Source: Terriglobia bacterium
Lineage (GTDB): Bacteria; Acidobacteriota; Vicinamibacteria; Vicinamibacterales; CAVVIG01
Assembly: GCA_020073005.1 (NCBI GenBank)
Contig: JAIQFX010000074.1
Coordinates: 1-39,174 of the forward strand
Direction: 5' to 3'
Length of the DNA stretch: 39,174 nt
The position numbers were made by a program, and so were the translations under genes. The notes beneath the pieces are model-generated. The model was given only the letters and a program-made list of their open reading frames with translations, searched no databases and had not been told where the DNA came from. Shown here piece by piece: positions 1-39,174 of this stretch (within the stretch, counting starts at the first letter, position 1; each line of letters starts with the position of its first letter).

Positions 1-1139
1 CCGACGAGCTGGAGCGGATGCGCGGCCACGTCAAGCTCGCGATGGACGAGGGCGCGATGGGCCTGACGTCGGCGCTCATCTACACGCCGGGCACGTTCGC
101 GAAGACCGACGAGCTGATCGCGCTCGCGAAAGTCGCCTCGGCGTCCGGCGGCATGTACATCTCGCACATGCGCAGCGAAGGCAACCGGCTGCTCGACGCG
201 ATCGACGAGCTGCTGGCGATCGCGCGCAGCGCGAACATCCGCGCGGAGATCTATCACCTGAAGGCCGGCGGCCAGCAGAACTGGAGCAAGCTCGACGCCG
301 CGATCGCCAAAGTCGAAGCGGCGCGGAAGGAAGGCCTCGAGATCACGGCGGACATGTACACCTACACGGCCGGATCGACGGGTCTCGATGCGGCGATGCC
401 GCCGTGGGTGCAGGAGGGCGGCTACAACGCGTGGGCGGCGCGCCTGAAGGATCCGAAAATCCGCGAGCGCGTGCGCCGCGAGATGCTCGTCAACAGCGAC
501 GACTGGGAAAACCTGATGGTGCAGGCGGGCGGCGAGGGCACGCTGCTCGTCGGGTTCAGGAACGAGGCGCTGCGCGTCAACGCCGGCAAGACGCTCGCGC
601 AGGTGGCCAAGGAACGCGGCACGTCAATCCAGGACACCGCGATGGATCTCGTCGTCGAGGACGGGAGCCGCGTGCAGGTCGTCTATTTCCTGATGTCGGA
701 AGACAACGTCCGCAAGCAGATCAAGCTGCCCTGGGTGAGTTTCGGCGCCGATGCGTCGTCGATGGCGACCGAGGGCGTGTTCCTCAAGACCAGCACGCAC
801 CCGCGATCGTACGGTAACGTCGCGCGGCTGCTCGGCAAGTACGTGCGCGACGAACACGTCATCCCGCTCGAAGAAGCCGTGCGCAAGCTGACGTCATTGC
901 CCGCGACGACGCTGCGCATCAAGGAGCGCGGGAAGTTGGCGTCCGGATATTTCGCCGACGTCGTCGTCTTCGATCCGAAGACGGTGAACGAGCACGGCAC
1001 GTACGAGAAGCCGCACCAGTACGCGACCGGCGTCGCGCATGTCTGGGTGAACGGCGTGCGCGTGTTGAAGGACGGCGAGCACACGGGCGCCACACCCGGC
1101 CGCGTCGTCCGCGGGCCCGGCTGGAAACCGCGAACCTGA
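1..1139 (+). CDS. N-acyl-D-amino-acid deacylase family amidohydrolase (5' end outside window)
   Basis: C-terminal part of a D-aminoacylase/D-glutamate deacylase-type amidohydrolase; the family cleaves N-acyl groups from D-amino acids or related amides in a metal-dependent TIM barrel. The frame is open from base 3, so the true start lies left of the window. Visible marks are EGAMGLTSALIYTPG, the metal-site stretch YISHMRSEG, HLKAGG, the acidic motif FGADASS, and a C-terminal HPRSYGN...LTSLPATTLRIKERG...GYFADVVVFDP segment that is typical of the family's composite beta-sandwich. The usual family length is about 480-550 residues, so roughly 100-170 residues are missing on the left; a signal peptide, common in relatives, cannot be judged. 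It is followed after 9 bases by a methyltransferase in the same direction. Family assignment is firm, substrate unknown. Confidence 0.9.
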   Translation, partial: DELERMRGHVKLAMDEGAMGLTSALIYTPGTFAKTDELIALAKVASASGGMYISHMRSEGNRLLDAIDELLAIARSANIRAEIYHLKAGGQQNWSKLDAAIAKVEAARKEGLEITADMYTYTAGSTGLDAAMPPWVQEGGYNAWAARLKDPKIRERVRREMLVNSDDWENLMVQAGGEGTLLVGFRNEALRVNAGKTLAQVAKERGTSIQDTAMDLVVEDGSRVQVVYFLMSEDNVRKQIKLPWVSFGADASSMATEGVFLKTSTHPRSYGNVARLLGKYVRDEHVIPLEEAVRKLTSLPATTLRIKERGKLASGYFADVVVFDPKTVNEHGTYEKPHQYATGVAHVWVNGVRVLKDGEHTGATPGRVVRGPGWKPRT

Positions 1140-1148
1140 GGACCGGGC

Positions 1149-1934
1149 GTGACCGGGCCGAACGACCGCGTCGACTTCTCGCGCAACGCTCCGGTCTACG
1201 ACCAGCGCCACGGCGCGCTGCTTGCGGCAGACGCCGCGCAACAGCTGGCTGCGGCGGCCGCGATTGCCGCGGGCGCGCGGATGCTCGACGTCGGCGCCGG
1301 CACCGGTCGCGTGTCCATTCCATTCGCCGCGATGGGCTGCCGCGTCGTCGCTCTCGATGCGGCGCCAGCGATGCTCGGCGCGTTGGCGCAGAAGGCAGGT
1401 TCGTTACCTGTGCGTCCCGTCGTCGGCGATGCGAGCCATCTTCCGTTTCCGGACGCGCGCCTCGACGTCGTCGTGATTGCGCGGATGTTGTACCTGTTGC
1501 CGCGCTGGCGCGACGTCCTGGTCGAATGCGTGCGCGTGATCGCCCCGGGCGGGCGTCTGCTGCACGAGTGGGGCAACGGGCGCGCGGATGAAGCGTGGGT
1601 GCAGATTCGCGAGAAAGCGCGTGCGCTTTTCGACGAGGCGGGCCTGCGCCAACCGTTTCATCCGGGCGCGCGAACGGCTGAAGAGGTCGACGCGTGTCTG
1701 ATCCGCGCGGGTCTTCGCCCCGTCGCAACCGTCCGCGTGGATAATGACGTGCGGATGACGCTCGCTGACTTCCTGCGCCGCATCGTCAGCGGCGAGTGCT
1801 CGTACATCTGGAACGTGCCGGAAGACATCCAACGGCGCTGCTTGCCTGAACTCGAGGCCTGGGCGGCACAGCATTTCGATCTCGGCCACCCCGCGTTCAC
1901 GCGCGATTTGCAATGGAAGGTCTACGTCGCCTGA
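1149..1934 (+). CDS. class I SAM-dependent methyltransferase
   Basis: 261-residue protein with a Rossmann-fold methyltransferase domain (Methyltransf_11 type). Motif I is MLDVGAGTGRVSIPFA near residues 40-55, the acidic end of strand 2 is VVALDAAP, motif II/post-I is VVGDASHLPFPDARLDVVV, and motif III is CVRVIAPGGRLLHEW. The second half (residues about 150-261) holds a substrate cap and is not diagnostic. The start is GTG at 1149, preceded by GAGG at 1138-1141; an upstream in-frame start is blocked by the neighbouring gene, which ends 9 bases earlier, so the two are probably co-transcribed. Substrate unknown; neither neighbour points to a pathway. Confidence 0.85.
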   Translation: MTGPNDRVDFSRNAPVYDQRHGALLAADAAQQLAAAAAIAAGARMLDVGAGTGRVSIPFAAMGCRVVALDAAPAMLGALAQKAGSLPVRPVVGDASHLPFPDARLDVVVIARMLYLLPRWRDVLVECVRVIAPGGRLLHEWGNGRADEAWVQIREKARALFDEAGLRQPFHPGARTAEEVDACLIRAGLRPVATVRVDNDVRMTLADFLRRIVSGECSYIWNVPEDIQRRCLPELEAWAAQHFDLGHPAFTRDLQWKVYVA

Positions 1935-2026
1935 CGTAAGAGGAAATCCCTGACGCCGTACCGGTGTTTTTCCCGCGCGGCCCACAGGTTTCGCCGGATT
2001 GTTGCGCGCGCGCGGGTCCGCGATCC

Positions 2027-2050
2027 TTGACTCCTTTACACAGGAGTCAA
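2027..2050 (+). promoter_or_regulatory. hairpin sequestering the ribosome binding site of the Ig-like protein gene
   Basis: TTGACTCCT (2027-2035) and AGGAGTCAA (2042-2050) form a perfect 9-bp stem around a 6-base loop TTACAC. The 3' arm contains the AGGAG Shine-Dalgarno sequence (2042-2046), nine bases before the ATG at 2056. If A2051 is bulged, two further C-G pairs extend the stem. An unfolded leader would be needed for translation, so this could be a thermosensor or a site opened by another factor. TTGACT also resembles a -35 element, but no -10 is visible at the proper distance. Confidence 0.55.
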
Positions 2051-2055
2051 AGGCC

Positions 2056-3585
2056 ATGATCCGAACCCGCACGTCGTCTGTCTCCTTTTGTGCAGCCGTG
2101 ATTGCCGTCGTCGCGCTTGCGATTGCGTCGCCTCGCCGCGCGTCGGCGCAGGTTCAACAATCATCATTGCTCGGCGGTCTTGTCGTGACGATCGACTCGC
2201 CCGCGAGCGGATCGACGGTCGCTGGATCCATCACGGTCCACGCGAACATCAGCCCGCTCGGCGCACTGGTCACGCGCGTCCAGTTCCGCCTCGACGGCGC
2301 GAACCTCGGCGCGGCCGACACCAGCGCGCCGTACGCCGTGCCGTGGGCCACGACGACGGTGACCAACGGGTCGCATGCCTTGACCGCCGTCGCCACCGAC
2401 GCGCTGGGTCTGCAGTTCACATCGGATCCCGTCACGGTGACCGTGTTGAACGGGCCGCCGCCGGACACGACGGCGCCGACGGTCAGCATCACGGCGCCAG
2501 CTCCAGGATCGACCGCGAGCGGCACGATCATCGTTACCGCGAGTGCGAGCGACAACGTCGGCGTGGCGAGCGTCCAGTTCGTACTCGACGGCGCGAATCT
2601 GGGCGCGGCGGACACGACGTCGCCGTACGCGGTGGCGTGGGATACGACGACGGCGACCAACGGGTCGCACACGTTGACGGCCGTCGCGCGCGACGCGGCC
2701 GGCAATAGCGGAACATCCGCGCCGGCTACCGTGACGGTCTCGAACGGATCCACCGGCACGACGTTCGCGCCTGGCGATCTGGTTGTGTCGATCGTCGACG
2801 GCCCCCCGCAGTGGCGTCACGCCGACGGGACGCTGGTCGGGACGCTGAACGCGACCGTGCCGGGACCGAGCGAGGGCCTGCGGTTCGACGATCGCGGCGA
2901 TCTATTCGTGGCGCACTGGTGCGCCGACGGTCCGTGCGCGACGGGCAATACGGTCGAGCACTTCGACACGCACGGCGTCTCGCAGGGCGCGTTCGGCAGC
3001 GGCTACAACTGCAATCCGCATGACCTCGCCTTCGACGCGTCGAATCGCGCGTACGTCGGGCTCGCCGACTGCTCGGGCGACATCGTGCGGCTCACGTCGG
3101 GCCAGATCTCCGACGCGTACATCGTCACGCCGGAAAATCGCGGCGCCTTCTTCATCGATCTCGCGGCGGACGGCTGCACGCTCTTCTACACGTCGCAGGG
3201 ATCGCAGGTGAAGCGGTTCGACGCGTGCCAGAACCGGCAGCTCGCCGACTTCAACGTCGCGCCGCTGCCGAGCGGCGCGGCCGAAGGCATCCGCGCCCTT
3301 CCGGACGGCGGCGTGCTGGTCGCCAGCGGCGCCGTCATCGCGCGTCTGGATGCGAGCGGCGTGCTCGTTCAGTCGTACAGCGTCACCGGCGAATCGCAGA
3401 TCTGGGCGGGCCTCGACCTGGTGGGCGACGGCACCTTCTGGGCGGCGAACTACGCGACGTCGAACGTGTACAAGTTCGACCTGTCGTCGGGCTCCGTCCT
3501 CGCGACCTTCAACACCGGAACGGCCGCCAACACGGCGATCGCCATCACGGTGAATCGCGATCCGCCGGCAGTCAGCGGAAACTGA
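2056..3585 (+). CDS. secreted Ig-like repeat / beta-propeller protein
   Basis: 509-residue exported protein of unknown role. Residues 1-32 are a signal peptide (MIRTRTSS..., hydrophobic core AAVIAVVALAIA, ending ASAQ). Two bacterial Ig-like domains of about 90 residues follow; they are clear internal repeats, each with VQF.LDGANLGAADT, a PYAV.W motif, TNGSH.LTAVA.DA and ending in a TVTV strand. The second starts after a proline-rich DTTAPTVSITAPAPGST linker. From about residue 255 the chain becomes a propeller-like region with SEGLRFDDRGDLFVAHW, HDLAFDASNRAYVG and EGIRALPDGGVLVASG, which resemble NHL/SMP-30-type blades. The start at 2056 is chosen because AGGAG sits nine bases upstream and the signal peptide begins there; an upstream ATG-like extension would add a non-signal leader. 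Probably cell-surface or secreted. Confidence 0.8.
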   Translation: MIRTRTSSVSFCAAVIAVVALAIASPRRASAQVQQSSLLGGLVVTIDSPASGSTVAGSITVHANISPLGALVTRVQFRLDGANLGAADTSAPYAVPWATTTVTNGSHALTAVATDALGLQFTSDPVTVTVLNGPPPDTTAPTVSITAPAPGSTASGTIIVTASASDNVGVASVQFVLDGANLGAADTTSPYAVAWDTTTATNGSHTLTAVARDAAGNSGTSAPATVTVSNGSTGTTFAPGDLVVSIVDGPPQWRHADGTLVGTLNATVPGPSEGLRFDDRGDLFVAHWCADGPCATGNTVEHFDTHGVSQGAFGSGYNCNPHDLAFDASNRAYVGLADCSGDIVRLTSGQISDAYIVTPENRGAFFIDLAADGCTLFYTSQGSQVKRFDACQNRQLADFNVAPLPSGAAEGIRALPDGGVLVASGAVIARLDASGVLVQSYSVTGESQIWAGLDLVGDGTFWAANYATSNVYKFDLSSGSVLATFNTGTAANTAIAITVNRDPPAVSGN

Positions 3586-3597
3586 AGACGGCGGGAC

Positions 3598-3603
3598 TAT
3601 CAT
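3598..3603 (+). promoter_or_regulatory. candidate -10 element (TATCAT) before the YitT relic
   Basis: TATCAT nine bases upstream of the GTG at 3613. The same hexamer lies a short distance before several other genes in the window. No -35 match is seen, so the call rests on the repeated pattern. Confidence 0.35.
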
Positions 3604-3612
3604 GGCGGGGAC

Positions 3613-4193
3613 GTGGCATCGTTCACCCGCCGAGTCCTTCCCGAACTGCTCCACGCGGCGCTCGTCGCCTGCGGCATTCTGCTGGCGGGCGCCGGCTCAA
3701 GGGGTTCCTGCAGATGGGAACCGCGTTCGCCGTGCGGAGCGTGCTGGGCATCGGCGGGCTGGCGTTCGCGCTGGCCGTCGTGCCGTACCCCGACGTCACG
3801 CCGGATCTCGTGCTGACCGCCGCGTTCGGCGGCTTCTTCCTCATCAGCCGGCGCGCCGACATCCTGAACGTCGGCGACGTCATTCTTGGCTTCAACGTCG
3901 TGCTGTTCGTCCTGCACGGCATCGACGAGTACACGGCGATCACGGTCGTCGCCGAGCAGCACGGCACGATCCGCGCACGGATCATCGGCGAGCTGCGGCG
4001 CGGCATGACGATCTTCAAGGGACACGGTGGGATGAGCGGCGCCGAGCGGGACATTCTCTACTGCGTCGTCACGCGCCTGGAGATCGGCAAGGTGAAGGCG
4101 ATCGTGCAGTCGATCGACGCGCGCGCGTTCGTCGTGTTCCATCCGCTGGCCGGCGCCGAAGGCGGGATGATCAAGACGCGCGGCTTCCACTGA
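3613..4193 (+). pseudogene. YitT family membrane protein relic (frameshift and internal losses, DUF2179 domain kept)
   Basis: The YitT family consists of five- to six-helix membrane proteins of about 280-300 residues with a C-terminal DUF2179 domain. Here a GTG at 3613 opens a frame coding for a first helix (ELLHAALVACGILLAGAG). Near 3695 the homology jumps to another frame, LKGFLQMGTAFAVRSVLGIG; one extra C in ggctc would rejoin them, so a single-base deletion is likely. The rest reads on to 4193. Compared with family members as I remember them, three blocks are missing: between LKGFL and QMGTAF (loop and helix 2), between FGGFFL and ISRRADILNVGDVIL (the glycine-rich TGGT/DGTE region), and between VLFVL and HGIDEY. 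The DUF2179 part is intact, from HGIDEYTAITVV through ILYCVVTRLEIGKVKAIV to the end. An ATG at 3714 could still express a 159-residue product. It is convergent with the LuxR-type gene, 9 bases away. Confidence 0.7.
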
Positions 4194-4202
4194 AATCTGC
4201 AA

Positions 4203-4592
4203 TTACAGCGTAATCAACCCTCGTCGGACGGCTCTTCGCACCGCGTCCGTGCGATTCGCGGCGCCGAGCTTGCCCGCGATCGACGAGACGTGGAACTTCA
4301 CGGTCTGGTCGCTGATGCGCAATCGCCCGGCGATCGCCTTGTTCGGCAGCCCTTCGGCCAGGAGCTCCAGCACCTGAATCTCGCGCGGCGTGAGCGGTTC
4401 TTCGAAGATTGCCTCGTCGCGTGTCCCCGCCGCGTTTGCTCGGCCGGCGGCCACCATGATCGCGTCGACGTCGAGGCTGGCTGCTTCGGCCGCGGCGAGC
4501 GTCGGGAATTCGCCGGCGACCTCGATCGCGCCGTTCATCTGCGCGCGCATCCGCGCGCGATGTGCTGGAGAGCCGACGAGAACCACTCGCAT
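4203..4592 (-). CDS. short LuxR/NarL-type DNA-binding regulator with truncated receiver
   Basis: 129-residue transcriptional regulator. Residues about 65-129 are a complete LuxR-type helix-turn-helix: PLTPREIQVLELLAEGLPNKAIAGRLRISDQTVKFHVSSI in overlapping pieces, then KLGAANRTDAVRRAVRRG. The N-terminal 50 residues (MRVVLVGSPAHRARMRAQM..., then VDAIMVAA) match only strands 1-3 of a receiver domain. The phospho-acceptor Asp and the conserved Lys are absent, and strands 4-5 are missing, against a usual length near 210. It is therefore unlikely to be controlled by phosphorylation. It lies 28 bases after the HtrA-like gene on the same strand, so the two probably form an operon. Short pseudo-receiver LuxR proteins may be a normal lineage-specific class and not a broken gene. 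Confidence 0.8.
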   Translation of the reverse strand: MRVVLVGSPAHRARMRAQMNGAIEVAGEFPTLAAAEAASLDVDAIMVAAGRANAAGTRDEAIFEEPLTPREIQVLELLAEGLPNKAIAGRLRISDQTVKFHVSSIAGKLGAANRTDAVRRAVRRGLITL

Positions 4593-4620
4593 CAGCCTAC
4601 GTCACCACCAGCCACGGTTC

Positions 4621-5517
4621 TTATGACGCCGGCCGCTCGCCAACGGTGACAGAGAGCGCGGCAGCCTGCCCGCCGCGCAGCACGCGCAGGGAGATCTGGC
4701 GGCCGACGCGATCGCCGACGAGCAAGTCGAGCAGATCCTCGGGCGACTCGACGACGTGGCCGTCGAACTCCAGCAGCACGTCACCGACGAGCACGCCGGC
4801 CGCCGCGGCCGGGCTGCCGCTCGTGACGCCGACGACCAGCAGCGCTTCGTCGCGGCCGTCGCGCTGCTGGCTCTCGGGGAGCGCGACCGGCTGGCCCGCG
4901 ATGCCAAGGAAGCCGCGCTTCACGCTGCCGTGCTCGAGCACGGTCGCGGCCGTCTTCCACGCGATCGCCGCCGGGATTACGACGCCGAGGCCGCGAATGG
5001 CCGCCGCGGTGGCGATGCCGATGAGCGCGCCCGACGTGTCGAGAAACGCGCCGCCGGCGAAGCCGTCGTGCATCGGCGCGGTCGTGCGAATCACTTCGTC
5101 GATCGCGCGTCGCCGTCCCGTCGGCAGGGGGCCGCCGATCACGGAGACGATCCCGGCGCTCGCGGTCACGGCGTTGCTCCACGATCGCGCGACGGCGAGC
5201 GCGAGGTGGCCGACACGCGGGCTCGCCGTCGCCGGCACGATGGGCGTCGTCTCGATGCCGGGCACGCGGAGCACGGCGAGACTCGTCGTCGGATCCCAGC
5301 CGGCGAGCTCGGCGTCGAGCGTGCGGCCGTCCTGGCGTCGCACGCGCAGCCCGTCCTCGCGCCCGAGCGCGCGCACCGTGGTCAGCACGACGTTGTCAGC
5401 GTACACGAGCCCGCTGGCCGGCCGGCGCCGGCCCTGCACCTGCACGACGGAAGGCGCAGCGGCCGCTACCGCATCGGCGAGTTGATCGGAGAAGGACGTC
5501 AGGAAGTCGTTGGTCAT
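4621..5517 (-). CDS. HtrA/DegP-like PDZ protein lacking the catalytic triad (pseudoprotease)
   Basis: 298-residue protein with an S1C trypsin-like fold (residues about 15-195) and one C-terminal PDZ domain (about 200-295: KRGFLGIAG, then VGVTSGSPAAAAGVLVGDVLLEFDG split over the ligand groove). Alignment by eye to DegP puts Arg49 (VLTTVRAL) at the catalytic His, Ser79 (DPTTSLAVL) at the Asp and Ala154 (GFAGGAFLD) at the Ser; all three are replaced. There is no signal peptide, whereas active HtrA proteins are usually exported or membrane-anchored, so this one should sit in the cytoplasm. The ATG at 5517 is chosen because AGGA lies about nine bases upstream; a GTG at 5556 would add 13 residues but has no ribosome binding site. 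Co-oriented with the LuxR-type regulator 28 bases downstream, it may act as a peptide-binding partner. Confidence 0.82.
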   Translation of the reverse strand: MTNDFLTSFSDQLADAVAAAAPSVVQVQGRRRPASGLVYADNVVLTTVRALGREDGLRVRRQDGRTLDAELAGWDPTTSLAVLRVPGIETTPIVPATASPRVGHLALAVARSWSNAVTASAGIVSVIGGPLPTGRRRAIDEVIRTTAPMHDGFAGGAFLDTSGALIGIATAAAIRGLGVVIPAAIAWKTAATVLEHGSVKRGFLGIAGQPVALPESQQRDGRDEALLVVGVTSGSPAAAAGVLVGDVLLEFDGHVVESPEDLLDLLVGDRVGRQISLRVLRGGQAAALSVTVGERPAS

Positions 5518-5575
5518 AGCCCAATCCTGCCGGAAGGTGTCGAGATCGTGGATCACCCGAACGGGCGGGAAGGGA

Positions 5576-5581
5576 TATCAT
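5576..5581 (+). promoter_or_regulatory. candidate -10 element (TATCAT) for the amidohydrolase gene
   Basis: TATCAT in the divergent gap between the HtrA-like gene and the amidohydrolase. Transcription would start near 5588, just before the 7-bp repeats, which would then be the mRNA leader. No good -35 is seen. Confidence 0.35.
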
Positions 5582-5591
5582 TGCAAACTTG

Positions 5592-5645
5592 GAAGTGAGA
5601 CCAGCGAAGTTAGAAGTGCGAAGGCAGAAGGCAGAAGTGAAGAAG
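5592..5645 (+). repeat. heptad-period repeat, GAAG core
   Basis: The tetramer GAAG begins at 5592, 5606, 5613, 5620, 5627 and 5634, always in steps of seven; the slot at 5599 holds GACC. Units read like ttaGAAG, tgcGAAG, gcaGAAG. After 5637 the phase breaks (GAAG at 5639). The array lies between a TATCAT box and the start of the amidohydrolase, and the unit at 5627 supplies GAAGG as a possible ribosome binding site for the GTG at 5637. Confidence 0.75.
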
Positions 5646-7307
5646 AGTCTCATGATTCTCGGGATCGTGGTGGCCGCGGCCGCGGCGGCGATCGGCGCGG
5701 TGCAGCCGGCGCCGGCGCCCGAGACGATTCTCGTCAACGGACACATCATCACCGTCGACGCGAGATTCTCGATCGCGCAGGCCGTCGCGATTTCGCACGG
5801 ACGGTTCACGGCGGTCGGGTCGAACACCGATATCAGGAAGCTCGCCAGTCCGCAGACGACGACGATCGATCTCAAGGGGCAGACCGTGATCCCCGGTCTC
5901 GCCGACGATCACCTGCACGACGCCGGCGGCGGCCCCGGCGTCGACCTGTCCCGCGCGCGGTCGATCGCCGACGTGCTGGCGGCGATCGCGTCGTACGTCC
6001 GGCAGAGCAACCCCGGCAACGTGATCGTCAGCAACAGCGACTGGCACGAGGCGCAGCTCAAGGAACATCGCCTTCCGTATCGCCACGATCTCGACACGGT
6101 CTCGCCGGACAATCCGGTCGTCCTCGTTCGCGGCGGTCACGAGTACATCCTGAACTCGGCGGCCCTGAAGAAGTGGAACATCACGAAGGACACGCCGCAG
6201 CCGCCGGGCGGCCGCATCACGCGCGACGCCGGCGGCGAGCTGAACGGCGAGCTGATCGATCGGGCGAAGTCGCTCGTGCAGCTGCCGCCAGGCCCGAGGC
6301 TCACGATCGAAGAACTGGCGGCGCAGCATCGCAAGCTGAACGCGGCGGGCCTCACCAGCATCCGGTACCCGGGCGCGTCGGCCGAGCAGTTCCGGCTGCT
6401 CCAGGAGATGGAGCGCACGGGCAGGCTCACGATCCGCGTGAACCAGCTGCTGCGTTTTCCAGCCGCGGATGACGCCGCCAAAATGCGCGCGGCCGTCGCC
6501 GGCAGCGGCCTGAAGCAGGACGACGGCGATGAGTGGGTCCGCGTCGGCGGGATGAAGATGGCCGTCGACGGCGGGTTCGAAGGCGGCTGGATGCGCGAGC
6601 CGTACGTCGAGCCGTGGGGCGAGAAGGGGACGTTCCGCGGCGTCAACACGATGAAGCAGGCCGCGTACACCGACGTCGTCCGCGAGCTCAACCGGCTCGG
6701 CTGGCGCGTCGCGACGCACGCGGTCGGCGACGCCGCGATCGACGAAGTGCTCGAGGCCTACGAGGTGGCGAACGCCGACAAGTCGATCGTCGGCCGGCGG
6801 TGGTCGCTGGAGCACGGTTTCATCCCGCAGCCGGATCAATTTCCCCGCATGAGGAAGCTGGCGCTCGTCATCTCCGCGCAGGATCACCTCTACCTGGCCG
6901 GACCGAGCCTCGTGAACTATTGGGGGCCGGCGCGCGCCGGGCGCACGACGCCGATGCGCGAGTACCTCGATCAGGGATTCACGGTCGCCGGCGGCACCGA
7001 CTCCGCCGTCGTGCCGTATCCGCCGCTCTGGGTCTTCTATCACTTCGTGACGCGCGACACGATCAGCGGCGGCGTGATGGGCGCGGACCAGAAGATCAGC
7101 CGGAAGGAAGCCCTGCAGGTCCAGACGATCAACAACGCCTATCTCACGTTCGAGGAGAAAACGAAGGGATCAATCGAGCCGGGCAAGCTGGCCGACCTCG
7201 TGGTCCTGCCCGAAGACATTCTCACGTGTCCCGCCAAACACATCGAGCAGATGAACGTCGCGATGACGATGGTCGGAGGAAAGATCGTTTACCGGCACGG
7301 TTCGTAA
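5637..7307 (+). CDS. YtcJ-like metal-dependent amidohydrolase, exported
   Basis: 556-residue enzyme of the Amidohydro_3 / YtcJ (exoenzyme regulatory protein AepA-like) family, hydrolases with uncertain substrates. The N-terminus from the GTG at 5637 reads VKKSLMILGIVVAAAAAAIG, a good signal peptide; GAAGG lies five bases upstream. ATG at 5652 is the alternative. The mature part opens with ETILVNGHIITVD and AVAISHGRFTAVG (beta-sandwich), then LKGQTVIPGLADDHLHDAG (first metal His pair, near residue 85), MKMAVDGGFEGGWM, TRLGW-type stretch ATHAVGDAAIDEVL, LEHGFIPQPDQF, and GGTDSAVVPYPPLW (catalytic Asp). The C-terminus LTFEEKTKGSIEPGKLADLVVLP closes the sandwich. All expected motifs are present. 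It stands alone with a 99-base gap before the next gene. Confidence 0.87.
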   Translation: MKKSLMILGIVVAAAAAAIGAVQPAPAPETILVNGHIITVDARFSIAQAVAISHGRFTAVGSNTDIRKLASPQTTTIDLKGQTVIPGLADDHLHDAGGGPGVDLSRARSIADVLAAIASYVRQSNPGNVIVSNSDWHEAQLKEHRLPYRHDLDTVSPDNPVVLVRGGHEYILNSAALKKWNITKDTPQPPGGRITRDAGGELNGELIDRAKSLVQLPPGPRLTIEELAAQHRKLNAAGLTSIRYPGASAEQFRLLQEMERTGRLTIRVNQLLRFPAADDAAKMRAAVAGSGLKQDDGDEWVRVGGMKMAVDGGFEGGWMREPYVEPWGEKGTFRGVNTMKQAAYTDVVRELNRLGWRVATHAVGDAAIDEVLEAYEVANADKSIVGRRWSLEHGFIPQPDQFPRMRKLALVISAQDHLYLAGPSLVNYWGPARAGRTTPMREYLDQGFTVAGGTDSAVVPYPPLWVFYHFVTRDTISGGVMGADQKISRKEALQVQTINNAYLTFEEKTKGSIEPGKLADLVVLPEDILTCPAKHIEQMNVAMTMVGGKIVYRHGS

Positions 7308-7407
7308 GAGCTTACGCTTCGAGTAACGCCCGCCCGCGGCTTCGTTCGCCGCATCAACACTTTACAGTCCATTCAGTTTGGCCCCGACCTTGCTCATGGA
7401 GGTGCCC

Positions 7408-8280
7408 GTGACTCGACGCTATCTCTCTCTCGTTCTCATTACTTCGTTCGCACTACTCCTCACGACGACGCCCGCGCGCGCGCAGACGTCGTCAGACCCG
7501 GCGGCTTCGCCGACCAACGCCGTGCAGACGCCGTCAGCGCAAGCCGATGACGACGATGCCAAGCTGCGTCCCATTGAACCGGACTTCAACGTCATCAATC
7601 TCCCGACCACGCTCCCGCTGCCGGAGCACGCCGGGGATTTCCACCTGATGCACCGCTTCGCCGGCAATCTGCGGCAGGGAAGCTTCGGCGACAACCTCGG
7701 GAATCTGTTCGGCATCGACCAGGGCGCCACGATGAGCTTCGAGTACCGCTTCGGCGTGATGAAGCATCTCGAAGCGATCGCGGCGCGCACCAACTTCGAC
7801 AAGAACGTCCAGTTCTCGACGAAGTACGACGCCTTTCATCAGGACGCCACGCATCCCGTCGGGCTGTCGGCGATTCTGTCGGTCGAAGGCGGCAACAACT
7901 TCCGCCGCGATTACGCGCCAGCGATCGGCGCGTCGATCTCGCGGACCTACCAGGACAAGATCGCGGTCTACGCCGATCCGTTCTGGGTCCACAACAGCGC
8001 AGCCGCGACCGGCGTCGACGAGAACACCGGGTTCGTGGGCCTCGGCGCGCGCACACGGATCGTCAAGGACACGTTCTTCGTGTTCGAAGTGACGCCGCGG
8101 CTCGGCGGCTACACGCCGGCCGACGCCGAGTTCGCGTTCTCGGTGGAGAAGCGCGTCGGCGGCCACGTGTTTTCGCTGGTGTTCGGCAACTCGCCGGACT
8201 CGACCTATGGCCAGCTCGCGCGGGGCGGCTTCCCGCAGAGTCTGTTCCTGGGCTTCAACCTCGCACGCAAGTTCTTTTAA
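7408..8280 (+). CDS. DUF5777 family outer-membrane beta-barrel protein
   Basis: 290-residue protein with a signal peptide (VTRRYLSLVLITSFALLL... to ARAQ) and a body that matches the DUF5777 pattern: FHLMHRFAGNLRQGSFGDNLGNLFGIDQGA split in two motifs, a SFEYRFGV strand, alternating hydrophobic strands, and a C-terminal Phe (LARKFF) typical of proteins inserted by the BAM machinery. An acidic, proline-rich linker (ADDDDAKLRPIEPD) precedes the barrel. The GTG at 7408 has GGAGG five bases upstream; the ATG at 7396 overlaps that sequence and is less likely. Family members are often found beside CHRD/YceI-type secreted proteins, which fits the CHRD lipoprotein 28 bases downstream. Transport or structural role unknown. 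Confidence 0.8.
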   Translation: MTRRYLSLVLITSFALLLTTTPARAQTSSDPAASPTNAVQTPSAQADDDDAKLRPIEPDFNVINLPTTLPLPEHAGDFHLMHRFAGNLRQGSFGDNLGNLFGIDQGATMSFEYRFGVMKHLEAIAARTNFDKNVQFSTKYDAFHQDATHPVGLSAILSVEGGNNFRRDYAPAIGASISRTYQDKIAVYADPFWVHNSAAATGVDENTGFVGLGARTRIVKDTFFVFEVTPRLGGYTPADAEFAFSVEKRVGGHVFSLVFGNSPDSTYGQLARGGFPQSLFLGFNLARKFF

Positions 8281-8308
8281 CCCGACACAACGAAGGAGAA
8301 TGGATCTG

Positions 8309-8830
8309 ATGAAGGGACTCCCGGTTCTTGTTTCCGCGTTCGCGCTCCTCGCCGCCGCCTGCGGCAGCTCGTCGACCTCGCCGTCGACGTCGGCGCCGAC
8401 CAAACCGACTTTTACGGCGACGCTGTCGCCGGCCAACGAAGTGCCGCCTGTCTCCGGAGCCGAAGCGACGGGAAGCGGGACGGCGACGATCACGCTGGAC
8501 ACGACGACGAACTCTTCGGGGCAGATCACCGCTGCGACTGCGACGTTCGTCGTCAACCTCAGCGGGTTTCCGGCCAACACGCCGATCAATGCGGCCCACA
8601 TTCACGTGGGCGCCAACACCTGCGCGTGTCCCGTCGCGGTCTCCACAGGCCTGACCGCAGGCGCCAACGTGCTCACGAACGGTTCGGGTTCCTTCACGGT
8701 CGCGGGCATCAACGTGACGGCCGATGTGGCGTCGGCGATCATGGCGAACCCGGCTGGGTACTATTTCAACGTCCACTCGGCGCAGAACCCGGGCGGCGTG
8801 GCGCGCGGCACGCTCTCGCGCGTTCAGTAA
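8309..8830 (+). CDS. CHRD-domain lipoprotein
   Basis: 173-residue lipoprotein with one CHRD domain, a fold named after chordin and widespread in bacteria without known function. The N-terminus MKGLPVLVSAFALLAAAC gives a lipobox with Cys18, followed by a Ser/Thr/Pro-rich tether (SSSTSPSTSAPTKP). The domain shows LSPANEVPPV, GSGTATITLDT, AAHIHVGANTCACPV (with a Cys pair), and the closing YYFNVHSAQNPGGVARGTL. The ATG at 8309 has AGGAG ten bases upstream; the ATG at 8300 is only one base from it and would be poorly placed. The gene follows the DUF5777 barrel by 28 bases, so the two are probably one transcript ending at the terminator at 8845. Confidence 0.88.
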   Translation: MKGLPVLVSAFALLAAACGSSSTSPSTSAPTKPTFTATLSPANEVPPVSGAEATGSGTATITLDTTTNSSGQITAATATFVVNLSGFPANTPINAAHIHVGANTCACPVAVSTGLTAGANVLTNGSGSFTVAGINVTADVASAIMANPAGYYFNVHSAQNPGGVARGTLSRVQ

Positions 8831-8844
8831 CCTCAGTACATAAG

Positions 8845-8876
8845 AAGGGCGGGCCGCTGGGCCCGCCCTTTTTTTT
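8845..8876 (+). terminator. intrinsic terminator after the CHRD gene
   Basis: An 11-bp perfect stem, AAGGGCGGGCC (8845-8855) and GGCCCGCCCTT (8860-8870), with a four-base loop and a run of eight T (8869-8876). It starts 14 bases after the CHRD stop codon. The strongest terminator in the window. Confidence 0.92.
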
Positions 8877-8878
8877 CT

Positions 8879-8899
8879 GCCGGGTCGAAAGGACCCGGC
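8879..8899. repeat. REP-like hairpin GCCGGGTC-GAAAG-GACCCGGC
   Basis: Perfect 8-bp inverted repeat around a GAAAG loop, directly behind the terminator and 16 bases before the end of the convergent PEGA gene. It lacks its own T-run. Short GCCGGGT palindromes in convergent gaps resemble dispersed REP-like elements; only one copy of this exact form is in the window. Confidence 0.4.
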
Positions 8900-8915
8900 C
8901 TACACCCGAATCAAA

Positions 8916-9689
8916 TTACCAGCGTCGCATGTCGCCCCGGTACGGAATCACCTGACCGGGCTCCACGGTCACGTCCATCGTCATCGTCTCGTAGCCGGTC
9001 GCCTGGATCTCGATGTGATGTAGGCCGGCCGCGAGCGTCAGCGGCTGATCCGCTCCATCGAACTCACGGACCGTTCCCGCATACGAGCCGTCGACGTAGA
9101 CCAGCGCGTCGCTCGGCGAAATCTCCAGGCTGACACCGCCATACATCGTCGACTCCGGGCCCACGACGATGGGCGCCCGTGGCGCGTAGTAGCCGTAAAC
9201 GGGGACCGGATAGGCGTACGCGTACGGCACCGGATAGCCGAGCCAGATGCCGAAGTTCAGGTGCAGCCGCGGCCGGAACACGTACGGCCGGTAGATCGGA
9301 TAGCCGTAGGCGTGCGGCGCGAACCGCGGCTCGTAGTGCGGCCGGTAATCCCGCGGCCGTTCAAAGCGCGGCGAGACGATCACCGGGCGTTCGACGCGCG
9401 GCGCCACGACGACCGGACGGTCGACGCGCGGGCGGGTGACCTCACTACGAGGCACGGCGCGCGGCACGGAGACCTGCGGTCGCGTTTCGGGGCGCGACTC
9501 GGTGCGCGGGCTGTTGTCGCCATGCGGGCGCGCGCGCTCGACGGCGCGACCCTGGTTCTCGGCGCGATCCGAATGGCTGCGCTCGCCGCCGCGGGCGCCG
9601 CGGTCACGCTGACCGGCGAACGCCGGCGTCGATGCGACCGCGATCGCGAGGACGACCGCCGCCGGAGTGAAGATCGTGTGGAGCTTCAT
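8916..9689 (-). CDS. exported PEGA-domain protein with Arg/Pro-rich and Tyr-rich segments
   Basis: 257-residue exported protein. The signal peptide is MKLHTIFTPAAVVLAIAVAS ending AFAG. Residues about 25-125 are very rich in Arg, Pro, Glu and Val with short repeats such as VERPVIVSPRFERP; residues about 125-180 are rich in Tyr and Pro (PYAYAYPVPVYGYYAPRAP). The C-terminal 75 residues form one PEGA domain: VSLEISPSDALVYVDGSYAG, TLAAGLHHIEIQATGYET. Similar disordered-plus-PEGA proteins are common in Acidobacteriota and probably sit in the envelope. The ATG at 9689 follows an AGGGGG ribosome binding site. The gene is divergent from the S9 peptidase across a 179-base gap that holds operator-like repeats. 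Confidence 0.8.
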   Translation of the reverse strand: MKLHTIFTPAAVVLAIAVASTPAFAGQRDRGARGGERSHSDRAENQGRAVERARPHGDNSPRTESRPETRPQVSVPRAVPRSEVTRPRVDRPVVVAPRVERPVIVSPRFERPRDYRPHYEPRFAPHAYGYPIYRPYVFRPRLHLNFGIWLGYPVPYAYAYPVPVYGYYAPRAPIVVGPESTMYGGVSLEISPSDALVYVDGSYAGTVREFDGADQPLTLAAGLHHIEIQATGYETMTMDVTVEPGQVIPYRGDMRRW

Positions 9690-9735
9690 GGCAACCCCCT
9701 TGTCGCCGGAACCGGCCGACGACACTTGTCTCTGG

Positions 9736-9750
9736 GGCAAGGACCTTGCC
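9736..9750. promoter_or_regulatory. operator-like palindrome GGCAAGGaCCTTGCC
   Basis: A perfect 7-bp inverted repeat with one central base, about 47 bases upstream of the PEGA gene start in the divergent gap. The size and symmetry suit a dimeric repressor site; no T-run makes it a terminator. Confidence 0.4.
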
Positions 9751-9814
9751 AAGCCCGCGGCCCGTCTTTTGGGCCTGTTTCCAGGGAGTTCTCGAAATTC
9801 CTCTGCTGCCGACT

Positions 9815-9843
9815 GGTGACAGGCCGGTGACAGGCAGGTGACA
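9815..9843. promoter_or_regulatory. three 11-bp-spaced direct repeats GGTGACA (Pho-box-like)
   Basis: GGTGACA begins at 9815, 9826 and 9837, exactly 11 bases apart. On the minus strand this reads (C/T)TGTCACC repeated, with TGTCAC cores and CTGTCAC in two of the three copies. PhoB/OmpR-type regulators bind heptamers spaced 11 bp on one DNA face, and the E. coli Pho box heptamer is CTGTCAT. The site lies between the PEGA gene and the S9 peptidase gene and could serve either. Confidence 0.5.
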
Positions 9844-9855
9844 AAGCACCGGTTG

Positions 9856-9861
9856 TATCAT
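9856..9861 (+). promoter_or_regulatory. candidate -10 element (TATCAT) for the S9 peptidase, leaderless
   Basis: TATCAT ends seven bases before the ATG at 9869, so transcription should start at or next to the start codon. There is no Shine-Dalgarno sequence in the gap, which fits leaderless translation. No consensus -35 is seen; the 11-bp repeats occupy that region. Confidence 0.5.
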
Positions 9862-9868
9862 CTCGTCC

Positions 9869-12097
9869 ATGTCTCTACTCGCCAGACTGCTTCGCGGCGC
9901 CCTGATCGCGCTCCTGCTGACGGCCGCCGTGGTCGCGCAGCAGCGCACCGACACGCCGCGCACGTTCACGGCCGCCGACTACGCGCGCGCCGAAAAGTTC
10001 ATGCCGTACAACACGACGCCGCTCGTTCTCAGAAGCGGCATCCGCCCAGCCTGGCTGACAGACGGCCAGGACCGCTTCTGGTATCGCGTCACGACGGAGA
10101 AGGGGAGCGAGGCCGTCTTGGTCGACGCGACGACCGGTGCGAAGTCCCCGTGCAATCTCGCGCCGTGCCGCGAGACGCCGCCCAACGGCGGCGGACGTGG
10201 CGGTGGCGCTGGCGCAGCGGCGCGGATGGAGTCGCGGTCGCCGGACGGCAAGCGTGCGGCGTTCATTCGCGATTGGAATCTGTGGGTGCGCGACGTCGAG
10301 TCAGGTAAGGAGACGCAGCTCACCAAAGACGGCGTGAAGGACTTCGGCTACGCGACGGACAACGCCGGCTGGCAGCGCAGCGATCGGCCGATCGTCGCCT
10401 GGTCGCCGGACTCGAAGAAGATCGCGACGTTCCAGCAGGACCAGCGCAACACCGGCGAGATGTACCTCGTGGACACGAAGGTCGGCCATCCGACCCTGCA
10501 GGCGTGGAAGTATCCGCTGCCGGGAGACGACGCCGTGACGATGATTCACCGCGTCGTCATCGACGTCGACTCGGGGAAGATCGTGCGCGTGCAGTTGCCG
10601 CCCGACCAGCATCGCTCCACGCTCTGCGACGATGTCGCGTGCCGCGGCAGCGAGTGGAGCGACGTGCAATGGAGTCCGGACGCGGCGACGGTCGCGTTCG
10701 TGTCGACGTCGCGCGATCACAAGCACGAGCAGTTGCGCGTGACCGATGCCGCCACGGGCACTGTGAGAGACGTCCTGGAGGAGAAGAGCGAGACGTTCCT
10801 CGAGTCCGGCAACGGACGCGTGAACTGGCGCTACCTGCCGGGCTCGAACGAAGTCATCTGGTTTTCGGAGCGCGACAACTGGGGACACCTGTATCTTCAC
10901 GATCTGCAGACCGGCCGCGAGAAGCATCCTATTACGAGCGGCGACGGCAACGTCACGCAACTACTGCACGTGGACGAGAAGAGCCGGCTGCTGTACTTCG
11001 TCGGCGTCGGCTTCGAAAAGGGCCGCGATCCGTACTTCCGGCATTGCTATCGCATCGGAATGGACGGAAAGAATCTCACGCTGCTGACGCCGGCGGACGG
11101 CGATCACGACGTCACGCTGTCGCCCTCAGGCCGCTTCCTCGTCGACAGTTACTCGAAACCTGACGTTCCGCCCGTGACGGAGCTGCGCGACGCCGCCGGC
11201 ACACTGATCGTCACGCTCGAGACCGCCGACGTTTCGCGTCTGGTCGCCGCGGGCTGGAAACCGCCGACGCCGATCACCGTCAAGGCGCGCGACGGCGTGA
11301 CCGATCTCTACGGCCTGATGTACAAGCCGACGAATCTCGATCCGTCGAAGAAGTACCCGATCGTCAACCACATCTATCCCGGTCCGCAGACCGGCAGCGT
11401 CGGCGGCCGCAGCTTCTCGCCGTCGCGCGGCGACACGCAGGCGCTCGCCGAGCTCGGCTTCATCGTCGTCGAGATCGACGGCATGGGCACGCCGTGGCGA
11501 TCGAAGAAATTCCACGAGGCGTACTTCGGCAACATGGGCGACAACACGCTGCCGGATCAAGTGGCGGGGATGAAGCAGCTCGCCGCGCGCTACCCGTGGA
11601 TCGATCTCGATCGCGCCGGCATCTACGGGCACTCGGGCGGCGGCTTCGCGACCGCGGACGCAATGTTCCGCTATCCGGATTTCTTCAAGGTCGGCATTTC
11701 GGAAGCGGGGAACCACGACAACCGCGTGTACGAAGACGACTGGGCGGAGAAGTGGCAGGGGCTCTTGCAGAAGACGTCCGACGACTCGACCAACTACGAC
11801 AACCAGGCCAATCAGCTCGTCGCGAAGAACCTGAAAGGGAAACTGCTGCTCGCGCACGGCACGATGGACACCAACGTGCCGCCGAATAACACTCTGCTCG
11901 TCGTCGATGCGCTGATAAAGGCCAACAAGGACTTCGATCTGATCATGCTGCCGAACCGCGGACACGGATTCGGAAACGAGCCGTACATGGTGCGCCGGCG
12001 CTGGGACTACTTCGTGAAGAATCTGCTCGGCGCGGAGCCGCCCGCGGAGTACCAGATGCACGCGCCTGCGGCCGAGACACGTCCGTCGGTCCAGTAA
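9869..12097 (+). CDS. S9 family dipeptidyl-peptidase (DPP IV-like)
   Basis: 742-residue serine peptidase of the prolyl oligopeptidase family S9, subfamily B, which removes N-terminal dipeptides, often Xaa-Pro. A signal peptide (LLRGALIALLLTAAVVAQ) suggests periplasmic or secreted location. Residues about 50-470 are the DPPIV N-terminal beta-propeller (SPDGKRAAFIRDWNLWVRD, WSPDSKKIATFQQD, VNWRYLPGSNEVIWFSERD, DNWGHLYLHDLQTG). Residues about 480-730 are the alpha/beta-hydrolase domain with the triad Ser589 (IYGHSGGGFAT), Asp667 (HGTMDTNVPP) and His699 (NRGHGF). A Gly-rich insert (GGGRGGGAGAAAR, about residue 110) is unusual and resembles the inserts in the quinoproteins. All catalytic residues are present. 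It is a single gene, divergent from the PEGA protein. Confidence 0.93.
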   Translation: MSLLARLLRGALIALLLTAAVVAQQRTDTPRTFTAADYARAEKFMPYNTTPLVLRSGIRPAWLTDGQDRFWYRVTTEKGSEAVLVDATTGAKSPCNLAPCRETPPNGGGRGGGAGAAARMESRSPDGKRAAFIRDWNLWVRDVESGKETQLTKDGVKDFGYATDNAGWQRSDRPIVAWSPDSKKIATFQQDQRNTGEMYLVDTKVGHPTLQAWKYPLPGDDAVTMIHRVVIDVDSGKIVRVQLPPDQHRSTLCDDVACRGSEWSDVQWSPDAATVAFVSTSRDHKHEQLRVTDAATGTVRDVLEEKSETFLESGNGRVNWRYLPGSNEVIWFSERDNWGHLYLHDLQTGREKHPITSGDGNVTQLLHVDEKSRLLYFVGVGFEKGRDPYFRHCYRIGMDGKNLTLLTPADGDHDVTLSPSGRFLVDSYSKPDVPPVTELRDAAGTLIVTLETADVSRLVAAGWKPPTPITVKARDGVTDLYGLMYKPTNLDPSKKYPIVNHIYPGPQTGSVGGRSFSPSRGDTQALAELGFIVVEIDGMGTPWRSKKFHEAYFGNMGDNTLPDQVAGMKQLAARYPWIDLDRAGIYGHSGGGFATADAMFRYPDFFKVGISEAGNHDNRVYEDDWAEKWQGLLQKTSDDSTNYDNQANQLVAKNLKGKLLLAHGTMDTNVPPNNTLLVVDALIKANKDFDLIMLPNRGHGFGNEPYMVRRRWDYFVKNLLGAEPPAEYQMHAPAAETRPSVQ

Positions 12098-12254
12098 CAA
12101 AACTCGCACTTACGGAACTGACTCGCGTCGGGCGCCGCCGCGCCCGGCGTCGCGGCAAGCGGCGACTGGTGAGACAGTTGCCGCGCGTCTCGCGCCGCGA
12201 CGAAAAGCGGTACGGTTCGCGCATTCCATGGCTCCCGTCTGAGGGGAGACGTCC

Positions 12255-14303
12255 ATGGATCCAGCGCTCGCTCCGAGTCAATCGCCCGCGCTCGTCGTCT
12301 TTCGTGACGGCCTCGGCGAGCGCCGCCACGTCAGCGATCCCACGGGCGCCGGTGTCTGCGAGATCCTTTGTGTACGCGATGAGCTGAGCGCCGTTCCGTC
12401 CTTCGAATTCGCGCTCCGCGAGCGCGTGAGCCGCCTCTCCGGCTTTCGCCACGCTTCATACGCGCGCGTCCAGAGCGTCGATCGATTGAGTCAGCCCGGC
12501 GCGGCGCTCGCCGTCGTCGCCGATGCGGCTCAAGGGGTTCGTCTCTCGAGCCTGCTCGCGCCGCGGCCCACGCCGCTCGACATCAATGCGGCGCTGCATC
12601 TGATCCGCCAGCTCGTGTCGGCGGTCGCGATTCTGCACGAGACGGCCGCCGACGCGTCCCACGGTGCGATTGGGCCCGAGCGCCTCGTCGTGACGCCGAA
12701 CACGCGCGTCATCGTCGTGGAGTACACGCTCGGCGCCGCGCTCGAGCGGCTGCGCTACACGCCCGAGCGCTACTGGAAAGAGCTGCGCGTCGCGGTCCCG
12801 CCGTCGGCCGGCCCGGCGCGCTTCGATCAGCGCACCGACATGATGCAGGTGGGCGTCGTCGCGTTGTCGCTCGTGCTCGGACGGCTGCTCCGCGACGATG
12901 AGTATCCCGCGAAGATCAGCGAGGCGCTCGCGTCCGCGTGGGCGATCTCGGCGGGCGGGGGCCTGGCGCCGCTCCCGTCAGGGTTGCGCGCGTGGCTCGC
13001 CAGGGCGCTGCAACTCGATGCGCGGCACTCGTTCGCCAATGCCGTGGACGCCAGCGCGGAACTCGACGACGCGCTCTCGCTCGAGGACGAGATCGGCGCC
13101 GGCGAATGGGCCGTGCTCGAAGCCGTCGCGCCGAAGCCGGAGCCCAAGCCGGAGCCCGTCCTGCGAGACGTGGCGGCGTCGACGGCGGCAAAACCGCAGG
13201 CGCCGGCTGCGCCGTCTTCTTCCTCGCCGTCTTCTCCTTCATCTTCGGGGGTGACGATGCCGCACTCACGCGCCGCGATCCTGAGCGCCGTCTCTCATTC
13301 TCCCGTTCCGCCGGCCGCGCTTCGCACGCCGCCGCATCGCGCGCGGCTCGCGGCCGTCGTCGCCGGACTGATTGCCGTCTGCACGGCGGGCGCGGCCGCG
13401 GCGTGGCGCTACGTCGCGCCCTCGTCTCCCGCGCCGGCCCACGTCGTCAGCACCGGCACGCTCACCGTCGACAGCGAACCGAAAGGCACGCCCGTCCTCG
13501 TCGACGGCGACACCCGAGGCGTCACGCCGCTGTCGATGACGCTGGCCGTCGGCCCGCATCGCGTCGAGCTGCGCGGCGCCGGGGAAGCGCGCACCATTCC
13601 GGTGACGATCACCGCCGGGACGCAGGCGTCGCAGTACATCGAGCTCGGCCGGGAGACGACGCGATCGGGGCAACTCCAGATTCGGACGGAGCCCTCCGGC
13701 GCGCAAGTGAGCGTGGACGGCGCGCCGCGCGGGCGATCGCCGCTGCTCGTCGAGGGGCTGACGCCGGGCGAGCACATGGTCGTTCTCGAGAGCGATTTCG
13801 GCACTGTGAAACACGCCGTCACGGTGAGCGCCGCCTCGACGGCGTCGCTTGTCGTCCCGCTCGGCGCCGCGGAGGGCGCGCCCGTGTCCGGGTGGATCTC
13901 GATCGCCGCGCCGGCCGAGCTGCAGGTCTTCGAGAACAAGCGGCTGATCGGGACGAGCCAGAGCGACCGCATCATGGTGTCGGCCGGCCGGCATGACTTC
14001 GAGATCGTGAACGAGGCGCTCGGCTACCGCGCGTCGCGCACGGTCCAGGTCGCGGCGGGAAAAGTGTCGGCGATCAAGATCGACTGGCCGAAAGGCACGA
14101 TCGCCGTGAACGCGCTGCCGTGGGCGGAAGTCTGGATCGATGGCGAGAAAGTCGGCGAGACACCCATCGGCAACGTCTCGGTGCCGATCGGCACGCACGA
14201 GATCGTGTTCCGGCATCCCGACCTCGGGGAGCAGCACTACGCGGCGACTGTTGCGCTCAACGTGCCCGCGCGCGTGAGCGTGGATTTGAGGAAGAAGCCA
14301 TGA
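12255..14303 (+). CDS. membrane pseudokinase with four PEGA repeats
   Basis: 682-residue protein. Residues about 20-280 follow a Ser/Thr kinase fold (AALHLIRQLVSAVAILHE in the alpha-E position; HGAIGPERLVV in the catalytic-loop position) but the HRD Asp is replaced, the glycine loop is absent and no DFG is visible (VEYTLG instead), so it should be inactive. A Pro/Ser-rich linker and one membrane helix (LAAVVAGLIAVCTAGAAAA, about residue 370) follow. The outer part holds four PEGA or PEGA-like repeats: GTLTVDSEPKGTPVLVDG, GQLQIRTEPSGAQVSVDG, WISIAAPAELQVFENKRLIG, TIAVNALPWAEVWIDG. The ATG at 12255 is preceded by GGGGAGA. The stop overlaps the start of the TonB-domain gene by ATGA, which implies coupled translation and a joint envelope role. 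Confidence 0.8.
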   Translation: MDPALAPSQSPALVVFRDGLGERRHVSDPTGAGVCEILCVRDELSAVPSFEFALRERVSRLSGFRHASYARVQSVDRLSQPGAALAVVADAAQGVRLSSLLAPRPTPLDINAALHLIRQLVSAVAILHETAADASHGAIGPERLVVTPNTRVIVVEYTLGAALERLRYTPERYWKELRVAVPPSAGPARFDQRTDMMQVGVVALSLVLGRLLRDDEYPAKISEALASAWAISAGGGLAPLPSGLRAWLARALQLDARHSFANAVDASAELDDALSLEDEIGAGEWAVLEAVAPKPEPKPEPVLRDVAASTAAKPQAPAAPSSSSPSSPSSSGVTMPHSRAAILSAVSHSPVPPAALRTPPHRARLAAVVAGLIAVCTAGAAAAWRYVAPSSPAPAHVVSTGTLTVDSEPKGTPVLVDGDTRGVTPLSMTLAVGPHRVELRGAGEARTIPVTITAGTQASQYIELGRETTRSGQLQIRTEPSGAQVSVDGAPRGRSPLLVEGLTPGEHMVVLESDFGTVKHAVTVSAASTASLVVPLGAAEGAPVSGWISIAAPAELQVFENKRLIGTSQSDRIMVSAGRHDFEIVNEALGYRASRTVQVAAGKVSAIKIDWPKGTIAVNALPWAEVWIDGEKVGETPIGNVSVPIGTHEIVFRHPDLGEQHYAATVALNVPARVSVDLRKKP

Positions 14304-15175
14304 TTGCCGCCATTCTCACCATCGCACTGGCCGTCTTCGCTCCGGAGCAGGATCCCATGACCGCCGCGCGCGAGCTCTACGCGTCGGCCGCGTACGAGGA
14401 CGCGTTGGCGATGCTGAACCGGCTGCCGCAGGCCAACCGCCCGGCCGACGAGGCGCGCACCATCGAGCAGTACCGCGCGTTCTGCCTGCTCGCGCTCGGG
14501 CGCACCGCCGAAGCCGAGCACGCGATCGAGGCCGTCGTCTCAGGCGCGCCCATGTATCAGCCCGCCGCGGCCGACGTCTCGCCGCGCGTGCGCGCCGCGT
14601 TCAGCGACGTCCGGCGCCGGATGCTGCCGGGCATCATCCAGCAGCAGTACGCGCGCGCCAAGGCGGCGTACGATCACAAGGACTTCGCCGCCGCCTCCTC
14701 CGGCTTCGAGCGCGTGCTGGAGGTCATGGGCGATCCCGACGTCGCGACGGCGATCACGCAGTCCCCGCTGTCGGACCTGCGCATGCTCGCGACCGATTTC
14801 CACGATCTCGCGGTGACCGCCGCAACGCCGCCACCGCCGCCGCCCGCGCCGGCCCCGGCTCCGGCGCCGGCCGCGCCCGTCGCGCCGCGGATCTACACGC
14901 CCAATGACGCCGCGGTGGTTCCGCCGATCGTCATGCGCCAGGAACTGCCGCCGTATCCGGGCCTGCTCCCCGCCGAGAAGCAGGGCATCATCGAAGTCGT
15001 CATCGACGAGACCGGGGCCGTGGAGGCCGCGGTCATGCGGCAGAAAGTCAGCCCCGCATACGACGCGCTCGCGCTCAACGCGGCGAAGACGTGGCGCTAT
15101 CGGCCGGCCAGCGTGGATGGCGTCCCCGTGAAATTCCGCAAGGCCATCACGATCACCGTCAAGCCGCACCTCTAA
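14300..15175 (+). CDS. TonB-domain protein with TPR-like N-terminal region
   Basis: 291-residue protein that begins with a short hydrophobic signal (MIAAILTIALAVFA). Residues about 15-170 are helical with TPR-like pairs (AARELYASAAYEDALAMLN; ARAKAAYDHKDFAAASSGFE). A proline/alanine spacer (PPPPPPAPAPAPAPAAP, about residue 177) leads to a C-terminal TonB-type domain of about 90 residues with LPPYPGLLPAEKQGIIEVV, DETGAVEAAVM and ALNAAKTWRYRPASVDG. Classical TonB carries energy from ExbBD to outer membrane receptors, but here no ExbB/ExbD genes are nearby, so a structural or sensing role with the upstream pseudokinase is as likely. Start ATG at 14300 overlaps the upstream stop (ATGA). It ends 151 bases before the next operon. 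Confidence 0.82.
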   Translation: MIAAILTIALAVFAPEQDPMTAARELYASAAYEDALAMLNRLPQANRPADEARTIEQYRAFCLLALGRTAEAEHAIEAVVSGAPMYQPAAADVSPRVRAAFSDVRRRMLPGIIQQQYARAKAAYDHKDFAAASSGFERVLEVMGDPDVATAITQSPLSDLRMLATDFHDLAVTAATPPPPPPAPAPAPAPAAPVAPRIYTPNDAAVVPPIVMRQELPPYPGLLPAEKQGIIEVVIDETGAVEAAVMRQKVSPAYDALALNAAKTWRYRPASVDGVPVKFRKAITITVKPHL

Positions 15176-15242
15176 GCGGACCGCCGGCCCGCCGCCAGCG
15201 CTAGACACGCCCGCCTCCGGCACGCCGCCGTTCACCGGGTTT

Positions 15243-15261
15243 TTCCGGCCGTTCGCCGGAA
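15243..15261. repeat. inverted repeat TTCCGGC-CGTTC-GCCGGAA
   Basis: Perfect 7-bp stem with a five-base loop in the 151-base gap between the TonB-domain gene and the small membrane protein gene. The run of T lies on its 5' side, so it is not a terminator for the upstream gene. No other signal is recognisable in this gap. Confidence 0.4.
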
Positions 15262-15326
15262 GGCCGTTCCCCGGACCCTTCGCTCACGTATTGTCGGACG
15301 TGGGCGGACGGAGCGGGGAGCGCCAT

Positions 15327-15533
15327 ATGAAGAGACGTGGTGAATTGCTGCTGACGGTCGCGAGCGTCGTGGGAATGGGCACCTCCGCGGCGGCGGCGCT
15401 CACCATCTGGCTGCTCCTCACACAACCCCTCTCGGTCGCCAACGCCGTCAATGCGCGGGACCTGGGGCCGCTGCTTCAAGTCATGGCGGGCGCGCTCGCT
15501 GACGCGCTGTCGGTCGTGATCCGATACCTGTAG
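15327..15533 (+). CDS. small hydrophobic protein heading the LiaF-LytS operon
   Basis: 68-residue protein of unknown function: MKRRGELLLTVASVVG, then a hydrophobic stretch (AAAALTIWLLLTQPLSV) that should form one membrane helix, and a second weakly hydrophobic C-terminal segment (LLQVMAGALADALSVVIRYL). GGGGAG lies six bases before the ATG at 15327, a strong ribosome binding site that supports it as a real gene. It is followed after 10 bases by the DUF5668 gene and so opens a five-gene operon. I do not recognise a family. Confidence 0.7.
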   Translation: MKRRGELLLTVASVVGMGTSAAAALTIWLLLTQPLSVANAVNARDLGPLLQVMAGALADALSVVIRYL

Positions 15534-15543
15534 GGTGATGTCC

Positions 15544-15906
15544 ATGACGTACCACGACCGTCCGGGCCCGGTGGGCATCATCATCGGCTTCGCGATCATC
15601 TTCCTCGGCGTCGCCCTGTTCCTCGATCAGACGGGCATGTTTGGCTGGCAGGTGAGGTGGAGCTTCTGGCCGATCTTTCTGATCGTGCTGGGCCTGGCGC
15701 GGTTCTCGCAGCCGCGTCCAGACGGCACGCGCGGCGGCGGATGGCTCATGTTCATCGGCGGCTGGCTGCTGTTGAACGAAATGCATGTGCTCCGGATCCG
15801 AGATTCCTGGCCGTTGCTGATCATCGCGCTGGGCGTTCACACCATGTGGAAGGCGATTGTGCGACCGACGCCGCCCGCGGCGCCGAGAGCGGACCAGCAG
15901 TCATGA
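15544..15906 (+). CDS. DUF5668 / LiaI-LiaF-like membrane protein
   Basis: 120-residue integral membrane protein. Hydrophobic helices VGIIIGFAIIFLGVALFLD, SFWPIFLIVLGLARF, WLMFIGGWLLLNE and WPLLIIALGVHTMWKAI follow the repeated 'helix-W-P-helix' pattern of DUF5668 (LiaI-LiaF-like transmembrane region). The ATG at 15544 has AGGG eight bases upstream; an ATG at 15538 is too close to it. It overlaps the LiaF-like gene by ATGA. In Firmicutes such proteins act in sensing of cell-envelope damage; here the role is inferred from the operon. Confidence 0.78.
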   Translation: MTYHDRPGPVGIIIGFAIIFLGVALFLDQTGMFGWQVRWSFWPIFLIVLGLARFSQPRPDGTRGGGWLMFIGGWLLLNEMHVLRIRDSWPLLIIALGVHTMWKAIVRPTPPAAPRADQQS

Positions 15907-16601
15907 CGCAGCCAGTGAATCCTCAGTTTCGTCTGTCGGCCCAGCTCGTCGCCGGGCTCGTGCTCGCGGGCCTCGGCACGCTCTTCCTGCTGGACAACCT
16001 GCACATCGTCCACGCGCGGGAAGTCCTTCGCTACTGGCCGGCCGTCCTCCTGCTGATCGGCGTCTCGCAGATTCTGCAGGCGCGATCGATGGGCAGCATG
16101 ATCGGCGGCTCGATCTGGATCCTGTTCGGCGGCGTGCTGCTCGGCGAGCGGCTGCACGTCATCTCGAACATCCTCGGCTACTGGCCGCTCCTGCTCGTGG
16201 GCATCGGCGTCTACGTCGTCTGGCAGTCGTTCAACCGGGGTGTCACGTCGAACGAGCCGCTGGACGCGTCGGCACGGCTGTCGGCGATCGCCGTGATGGG
16301 CGGCGTCGATCGGCGCGTCACGTCCCAGGCGTTCCAAGGCGCCGACGTCACCGCGTTCATGGGCGGAGGGAAGCTCGATCTGCGCGAAGCACGGGCCGCC
16401 GGACCTGAAGTCGTCGTCGACGTGCTGGCGATCATGGGCGGATTCGAGATCAAGGTGCCGGAGACCTGGACCGTGATCGTCGAAGTGCTCCCGTTCATGG
16501 GAGGATACGAGGACAAGACGCGGCATCCGGCGGATCCGTCGGCGACCCGCCTTAGAATCCGCGGCTTCGTGATGATGGGCGGCCTGGACATCCGAAACTG
16601 A
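15903..16601 (+). CDS. LiaF-like membrane protein
   Basis: 232-residue protein. The first 115 residues are four membrane segments of DUF5668 type (LVAGLVLAGLGTLFLLDNLH, YWPAVLLLIGVSQIL, IGGSIWILFGGVLLGERLH, YWPLLLVGIGVYVVW). The C-terminal 110 residues form a LiaF/DUF2154-like beta-helical domain with repeated 'MGG' turns: IAVMGGVDRRV, VTAFMGGGKLDL, LAIMGGFEIKV, LPFMGGYEDKT, FVMMGGLDIRN. LiaF in Bacillus inhibits the LiaS kinase in the absence of envelope stress. Translation is coupled to the previous gene (ATGA) and the histidine kinase gene follows after 4 bases, so a matching inhibitory or sensing role is plausible. Confidence 0.82.
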   Translation: MTQPVNPQFRLSAQLVAGLVLAGLGTLFLLDNLHIVHAREVLRYWPAVLLLIGVSQILQARSMGSMIGGSIWILFGGVLLGERLHVISNILGYWPLLLVGIGVYVVWQSFNRGVTSNEPLDASARLSAIAVMGGVDRRVTSQAFQGADVTAFMGGGKLDLREARAAGPEVVVDVLAIMGGFEIKVPETWTVIVEVLPFMGGYEDKTRHPADPSATRLRIRGFVMMGGLDIRN

Positions 16602-16605
16602 TTTC

Positions 16606-17664
16606 ATGCACCCGATTCTCGCGCGCGCCGAACGGCTCGCGTCGTATCTCGCCGCGTGGCTGGTGGTCGCCGTGCTCCTGGCGGCCGTCCTCACGCGCCA
16701 GGGTCTGACGTGGATCGAAGCGCTGGCGCTCCTCCTGCCGATCTGCCTCGTTTACGCGTTCGTCTGCCTCTCGGCGTGGTACGTCTGCCGCGCGACCCCG
16801 TTGACGACGAGCGGCGTCATGCGCGTGCTCGGCTCGTCCGGGCTCGCGGCCGTGATCGCGAGCGGCGTGTGGATCGGACTCGAGCGCACGTGGTCGACGG
16901 TGCTGGACGCGTTGCCCGGGCTGGGCGTGTCGACCGCGAAGTACGAAACGCACGAGCCGCTCCTGTTCGCGGCGGGCGTGCTGCTGTTCCTGCTCGCCCT
17001 CACGGTGCACTACCTGCTGCTGGCGTTCGAGTTCGCGCGCGAGGCGGAGCGGCGTCAGCTGCAGCTCGAGGTCCTGGCGCGTGAAGCCGAGCTGCGGGCG
17101 CTGCGCGCGCAGCTCGATCCGCATTTCCTCTACAACAGCCTGAATTCGATCAGCGCGCTGACGGCGGTCGATCCCGCCGGTGCGCGGCGGATGTGCATGC
17201 TGCTCGCCGACTTTCTCCGCGACACGCTGAACGTCAGCTCACGGGATCAGATTCCGCTCGCCGAGGAGCTCGCGCTGACCGATCGCTTCCTCGGCATCGA
17301 GCAGGTGCGCTTTGGCGAGCGCCTGCAGGTCGAGCGCCACGTGGACGCCGCCGCCGCGCGGTGCCGTGTGCCTCCGTTGCTGCTGCAACCGCTCGTCGAG
17401 AACGCGGTCACGCACGGCATCGCCGGTCTCCTCGAGGGCGGCGTGATTCGCCTCGACGTGGCGCGACAGCAGGGACGCCTGTCGATCGCGATCGAGAATC
17501 CTCGCGACGCCGACACGCCGCCACCGGTGCGGCGCGGCGTCGGCCTCGACAACGTCAGGCAGCGTCTGACCGCCATGTTCGGCGGCGACGCCCGCCTCGA
17601 GACGCGCGCCGACCCCGGACGCTTCCGGGTCGAGCTCGCCCTGCCGTGCTTCACCGATGAGTGA
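16606..17664 (+). CDS. LytS/YehU-type sensor histidine kinase
   Basis: 352-residue kinase. Residues about 10-150 hold four predicted membrane helices (LAAWLVVAVLLAAVLT; ALALLLPICLVYAFVCL; GSSGLAAVIASGVWIGL; LLFAAGVLLFLLALTVHYLLL) without a recognisable extracellular sensor. A short coiled coil leads to the His_kinase domain (PF06580 type) with phospho-acceptor His173 in LDPHFLYNSLNSISAL, then a HATPase with LLLQPLVENAVTHGI (N box) and RRGVGLDNVRQRL (G box). Its gene overlaps the LytTR regulator by 8 bases. The sensing part is probably the membrane domain together with the LiaF-like proteins encoded just upstream. Confidence 0.9.
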   Translation: MHPILARAERLASYLAAWLVVAVLLAAVLTRQGLTWIEALALLLPICLVYAFVCLSAWYVCRATPLTTSGVMRVLGSSGLAAVIASGVWIGLERTWSTVLDALPGLGVSTAKYETHEPLLFAAGVLLFLLALTVHYLLLAFEFAREAERRQLQLEVLAREAELRALRAQLDPHFLYNSLNSISALTAVDPAGARRMCMLLADFLRDTLNVSSRDQIPLAEELALTDRFLGIEQVRFGERLQVERHVDAAAARCRVPPLLLQPLVENAVTHGIAGLLEGGVIRLDVARQQGRLSIAIENPRDADTPPPVRRGVGLDNVRQRLTAMFGGDARLETRADPGRFRVELALPCFTDE

Positions 17665-18412
17665 CGCGCCTGCGCCGCGGCTCCGGGTCGCGCTCGTCGA
17701 CGATGAAGCGCTGGCGCGCGCCGTGCTGCGCGAGTACCTCGCGCCGATGGCGGACGTCGAGATCATCGCCGAGTGCGCGAACGGTTTCGAAGCCGTGAAG
17801 GTCGTCTCCGAGGCGCATCCCGATCTGTTGTTCCTCGATGTCCAGATGCCGAAACTCGACGGCTTCGAAGTGCTCGAACTGGTGGGCCGCGACGTCGCGG
17901 TCGTGTTCGTCACGGCCTACGATCAGTACGCTCTGCGCGCCTTCGACGTGCACGCGGTCGATTACTTATTGAAGCCGTTCAGTCCCGAGCGGCTGGGGGA
18001 GGCGCTGGCCCGCGCCCGCGAGCGTCTGCAACGCGGCGAGCGTCCGCCGGCCCACGAACTTGCCGTCGCCGCGCGGCCGAAACCCGGCCAGGCGGGGCGG
18101 ATCCTCGTGCGCGACGGATCGCGGGTCCACGTGCTGCCGCTGGACAAGATCGACTACGTCCAGGCTCAGGACGACTACGTCTGCTTCCGGTGCGAAGGGA
18201 AGGATTACCTGAAGGACCAGACGCTCGCGCAGTCGGAGGCGTCCCTGGATCCGGCCAGGTTCGTTCGGATCCATCGGTCGTACCTCTTGAACCTCGACCG
18301 CCTGGCGCGCGTGGAGACCGACGAGCGCGAAAACCGGTTCGCCATCCTCACGGATGGTCGCCGCCTCCCGGTCAGCCGCACCGGGTTTACGCGCCTGAGC
18401 GCCCGTCTCTAG
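17657..18412 (+). CDS. LytTR-family response regulator
   Basis: 251-residue transcriptional regulator. The receiver (residues about 9-125) has the acidic pair in ALVDDEALAR, phospho-acceptor Asp61 (LLFLDVQMPKLDGFEVL), Thr in FVTAYDQYALRAF and Lys in DYLLKPFSPERL. Residues about 150-250 are a LytTR DNA-binding domain: ILVRDGSRVHVLPLDKIDYV, DYVCFRCEGKDYL, RFVRIHRSYLLNLDRL, GRRLPVSRTGFTRL. It is the cognate partner of the LytS-type kinase, with which it overlaps. The gene ends the operon; CCGAGG-AATTGC-CCTCGG (18419-18436) after the stop can form a 6-bp hairpin but has no T-run. Confidence 0.92.
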   Translation: MSDAPAPRLRVALVDDEALARAVLREYLAPMADVEIIAECANGFEAVKVVSEAHPDLLFLDVQMPKLDGFEVLELVGRDVAVVFVTAYDQYALRAFDVHAVDYLLKPFSPERLGEALARARERLQRGERPPAHELAVAARPKPGQAGRILVRDGSRVHVLPLDKIDYVQAQDDYVCFRCEGKDYLKDQTLAQSEASLDPARFVRIHRSYLLNLDRLARVETDERENRFAILTDGRRLPVSRTGFTRLSARL

Positions 18413-18444
18413 CCAGTTCCGAGGAATTGCCCTCGGATGCAGGG

Positions 18445-18458
18445 ATTTTCGCGAAAAT
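18445..18458. promoter_or_regulatory. perfect palindrome ATTTTCGCGAAAAT
   Basis: A 14-bp perfect palindrome about 40 bases upstream of the candidate -10 of the zinc-ribbon gene. It is AT-rich at the flanks in a GC-rich genome, so chance is less likely. Size and symmetry suit a dimeric repressor or activator. Confidence 0.4.
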
Positions 18459-18495
18459 TTCGATGGGGAAAGGTCGGTTTCGGGCCGGAGTCGAT

Positions 18496-18501
18496 TACAA
18501 T
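18496..18501 (+). promoter_or_regulatory. candidate -10 element (TACAAT) for the zinc-ribbon gene
   Basis: TACAAT inside an AT-rich island, 53 bases upstream of the ATG at 18555. The hexamer 17 bp further upstream (GTCGGT) is a weak -35. Confidence 0.4.
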
Positions 18502-18554
18502 ATAGGTGTATCTTTCCTGCCGCTTCCGCGTCTTAACAGTAAGGAGATCCATCC

Positions 18555-18695
18555 ATGGCAAAACGTCCCGCTTCAGGTATCATCTGTCCGCGCTGCGGTG
18601 TCCCCGGCGCCAAAGTCATCGGCCGGTCGGAAGCTCTTCCCGTGCTGTACCTTCGCTGCGACGACTGCGGCCGCACGTCCGTTTCGCCTGAGTAA
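18555..18695 (+). CDS. 46-residue zinc-ribbon protein
   Basis: Short protein MAKRPASGIICPRCG..., with Cys-x2-Cys (CPRC), about 20 residues, and a second Cys-x2-Cys (CDDC), which is a treble-clef/zinc-ribbon arrangement that should bind one zinc. Evidence that it is real: a strong AAGGAG ribosome binding site (18541-18546) eight bases before the ATG, an AT-rich promoter region, and a palindrome further up. It is shorter than the usual 60-residue cut-off and would be missed by many gene finders. Small zinc ribbons of this form may bind nucleic acid or a protein partner; function unknown. It converges with a secreted hypothetical gene 19 bases away. Confidence 0.75.
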   Translation: MAKRPASGIICPRCGVPGAKVIGRSEALPVLYLRCDDCGRTSVSPE

Positions 18696-18714
18696 GTCAT
18701 ACCGCTTCAGTTAG

Positions 18715-19140
18715 TTAGCCCCCACAGGCTCCGCTGATCGGCCTGACGCTCTTCACTCGGAATTCCGGCAAGTCGACCGTTCCAGGGCCGGCGCTCCCAC
18801 CCGCACTCGCCACCGCTGCGCGAGTCGGGTCCATGGCGCCAGCCTGGGCGGCGACGTTTGCGGACGGCGTCAGCCCGCCGGCGATCGTGAACCGCCGCGG
18901 CCCCTGCCCGACGATCTCCACCCGCCGCCCGACGAAGTCGCGGACGTCAGTGCCCGTCAGCTTGTAGACCGCCCCGCCTTTCACCTCCGACAGCGTGTAT
19001 TGCCCGGGCGTCGATCCGCTCCGTTCGACGCATCCGCTCAACGTGATCACCTTCGGCGTCGGTTTGGCCGGAGGCTTGGTCTGTGCGGCGAGCGGCGCCA
19101 CCACCAACAGCGCCAGGATTCCGGGATTCAGGCGTGTCAT
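18715..19140 (-). CDS. exported hypothetical protein, probable OB-fold-like
   Basis: 141-residue exported protein. Signal peptide MTRLNPGILALLVVAPLAAQ, then a Lys/Pro linker. The core TLSGCVERSGSTPGQYTLSE, GGAVYKLTGTDVRDFVGRRV and EIVGQGPRRF looks like a small beta-barrel with the 'V-G-x-x-V-x-I-x-G' strand of OB-like secreted proteins common in Vicinamibacteria. The C-terminal 60 residues are low in complexity (AAQAGAMDPTRAAVASAGGSAGPG), and end FRVKSVRPISGACGG. An AAGG lies about eight bases before the ATG at 19140. Role unknown; single gene or last of a transcript. Confidence 0.65.
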   Translation of the reverse strand: MTRLNPGILALLVVAPLAAQTKPPAKPTPKVITLSGCVERSGSTPGQYTLSEVKGGAVYKLTGTDVRDFVGRRVEIVGQGPRRFTIAGGLTPSANVAAQAGAMDPTRAAVASAGGSAGPGTVDLPEFRVKSVRPISGACGG

Positions 19141-19198
19141 GGAGGGACCTTACCACGGAAAGTTGTCATAGTCCGATGTCGGTCGCTGAGATTAGGGG

Positions 19199-19247
19199 CG
19201 AGAGGCCGGCGACTGGAGGCTAGAGAGCGACGACTGCAGCCGCCCAG
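19199..19247. repeat. degenerate heptad-period sequence at the end of the Rieske gene
   Basis: Units gcgagag, gccggcg, actggag, gctagag, agcgacg, actgcag keep A/C-G at their ends every seven bases. It is weaker than the other arrays and overlaps the last codons and the stop (19220-19222) of the Rieske gene. Confidence 0.4.
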
Positions 19248-19702
19248 CCCGCAGAGTTCTTGTCCGACTGATAGAACTTGTCCAGCTCGACGACGAGCGT
19301 GTCGCCGTCGCGACGGACGCCGAGCCGATCCATATTGCGCGTAGCGCGGCCGCTCGTGTAGACGCCGACGGGCGTGTACTGCGAATCGTGCTTCGTGCAC
19401 TGGAAGCGGCCATCCTTCGGCAGCCATTTCAGGACGTTGTTCTCGTGCGGGCACGCCAGGTTGAAGGCGTAGAGATGCGACTGGTAGCGCACGATGATCA
19501 CCTGCACCTTGCGATCGATCGTCACGCCGTCTGACGGCGGAATCGGATAGCGCACTTCGTTGCCGCTCTGTTGGCCGTCACCCTCGGTGATGGGCAGGGC
19601 AGCGGTGTCCGCGGCATTGAGCCCGAGCGCCGCGGCGCTCAGCGTGAAGCACGCCGCCACCTGCAGAAACGTCCGCCGTTCGCAAGGCATATCACGTTTC
19701 AT
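19220..19702 (-). CDS. Tat-exported Rieske [2Fe-2S] protein
   Basis: 160-residue protein. The N-terminus has a twin-arginine motif (CERRTFLQVAACF) and a hydrophobic stretch, which points to Tat export of a folded, cofactor-bearing protein. The Rieske signature is complete: Cys84-x-His86 (ACPHENN), 15 residues, then Cys102-x2-His105 (QCTKHDSQ), followed by GVYTSGRATRNMDRLGVRRD. The cluster is a one-electron carrier at high potential. The ATG at 19702 overlaps the upstream stop (ATGA), so it is translated together with the membrane protein gene before it. Neighbours suggest that it takes electrons from, or gives them to, the four-helix membrane proteins. There is no cytochrome b of the classical bc1 type in the window. 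Confidence 0.85.
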   Translation of the reverse strand: MKRDMPCERRTFLQVAACFTLSAAALGLNAADTAALPITEGDGQQSGNEVRYPIPPSDGVTIDRKVQVIIVRYQSHLYAFNLACPHENNVLKWLPKDGRFQCTKHDSQYTPVGVYTSGRATRNMDRLGVRRDGDTLVVELDKFYQSDKNSAGWAAAVVAL

Positions 19703-20184
19703 GCGATATTCGTCAGGGTGACGCCCGCCAACGCCGTCAACAGCCAGAGCGCGAGGCTCGCGATAGACGTCGTCCGAAGCGTTGTCCACGCGGCGCCCGC
19801 CCCATTTCGAGCGCGGTGTTCGGCGCGACGAAGCAGCGCGCCGTTCACGAGGAGCAGCGCCACCAGCCCCATCTTGGTCCAGAACGCTCTCGCGTACAGG
19901 AACGTGCCGACATCGGAGGTGAACAGCAGAAGGCCGCTCACCGCGATGAGCGTCAGTCCGACTATCACGATGCGGTGCACGCCGCCGAACGATTGCAGAT
20001 GCGCCGTCTGCGCGCGTTCGTCCCCGCGCGAGACGAGCAGCGTCGCCCGATCCGCGGCGATGGCGCACCCTCCACCGACAGTCAGCCCCCCGATGTGGGC
20101 GAACGTGACGGCCGTGCGGACGGCCGCGTGGTTCGCGTAGAACGAGGCCCACGAGACGATCGCGTCCATCGACTGCAGGTCCAC
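19699..20184 (-). CDS. four-helix membrane protein of the Rieske operon (CopD/DUF2214-like)
   Basis: 161-residue integral membrane protein with about four helices: RTAVTFAHIGGLTVGGG, VHRIVIVGLTLIAVSGLLLF, MGLVALLLVNGALL and SIASLALWLLTALAGVTL. One His sits in each of the first two helices (FAHIGG, GGVHRIV), a pattern seen in heme-binding and CopD-like proteins. I chose the GTG at 20184, two bases after the upstream stop, because GGGAG lies nine bases before it; ATG at 20169 is the alternative. The last codon overlaps the start of the Rieske gene (ATGA). Family assignment is tentative; it is probably part of a membrane redox complex with its neighbours. Confidence 0.65.
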   Translation of the reverse strand: MDLQSMDAIVSWASFYANHAAVRTAVTFAHIGGLTVGGGCAIAADRATLLVSRGDERAQTAHLQSFGGVHRIVIVGLTLIAVSGLLLFTSDVGTFLYARAFWTKMGLVALLLVNGALLRRAEHRARNGAGAAWTTLRTTSIASLALWLLTALAGVTLTNIA

Positions 20185-20186
20185 GA

Positions 20187-20879
20187 TCAGTGGCTCCCGA
20201 TGAGCATCACCAGGTAGCCGGCGGTTGCCAGGCCGATCGACGTGATCGCAATCGTGCGGTGCAGGCTTCGTTGATCGATGAAGGTCTGCGACTGGGTCGT
20301 CGTGTTGCGGCCGTGCCCGGGTCCGGTCATCGACGTCGCGGCGAATCCCGCGTCCGACGCCAGCATGAGCAATCCGTGAATGACATGTCGCTTGCGGTCC
20401 GCCGGGTTCGTCCGGCTCTCCCACAAGTTCCAGACGCCCGTGACCGTGTTCACGGCGAAGAGACCGACGATGCCGGCGCCGAGCGCGATGTGCGCGGACC
20501 GCGCGCTCGTGCTTCCCGAGTTGTACAGCGACTGGCCCACGAGGAGTTCCGTGCCGACCAGCGGCAGCGTCGCGAAGCTCGCGTACTTGTGAATCTTCGC
20601 GCGCGTCTGGTACGCCTCGCTGGTCTCGAACGCGACCGGCCGCTGGCCTTGCGTGTCGGCGTCCGGCGCGCTTGCGCCGTCGGCCGTGATGAGATCGGCG
20701 GCCAGAGCGGGCGAGATGTGCGGGCCGCGGTCGTCGGCGGACGCTTGATCCTCGCTGCAGGCGTTCAGCGACGGGGCGGCCGGCGTGACGAGGGAAATAC
20801 CGAGCTCGCGCGCTTCGGCCGATCCCGTGACGAGCGCGGCGAGACCCATGACGAACATAGAAACGATCGACAGTCGCAT
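20187..20879 (-). CDS. exported or membrane protein with four His-bearing helices, putative di-heme cytochrome b
   Basis: 230-residue protein with a signal sequence (MRLSIVSMFVMGLAALVTG) and four membrane helices at residues about 97-118, 130-153, 165-185 and 207-227. Each begins with a His: His97 (AKIHKYASF), His130 (SAHIALGAG), His165/168 (HVIHGLLML), His207 (LHRTIAITS). With alternating topology, helices 1 and 3 would place their His on one side and helices 2 and 4 on the other, the geometry needed for two bis-His hemes, as in b561-type cytochromes. This is inference from spacing only. The ATG at 20879 has GGAG six bases upstream. It is the first gene of the three-gene operon with the Rieske protein. 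Confidence 0.65.
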   Translation of the reverse strand: MRLSIVSMFVMGLAALVTGSAEARELGISLVTPAAPSLNACSEDQASADDRGPHISPALAADLITADGASAPDADTQGQRPVAFETSEAYQTRAKIHKYASFATLPLVGTELLVGQSLYNSGSTSARSAHIALGAGIVGLFAVNTVTGVWNLWESRTNPADRKRHVIHGLLMLASDAGFAATSMTGPGHGRNTTTQSQTFIDQRSLHRTIAITSIGLATAGYLVMLIGSH

Positions 20880-20895
20880 GAAGACTCCTGACGGA

Positions 20896-20901
20896 ATGAT
20901 A
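20896..20901 (-). promoter_or_regulatory. candidate -10 element (TATCAT) of the Rieske operon
   Basis: On the minus strand GCGCTATCATTCC lies 16 bases before the ATG at 20879, leaving a leader of about 10 bases that contains GGAG. The rest of the 153-base gap up to 21033 shows nothing further. Confidence 0.4.
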
Positions 20902-21032
20902 GCGCGCCGACACACGCTCAGCATGAACCTTGCCACTTGAAATTCCGGTAAAGGTGCAGTTGTGACGCGCGGTGTGTTGCCCACGAATGACGCCCGCGTC
21001 CTCAAATGCTGACGGACGCAGGCGTTGCGGAC

Positions 21033-22142
21033 TTATGGAGTCGCTTTCGTCATGAGCGGCGCAGGCGCGCCGATCAGCTTCGCGCGATCGACGCCCGCGC
21101 GCGGCGTGAACTTCTGCACGCGGCCGCCGAAGCTGTCCGCGCCGTAAAGATTTCCTTCTGAATCAACCGACATCTGGTGCAGCTCCCAGAATCCGCCGGG
21201 GAACGTCCCGTAGGTTCCCCAGTAATAGAGGAGCTTGCCGTTCTGGTCGTACTCCAGCACCTTCGAGTTCGTGCCGTCGGCGACCCACACGTGCTGATCG
21301 GCCGAGATCAGAATGTCGTTGGCCTGACGCAGGCCGGGCCACTGGTCGAGGTACTTGCCGTTCTCGTCGAAGATCTGAATGCGATGGTTCGATCGATCCG
21401 CGACGTACACGCGACGATTACGATCGGTCGCGATGCCATGCGGTCCGCTGAACTGTCCGGGGCCGTTCCCGCGCGTGCCCCACGCCATCAGGAACTTGCC
21501 GTTCTTGTCGAACTTCGCGACGCGGGAGTTCCCGAGACCGTCAGCGACGAGGAGCGACCCATCCGGCAGCCACGCGATGTCCTGCGGCCGGCCGAAATGC
21601 GTTTCGTCGTTGCCCGCGACGTCGGCTTCGCCCATCGTGCGAACGAGCTGCTTGCCGTCGTTGGTGAACTCGTAGATCTGATGGCGCGCGTCGTTGATCA
21701 CCCACACGTGGTGCTCGGGATCGTACGGGCTGATGCGGATCTTGTGCGGCCCGCCGCCGCCCTCGAACAGCTTGTCCCACTGCGTCCACGCCTCAATGAC
21801 CGTGCCGCTGCCGTCGACGACGACGATGCAGTTGCGCATCTCTGGCGTGGGCTCGGTCGCGCGCTGCCCGAGCGATCCCCACTCGCCGTTGTAGCCGCGC
21901 CCGAGCTTCTCGGGCAGTTTCAGCTCGCCCCGCGCGGCGATGAAGATGCGGTTCGGCGTCTCGGCGAAGATGCCGGGCTGCGATCCCCAGATGTAGCCCT
22001 GGCGCGCCCACGGCGTCGGCCATTTCTCGACGACCTGGTACGGTCCCGTTTCCTCCTCGCCGCCCTTGTCCTGGAGCAGCGCGGGCGATGAGAGCAGGCC
22101 GGAGGCGACGACGGCGATGGCGGCGAAGACTGGCGTGCGCAT
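21033..22142 (-). CDS. exported NHL-repeat beta-propeller (PAL-lyase-like)
   Basis: 369-residue exported protein. The signal peptide is MRTPVFAAIAVVASGLLSSP. Six NHL-type blades follow: NDARHQIYEFTNDGKQLVRT, RPQDIAWLPDGSLLVADG, NSRVAKFDKNGKFLMAWG, GPHGIATDRNRRVYVADR, NHRIQIFDENGKYLDQWP, QHVWVADGTNSKVLEYD and LHQMSVDSEGNLYGADS. The closest named relatives are peptidyl-alpha-hydroxyglycine alpha-amidating lyase-like proteins, but no amidation pathway is expected and function is open. The ATG at 22142 has no ribosome binding site, only TATACT six bases upstream, so a leaderless mRNA is likely. It follows the PQQ protein array in the same direction. Confidence 0.82.
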   Translation of the reverse strand: MRTPVFAAIAVVASGLLSSPALLQDKGGEEETGPYQVVEKWPTPWARQGYIWGSQPGIFAETPNRIFIAARGELKLPEKLGRGYNGEWGSLGQRATEPTPEMRNCIVVVDGSGTVIEAWTQWDKLFEGGGGPHKIRISPYDPEHHVWVINDARHQIYEFTNDGKQLVRTMGEADVAGNDETHFGRPQDIAWLPDGSLLVADGLGNSRVAKFDKNGKFLMAWGTRGNGPGQFSGPHGIATDRNRRVYVADRSNHRIQIFDENGKYLDQWPGLRQANDILISADQHVWVADGTNSKVLEYDQNGKLLYYWGTYGTFPGGFWELHQMSVDSEGNLYGADSFGGRVQKFTPRAGVDRAKLIGAPAPLMTKATP

Positions 22143-22148
22143 GCGGAG

Positions 22149-22154
22149 AGTATA
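22149..22154 (-). promoter_or_regulatory. -10 element TATACT, leaderless start of the NHL gene
   Basis: On the minus strand TATACT ends six bases before the ATG at 22142. This spacing puts the transcription start on the start codon. The -35 region falls inside the 7-bp repeats. Confidence 0.5.
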
Positions 22155-22156
22155 GG

Positions 22157-22230
22157 CTGGTGGCTGGTGGCTGGTGACTGGAGAAAAGAAAAGGCTGGGA
22201 ACTGGCGGCACCAGCCACCAGTCCCCAGCC
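22157..22230. repeat. heptad-period repeats in inverted arrangement (CTGG and CCAG arms)
   Basis: CTGG starts at 22157, 22164, 22171 and 22178, again at 22195 and 22202; CCAG starts at 22211, 22218 and 22225. Within each block the step is exactly seven. The two arms are complementary: GGCTGGG-A-ACTGG (22193-22205) pairs with CCAGT-C-CCCAGCC (22218-22230) with one mismatch. The array fills most of the 103-base gap between a quinoprotein gene and the NHL gene. Confidence 0.8.
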
Positions 22231-22245
22231 ACCTGATCGAAGCGT

Positions 22246-24432
22246 CTACCGTCCGCCCGTCGTCGTCCGCACGGCGCTCGACGGCAGGCTGAACGCGATG
22301 TACTCGCCCGAGTAGTTGCCGCCGCTGACCGCCACGATGATGTACTGCTTGCCGTCGACCATGTACGTCATCGGCGATCCGCTCTGCGGCGCCGGCATCC
22401 ACACCGCGCCGACCTGATTGCCGTTCGACTTGTCGTACGCGCGCAGCATCGCCCCGCGCGGATGCTCTGGCGTCGTCGTCACGCTCGGATCGCCCGCGAC
22501 GACGAGCGTCTTGGTCACCACGACGCCGACGTTGCCGGACTGACCGGTCTTCGGCACGTTCACGCCGCGCAGCGCGGGGTGATTGCGCACGTTGTCCGGC
22601 GTGTCGCCGTGTGGTACCGACCACACGAGATCGCCGCGGTCGAGATTGATCGCCGCGATCACGCCGTACGGCGGTTTCACGATCGAGAGTCCCTGCACGG
22701 TCGCGCCGAAACCGCCGCCACCCGCGGGAGCCCCGCCACGTCCACCGGCCGCGCCTGCCGCTGCGGGCGGAGGCGTCGGAGGCGGCGGAGGCGCCGCGGG
22801 CCGGCGCGGCGCATCGGCGGCTTCGCCTTCACCACCACCCGTGATCGGACGGAACGTCTGGCCGGCCGTCCCCATCACGTAGTCGAGATCGGAGAAGTCC
22901 TTCGGCGGCGCGACGAGGCCGAGCGGCGAGATGCACGCGTTGCACGCGTGCGTGAAGAAGGTGTGGAGCTCCGGATCGTAAGCCGAGCCTGGCCAGTTCA
23001 CGCCGCCGCTGAGCGTCCCCGACGTCAGCGCGGCGATCGGGCCCTCCGCCTTGCTGACGAGCGGCGGCAGGAACACGGGGCCGAGGCGGTATCGCTTGGC
23101 GGCTTCGAGACCCTGCGCCTTGAGATCGGGCGTGAAGTCGATCAGATCCGATTCCAGCACACCGTTGCGCGAGTAGGCCGGCGGCTTGGTCGGGAACGGC
23201 TGGGTCGGGCTCGTCTTCTCGCCCGGCACGTCGGTCTGCGGAACCGGTTTCTCTTCGATCGGCCACACGGGCTGACCGGTCACGCGATCGAACACGTAGA
23301 GGATGCCCTGCTTGGTGGCCTGCGCGACGGCTTTGATCGGCTTGCCGTTGACCACGATGTCCGCGAGCAGAGGAGCCGCGGGGATGTCGTAGTCCCAGAT
23401 CGGGTGATGGACGATCTGATAGTGCCACTTGCGCTGGCCCGTCTTCAGATCGACGCAGACGAGGCTGTCGCCGAACAGATTATTGCCGGGACGATGGCCG
23501 CCGTAGAGATCCGACGTCGGATCTTCGACGGGCAGATAGACGAGGCCGAGTTCCTCGTCGACCGTGATCTGCGACCACACGCCCGTGTTGCCGTTGACGG
23601 CCCACGATTCCTTTTCCCAGGTGTCGTTGCCGAATTCACCCGGACGAGGAATCGTGTTGAACGTCCAGAGCAGCTTGCCGCTGCGGACGTCCCACGCGCG
23701 CACGAGGCCCTTCGTGTTGTTGTGGGTCTTGACGGTCAGGCCTTCGCGGAACGACGAGCCGACGATGACGACGTCCTTCGCGACGGTCGGCGTCGAGTGC
23801 AGGCCGATTTCGCCGGTCTCCAGATCGATCTGTTCGCCTTTGCCGACGACCGCGCCGACCTTCATGTCGATGACCCCGGCCTTGCCGAACGTGTTGATCG
23901 GCGTGCCGGTCTTCGCGTTGAGCTCGACGAGGCGGTAGCCGGTGGTCACGAAGATCACGCGCTCGTCGCCTTTGCCGTCCGTCCAGTACGAGAGACCGCG
24001 GCCGGAGAGCTGCCGCGGCGCGTTGACGGCGCGCGCGCCTTCCTTCTCGGCGTGGACCCAGATGAGCTCGCCGGTCTTGGCGTCGAGCGCGACGACGGAG
24101 CGGCGCGTGCCGCCCGTCGCGTAGATGACGCCCTTGACCATCAGCGGCGTCCCCTCGAGCTTGAACTCGGGCCGCGTGCCGAGATTGTCGGTCTTGAAGC
24201 GCCACGCGACTTCGAGCTGATTGAAGTTGCCCGCGTTGATCTGATCGAGCGGGGAGTAGCGCGAGCCTCTCACGTCGGCGGTGTAGTGCGTCCATTCGCC
24301 GTTCTTCGTGCTCGGTTGACCAGCCGCCTGGCCCGAGAGGCGTGCGGTGATGTGTGGCGCCACCGCCATCACACCGAGCGCGCCGGCCATCGAGAGCGCG
24401 GCCAGCGCCGTACGTCTGCCTGTACGTGTCAT
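22246..24432 (-). CDS. PQQ-type quinoprotein dehydrogenase, paralog 1
   Basis: 728-residue protein of the glucose-dehydrogenase-like PQQ family, eight-bladed propellers that oxidise sugars or alcohols with pyrroloquinoline quinone. A signal sequence or anchor (ALAALSMAGALGVMAV) is followed by WTHYTADVRGSRYSPLDQIN, VAWRFKTDNLGTRPEFKLEG, the repeated tryptophan-dock motifs (ALDAKTGELIWVH, AWDVRSGKLLWTF, CVDLKTGQRKWHY) and VHHPIWDYDIPAAPLL. There is no CxxCH heme site, so an external electron acceptor is needed. A Pro/Ala/Gly-rich insert of about 40 residues (near residue 545) interrupts the propeller. AAAGGG lies about eight bases before the ATG at 24432. It is the most divergent of three tandem copies. 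Confidence 0.88.
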   Translation of the reverse strand: MTRTGRRTALAALSMAGALGVMAVAPHITARLSGQAAGQPSTKNGEWTHYTADVRGSRYSPLDQINAGNFNQLEVAWRFKTDNLGTRPEFKLEGTPLMVKGVIYATGGTRRSVVALDAKTGELIWVHAEKEGARAVNAPRQLSGRGLSYWTDGKGDERVIFVTTGYRLVELNAKTGTPINTFGKAGVIDMKVGAVVGKGEQIDLETGEIGLHSTPTVAKDVVIVGSSFREGLTVKTHNNTKGLVRAWDVRSGKLLWTFNTIPRPGEFGNDTWEKESWAVNGNTGVWSQITVDEELGLVYLPVEDPTSDLYGGHRPGNNLFGDSLVCVDLKTGQRKWHYQIVHHPIWDYDIPAAPLLADIVVNGKPIKAVAQATKQGILYVFDRVTGQPVWPIEEKPVPQTDVPGEKTSPTQPFPTKPPAYSRNGVLESDLIDFTPDLKAQGLEAAKRYRLGPVFLPPLVSKAEGPIAALTSGTLSGGVNWPGSAYDPELHTFFTHACNACISPLGLVAPPKDFSDLDYVMGTAGQTFRPITGGGEGEAADAPRRPAAPPPPPTPPPAAAGAAGGRGGAPAGGGGFGATVQGLSIVKPPYGVIAAINLDRGDLVWSVPHGDTPDNVRNHPALRGVNVPKTGQSGNVGVVVTKTLVVAGDPSVTTTPEHPRGAMLRAYDKSNGNQVGAVWMPAPQSGSPMTYMVDGKQYIIVAVSGGNYSGEYIAFSLPSSAVRTTTGGR

Positions 24433-24453
24433 TCGTTTATCCCTTTGTCTTTT

Positions 24454-24495
24454 GAGCTCTCAGCTTTCAGTTTTCAGTTTTCAGTTTCTCTCATC
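24454..24495. repeat. heptad-period repeat, CAG(T/C)TTT units
   Basis: Consecutive seven-base units gagctct, cagcttt, cagtttt, cagtttt, cagtttc, tctcatc run from 24454 to 24495. They fill the 58-base gap between paralogs 2 and 1 of the quinoprotein array and run into the stop codon of paralog 2 (24491-24493). Confidence 0.75.
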
Positions 24496-26749
24496 TCTGT
24501 CCCGCCGTTGACGGGGTGCTCGCCGGCAGCGCAAACGAAATGTACTCGCCCGAGTAGACGCCGCCGCTGACGGCGACGACGATGTACTGGCGGCCGTCGG
24601 GCCCTTTGTACGTCATGGGCGAGCCGCTTTGCGCCGCCGGCATCCAGACCGCACCGACTTCGGCGCCGGTGTCCTTGTTGTACGCGCGCAGCATCGCGCC
24701 GCGCGGCCGTCCGGGCGGCGCCGTCACCTGCGGATCGCCGAGGACGACGAGCGTCTTCGTCACGAGCAGGCCGACGCTGCCGTTCTGTCCGGTCTTCGGG
24801 ATGGTCATCCCGGCGAGCGCCGGCGCGTTGCGCACGTTGTCCGGCGTGTCGCCGTGCGGGACCTGCCACTTGAGCTCGCCCTTGTCGAGATCGATCGCCG
24901 TGAGCACGCCGTACGGCGGCTTCACGATCGGCAGACCTTCGACCTGCAAACCACCACCGCCGCCGCCCGCGCCGCGACCAGCTGCGCCCGGCGCTCCCGG
25001 CGCGCCCGCGCCTCCGGCTGCCGCGCCAGCGCCCCGGCCGCCGCCGCGACCGCCGCGTCCGGCCGCGGCTGCTTCAGGCGGCGCGCCGCCGCCGGCGCGG
25101 CCGCCGCGCTGCGGTGCATCCGCCGCGCTCCCGAAGCCCGGACCCTCGGCGACGCGGAAGTCCGTTCCGCCGACGCCGGAGACGTACCGAATGTCCGAGA
25201 AGCCGGCGGGCGGTTCACGCAACGAGAGACCACTGACGAACGCCAACGCGGCTTGTGCGTACACCGTGTGCGTTTCCGGATCCGCGCCCGCGCCTGGCCA
25301 GTTCGTGCCGCCGCTCGCATTGCCGACGTTGATCGCGCCACGCATCGGACCATTCAGTTGACCGAGAAGCGGAGGATTGAACATGCCGGCAACGCGATAG
25401 CTCTTCAGATTCTCGAGCGCCTGCGCGCGCATCGCGGGCGTGAAGTCGATCAGATCGTCCGGCACCTTGAGATACGGCCGGCCGTAGGCCGGCGGCTTGG
25501 TCGGGAACGGCTGCGTCGGCGATGTCTTCTCGCCGGACACGTCCGACTGCTGCACCGGGCGCTCTTCGATCGGCCAAATCGGCTGGCCGGTGATGCGGTC
25601 GAACACATAGAGGAACGACTGCTTGCTCGGGACCGCGACGGCCTTGATCAGTTTGCCGTTCACGTTCGCGTCGAGCAGGATCGGCGCCGACGACATGTCG
25701 TAGTCCCAGATCGGGTGATGGACCATCTGGAAGTGCCACTTGCGCTGGCCCGTCTTGAGGTCCACGCAGACGATGCTGTCGCCGAACAGATTGTTGCCGG
25801 GGCGATGACCGCCGTAGTAGTCCGAGGTCGGATCTTCGACGGGCAGGTAGACGAGGCCGGCTTCTTCATCAACGGTGATCTGCGACCACACGCCCGTGTT
25901 GCCGTTGGTCGCCCACGATTCGTTCTCCCAGGTGTCGTTGCCGAACTCGCCCGGCCGGGGAATCGTGTTGAACGTCCAGAGCAGCTTGCCGGTCTTCACG
26001 TCGAACGCGCGAACCAGACCCTTGGTGTTGTTGTGCGTGACGACGGTCATGCCTTCTTTGAACGACGAGCCGACGAGCACGACGTCCTTGACGACCGTTG
26101 GCGTCGAGTGAATCCCGATCTCACCGGTCTCGAGGTCGATCTGCTGGCCCTTGCCGACGACCGCGCCCTTCTTGAGATCGACGACGCCGCCTTCGCCGAA
26201 CGACTGGATCATCGAGCCGTTCTTCGCGTTCAACTCGATGAGCCGATAGCCCGTTGTCATGTAGATGACGCGCTCGTCGTTGCGGCCGTCGGTCCAGTAG
26301 GCGACGCCGCGGCCGGAGAGCTGGCGCGGCGCGATCGCGGCGCGATTGCCTTCGCGATAGCTGTGCGACCAAATCAGTTCGCCGGTTCTGCCGTCGAGGG
26401 CGACGACGGAGCGGCGCGTGCCGGCCGTCGTGTAGAGCGTGCCGCGAATCGCCAGCGGCGTGCCCTCGAGTTTGAATTCGGGGCGCGTGCCGAGGTTGTC
26501 GGTCTTGAAGCGCCACGCGACTTCGAGTTGATTGAAGTTGCTCGCGTTGATCTGATCGAGCGGGGAGTACTTCGTGCCGCGCATGTCCGCCGTGTAGTGC
26601 GTCCAATCCCCGTTCTTCGTGCTTGGCTGCCCGACCGCCTGGCCGGCGAGCCGCGCCGTGAGGCCTCGCGGCCCGCCGACGATCAGCCCGACGAGCACGA
26701 CGAGCGAGAGACCTGCGAGAGCCGATCGCGTGAGTGTTCGCATCTTCAT
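24491..26749 (-). CDS. PQQ-type quinoprotein dehydrogenase, paralog 2
   Basis: 752-residue relative of the neighbouring quinoproteins with signal sequence MKMRTLTRSALAGLSLVVLV. Motifs: WTHYTADMRGTKYSPLDQIN, ALDGRTGELIWSHSY, AFDVKTGKLLWTF, CVDLKTGQRKWHFQ and VHHPIWDYDMSSAPILL. In the first 430 mature residues it differs from paralog 3 at only about a dozen positions. The Gly/Ala/Arg-rich insert is the longest of the three, about 65 residues (positions about 575-640), and is where the copies differ most. There is no heme c site. AGGA precedes the ATG at 26749, which lies 16 bases after the stop of paralog 3, so the two are one transcript. Confidence 0.88.
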   Translation of the reverse strand: MKMRTLTRSALAGLSLVVLVGLIVGGPRGLTARLAGQAVGQPSTKNGDWTHYTADMRGTKYSPLDQINASNFNQLEVAWRFKTDNLGTRPEFKLEGTPLAIRGTLYTTAGTRRSVVALDGRTGELIWSHSYREGNRAAIAPRQLSGRGVAYWTDGRNDERVIYMTTGYRLIELNAKNGSMIQSFGEGGVVDLKKGAVVGKGQQIDLETGEIGIHSTPTVVKDVVLVGSSFKEGMTVVTHNNTKGLVRAFDVKTGKLLWTFNTIPRPGEFGNDTWENESWATNGNTGVWSQITVDEEAGLVYLPVEDPTSDYYGGHRPGNNLFGDSIVCVDLKTGQRKWHFQMVHHPIWDYDMSSAPILLDANVNGKLIKAVAVPSKQSFLYVFDRITGQPIWPIEERPVQQSDVSGEKTSPTQPFPTKPPAYGRPYLKVPDDLIDFTPAMRAQALENLKSYRVAGMFNPPLLGQLNGPMRGAINVGNASGGTNWPGAGADPETHTVYAQAALAFVSGLSLREPPAGFSDIRYVSGVGGTDFRVAEGPGFGSAADAPQRGGRAGGGAPPEAAAAGRGGRGGGRGAGAAAGGAGAPGAPGAAGRGAGGGGGGLQVEGLPIVKPPYGVLTAIDLDKGELKWQVPHGDTPDNVRNAPALAGMTIPKTGQNGSVGLLVTKTLVVLGDPQVTAPPGRPRGAMLRAYNKDTGAEVGAVWMPAAQSGSPMTYKGPDGRQYIVVAVSGGVYSGEYISFALPASTPSTAGQR

Positions 26750-26765
26750 GAATGAGTCCTCGTTG

Positions 26766-28994
26766 CTAGTGACCACCGGTTGAACTGCCCGATCCCGCGG
26801 GCAAACTGAAGGCGATGTACTCGCCTGAGTAAACGCCACCGCTCACTGCCACCACGATGTATTGCCGGCCATCGGGTCCCTTGTAGGTCATGGGCGAGCC
26901 GCTCTGCGGGGCCGGCATCCAGACCGCACCGACTTCCGCGCCGGTGTCCTTGTTGTACGCGCGCAGCATCGCGCCGCGCGGCCGTCCGGGCGGCGCCGTG
27001 ACCGTCGGATCGCCGAGAATCACGAGTGTCTTGGTGACGAGCAGCCCGACGCTGCCGCCCTGACCTGTCTTCGGGATCGTCATCCCCGCGAGCGCCGGGT
27101 TGTTGCGCACGTTGTCCGGCGTGTCGCCGTGCGGCACCTGGAACTTCAGCTCGCCCTTGTCGAGATCGATCGCCGCGAGCACGCCATACGGCGGCTTCAC
27201 AATCGGCAGACCCTCGACCTGCAGACCGCCGCCACCGCCGCGACCAGCCGCCGCCGGCGCCGCAGCGCCCGCCACAGGAGCGCCGGCCGCGCCGCGTCCA
27301 CCTCGTCCGCCGCGACCGGCCGCGGCGGGTTCCGCTGCCGCTGCGCCCGCCCGGCCGCCGCGTTGTGGCGCATCCGCCGCGCTGCCGAAGCCCGGGCCTT
27401 CCGCGACGCGGAACTCGGTCCCGCTCGTGCCGGCGACGTACCGAATGTCGGAGAACCCTGCCGGCGGCTCGCGTACCGAGAGACCGCCGACGGCCGTCAT
27501 GCTGGCTTCGGCATAAACGATGTGCGTTTCGGGATCGGCGCCGGCGCCCGGCCAGTTCGTGCCGCCGCTCGCGTTGCCCGTATTGATGGCGCCGCGAATC
27601 CCGTTCGGATTGCCGACGACCGCGGGATTGAACATGCCGGCGACGCGATAGCTCTTCAGATTCTCGAGCGCCTGCGCGCGCATGGCCGGCGTGAAGTCGA
27701 TCAGATCGTCCGGCACCTTGAGATACGGCCGGCCGTAGGCCGGCGGCTTGGTCGGGAACGGCTGCGTGGGCGACGTCTTCTCGCCGGGCACGTCCGACTG
27801 CTGCACCGCGCGCTCTTCGATCGGCCAGATCGGTTGACCCGTGATGCGATCGAAGACGTAGAGGAACGACTGCTTGCTCGGGACCGCGACGGCCTTGATC
27901 AGTTTGCCGTTCACGTTCGCGTCGAGCAGGATCGGCGCCGACGAGGCGTCGTAATCCCAGATCGGGTGGTGCACCATCTGGAAGTGCCACTTGCGCTGAC
28001 CGGTCTTCAAATCCACGCAGACGATGCTGTCGCCGTAGAGATTGTTGCCGGGGCGATGCCCGCCGTAGTAGTCCGACGTCGGATCTTCCACGGGCAGGTA
28101 CACGAGGCCCGCGTCTTCATCAACCGTGATCTGCGACCACACGCCCGTATTGCCGTTGGTCGCCCATGATTCGTTCTCCCAGGTGTCGTTGCCGAATTCT
28201 CCCGGGCGCGGAATCGTGTTGAACGTCCAGAGCAGCTTGCCCGTGCGGACGTCGAACGCGCGCACGAGGCCCTTCGTGTTGTTGTGCGTGACGACGGTCA
28301 TGCCTTCTTTGAACGATGAGCCGACGAGCACGACGTCTTTCACGACCGTCGGCGTCGAGTGGAGACCGATTTCACCGACCTCGAGATCGATCTGCTGGCC
28401 CTTGCCGACGACCGCGCCCTTCTTGAGATCGACCACGCCGCCTTCGCCGAACGACTGCACCATCGAGCCGTTCTTGGCGTTGAGCGCGATGAGGCGATAG
28501 CCGGTGGTGACATACAGCACGCGCTCGTCGTTGCGGCCGTCGGTCCAGTACGCGACGCCGCGGCCGGAGAGCTGGCGCGGGGCAATCGCGGCGCGATTGC
28601 CTTCGCGATAGCTGTGCGACCAGATCAACTCGCCCGTCTTCCCATCAAGCGCGACGACGGAGCGGCGCGTCCCTGCCGTCGTGTAGAGTGTCCCGCGGAT
28701 GGCGAGCGGCGTCCCTTCGAGCTTGAATTCGGGGCGCGTGCCGAGATTGTCGGTCTTGAAGCGCCACGCGACTTCGAGTTGATTGAAGTTGCTCGCGTTG
28801 ATCTGATCGAGCGGGGAGTATTTCGTGCCGCGCATGTCCGCGGTGTAGTGGGTCCAGTCCCCGTTCTTCGTGCTTGGCTGCCCGACTGCCTGGCCCGCGA
28901 GGCGCGCGGTCACTCCCGGACCGGCGATGATCACGCCGGCAAGCAGAACAAGCGAGACGATCGCCACGGCGGCTCGACGGACGCTTCGTGTCAT
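26766..28994 (-). CDS. PQQ-type quinoprotein dehydrogenase, paralog 3 (first of the array)
   Basis: 742-residue quinoprotein, the promoter-proximal member of the array. The signal sequence is MTRSVRRAAVAIVSLVLLAGV. It shares with paralog 2 the propeller docking motifs (ALDGKTGELIWSHSY, AFDVRTGKLLWTF, CVDLKTGQRKWHFQ), VHHPIWDYDASSAPILL and the C-terminal GAVWMPAPQSGSPMTYKGPD. The Ala/Gly-rich insert here is about 55 residues. AGGAG lies six bases before the ATG at 28994, a better site than those of the other two, so this copy may be translated most. No genes for PQQ synthesis or for a cytochrome partner lie in the window. Confidence 0.88.
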   Translation of the reverse strand: MTRSVRRAAVAIVSLVLLAGVIIAGPGVTARLAGQAVGQPSTKNGDWTHYTADMRGTKYSPLDQINASNFNQLEVAWRFKTDNLGTRPEFKLEGTPLAIRGTLYTTAGTRRSVVALDGKTGELIWSHSYREGNRAAIAPRQLSGRGVAYWTDGRNDERVLYVTTGYRLIALNAKNGSMVQSFGEGGVVDLKKGAVVGKGQQIDLEVGEIGLHSTPTVVKDVVLVGSSFKEGMTVVTHNNTKGLVRAFDVRTGKLLWTFNTIPRPGEFGNDTWENESWATNGNTGVWSQITVDEDAGLVYLPVEDPTSDYYGGHRPGNNLYGDSIVCVDLKTGQRKWHFQMVHHPIWDYDASSAPILLDANVNGKLIKAVAVPSKQSFLYVFDRITGQPIWPIEERAVQQSDVPGEKTSPTQPFPTKPPAYGRPYLKVPDDLIDFTPAMRAQALENLKSYRVAGMFNPAVVGNPNGIRGAINTGNASGGTNWPGAGADPETHIVYAEASMTAVGGLSVREPPAGFSDIRYVAGTSGTEFRVAEGPGFGSAADAPQRGGRAGAAAAEPAAAGRGGRGGRGAAGAPVAGAAAPAAAGRGGGGGLQVEGLPIVKPPYGVLAAIDLDKGELKFQVPHGDTPDNVRNNPALAGMTIPKTGQGGSVGLLVTKTLVILGDPTVTAPPGRPRGAMLRAYNKDTGAEVGAVWMPAPQSGSPMTYKGPDGRQYIVVAVSGGVYSGEYIAFSLPAGSGSSTGGH

Positions 28995-29070
28995 GGTTGA
29001 CTCCTGCACGCTCGGCGCTGACGGCCTCGCGCTTCGATCAGGACACATGCTGCGACACTGGGACGAGCAC

Positions 29071-29098
29071 AATATATATCGATAAAGGTCCGCTTCAA
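29071..29098 (-). promoter_or_regulatory. sigma-70-type promoter of the quinoprotein array
   Basis: On the minus strand TTGAAG (29098-29093), a 16-base spacer, then TATATT (29076-29071). Transcription would start near 29064 and give a leader of about 70 bases before the ATG at 28994. The AT-rich patch stands out in this genome. Confidence 0.6.
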
Positions 29099-29121
29099 CT
29101 GAAAACTCGGCCGGAGGGCTG

Positions 29122-30267
29122 GTGAAGGTCGCTCAGGTTAACTGCGTCTTCGACAACGGGTTCACGGACCCGGAGGCGCTGCTCGAACGCTACACGACGC
29201 TCACCGGCTGGAGCGAGGCGCTCGTCGCGGCCGGCGCCGCGCCGGTGACTGTCGTCCAGCGATTCCACCGGTCGCTTCGGCTGACGAAACACGACGTCGA
29301 GTACATATTCGTGGAGGATGGCGGGCCCTGCCACCCGTCGCCGTGGCGAGCGTCGCGTGCCGTGGCGCGCGCCGTTGCCGCGTTGTCTCCAGATGTCGCG
29401 CACGTGAACGGTCTGGAGTTTCCGATGCAGGTGCGGCAATTGCGATCGGTGCTTCCGCCGGCGTCCGCGATCGTCGTGCAGAATCACGCCGGCGGCGGCG
29501 GGGTGGGCCGCGCGCCGGCCCTCCGCATCCTGTGGCGCGCCGCGAGACGATCGGTCGACGGCTTTCTCTTCGCGGCGGAAGAACACGTACACGCGTGGCG
29601 ACGCGCCGGCGTCATCGCGCCGCGGCAACCGGCGTATCTCGTCATGGAGGCGAGCACGACGTTCCAGCCGCTGCCGCGCGCCAGCGCCGTCCAGGCGAGC
29701 GGGTTGACGGGAATGCCGGCGGTGTTGTGGGTCGGTCGCCTGGACGCGAACAAGGATCCGCTGACCGTCGTGGACGGCTTCGAGCGCGCGCTGCCGGCGC
29801 TCCCGGGCGCATCGCTCACGATGATCTTCGGGACTGACGAGCTGCTGCCCGACGTCCGCCACCGGATCGAGACGTCGTCCGCGCTTCGCGGACGCGTGCG
29901 GCTCGTCGGCGAGGTGCCGCATGCGCAGTTGCCCGCCTTCTACAGCGCGGCGGACCTCTTCATCGTCGGGAGTCATCGCGAGGGCAGCGGGTACGCATTG
30001 ATGGAAGCCTGCGCGTGCGGAGCCGTCCCGGCCGTGACCGACATTCCGACGTTTCGATTGCTGACCGCTGACGGATCGCTCGGCGCGTTGTGGACGGCGG
30101 GCGACGCGATCGATTGCGGCAGGGCGCTCGTGCAACTCGGGCAGAGCGATCTCGCGGCGCGCAGGGCGCAGGTCGCGGATCACTTCGCGCGCACGCTCAG
30201 CTGGCCGGCCGTCGGCCGCCGCGCGCTTGACATTTACGCCGAGGTGTTGAAAAAGAGGGGCGCCTAG
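29122..30267 (+). CDS. GT4-family glycosyltransferase
   Basis: 381-residue glycosyltransferase of GT-B fold, family 4 type, which moves sugars from nucleotide donors to lipids, glycans or polysaccharide precursors. The N-terminal half has VKVAQVNCVFDNGFTDPE and a VAHVNGLEF strand; the C-terminal half has VLWVGRLDANKDPLTVVDGF, VRLVGEVPHAQLPAFYSAAD, and the donor-site E-x7-E region REGSGYALMEACACGAVPAV with TDIPTFRLL. The GTG at 29122 has GGAGG four bases upstream. A CheY-like gene follows after 2 bases. No other polysaccharide genes are near, so the product is unknown. Confidence 0.87.
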   Translation: MKVAQVNCVFDNGFTDPEALLERYTTLTGWSEALVAAGAAPVTVVQRFHRSLRLTKHDVEYIFVEDGGPCHPSPWRASRAVARAVAALSPDVAHVNGLEFPMQVRQLRSVLPPASAIVVQNHAGGGGVGRAPALRILWRAARRSVDGFLFAAEEHVHAWRRAGVIAPRQPAYLVMEASTTFQPLPRASAVQASGLTGMPAVLWVGRLDANKDPLTVVDGFERALPALPGASLTMIFGTDELLPDVRHRIETSSALRGRVRLVGEVPHAQLPAFYSAADLFIVGSHREGSGYALMEACACGAVPAVTDIPTFRLLTADGSLGALWTAGDAIDCGRALVQLGQSDLAARRAQVADHFARTLSWPAVGRRALDIYAEVLKKRGA

Positions 30268-30269
30268 CC

Positions 30270-30638
30270 ATGCCCTCGACGGTGCTCGTCGTCGACGACG
30301 ATCCCAACCTGGTCAGGTTGATGAGCAAGTTCCTCAGGCTGGAGGGCTTCGCATCGGCGTCCGCGGCCAACGGGCAGGAAGCGTTGACGTATCTGCGTGG
30401 CGGTGGAGACGCGAACGTCATCCTGTTGGATCTCCGCATGCCCGTGATGGACGGCTGGGCGTTTCGCCGCGAACAGAAGGGCGATCCGGACCTCGCCGGC
30501 ATTCCGATCGTCGTGCTCTCCGGCGTCGACGCCGATCACGTGAGCGATCTGGAAGCCGCCGCGGCGTTCAACAAGCCGGTCAGTTTTCCCGACGTGATTG
30601 GCGTCGTGCGCCGCCTGTGCGACGCGCAGACCGCGTGA
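30270..30638 (+). CDS. single-domain response regulator (CheY-like)
   Basis: 122-residue receiver without output domain. The acidic pair is in VLVVDDDPNLVR, phospho-acceptor Asp54 in VILLDLRMPVMDGW, the Ser/Thr position in VVLSGVDADH and Lys in FNKPVSFPDVIGVV. All conserved residues are present, so it should take part in phospho-transfer. The ATG at 30270 lies two bases after the glycosyltransferase stop, with GAGGGG ten bases upstream. The 3' end overlaps that of the convergent methyltransferase by 59 bases. No kinase is adjacent. Confidence 0.88.
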   Translation: MPSTVLVVDDDPNLVRLMSKFLRLEGFASASAANGQEALTYLRGGGDANVILLDLRMPVMDGWAFRREQKGDPDLAGIPIVVLSGVDADHVSDLEAAAAFNKPVSFPDVIGVVRRLCDAQTA

Positions 30639-31290
30639 CGGGCGTCGCGCACATCACGGCAAACGCGTCCTTGCGCCAGACGATCTCGACGCGGAACCCG
30701 CACGACTTGAGCAACGCGACTTCGTCGTCCAGCGGGACGTAAACGTCCTCGCGCGCCCAGGCGCGCAGGAACGCGGCGGCCCGCGCCGCGGAGTGCGACG
30801 CGCGCAAGTGCGTGATCCACGCGCGCCGCTGCGCGTCGGCGATCGCCGCGTCGCGCGCCGGATGACAGTCCGCGCTCACGAGCCTGCCGCCTCGCCGGAG
30901 CGCGGCCCGCACGCGCGAATACAGTCGCCGCTTGGCGTCGCGCGTCCGCACGTGGTGCAGCGCGAACGACGCGACCACCGCGTCCGCGCGCGGCAGGGGC
31001 GTGCGCAAGAACGATCCGCGGACGAGCGTGCCACGCGGTCCAAGGCGTCGCGCCGCCAGGCGCAGGATGTCGGCGTCGGCGTCGATCCCGACGACTCGGG
31101 CGCGACGCGCGCGGTCGAGGCAGCGCGCGGACAGCGCGCCGGTGCCGACGCCGAGGTCCACGATCGTGCGGGCCCCGGGGTGGATGGTCGCCGCGGCGGC
31201 CTCCAGCAAGTCGGCGTAATTTGGAATCAAAGTACGGATCTGTCGGTCGTAGTCGGCGAGGCGGATGCCCAAATGGGAGGCGACGCTCAT
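30580..31290 (-). CDS. class I SAM-dependent methyltransferase
   Basis: 236-residue methyltransferase. Motif I is TIVDLGVGTGALSARCLD, the strand 2 acidic end VVGIDADADILRLAARRL, then VRGSFLRTPLPRADAVVASF, ALHHVRTRDAKRRLYSRV and a motif III-like ALRRGGRLVSADCHP. The last 19 residues (VTRSARRTGGARRQSRREN) are a basic tail encoded on the strand opposite the receiver gene, which overlaps by 59 bases. The ATG at 31290 (MSVASHLG) is chosen; ATG at 31308 or GTG at 31335 would add 6 or 15 residues and none has a clear ribosome binding site. Substrate unknown. Confidence 0.78.
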   Translation of the reverse strand: MSVASHLGIRLADYDRQIRTLIPNYADLLEAAAATIHPGARTIVDLGVGTGALSARCLDRARRARVVGIDADADILRLAARRLGPRGTLVRGSFLRTPLPRADAVVASFALHHVRTRDAKRRLYSRVRAALRRGGRLVSADCHPARDAAIADAQRRAWITHLRASHSAARAAAFLRAWAREDVYVPLDDEVALLKSCGFRVEIVWRKDAFAVMCATPVTRSARRTGGARRQSRREN

Positions 31291-31370
31291 GGACGGTGGC
31301 GCCCACATGATCCATCGAAATGCATACGCTTGCACTATTTGCCGGGTGTCCGGGCCGTGAGCGATCCGCT

Positions 31371-31376
31371 ATGATG
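31371..31376 (+). promoter_or_regulatory. candidate -10 element (TATGAT) of the beta-lactamase-like gene
   Basis: CGCTATGATG lies 26 bases before the ATG at 31403. The leader holds a short hairpin from GCCGG and CCGGC (within 31384-31398). Confidence 0.4.
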
Positions 31377-31402
31377 AAGGTTGCCGGTCTTGCCGGCGGT
31401 TC

Positions 31403-32464
31403 ATGCGCAGATCCCTGCTCGCCCTGACGGCCGCCATCCTGCTGATCGTCGCCCGTGTGCCGCTGCACGCGGATCTGCTCGTCTACGGGCTGTTCGGCGA
31501 CTACGTGGATGCGCTCCGGGCGCAGGCCGGCATTCCCGGGCTGACGGCGACCATCGTCGGCGCCGACGACATCATCTGGGAGCATCCGGTCGGGCTGCAG
31601 AACATCGAGCGGAACGTCGTCGCGCGCGCCGACACGCCGTACCAGGTCGACGGCCTCACGCAGGTGTTCATGACGACCGTCGTTCTCGCATGCGTCGAGA
31701 ACGGGTCCGTCACGCTGGACGATCCGCTGAGCAAGTTCAATCCGGGCAATCCCGATGCCGGCGCGACGATCAGGCAGATCCTGACGCACACGTCGGGACC
31801 CGCCGGCAACCTGGTCTTCGCGTATCGCCCTGACCGATTCAACTCGCTGGTCGACGTCATCAGCGTCTGCACGAATGGATCGTTCCGCGCGACGCTCGCG
31901 GCCGGCCTCAATCGCGTCGCGATGTTCGATTCTGTGCCTGGACTCGACGCCGTCGGATTGATTCCGCCCGCCGACGGCATTTCGAATCAAACGATCGAGC
32001 GGTACGCCAGCGCGCTGCAGCGTCTGGCGACGCCGTACGCGGTCGACGCCCAGAAACGCGCGACGCTCTCGCAGTACAAGACGACGACGTTGACCGGCGG
32101 GAGCGGGCTGATCACCACCGCGCGCGATTACGCGAAGTTCGATCTGGCGCTCCGCACGCCGCCTTACCTGCTGAGGCCCGAAACGCTTGCGGCGGCATGG
32201 CGACCGCCGGTCGGCGCCGGCGGCCTGCTGCTGCCGCACGGGATGGGCTGGTTCGTTCAGCTGTACAACGGCGTGCCCGTGATCTGGCAGTTCGGCGTCA
32301 GCGACAACGCTTCATCGTCGCTCGTGGTCACCGTGCCCAGCCGGCAGCTGACGCTGATTCTGATGGCCAACAGTGATGGTCTCGTGAAGTCGCTTCCACT
32401 GGCGGCGGGCGACGTCACCGTGTCGCCGTTTGCGAAGGTGTTCCTTGGAACCTTCGTGGGTTAG
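31403..32464 (+). CDS. beta-lactamase/penicillin-binding-like protein without catalytic SxxK (pseudoenzyme)
   Basis: 353-residue exported protein with the fold of class C beta-lactamase-related serine hydrolases. The signal peptide is RRSLLALTAAILLIVA. Family landmarks are kept: GIPGLTATIVG, CVENGSVTLDDPLSKF, IRQILTHTSGPAGNL, GSGLITTARDYAKFDLAL and GMGWFVQ. The nucleophile motif SxxK should lie in TPYQVDGLTQVF, but Gly84 stands for Ser and Gln87 for Lys; a YxN motif is not visible (FDS), and the third motif reads WQFGVSD instead of HxG/KTG. It should thus not hydrolyse lactams or peptides and may bind a ligand. The next gene, an outer membrane barrel, starts 17 bases downstream, so the two are probably one transcript. 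Confidence 0.8.
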   Translation: MRRSLLALTAAILLIVARVPLHADLLVYGLFGDYVDALRAQAGIPGLTATIVGADDIIWEHPVGLQNIERNVVARADTPYQVDGLTQVFMTTVVLACVENGSVTLDDPLSKFNPGNPDAGATIRQILTHTSGPAGNLVFAYRPDRFNSLVDVISVCTNGSFRATLAAGLNRVAMFDSVPGLDAVGLIPPADGISNQTIERYASALQRLATPYAVDAQKRATLSQYKTTTLTGGSGLITTARDYAKFDLALRTPPYLLRPETLAAAWRPPVGAGGLLLPHGMGWFVQLYNGVPVIWQFGVSDNASSSLVVTVPSRQLTLILMANSDGLVKSLPLAAGDVTVSPFAKVFLGTFVG

Positions 32465-32481
32465 GAGAAGCACGATTCGCC

Positions 32482-33063
32482 ATGCGAGTCGGATTGCTCG
32501 TCATCGCCCTGCTGCTGATGCCGTCGGCGCGGGCGTCCGCCGAGTGGCAGATCAAGCCGTTTGTCGGGACGATCTTCGCCGGCACGTCGACGTTCACGGG
32601 CGACCTCGAGCAGGCGGCGGGCGAACGGCATGTCACGGCCGGGGTCAGCGGACTGTTTCTCGGGGAAGTGATTGGCGTGGAAGGCGACTTCGGACATGTG
32701 CCCCGCGTGTTTCAGTCGACGGGTCAGCTCGTCCTGAGCAGCAGCGCGACCACGGTGACCGGCAACATCGTCGTGGCCTTGCCGCGGCGCTGGACCGAAT
32801 ACACGCTGCGCCCGTACTTCGTGGGCGGCGGCGGCGTGATGAACGCGCAGCTCGACGACAAGTTTCACCTGTTCACGGTGTCGAGTTCCATGGGCGCCTG
32901 GGATCTGGGCGCCGGCGTGACCGGTTTTCTGTCGGATCGTTTCGGGGTCAGCTGGGACGTCCGGTACTTTCGCAGCGTCGGCGGCAGAGACGAAGGGCTG
33001 AGCCTCGGGCCCGAGCAGCTCTCGTTCTGGCGCGCGAATATGGCCTTGGCGATTCGCTATTGA
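32482..33063 (+). CDS. outer-membrane beta-barrel protein
   Basis: 193-residue exported protein with signal peptide MRVGLLVIALLLMPSARASA and alternating amphipathic strands: WQIKPFVGTIFAG, HVTAGVSGLFLGEVIGVEGD, YTLRPYFVGGGGVM, WDLGAGVTGFLSDRFGVSWD and the terminal FWRANMALAIRY ending in an aromatic residue, the BAM recognition pattern. It resembles the small OmpA/OmpW-like porin class with about eight strands. AGGAG lies 14 bases before the ATG, longer than usual. It follows the beta-lactamase-like gene in the same direction, and the DUF4390 gene comes next. Confidence 0.75.
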   Translation: MRVGLLVIALLLMPSARASAEWQIKPFVGTIFAGTSTFTGDLEQAAGERHVTAGVSGLFLGEVIGVEGDFGHVPRVFQSTGQLVLSSSATTVTGNIVVALPRRWTEYTLRPYFVGGGGVMNAQLDDKFHLFTVSSSMGAWDLGAGVTGFLSDRFGVSWDVRYFRSVGGRDEGLSLGPEQLSFWRANMALAIRY

Positions 33064-33084
33064 TGTACTAGGATGGAGCGGTCA

Positions 33085-33618
33085 ATGAAGCGTCGGCTTG
33101 GGACCTGGTGCGCGGTGGCTTTCGTTGCGGCGGGCGTCATCGTTCGCGCCGCCGAGGTCGTGCGCATCCTGCCGATCGTGCGCGACGATCAGGTCGTTGT
33201 CTCCTGCGAGCTCGCCGATGCCTACACCGACGACGTCCGCGACGCGATCTCGAGCGGGCTCCGCACGACGTTCACCTACGATCTCGAGCTGCGCATGGTC
33301 GTGCCGGCCTGGGTCGATCGGACGATTGCCACGTCGGTCGTCAGCACCAGCGATCAGTACGACAACCTCACGCGACGCCACAGTCTCACGCGCATCGTCA
33401 ACGGCCGCGTCGACGAGGCGACCGTCACTGAAGACGAAGCCGTCGTCCGGCAGTTTCTGACGTCGCTGACGCGCGTGCCGCTCAGCCGCACGTCGAAGCT
33501 GATTAGCAACCGCGACTACTACGTCCGCATCAGCGCGCGCGCGCGTCCCCGCGGATCGTCTGTGTTCAGCTTCGCCGATGCCATCACGGGCTCGGCCAAG
33601 TTCACCTTCATCCCGTAA
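33085..33618 (+). CDS. DUF4390 family exported protein
   Basis: 177-residue protein with signal peptide MKRRLGTWCAVAFVAAGVIVRA and a single DUF4390 domain: LPIVRDDQVVVSCELADAYT, VRDAISSGLRTTFTYDLELR, HSLTRIVNGRVDEATVTEDE, and LISNRDYYVRISARARPRG. The family is of unknown function and is usually found beside nitrogen-regulation kinases, which are absent here. The ATG at 33085 has GGAG six bases upstream; ATG at 33073 adds four residues and overlaps it. Length and motif order are complete. Confidence 0.82.
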   Translation: MKRRLGTWCAVAFVAAGVIVRAAEVVRILPIVRDDQVVVSCELADAYTDDVRDAISSGLRTTFTYDLELRMVVPAWVDRTIATSVVSTSDQYDNLTRRHSLTRIVNGRVDEATVTEDEAVVRQFLTSLTRVPLSRTSKLISNRDYYVRISARARPRGSSVFSFADAITGSAKFTFIP

Positions 33619-33636
33619 GGTCGTTCGCGAGGGGAG

Positions 33637-33722
33637 TGCCGGAGGAGGGAATCGAACCCTCACGGGGAGTGAACCCCACGGGATTTTGAGTCCCGCGCGT
33701 CTGCCAGTTTCACCACTCCGGC
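33637..33722 (-). tRNA. tRNA-Leu (anticodon CAA)
   Basis: Read on the minus strand, GCCGGAG pairs with CTCCGGC (acceptor). The anticodon arm is CGGGA-CTCAAAA-TCCCG, which gives CAA and reads UUG codons. The long variable arm (TGGGGTTCACTCCCCG) is the class II form typical of Leu, and the T arm is GAGGG-TTCGATT-CCCTC. The 3' CCA is not encoded. A TATACT -10 (33744-33749) lies about 21 bases upstream of the 5' end. Confidence 0.95.
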
Positions 33723-33743
33723 CCTGGAGGGTGCAAGCCTCAC

Positions 33744-33749
33744 AGTATA
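33744..33749 (-). promoter_or_regulatory. -10 element (TATACT) of the tRNA-Leu gene
   Basis: On the minus strand AACGCTATACTGTGAGG precedes the tRNA. Transcription would start around 33737, about 15 bases before the mature 5' end. No -35 consensus is seen in the GC-rich flank. Confidence 0.5.
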
Positions 33750-33883
33750 GCGTTTGGCTTCGTCACGCCGCCCCCACCGCGACCCGCTTGGGTACGCAAC
33801 CTCGGCGGTGAGAGGTACTTAAGGTCGTACCGTGATGCATGGGCGAAAATACGCGAAACCCCTGATTTTCTGGCCATTTATCG

Positions 33884-33912
33884 TTGATCGGGCGCGCGTA
33901 CTCGGGTATACT
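33884..33912 (+). promoter_or_regulatory. sigma-70-type promoter of the carD-like gene
   Basis: TTGATC (33884-33889), a 17-base spacer, then TATACT (33907-33912). This is the best -35/-10 pair in the window. It gives a leader of about 50 bases before the GTG at 33970. The rest of the 350-base stretch from 33619 to 33969 holds the tRNA and AT-richer DNA without further genes. Confidence 0.7.
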
Positions 33913-33969
33913 GATCAGACTGCTAAAGCGACTTCGGCCTTCCATATAGCGCTCCTAACAGGGGGAACT

Positions 33970-34545
33970 GTGACGTTTCAGGTTGGCGACAAGGTCATTT
34001 ACCCGAATCATGGTCTCGGGATCGTGGAACGGATCGAAGACAAGACAATCCTCGGCACGACGTGCGGCTTCTATCATCTCCGCATCGTCGCCAACGACAC
34101 GACCGTGCTCGTGCCGCTGGCGAACGTGGACGGCGTCGGCCTCCGGCGCGCCATCAGCGACGAAGAGGTCGATCGGCTCTTCGGCCTGCTCGGCGACGGC
34201 AAGATCGACAACCACCAGAACTGGAAGGGCCGCTTCAAGGACAACTCGGACAAGATGCGCAGCGGCTCGATCTACGAAGTCGCCGACGTCCTGAAGAGCC
34301 TGACGTTCCTGGCGAAGTCCAAGAGCCTCTCGTTCCGCGAGAAGCGGATGCTCGACCGGGCCAAGTTCCTCATCATCTCGGAAGTGTCCGAGGTCATGCG
34401 TGAGACGGCCGCGGCCATCGAAGGCCGGGTCGACGGCGCGCTCGAGCGCTGCTTCAGCGCGAAGGCCAGGACGACGGCCCGCGCGAAAGTCGCGAAGGCG
34501 GTGGCGCCGGCAACCGCGCCGCGCCGTGCCGCCCGCGCGTCGTAG
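33970..34545 (+). CDS. CarD-family transcription factor
   Basis: 191-residue protein. Residues about 1-65 are the RNA-polymerase-interacting domain: MTFQVGDKVIYPNHGLGIVE, CGFYHLRIVANDTTVLVPLA. Residues about 70-155 are the helical DNA-binding part (RRAISDEEVDRLFGLLGDGK, SGSIYEVADVLKSLTFLAKS, LSFREKRMLDRAKFLIISEV). CarD stabilises the promoter open complex and controls rRNA and many other genes. A basic, Ala-rich tail (ARTTARAKVAKAVAPATAPR) may add DNA contact and resembles histone-like tails. The GTG at 33970 has AGGGGG upstream; upstream in-frame ATGs lie before the promoter and are not used. It ends in a terminator at 34579. Confidence 0.9.
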   Translation: MTFQVGDKVIYPNHGLGIVERIEDKTILGTTCGFYHLRIVANDTTVLVPLANVDGVGLRRAISDEEVDRLFGLLGDGKIDNHQNWKGRFKDNSDKMRSGSIYEVADVLKSLTFLAKSKSLSFREKRMLDRAKFLIISEVSEVMRETAAAIEGRVDGALERCFSAKARTTARAKVAKAVAPATAPRRAARAS

Positions 34546-34570
34546 CACCTCGCACTTTCGCACCTCGCAC
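34545..34570. repeat. heptad-period repeat, CGCAC core
   Basis: GCAC begins at 34545, 34552, 34560 and 34567, steps of 7, 8 and 7. The units cgcacct and cgcactt alternate. The reverse complement reads AGTGCGAGGTGCGAA, the same family as the GAAGTGCGAAG units at 5592. It starts on the stop codon of the carD-like gene. Confidence 0.65.
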
Positions 34571-34578
34571 TGCATGTC

Positions 34579-34610
34579 AACGCCCGTCGGCTCCGGCCGG
34601 CGGGCGTTTT
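34579..34610 (+). terminator. intrinsic terminator after the carD-like gene
   Basis: AACGCCCG (34579-34586) pairs with CGGGCGTT (34601-34608), and an inner CGGC/GCCG adds to the stem; four T follow (34607-34610). The next promoter element (TATCAT, 34615) begins four bases later. Confidence 0.75.
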
Positions 34611-34614
34611 CGCT

Positions 34615-34620
34615 TATCAT
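34615..34620 (+). promoter_or_regulatory. candidate -10 element (TATCAT) of the acyltransferase gene
   Basis: GCTTATCATCG ends eight bases before the GTG at 34629, so the transcript would be leaderless or nearly so. No ribosome binding site lies in the gap. Confidence 0.45.
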
Positions 34621-34628
34621 CGCGCCGC

Positions 34629-35357
34629 GTGATCATCGCCGCCGTCCGGTCGCTCGCCACCTACGTCGCCGTCTCCCTCTACGTGCTGATCGTCGCGCCG
34701 CCCGGCATGCTGATCGCCGCGCTCTTCGGCGCCAAGCGTCACCTCTACGTACTCGGACACCTCGGCGTCCGGCTCGGCTGCGTGTTGAGCGGGATCCGCT
34801 ATCGCGTCGCCGGCGCCGAACACGTGCCCCGCGATCGCGCGGCGGTCTACTGCGCCAATCATCAAAGCAACGTCGATCCGCCCGTCCTCTTCGATGCCGT
34901 GCATCCGATGATGCACATCCTCTACAAGGCCGAGATCGAAAAGATTCCGGTGCTCGCGCGCGCGTTCCGGTACGGCGGCTTCATCCCCGTCGATCGACGC
35001 AACAAGGAAGCGGCGATGCGCTCGATCGAAGCCGGCGCGCAGTCCATCCGCGCCGGCAATTCGTTTCTGATCTTTCCGGAGGGCACGCGCAGCCGGACCG
35101 CTGAACTGCTGCCGTTCAAGAAGGGCGGCTTCATCATGGCGATCAAGGCGCAGGCGCCGGTCGTGCCCGTCGCCGTCCAGGGCGGCCGCGACTCCATGCG
35201 GAGAGGCAGCTGGATCATCCGGCCGGCGACGGTCAGCATCCGTATCGGCGCGCCGATCGAAACGGCCGGCGTCAGGCTCGACGAGCGCAACGCGATCATC
35301 GAAAAGACCCGCGAGCGGATTACGGCGCTCCTGGCGCAGGGCCCGGTGGTAGACTGA
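34629..35357 (+). CDS. PlsC-type lysophosphatidic acid acyltransferase
   Basis: 242-residue membrane enzyme that acylates lysophosphatidic acid to phosphatidic acid in phospholipid synthesis. An N-terminal hydrophobic segment (VAVSLYVLIVAPPGMLIAALF) anchors it. The catalytic NHx4D motif is CANHQSNVD (His78, Asp83); the acceptor-binding motif is FPEGTRSRTAEL, with GGFIPVDRRNKEAAM and VVPVAVQGGRDSM further conserved blocks. All four usual motifs are found in order. The GTG at 34629 has no ribosome binding site. It stands alone between the carD-like gene and the VWFA pair. Confidence 0.92.
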   Translation: MIIAAVRSLATYVAVSLYVLIVAPPGMLIAALFGAKRHLYVLGHLGVRLGCVLSGIRYRVAGAEHVPRDRAAVYCANHQSNVDPPVLFDAVHPMMHILYKAEIEKIPVLARAFRYGGFIPVDRRNKEAAMRSIEAGAQSIRAGNSFLIFPEGTRSRTAELLPFKKGGFIMAIKAQAPVVPVAVQGGRDSMRRGSWIIRPATVSIRIGAPIETAGVRLDERNAIIEKTRERITALLAQGPVVD

Positions 35358-35387
35358 CGGTCGCCAGCGTTTCCCCGGGAGTGCCGC

Positions 35388-37505
35388 ATGAGAGGGCTGA
35401 GGGCAGTGGGCCTGGGCCTCGCTGCCGCCGTCGTCGTCGTCCTCGCGGCGCTGGCGCAAACGCAGGCGCCCCAGCCGACCTTCCGCACCGAAGCCAACTA
35501 CGTCCGCGTCGACGCGTATCCGACCAAGGACGGCGCGCCGGTCACGGATCTCACGCAGGCCGATTTCGACGTCTTCGAGAACGGCGTGACGCAGAAGATC
35601 GAGCAGTTCGAGCGCGTCGTGATTCGCGCGGCCGGTCCGCAGGAGACCCGCGTCGAACCGAACACCATCCGTGAGTCGCTCGCGTTGGCGCAGAGCGCCC
35701 GGGCACGCGTGTTCGTCCTGTTTCTCGACGACAACCACGTCGACGTCGGCGGGTCGCACAACATTCGGAAGCCGCTCATCGACGCGCTGGACAAATTGAT
35801 CGGCCATGACGATCTTGTCGGCGTGATGACGCCGGAGATGTCGGCGCGCGACGTGACGTTCGCGCGCAAGACGACGACCATCGACGGGATCCTGACGCGC
35901 GACTGGACCTGGGGCGAGCGGGACCAGATCAATTCGAAAGACCCCGTCGAGGATCAGTACCGCATGTGCTTTCCGGGCCTCGGCCCGACCCCGACCTGCC
36001 CGGACGATGATCGCGGCGTCGCCGACGAGATGATCGAACGGCGCCGCGAGAAGATGACCATCGACGCGCTGCACGACCTCGTCGTGTACCTCAGAGGCGT
36101 GCGCGAAGAGCGGAAGGCGGTCCTCGCGATTTCTGACGGATGGCGATTATTTGGACAGAACACAAGCCTCGCGCGCCAACTGTACTGCCAGGCCCCCAGC
36201 GGCCCGCAGGTGGGCGTCGATCCGCGAGGAGGGAGGCTCTCGACGAGGCCGCTGCCGAGCGCCATGGGCGCCGATCAGGCGACGTGCGATCGCGATCGAA
36301 TGGACCTCGCGCATCTGGACGACGATCGCGTGTTCCGCGACATCCTCGACGAAGCCAATCGCGCGAACACCTCGTTTTATCCGATCGATCCCCGAGGCCT
36401 CGTCGTGTTCGACGAGCCGATCGCCAAGCCGACCAGCGGGTTCGCGCCGGCTGGCTCCACGACGATCACGCCGCCGTCGGTGGACGCGGCGCGGCTTCGA
36501 GGTCGACTGAACTCGCTGCGGACCCTGGCCGAAGCGACCGACGGCCTCGCGATCGTCGACTCCAACGATCTCGCCCGCGGCTTCAAGCGCATCGTCGACG
36601 ATCTCTCCTCGTACTACCTGATGGGCTATTACTCGACGGGGAGACTCGACGGCAGATTCCATCCCATCACGGTGCGCGTGAAACGTCCGGGCGTCCAGGT
36701 GCGCGCACGGCGCGGCTATCTTGCGGCGACGCCGGGCGCGGCCACAGCCATCACAGCGACGCGTGACGCCATGGCGGCGCCGGTGAGAGCGAGTGCCGAA
36801 ACCGCCGCGGTGGAAGCGGCGATCGCGCCGCTGGCTGGATACGCGCGTGAGCTGCCGCTGCGGTTGCAGGTCGCGGCCGGGTGGAAAGCCGGCGACACGG
36901 CGTCGGCCGCGGTCTGGGTCGTGGGAGAAGTCGGCAACGTCGCGGCGATCGGCGACCCGCTGACCGACGGCTTCGAGGCCACGATGACGCTGACGACGTC
37001 GGCGAACGCGACGGTGGCGACGGCGCGGACGACGGTTCCGCGCGGCGCACGCACGTTCCGTGTCGTGCTGACGCCGTCGCAACCGCTGGCCGCCGGCGAC
37101 TACGTGCTGCGGGTCGGCGCCCAGTCCGGGCCCGGATCGATTCCGTCGAGAGAGACGCTGCGCTTCAGCATCCCCGCGTCCGACTCGTTCGGCGCGCTGT
37201 TCGTCCGCCGCGGACAGTCAACCGGCAACAAGGATGTGCCGACGGCCGACCTGCGGTTCAGGCGCAACGAACAGGTGCGCGTCGAAGTCCCCGCGACGTC
37301 GTCTGACGCCGCCACTGCGCGTCTGCTGGACCGCGCTGGAAGGCCTCTCGCCGTGCCGGTCACCGCGGCGACGCGCGATGATGGCGACGGATTGCGGTGG
37401 CACACGGCGCAGCTCGCGCTGGCGCCGCTCGCGCCTGGTGACTACGTCATCGAAGTGGCGTCCGGCGACAAGCGGACGCTGTCAGCGTTCCGGGTGGTGC
37501 CATGA
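35388..37505 (+). CDS. VWFA-related protein of the acidobacterial type, copy 1
   Basis: 705-residue exported protein of the VWFA-related family TIGR03436, known mostly from Acidobacteriota and of unknown function. The signal peptide is AVGLGLAAAVVVVLAALAQ. A small beta domain (TFRTEANYVRVDAYPTKDG, DLTQADFDVFENGVTQKIEQ) precedes the VWA domain. The MIDAS position reads VLFLDDNHVDVGGS, so the usual D-x-S-x-S is not present. Further marks are DLVGVMTPEMSARDVTF, TNSFYPIDPRGL-like and ADLSSYYLMGYYSTG-like motifs (SSYYLMGYYSTGRLDG), then a C-terminal all-beta region of about 240 residues. GGGAG lies before the ATG. It is translationally coupled to copy 2 by ATGA. Confidence 0.87.
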   Translation: MRGLRAVGLGLAAAVVVVLAALAQTQAPQPTFRTEANYVRVDAYPTKDGAPVTDLTQADFDVFENGVTQKIEQFERVVIRAAGPQETRVEPNTIRESLALAQSARARVFVLFLDDNHVDVGGSHNIRKPLIDALDKLIGHDDLVGVMTPEMSARDVTFARKTTTIDGILTRDWTWGERDQINSKDPVEDQYRMCFPGLGPTPTCPDDDRGVADEMIERRREKMTIDALHDLVVYLRGVREERKAVLAISDGWRLFGQNTSLARQLYCQAPSGPQVGVDPRGGRLSTRPLPSAMGADQATCDRDRMDLAHLDDDRVFRDILDEANRANTSFYPIDPRGLVVFDEPIAKPTSGFAPAGSTTITPPSVDAARLRGRLNSLRTLAEATDGLAIVDSNDLARGFKRIVDDLSSYYLMGYYSTGRLDGRFHPITVRVKRPGVQVRARRGYLAATPGAATAITATRDAMAAPVRASAETAAVEAAIAPLAGYARELPLRLQVAAGWKAGDTASAAVWVVGEVGNVAAIGDPLTDGFEATMTLTTSANATVATARTTVPRGARTFRVVLTPSQPLAAGDYVLRVGAQSGPGSIPSRETLRFSIPASDSFGALFVRRGQSTGNKDVPTADLRFRRNEQVRVEVPATSSDAATARLLDRAGRPLAVPVTAATRDDGDGLRWHTAQLALAPLAPGDYVIEVASGDKRTLSAFRVVP

Positions 37506-39174
37506 GGATTGCGTCGATCGTCACGCTGCTCGCCGTCGCCGTCGTCGCTGCGCAGGATCAACCGCGACCGACGTTCCGCACCGAAGCCAACTACGTGCGC
37601 GTCGACGTGTATCCGACGAAGGACGGCGTGCCCGTCACGGATCTCACGCAGGACGACTTCGAGGTGCTCGAGGACCGGGTCCCGCAGAAGATCGAGCAGT
37701 TCGAGCGCGTGCTCGTGCGAGGCAATCTCGCGCAGGAGATGCGGCGCGAGCCGAACACGGTCGCCCAGTCGCGGGCGGAGCTGGCGGATCCGCGGGCCCG
37801 GGTTTTCGTGATCTTCCTCGACACGGGCCACGTCGACGTCGGCGGATCCCATCGCATCCGCCAGCCGCTGATCGACACGCTGAACCGCATCGTCGGCGAG
37901 AACGATCTCGTCGGCGTGATGACGCCCGAGATGTCGGCGCTCGACGTGACGTTCGCGCGGCGGAGCACGACCATCGAGGGCTTTCTGACACGCAACTGGC
38001 CCTGGGGAGATCTCGACAGACTGTTCCCCGTGGATCCGGTCGAGCAGGACTACGAGATCTGCTATGGCCCTGCGCAGACGTCTCCGTTGACGGCCGAGAT
38101 GATCGCGCGTCGCCGCGAGAAGCTGACCCTCGACGCGCTCGAGGACCTCGTCGTCTACCTCCGAGGCGCGCGCGAAGAGCGAAAAGCGATCATCACGATC
38201 ACCGACGGCTGGCTCCTGTACGGTCCGAGCCGGGCGCTGGCCGACGCCAAGCCGCCGACGCCGCCGCCAATCGGGATCAATCCCGGCACCGGGAAGCCGC
38301 AAATCGGCGATCGAAACAATCCCGCCACCTTGCCCCAGTCGAACTGCGATCGGGATCGCCTCAATCTGGCGCAGCTCGACGATGTTCAGCAGTACCGCCA
38401 GCTCCTCGACGAAGCCAATCGGGCCAACGCGTCGTTCTATCCCGTCGATCCGCGCGGCCTGCCCGTGTTCGATTCGCCCATCAACGCGCCGCTGCCGCTC
38501 GATGTGGATGTGGCGGTCCTGCGCCAGCGCGTGACGACGCTGCGAACCCTCGCCGAGTACACCGACGGCCTCGCGATGGTGAATTCGAACGATCTCGCCG
38601 GCGGCCTGAGGCGCATCGTCGACGATCTGAGCTCGTACTATTTGATGGGGTTCTATTCGACCGGCAAGCTCGACGGGAAATTTCATTCGATCACCGTGCG
38701 CGTGAAGCGACCGGGGATCCAGGTGCGGGCGCGACGCGGCTATCTCGCCGCGACGCCTGGCGCCGCGACGGCCGCGGCGGCGACGCGCGCCGCGGCGGCG
38801 ATGCCCGCGAAGGCGAACGCCGAGGCCGTCGCCGTGGAATCAGCCGTCGCGCCGCTCGCGGGATACATGCGCGAGGAGCCGCTGCGCGTGCAGGCGGCGG
38901 CGGGTTGGAAGAGCGGCGCCGCGCCGTCGGCCGCGTTGTGGGTCGAGGGCGAGCTGGGCGGGGACGCGACATTGATCGCGAGGTGGAGAGAGGGCGCGGA
39001 CGCGACCGTCACGATTACCGATACGGCCGGCAACATGCTCGCGACGGCGCGCGTCGCCATTGCGCAAGGAAGCCGCAGTTTCCGGGTCGCACTGTCGCCG
39101 TCACCGGCGCTGACGAGCGGCGAGTACGTCGTGCGGGCCGGCGCGCGATCGGGCGACACGGCGACCAGCGTGCC
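37502..39174 (+). CDS. VWFA-related protein, copy 2 (3' end outside window)
   Basis: Start of a second VWFA-related protein; the frame is open to the last base, so 557 residues are visible. The N-terminus MRIASIVTLLAVAVVAAQD is a signal peptide; TFRTEANYVRVDVYPTKDGV and DLTQDDFEVLEDRVPQKIEQ match copy 1 closely. The MIDAS stretch reads VIFLDTGHVDVGGS. Later landmarks are DLVGVMTPEMSALDVTF, ANASFYPVDPRGLPVF, SSYYLMGFYSTGKLDG and GYLAATPGAATAAAATR. It has an extra PPTPPPIGINPGTGKPQ segment not found in copy 1. ATG overlaps the copy 1 stop (ATGA). The pair is a tandem duplication that has diverged more than the quinoproteins. Confidence 0.87.
   Translation, partial: MRIASIVTLLAVAVVAAQDQPRPTFRTEANYVRVDVYPTKDGVPVTDLTQDDFEVLEDRVPQKIEQFERVLVRGNLAQEMRREPNTVAQSRAELADPRARVFVIFLDTGHVDVGGSHRIRQPLIDTLNRIVGENDLVGVMTPEMSALDVTFARRSTTIEGFLTRNWPWGDLDRLFPVDPVEQDYEICYGPAQTSPLTAEMIARRREKLTLDALEDLVVYLRGAREERKAIITITDGWLLYGPSRALADAKPPTPPPIGINPGTGKPQIGDRNNPATLPQSNCDRDRLNLAQLDDVQQYRQLLDEANRANASFYPVDPRGLPVFDSPINAPLPLDVDVAVLRQRVTTLRTLAEYTDGLAMVNSNDLAGGLRRIVDDLSSYYLMGFYSTGKLDGKFHSITVRVKRPGIQVRARRGYLAATPGAATAAAATRAAAAMPAKANAEAVAVESAVAPLAGYMREEPLRVQAAAGWKSGAAPSAALWVEGELGGDATLIARWREGADATVTITDTAGNMLATARVAIAQGSRSFRVALSPSPALTSGEYVVRAGARSGDTATSV

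Follow-up and report, generated by a model that had tools for sequence, protein, structure and literature searches.

Arrays of imperfect heptamers at gene ends in a soil bacterium, with many cores per genome and replacement at orthologous gaps

The window, a 39,174-nt stretch from a Terriglobia bacterium (contig JAIQFX010000074.1), contains five intergenic sites that a sequence-only reading had described as arrays with a 7-bp period (Table 1). The description holds firmly for three of them, at 5592, 22154 and 24442. The site at 34545–34570 (3.6 copies, 80% matches, 10% indels) is interrupted by an extra base and did not reach the lag-7 threshold, even in its looser version. At 19199–19247 only lag 21 is elevated, and the lag-7 signal is not significant on its own. 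Because congener G001 carries a GGGCTGA array in the orthologous gap, we count this too as an array site. Placement in short gaps at the starts or ends of genes was confirmed for 5592, 22154, 24442 and 34545. The segment 22154–22233 is an inverted pair, made of a CTGGTGG arm, a spacer and a CACCAGC arm; it lies between same-strand genes, as does the array at 24442–24499. In G001, a GAAGTTA-type array takes the place of the latter, and the gap orthologous to that of 5592–5645 also holds a GAAG-type array. The proposed kinship of the 34545 and 5592 arrays is rejected, since by our reading their cores differ, being GTGC-type and GAAG-type, respectively. An Rfam search of the window matched a tRNA alone.

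Table 1. Period-7 array sites in the window.
Feature	Position	Strand	Context
GAAGNNN array	5592..5645	+	divergent gap 5557-5651, 5' of amidohydrolase gene
Decayed or weak array site	about 19186..19254	.	lag 7 non-significant
Inverted pair, left arm, CTGGTGG units	22154..22192	G-rich strand +	gap 22143-22245
Inverted pair, right arm, CACCAGC units	22209..22233	G-rich strand -	gap 22143-22245
CTGAAAA/CTGAGAG array (CAGTTTT/CAGCTCT on + strand)	24442..24499	G-rich strand -	at PQQ-dehydrogenase-like gene stop
Short GTGC-type (GCACCTC) array with indel	about 34545..34573	-	directly 3' of CarD-like gene stop

The host is a soil bacterium with hundreds of imperfect heptamer arrays just 3' of genes, often in facing pairs capable of hairpin formation. 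In a 933-kb sample of its genome, where densities may be slightly high because contigs were picked from those with a GAAG match, a period-7 array was present in 86 of the 382 gaps between genes, whereas five dinucleotide shuffles gave 0.0. Thus, the lag-7 excess noticed in the window is genome-wide. The same scan yielded 11 for period 8, 8 for period 9 and 0–4 for the rest, save multiples of 7. Across the whole genome, (GAAGNNN)3GAAG has 43 forward and 51 reverse matches, with overlapping matches inside one array scored separately. By our home-made gene caller, 13 of 141 arrays lie well inside called genes and 128 do not. As the sequence-only reading had indicated, arrays retain their period and a short core while the remaining positions vary, and cores differ between arrays. 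Similarity between units falls from 5.48 of 7 letters for neighbors to 3.94 at a separation of five, and 26 of 87 arrays exceed their unit permutations at p<0.05. Both results are what unit duplication predicts.

About a dozen cores recur in this genome, with GAAG, GAAAA, CTGG and GTCG among the dominant ones. Together, 111 arrays draw on only 38 perfect-dimer heptamer classes out of about 1,170 possible, the commonest being found in 14 arrays. The mix of cores is specific to each genome. Overlapping matches to (GTCGNNN)4GTCG, taken from reversed-pattern control columns, number 171 in this genome, 7 in G001, 397 in G014 and 0 in G046, and GAAG matches number 176 in G046 and 1 in G014, all counts being unscaled for genome size or completeness. 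Core families showed no local clustering: 4 of 64 site pairs closer than 3 kb share a family, where 6.5 are expected (P=0.20). Local avoidance of the same core, suggested by 4 of 81 array pairs closer than 3 kb (0.118 expected), was discarded when it vanished in a per-site count with more data.

The arrays are strongly positioned with respect to genes. They occur in 3 of 77 divergent gaps, 67 of 252 co-directional gaps and 20 of 53 convergent gaps, and they are centered on stop codons. The stop codons are in phase with the units, since 1.42 of their 3 letters recur at +7, compared with 0.57–0.82 at +5, +6, +8 and +9. The strands are also polarized. In convergent gaps the G-rich strand leads away from the gene and into the gap (34:1), and the same polarity is seen in co-directional gaps with room, both at stops (30:6) and at starts (18:4); it is not seen in tight gaps near starts (9:10) or in divergent gaps (3:4). 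A general excess of G over C at gap edges was rejected, as array-free gaps have G 0.317 and C 0.319 after 153 stops, and 0.307 and 0.308 from 229 starts. At array ends, all three frames are closed within 40 nt in 30% of 79 cases versus 5% of 366. The G-rich consensus unit contains a stop triplet in only 71 of 165 arrays, so a role as a "stop cassette" would be at most a side effect.

Arrays also turn over between species, as the sequence-only reading had envisaged for strains. Comparison with G001, covered over 240 kb and through 147 orthologous genes and 79 adjacent pairs only, gave 77 gaps, 24 of which carry an array in at least one genome. With cores assigned by eye, 14 of these have an array in one genome only, 5 have arrays with different cores in both and 5 share the core. 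Two junctions followed across 30 genomes contain arrays of period 7 or 9 that are unrelated to one another, or some other sequence, or nothing. At one of them, J2, a similar 9-bp pair is present in three genomes, which suggests an old element that was lost here and replaced in G001, the direction of change being unpolarized. Next to arrays, C-termini showed no significant excess of divergence (p=0.41 and 0.17), which gives no support for large-scale resection reaching into genes.

Bacterial heptameric repeats were noted long ago. The STRR repeats of Calothrix, reportedly three different tandem heptanucleotides in one genome, bear a likeness to the arrays described here. Our literature search for heptamer or tandem repeats in Acidobacteria or Vicinamibacter found nothing relevant. 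The sequence-only reading could name no known element, but the intergenic GGGAATC and GGGGA(C/T)T heptamers of Xanthomonas and Nostoc do fit, as far as the consulted parts of PMC4692102 describe them. Those repeats have partly variable units, are 89–93% intergenic, lie near the upstream gene's end and seldom between divergent genes, form convergent inverted pairs, and vary strongly in length and sequence between species; their G-rich strand lies downstream on the coding or upstream on the noncoding strand (PMC4692102). Our arrays share the period, variable units, intergenic location, convergent pairs and divergent scarcity, and they follow the orientation rule except in tight gaps near starts and in divergent gaps. 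However, the Xanthomonas and Nostoc repeats, in that account, use one G-rich, quadruplex-capable unit, whereas here about a dozen cores and also periods 8 and 9 occur, and whole cores are replaced at orthologous gaps. Since no single GGGA-type unit dominates here, the two are not the same family. Moreover, most cores here contain no GGG run, which rules out quadruplex formation as the shared basis of the geometry.

Two other systems are close. The TAACTGA repeats of Beggiatoaceae, cyanobacteria and Bacteroidetes likewise provide many intergenic heptamer direct repeats per genome, but the excerpts of PMC4679880 consulted describe a single fixed heptamer whose near variants are seldom repeated and which mostly lies immediately 5' of start codons, with one indirect repeat in the draft genome. 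Here, in contrast, many degenerate cores lie at stops, often as inverted pairs. The tandem hepta- and octanucleotides of Geobacter metallireducens share unit length, several classes per genome and opposite-strand pairing, at variable distance, and were read as regulator sites or regulatory RNAs; replacement at orthologous gaps, present here, is undescribed for them in the portions consulted (PMC2700814). What our arrays add to the known heptameric repeats is many cores per genome together with in-place replacement. PMC4692102, in the parts consulted, closes without a function or mechanism, and the present arrays make this old puzzle testable.

The period, the sharing of cores among scattered loci, the anchoring at stops, the polarity, the chirality of pairs, the core mixes and the core differences at orthologous gaps are direct observations. 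Our preferred explanation, to which we give a little less than an even chance, is that the arrays form a genome-wide degenerate tandem class copied from a genomic repeat pool, with unit slippage in addition. Its units would mostly measure 7 bp, more rarely 8 or 9 bp; standing alone or as inverted pairs, its arrays would appear, disappear and replace one another at gene junctions. New arrays would be copied from existing ones by microhomology-primed template switching or repair synthesis, an inverted pair could arise when a nascent strand folds back and copies itself, and units would afterwards duplicate and diverge through slippage. Arrays may then persist where they are harmless, mainly just 3' of stop codons rather than in promoter gaps, and they would need no function tied to their sequence. 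Some pairs have arms that match unit for unit (e.g., C106:48670, C83:50939 and C11:34569), as fold-back copying predicts. In many pairs the arms share the core and not the units, and the mean rank of the partner arm among same-core arrays was only 0.38 with pairs that had been chosen by similarity.

Could slippage suffice by itself? Ordinary simple sequence repeats might expand from a chance heptamer in each gap, with a polymerase that favors seven, and then decay by point mutation. The greater likeness of neighboring units agrees with this, as do the over-representation of heptamers in bacteria and the polymerase-footprint idea cited in PMC4692102, in the parts consulted. But chance seeds should give about as many cores as arrays rather than 38 classes for 111, cores differ at orthologous gaps, and slippage alone does not produce strand polarity. 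Of 60 genomes, 56 encode MutS, among them this one, which counts against slippage and rules out MutS loss as the cause. The classical contingency-repeat hallmark of identical units from one local seed is absent, as units vary and cores are common between loci. Slippage of one seed per site does not explain the recurrence of cores at scattered sites, and the sequence-only reading was right to find simple slippage inadequate; as the whole story we consider it rather unlikely. About equally improbable is that the pairs are selected RNA hairpins, serving as transcription terminators or mRNA 3'-end shields. Convergent gaps with arrays do fold much more strongly than shuffles (median z -3.5, 10 of 14 below -2; array-free convergent gaps -0.15), G-arm-first pairs account for 52 of 165 oriented arrays and the opposite order for 4, divergent gaps are avoided, and a constraint on the fold only would permit in-place replacement, the fold being retained while the sequence is swapped. 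Yet z<-2 is reached in just 29 of 68 array gaps and missing in the other 39, arrays without a partner are polarized as well (35:8), and the gap at 34545 contains a terminator-like hairpin apart from its array. G001 carries an inverted pair between its ribosomal genes for L21 and L27, a place where termination would be expected to be harmful if the two form one operon. An RNA-level terminator role fits about 40% of sites at best.

Two further readings seem to us quite improbable. Arrays of binding sites for regulators or nucleoid proteins would explain tandem units with a retained core, which resemble multi-site operators, and comparable paired repeats in G. metallireducens are predicted global regulator sites in the portions of PMC2700814 consulted. 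However, the cores are unrelated, the word changes at orthologous sites, which makes one regulator reading one word unlikely, and the avoided divergent gaps are those that bear promoters. The least probable reading is that of MITE- or REPIN-like elements moved by a transposase. Presence or absence at junctions does look insert-like, and this genome has four Y1_Tnp matches; the array-rich drafts G013 and G014 (97% and 96% complete) have none. By-eye comparison revealed differing spacers, ends and arms between pairs of one core, and no target duplication. Among the options that the sequence-only reading had listed, namely a recognition module, an RNA-level role and a replication-linked process, the evidence does no more than narrow the choice, a copying or replication process being the preferred one.

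A more specific and speculative form of synthesis, which we think improbable, is that in bacteria a polarized, reverse transcriptase-free 3'-end synthesis lengthens the G-rich strand away from the gene edge, adding 7 to 9 bases at each step. A polymerase would start at a junction between genes, where there is a break or a stalled end, and use existing arrays as template, acting at both ends or by snap-back. Our guess is that this is why the G-rich strand leads out from the gene edge. If so, the telomere-like facing arrays would be scars of junctions rewritten with genes left intact, with the enzyme setting the step size and the genome the repeat vocabulary. More broadly, arrays that are scars would record sites of bacterial genome breakage and rejoining. 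How arrays are born and die can be approached through their replacement at orthologous junctions, and since each genome has its own vocabulary, a copying process can be put to the test.

No array-forming enzyme was found among the candidates considered. Reverse transcriptase or telomerase-like synthesis was rejected for this genome, as G000, G001 and G002 (the latter two drafts being 91% and 85% complete) yielded neither an RVT_1 match at E<=1e-10 nor a first-look candidate, and array density showed no association with RVT_1 across 59 relatives (p=0.17). Dependence on Ku was rejected because G023, G025, G036 and G046 are array-rich and lack Ku, and because array density in 43 Ku-positive relatives was not significantly different from that in 16 Ku-negative ones (p=0.105). 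Neither Ku nor MutS loss is required for the arrays, and Y1 transposases probably are not either. Genome size is a better correlate of array density than Ku (rho 0.55).

Gaps in this genome carry arrays with a 7-bp period far beyond chance expectation. Among 382 gaps of ≥35 bp, drawn from 932,802 bp, 86 held a lag-7 array, whereas five dinucleotide shuffles gave a mean of 0.0. Other lags yielded 11 gaps (lag 8), 8 gaps (lag 9), or 0–4 gaps each (lags 2–6, 10–13, 15–20, and 22–24); the signals at lags 14 and 21 repeat that at lag 7. Over 439 kb of all sequence, lag 7 was also the top lag at high stringency, where 26 windows reached 27 or more matches out of 35, versus 0 in shuffles; lags of 3n were elevated, an effect of coding periodicity. 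Array density per kilobase was ∼39-fold higher in intergenic than in intragenic sequence (543 kb). We counted 141 arrays in 933 kb, which corresponds to roughly 900 in the whole genome, provided that the sampled contigs are typical.

The sequence-only reading had named five such arrays in the window, contig C3 among the 179 of a 5.86-Mb draft genome. These places were read directly and with Tandem Repeats Finder, and the genome elsewhere was sampled in stretches. Strong 7-bp periodicity was confirmed at 5592, 22154, and 24442; the array at 34545 is short and interrupted by one extra base, and the place at 19199 has no significance on its own. As a genuine phenomenon the arrays were borne out, on a larger scale than that reading had stated. 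Neighboring features are listed in the table. The array at 24442 sits between the first two of three genes that are probably tandem paralogues, because comparison with the congener shows a match of ∼75% between the third region and the first. The hairpin beside the 34545 array looks like an ordinary terminator adjoining an array.

Other features of the window
Feature	Position	Strand	Basis
30-bp tandem repeat, 2.6 copies, within a called gene	9354-9431	gene on -	Tandem Repeats Finder
Three neighboring same-strand genes, first two PQQ-dehydrogenase-like	22246-28967	-	Pfam (first two)
tRNA-Leu(CAA) gene	33636-33722	-	
Terminator-like hairpin: GC-rich inverted repeat then TTTT, directly past the 34545 array	34581-34612		read from sequence

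Placement is strongly ordered. Arrays occupied 3 of 77 divergent, 67 of 252 co-directional, and 20 of 53 convergent gaps, and in co-directional gaps they lay at a median of 1 bp from the upstream stop and 14 bp from the next start. Across this genome and its congener G001, the G-rich strand pointed away from the closest gene edge and into the gap at a ratio of 34:1 in convergent gaps; where co-directional gaps left 30 bp or more free, the ratio was 30:6 for stops and 18:4 for starts. This polarity was weaker in tight gaps (stops 19:8, starts 9:10) and absent in divergent gaps (3:4). Arrays without a partner were polarized as well (35:8), and the edges of array-free gaps had no G/C skew. A facing, inverted partner within 150 bp accompanied 52 of 165 oriented arrays with the G-rich arm first and 4 in the reverse order. 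Folding reached z < −2 in 29 of 68 array gaps (convergent 10/14, co-directional 19/54); thus, many single arrays form no hairpin.

At 100 contacts between an array and a stop codon, the G-rich strand was the sense strand in 73 cases and the antisense strand in 18. The stop triplet recurred in phase at +7 with 1.42 of 3 letters, compared with 0.57–0.82 at +5, +6, +8, and +9. C-terminal divergence from orthologues was not significantly higher in 24 array-adjacent genes than in 115 others. It follows that arrays attach at or inside the final codons, seldom with large loss of the gene.

The 111 arrays of this genome and G001 use 38 perfect-dimer heptamer classes of ∼1,170 possible, the two most frequent accounting for 14 and 11 arrays. 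On the G-rich strand, the main cores, the short kept parts of the unit, are GAAG, GAAAA, CTGG, GTCG, GTGC, AGCTG, GAATT, AGTC, GTTC, GGCTG, and GATT (157 sites, 10 of them unassigned). The core mix is specific to each genome: counted as overlapping matches unscaled for genome size, (GTCGNNN)4GTCG occurred 171 times here, 7 in G001, 37 in the congener G002, and 397 and 0 in the relatives G014 and G046, and GAAG counts, in the same order of genomes, were 94, 56, 84, 1, and 176. The variable letters of the unit are likewise genome-dependent.

Arrays turn over between species. Flank matching placed 23 of 64 sites in a G001 gap. At 79 adjacent orthologous gene pairs, arrays were present in both genomes at 9, in one at 15, and in neither at 55 (odds ratio 9.9, p=4e-4). 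When the core search was made more sensitive and the two longest gaps were dropped, the counts became 10, 14, and 53. Visual comparison assigned the same core to 5 of these 10 sites and a different core to the other 5, where random pairs would agree in 15%. Replacements from this genome to G001 include CAGTTTT to CTTCTAA at 24442, GTCGTT to GTGC, GTGC to CTGG, a 7-bp to an 8-bp array, and, with cores close to each other, CAGCCAT/CAGCCCT to CAGCCAC. An array gap in one genome may correspond to overlapping or almost touching genes in the other; in G001, an array pair separates the L21 and L27 ribosomal genes, which lie 11 bp apart here.

Two junctions beside a transaldolase gene, J1 and J2, were traced across 30 of the matched genomes and resolved in 28 and 21. 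At J1, 6 had clear period-7 arrays (cores ranging from CTGG to GACTG), G038 had a weak lag-7 call that we read as 9-bp, 2 had other long sequence, 6 had array-free inserts of 52–77 nt, and 13 had ≤37 nt. J2 showed period-7 arrays in 3 genomes and a similar 9-bp inverted pair in another 3; the rest had other sequence of 60–254 nt (9 genomes) or <50 nt (6 genomes). Arrays can also persist across genera: an ATGGCTG array at J1 is common to G012 and G022, of different genera, and the J2 9-bp pair to G002, G019, and G022. Therefore, presence alone does not give the direction of change. At J1 and at C61:13720-13784, G001 carries another hairpin-like repeat, GGGCGGAGC...GCTCCGCCC with GGGCCGACC...GGCGGCCC, which adjoins arrays or stands in their stead and looks like a distinct family.

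How might such arrays arise? Neighboring units resemble each other more closely than units farther apart, and 26 of 87 arrays exceed permutations of their own units in this respect; thus, units are duplicated within arrays on an ongoing basis. Slippage from a local seed alone fails to yield common cores, replacement, or polarity. Among inverted pairs, which had been chosen by similarity, some correspond unit by unit, as fold-back copying would produce, and many others have only the core in common. Core families show neither clustering nor clear mutual avoidance along the genome. As for enzymes, searches of this genome, G001, and G002 gave no RVT_1 reverse transcriptase; a survey of relatives showed that Ku is not needed; and Y1_Tnp is missing from some array-rich drafts. 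MutS is present here. We therefore favor an explanation in which ordinary repair or replication enzymes would copy new arrays out of the genome's existing repeat pool, with slippage and a placement filter then shaping them; both the copying and the polarity are what we infer.

The features compared from the description of heptameric repeats in PMC4692102 all hold here, although most of the present cores have no run of three G. Further heptamer and octamer cases are given in PMC4679880 and PMC2700814, and PMC12699852 reports enrichment of repeats with six- to nine-bp units in prokaryotic phyla. The arrays are a form of an already known, still unexplained kind, not a new kind. Multi-core arrays and core replacement at orthologous gaps, of which we recognized no description among titles and abstract openings of the open-access papers that our searches listed, are what is added. 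Period-7 GAAG arrays occur in many other phyla, with at least 118 stretches matched whatever their position relative to genes; the 80 loci among the matches listed include, by record title, cyanobacteria, Bacteroidetes, Gammaproteobacteria, Planctomycetes, and Chloroflexi. Viral contigs (L251-L330) match such arrays in at least 120 stretches. In the relative G019 (L128-L130), an 8-bp family, CACGAAAN, is abundant, with 8 arrays in 43 kb, and also forms facing pairs, for example at L128:2907-2998.
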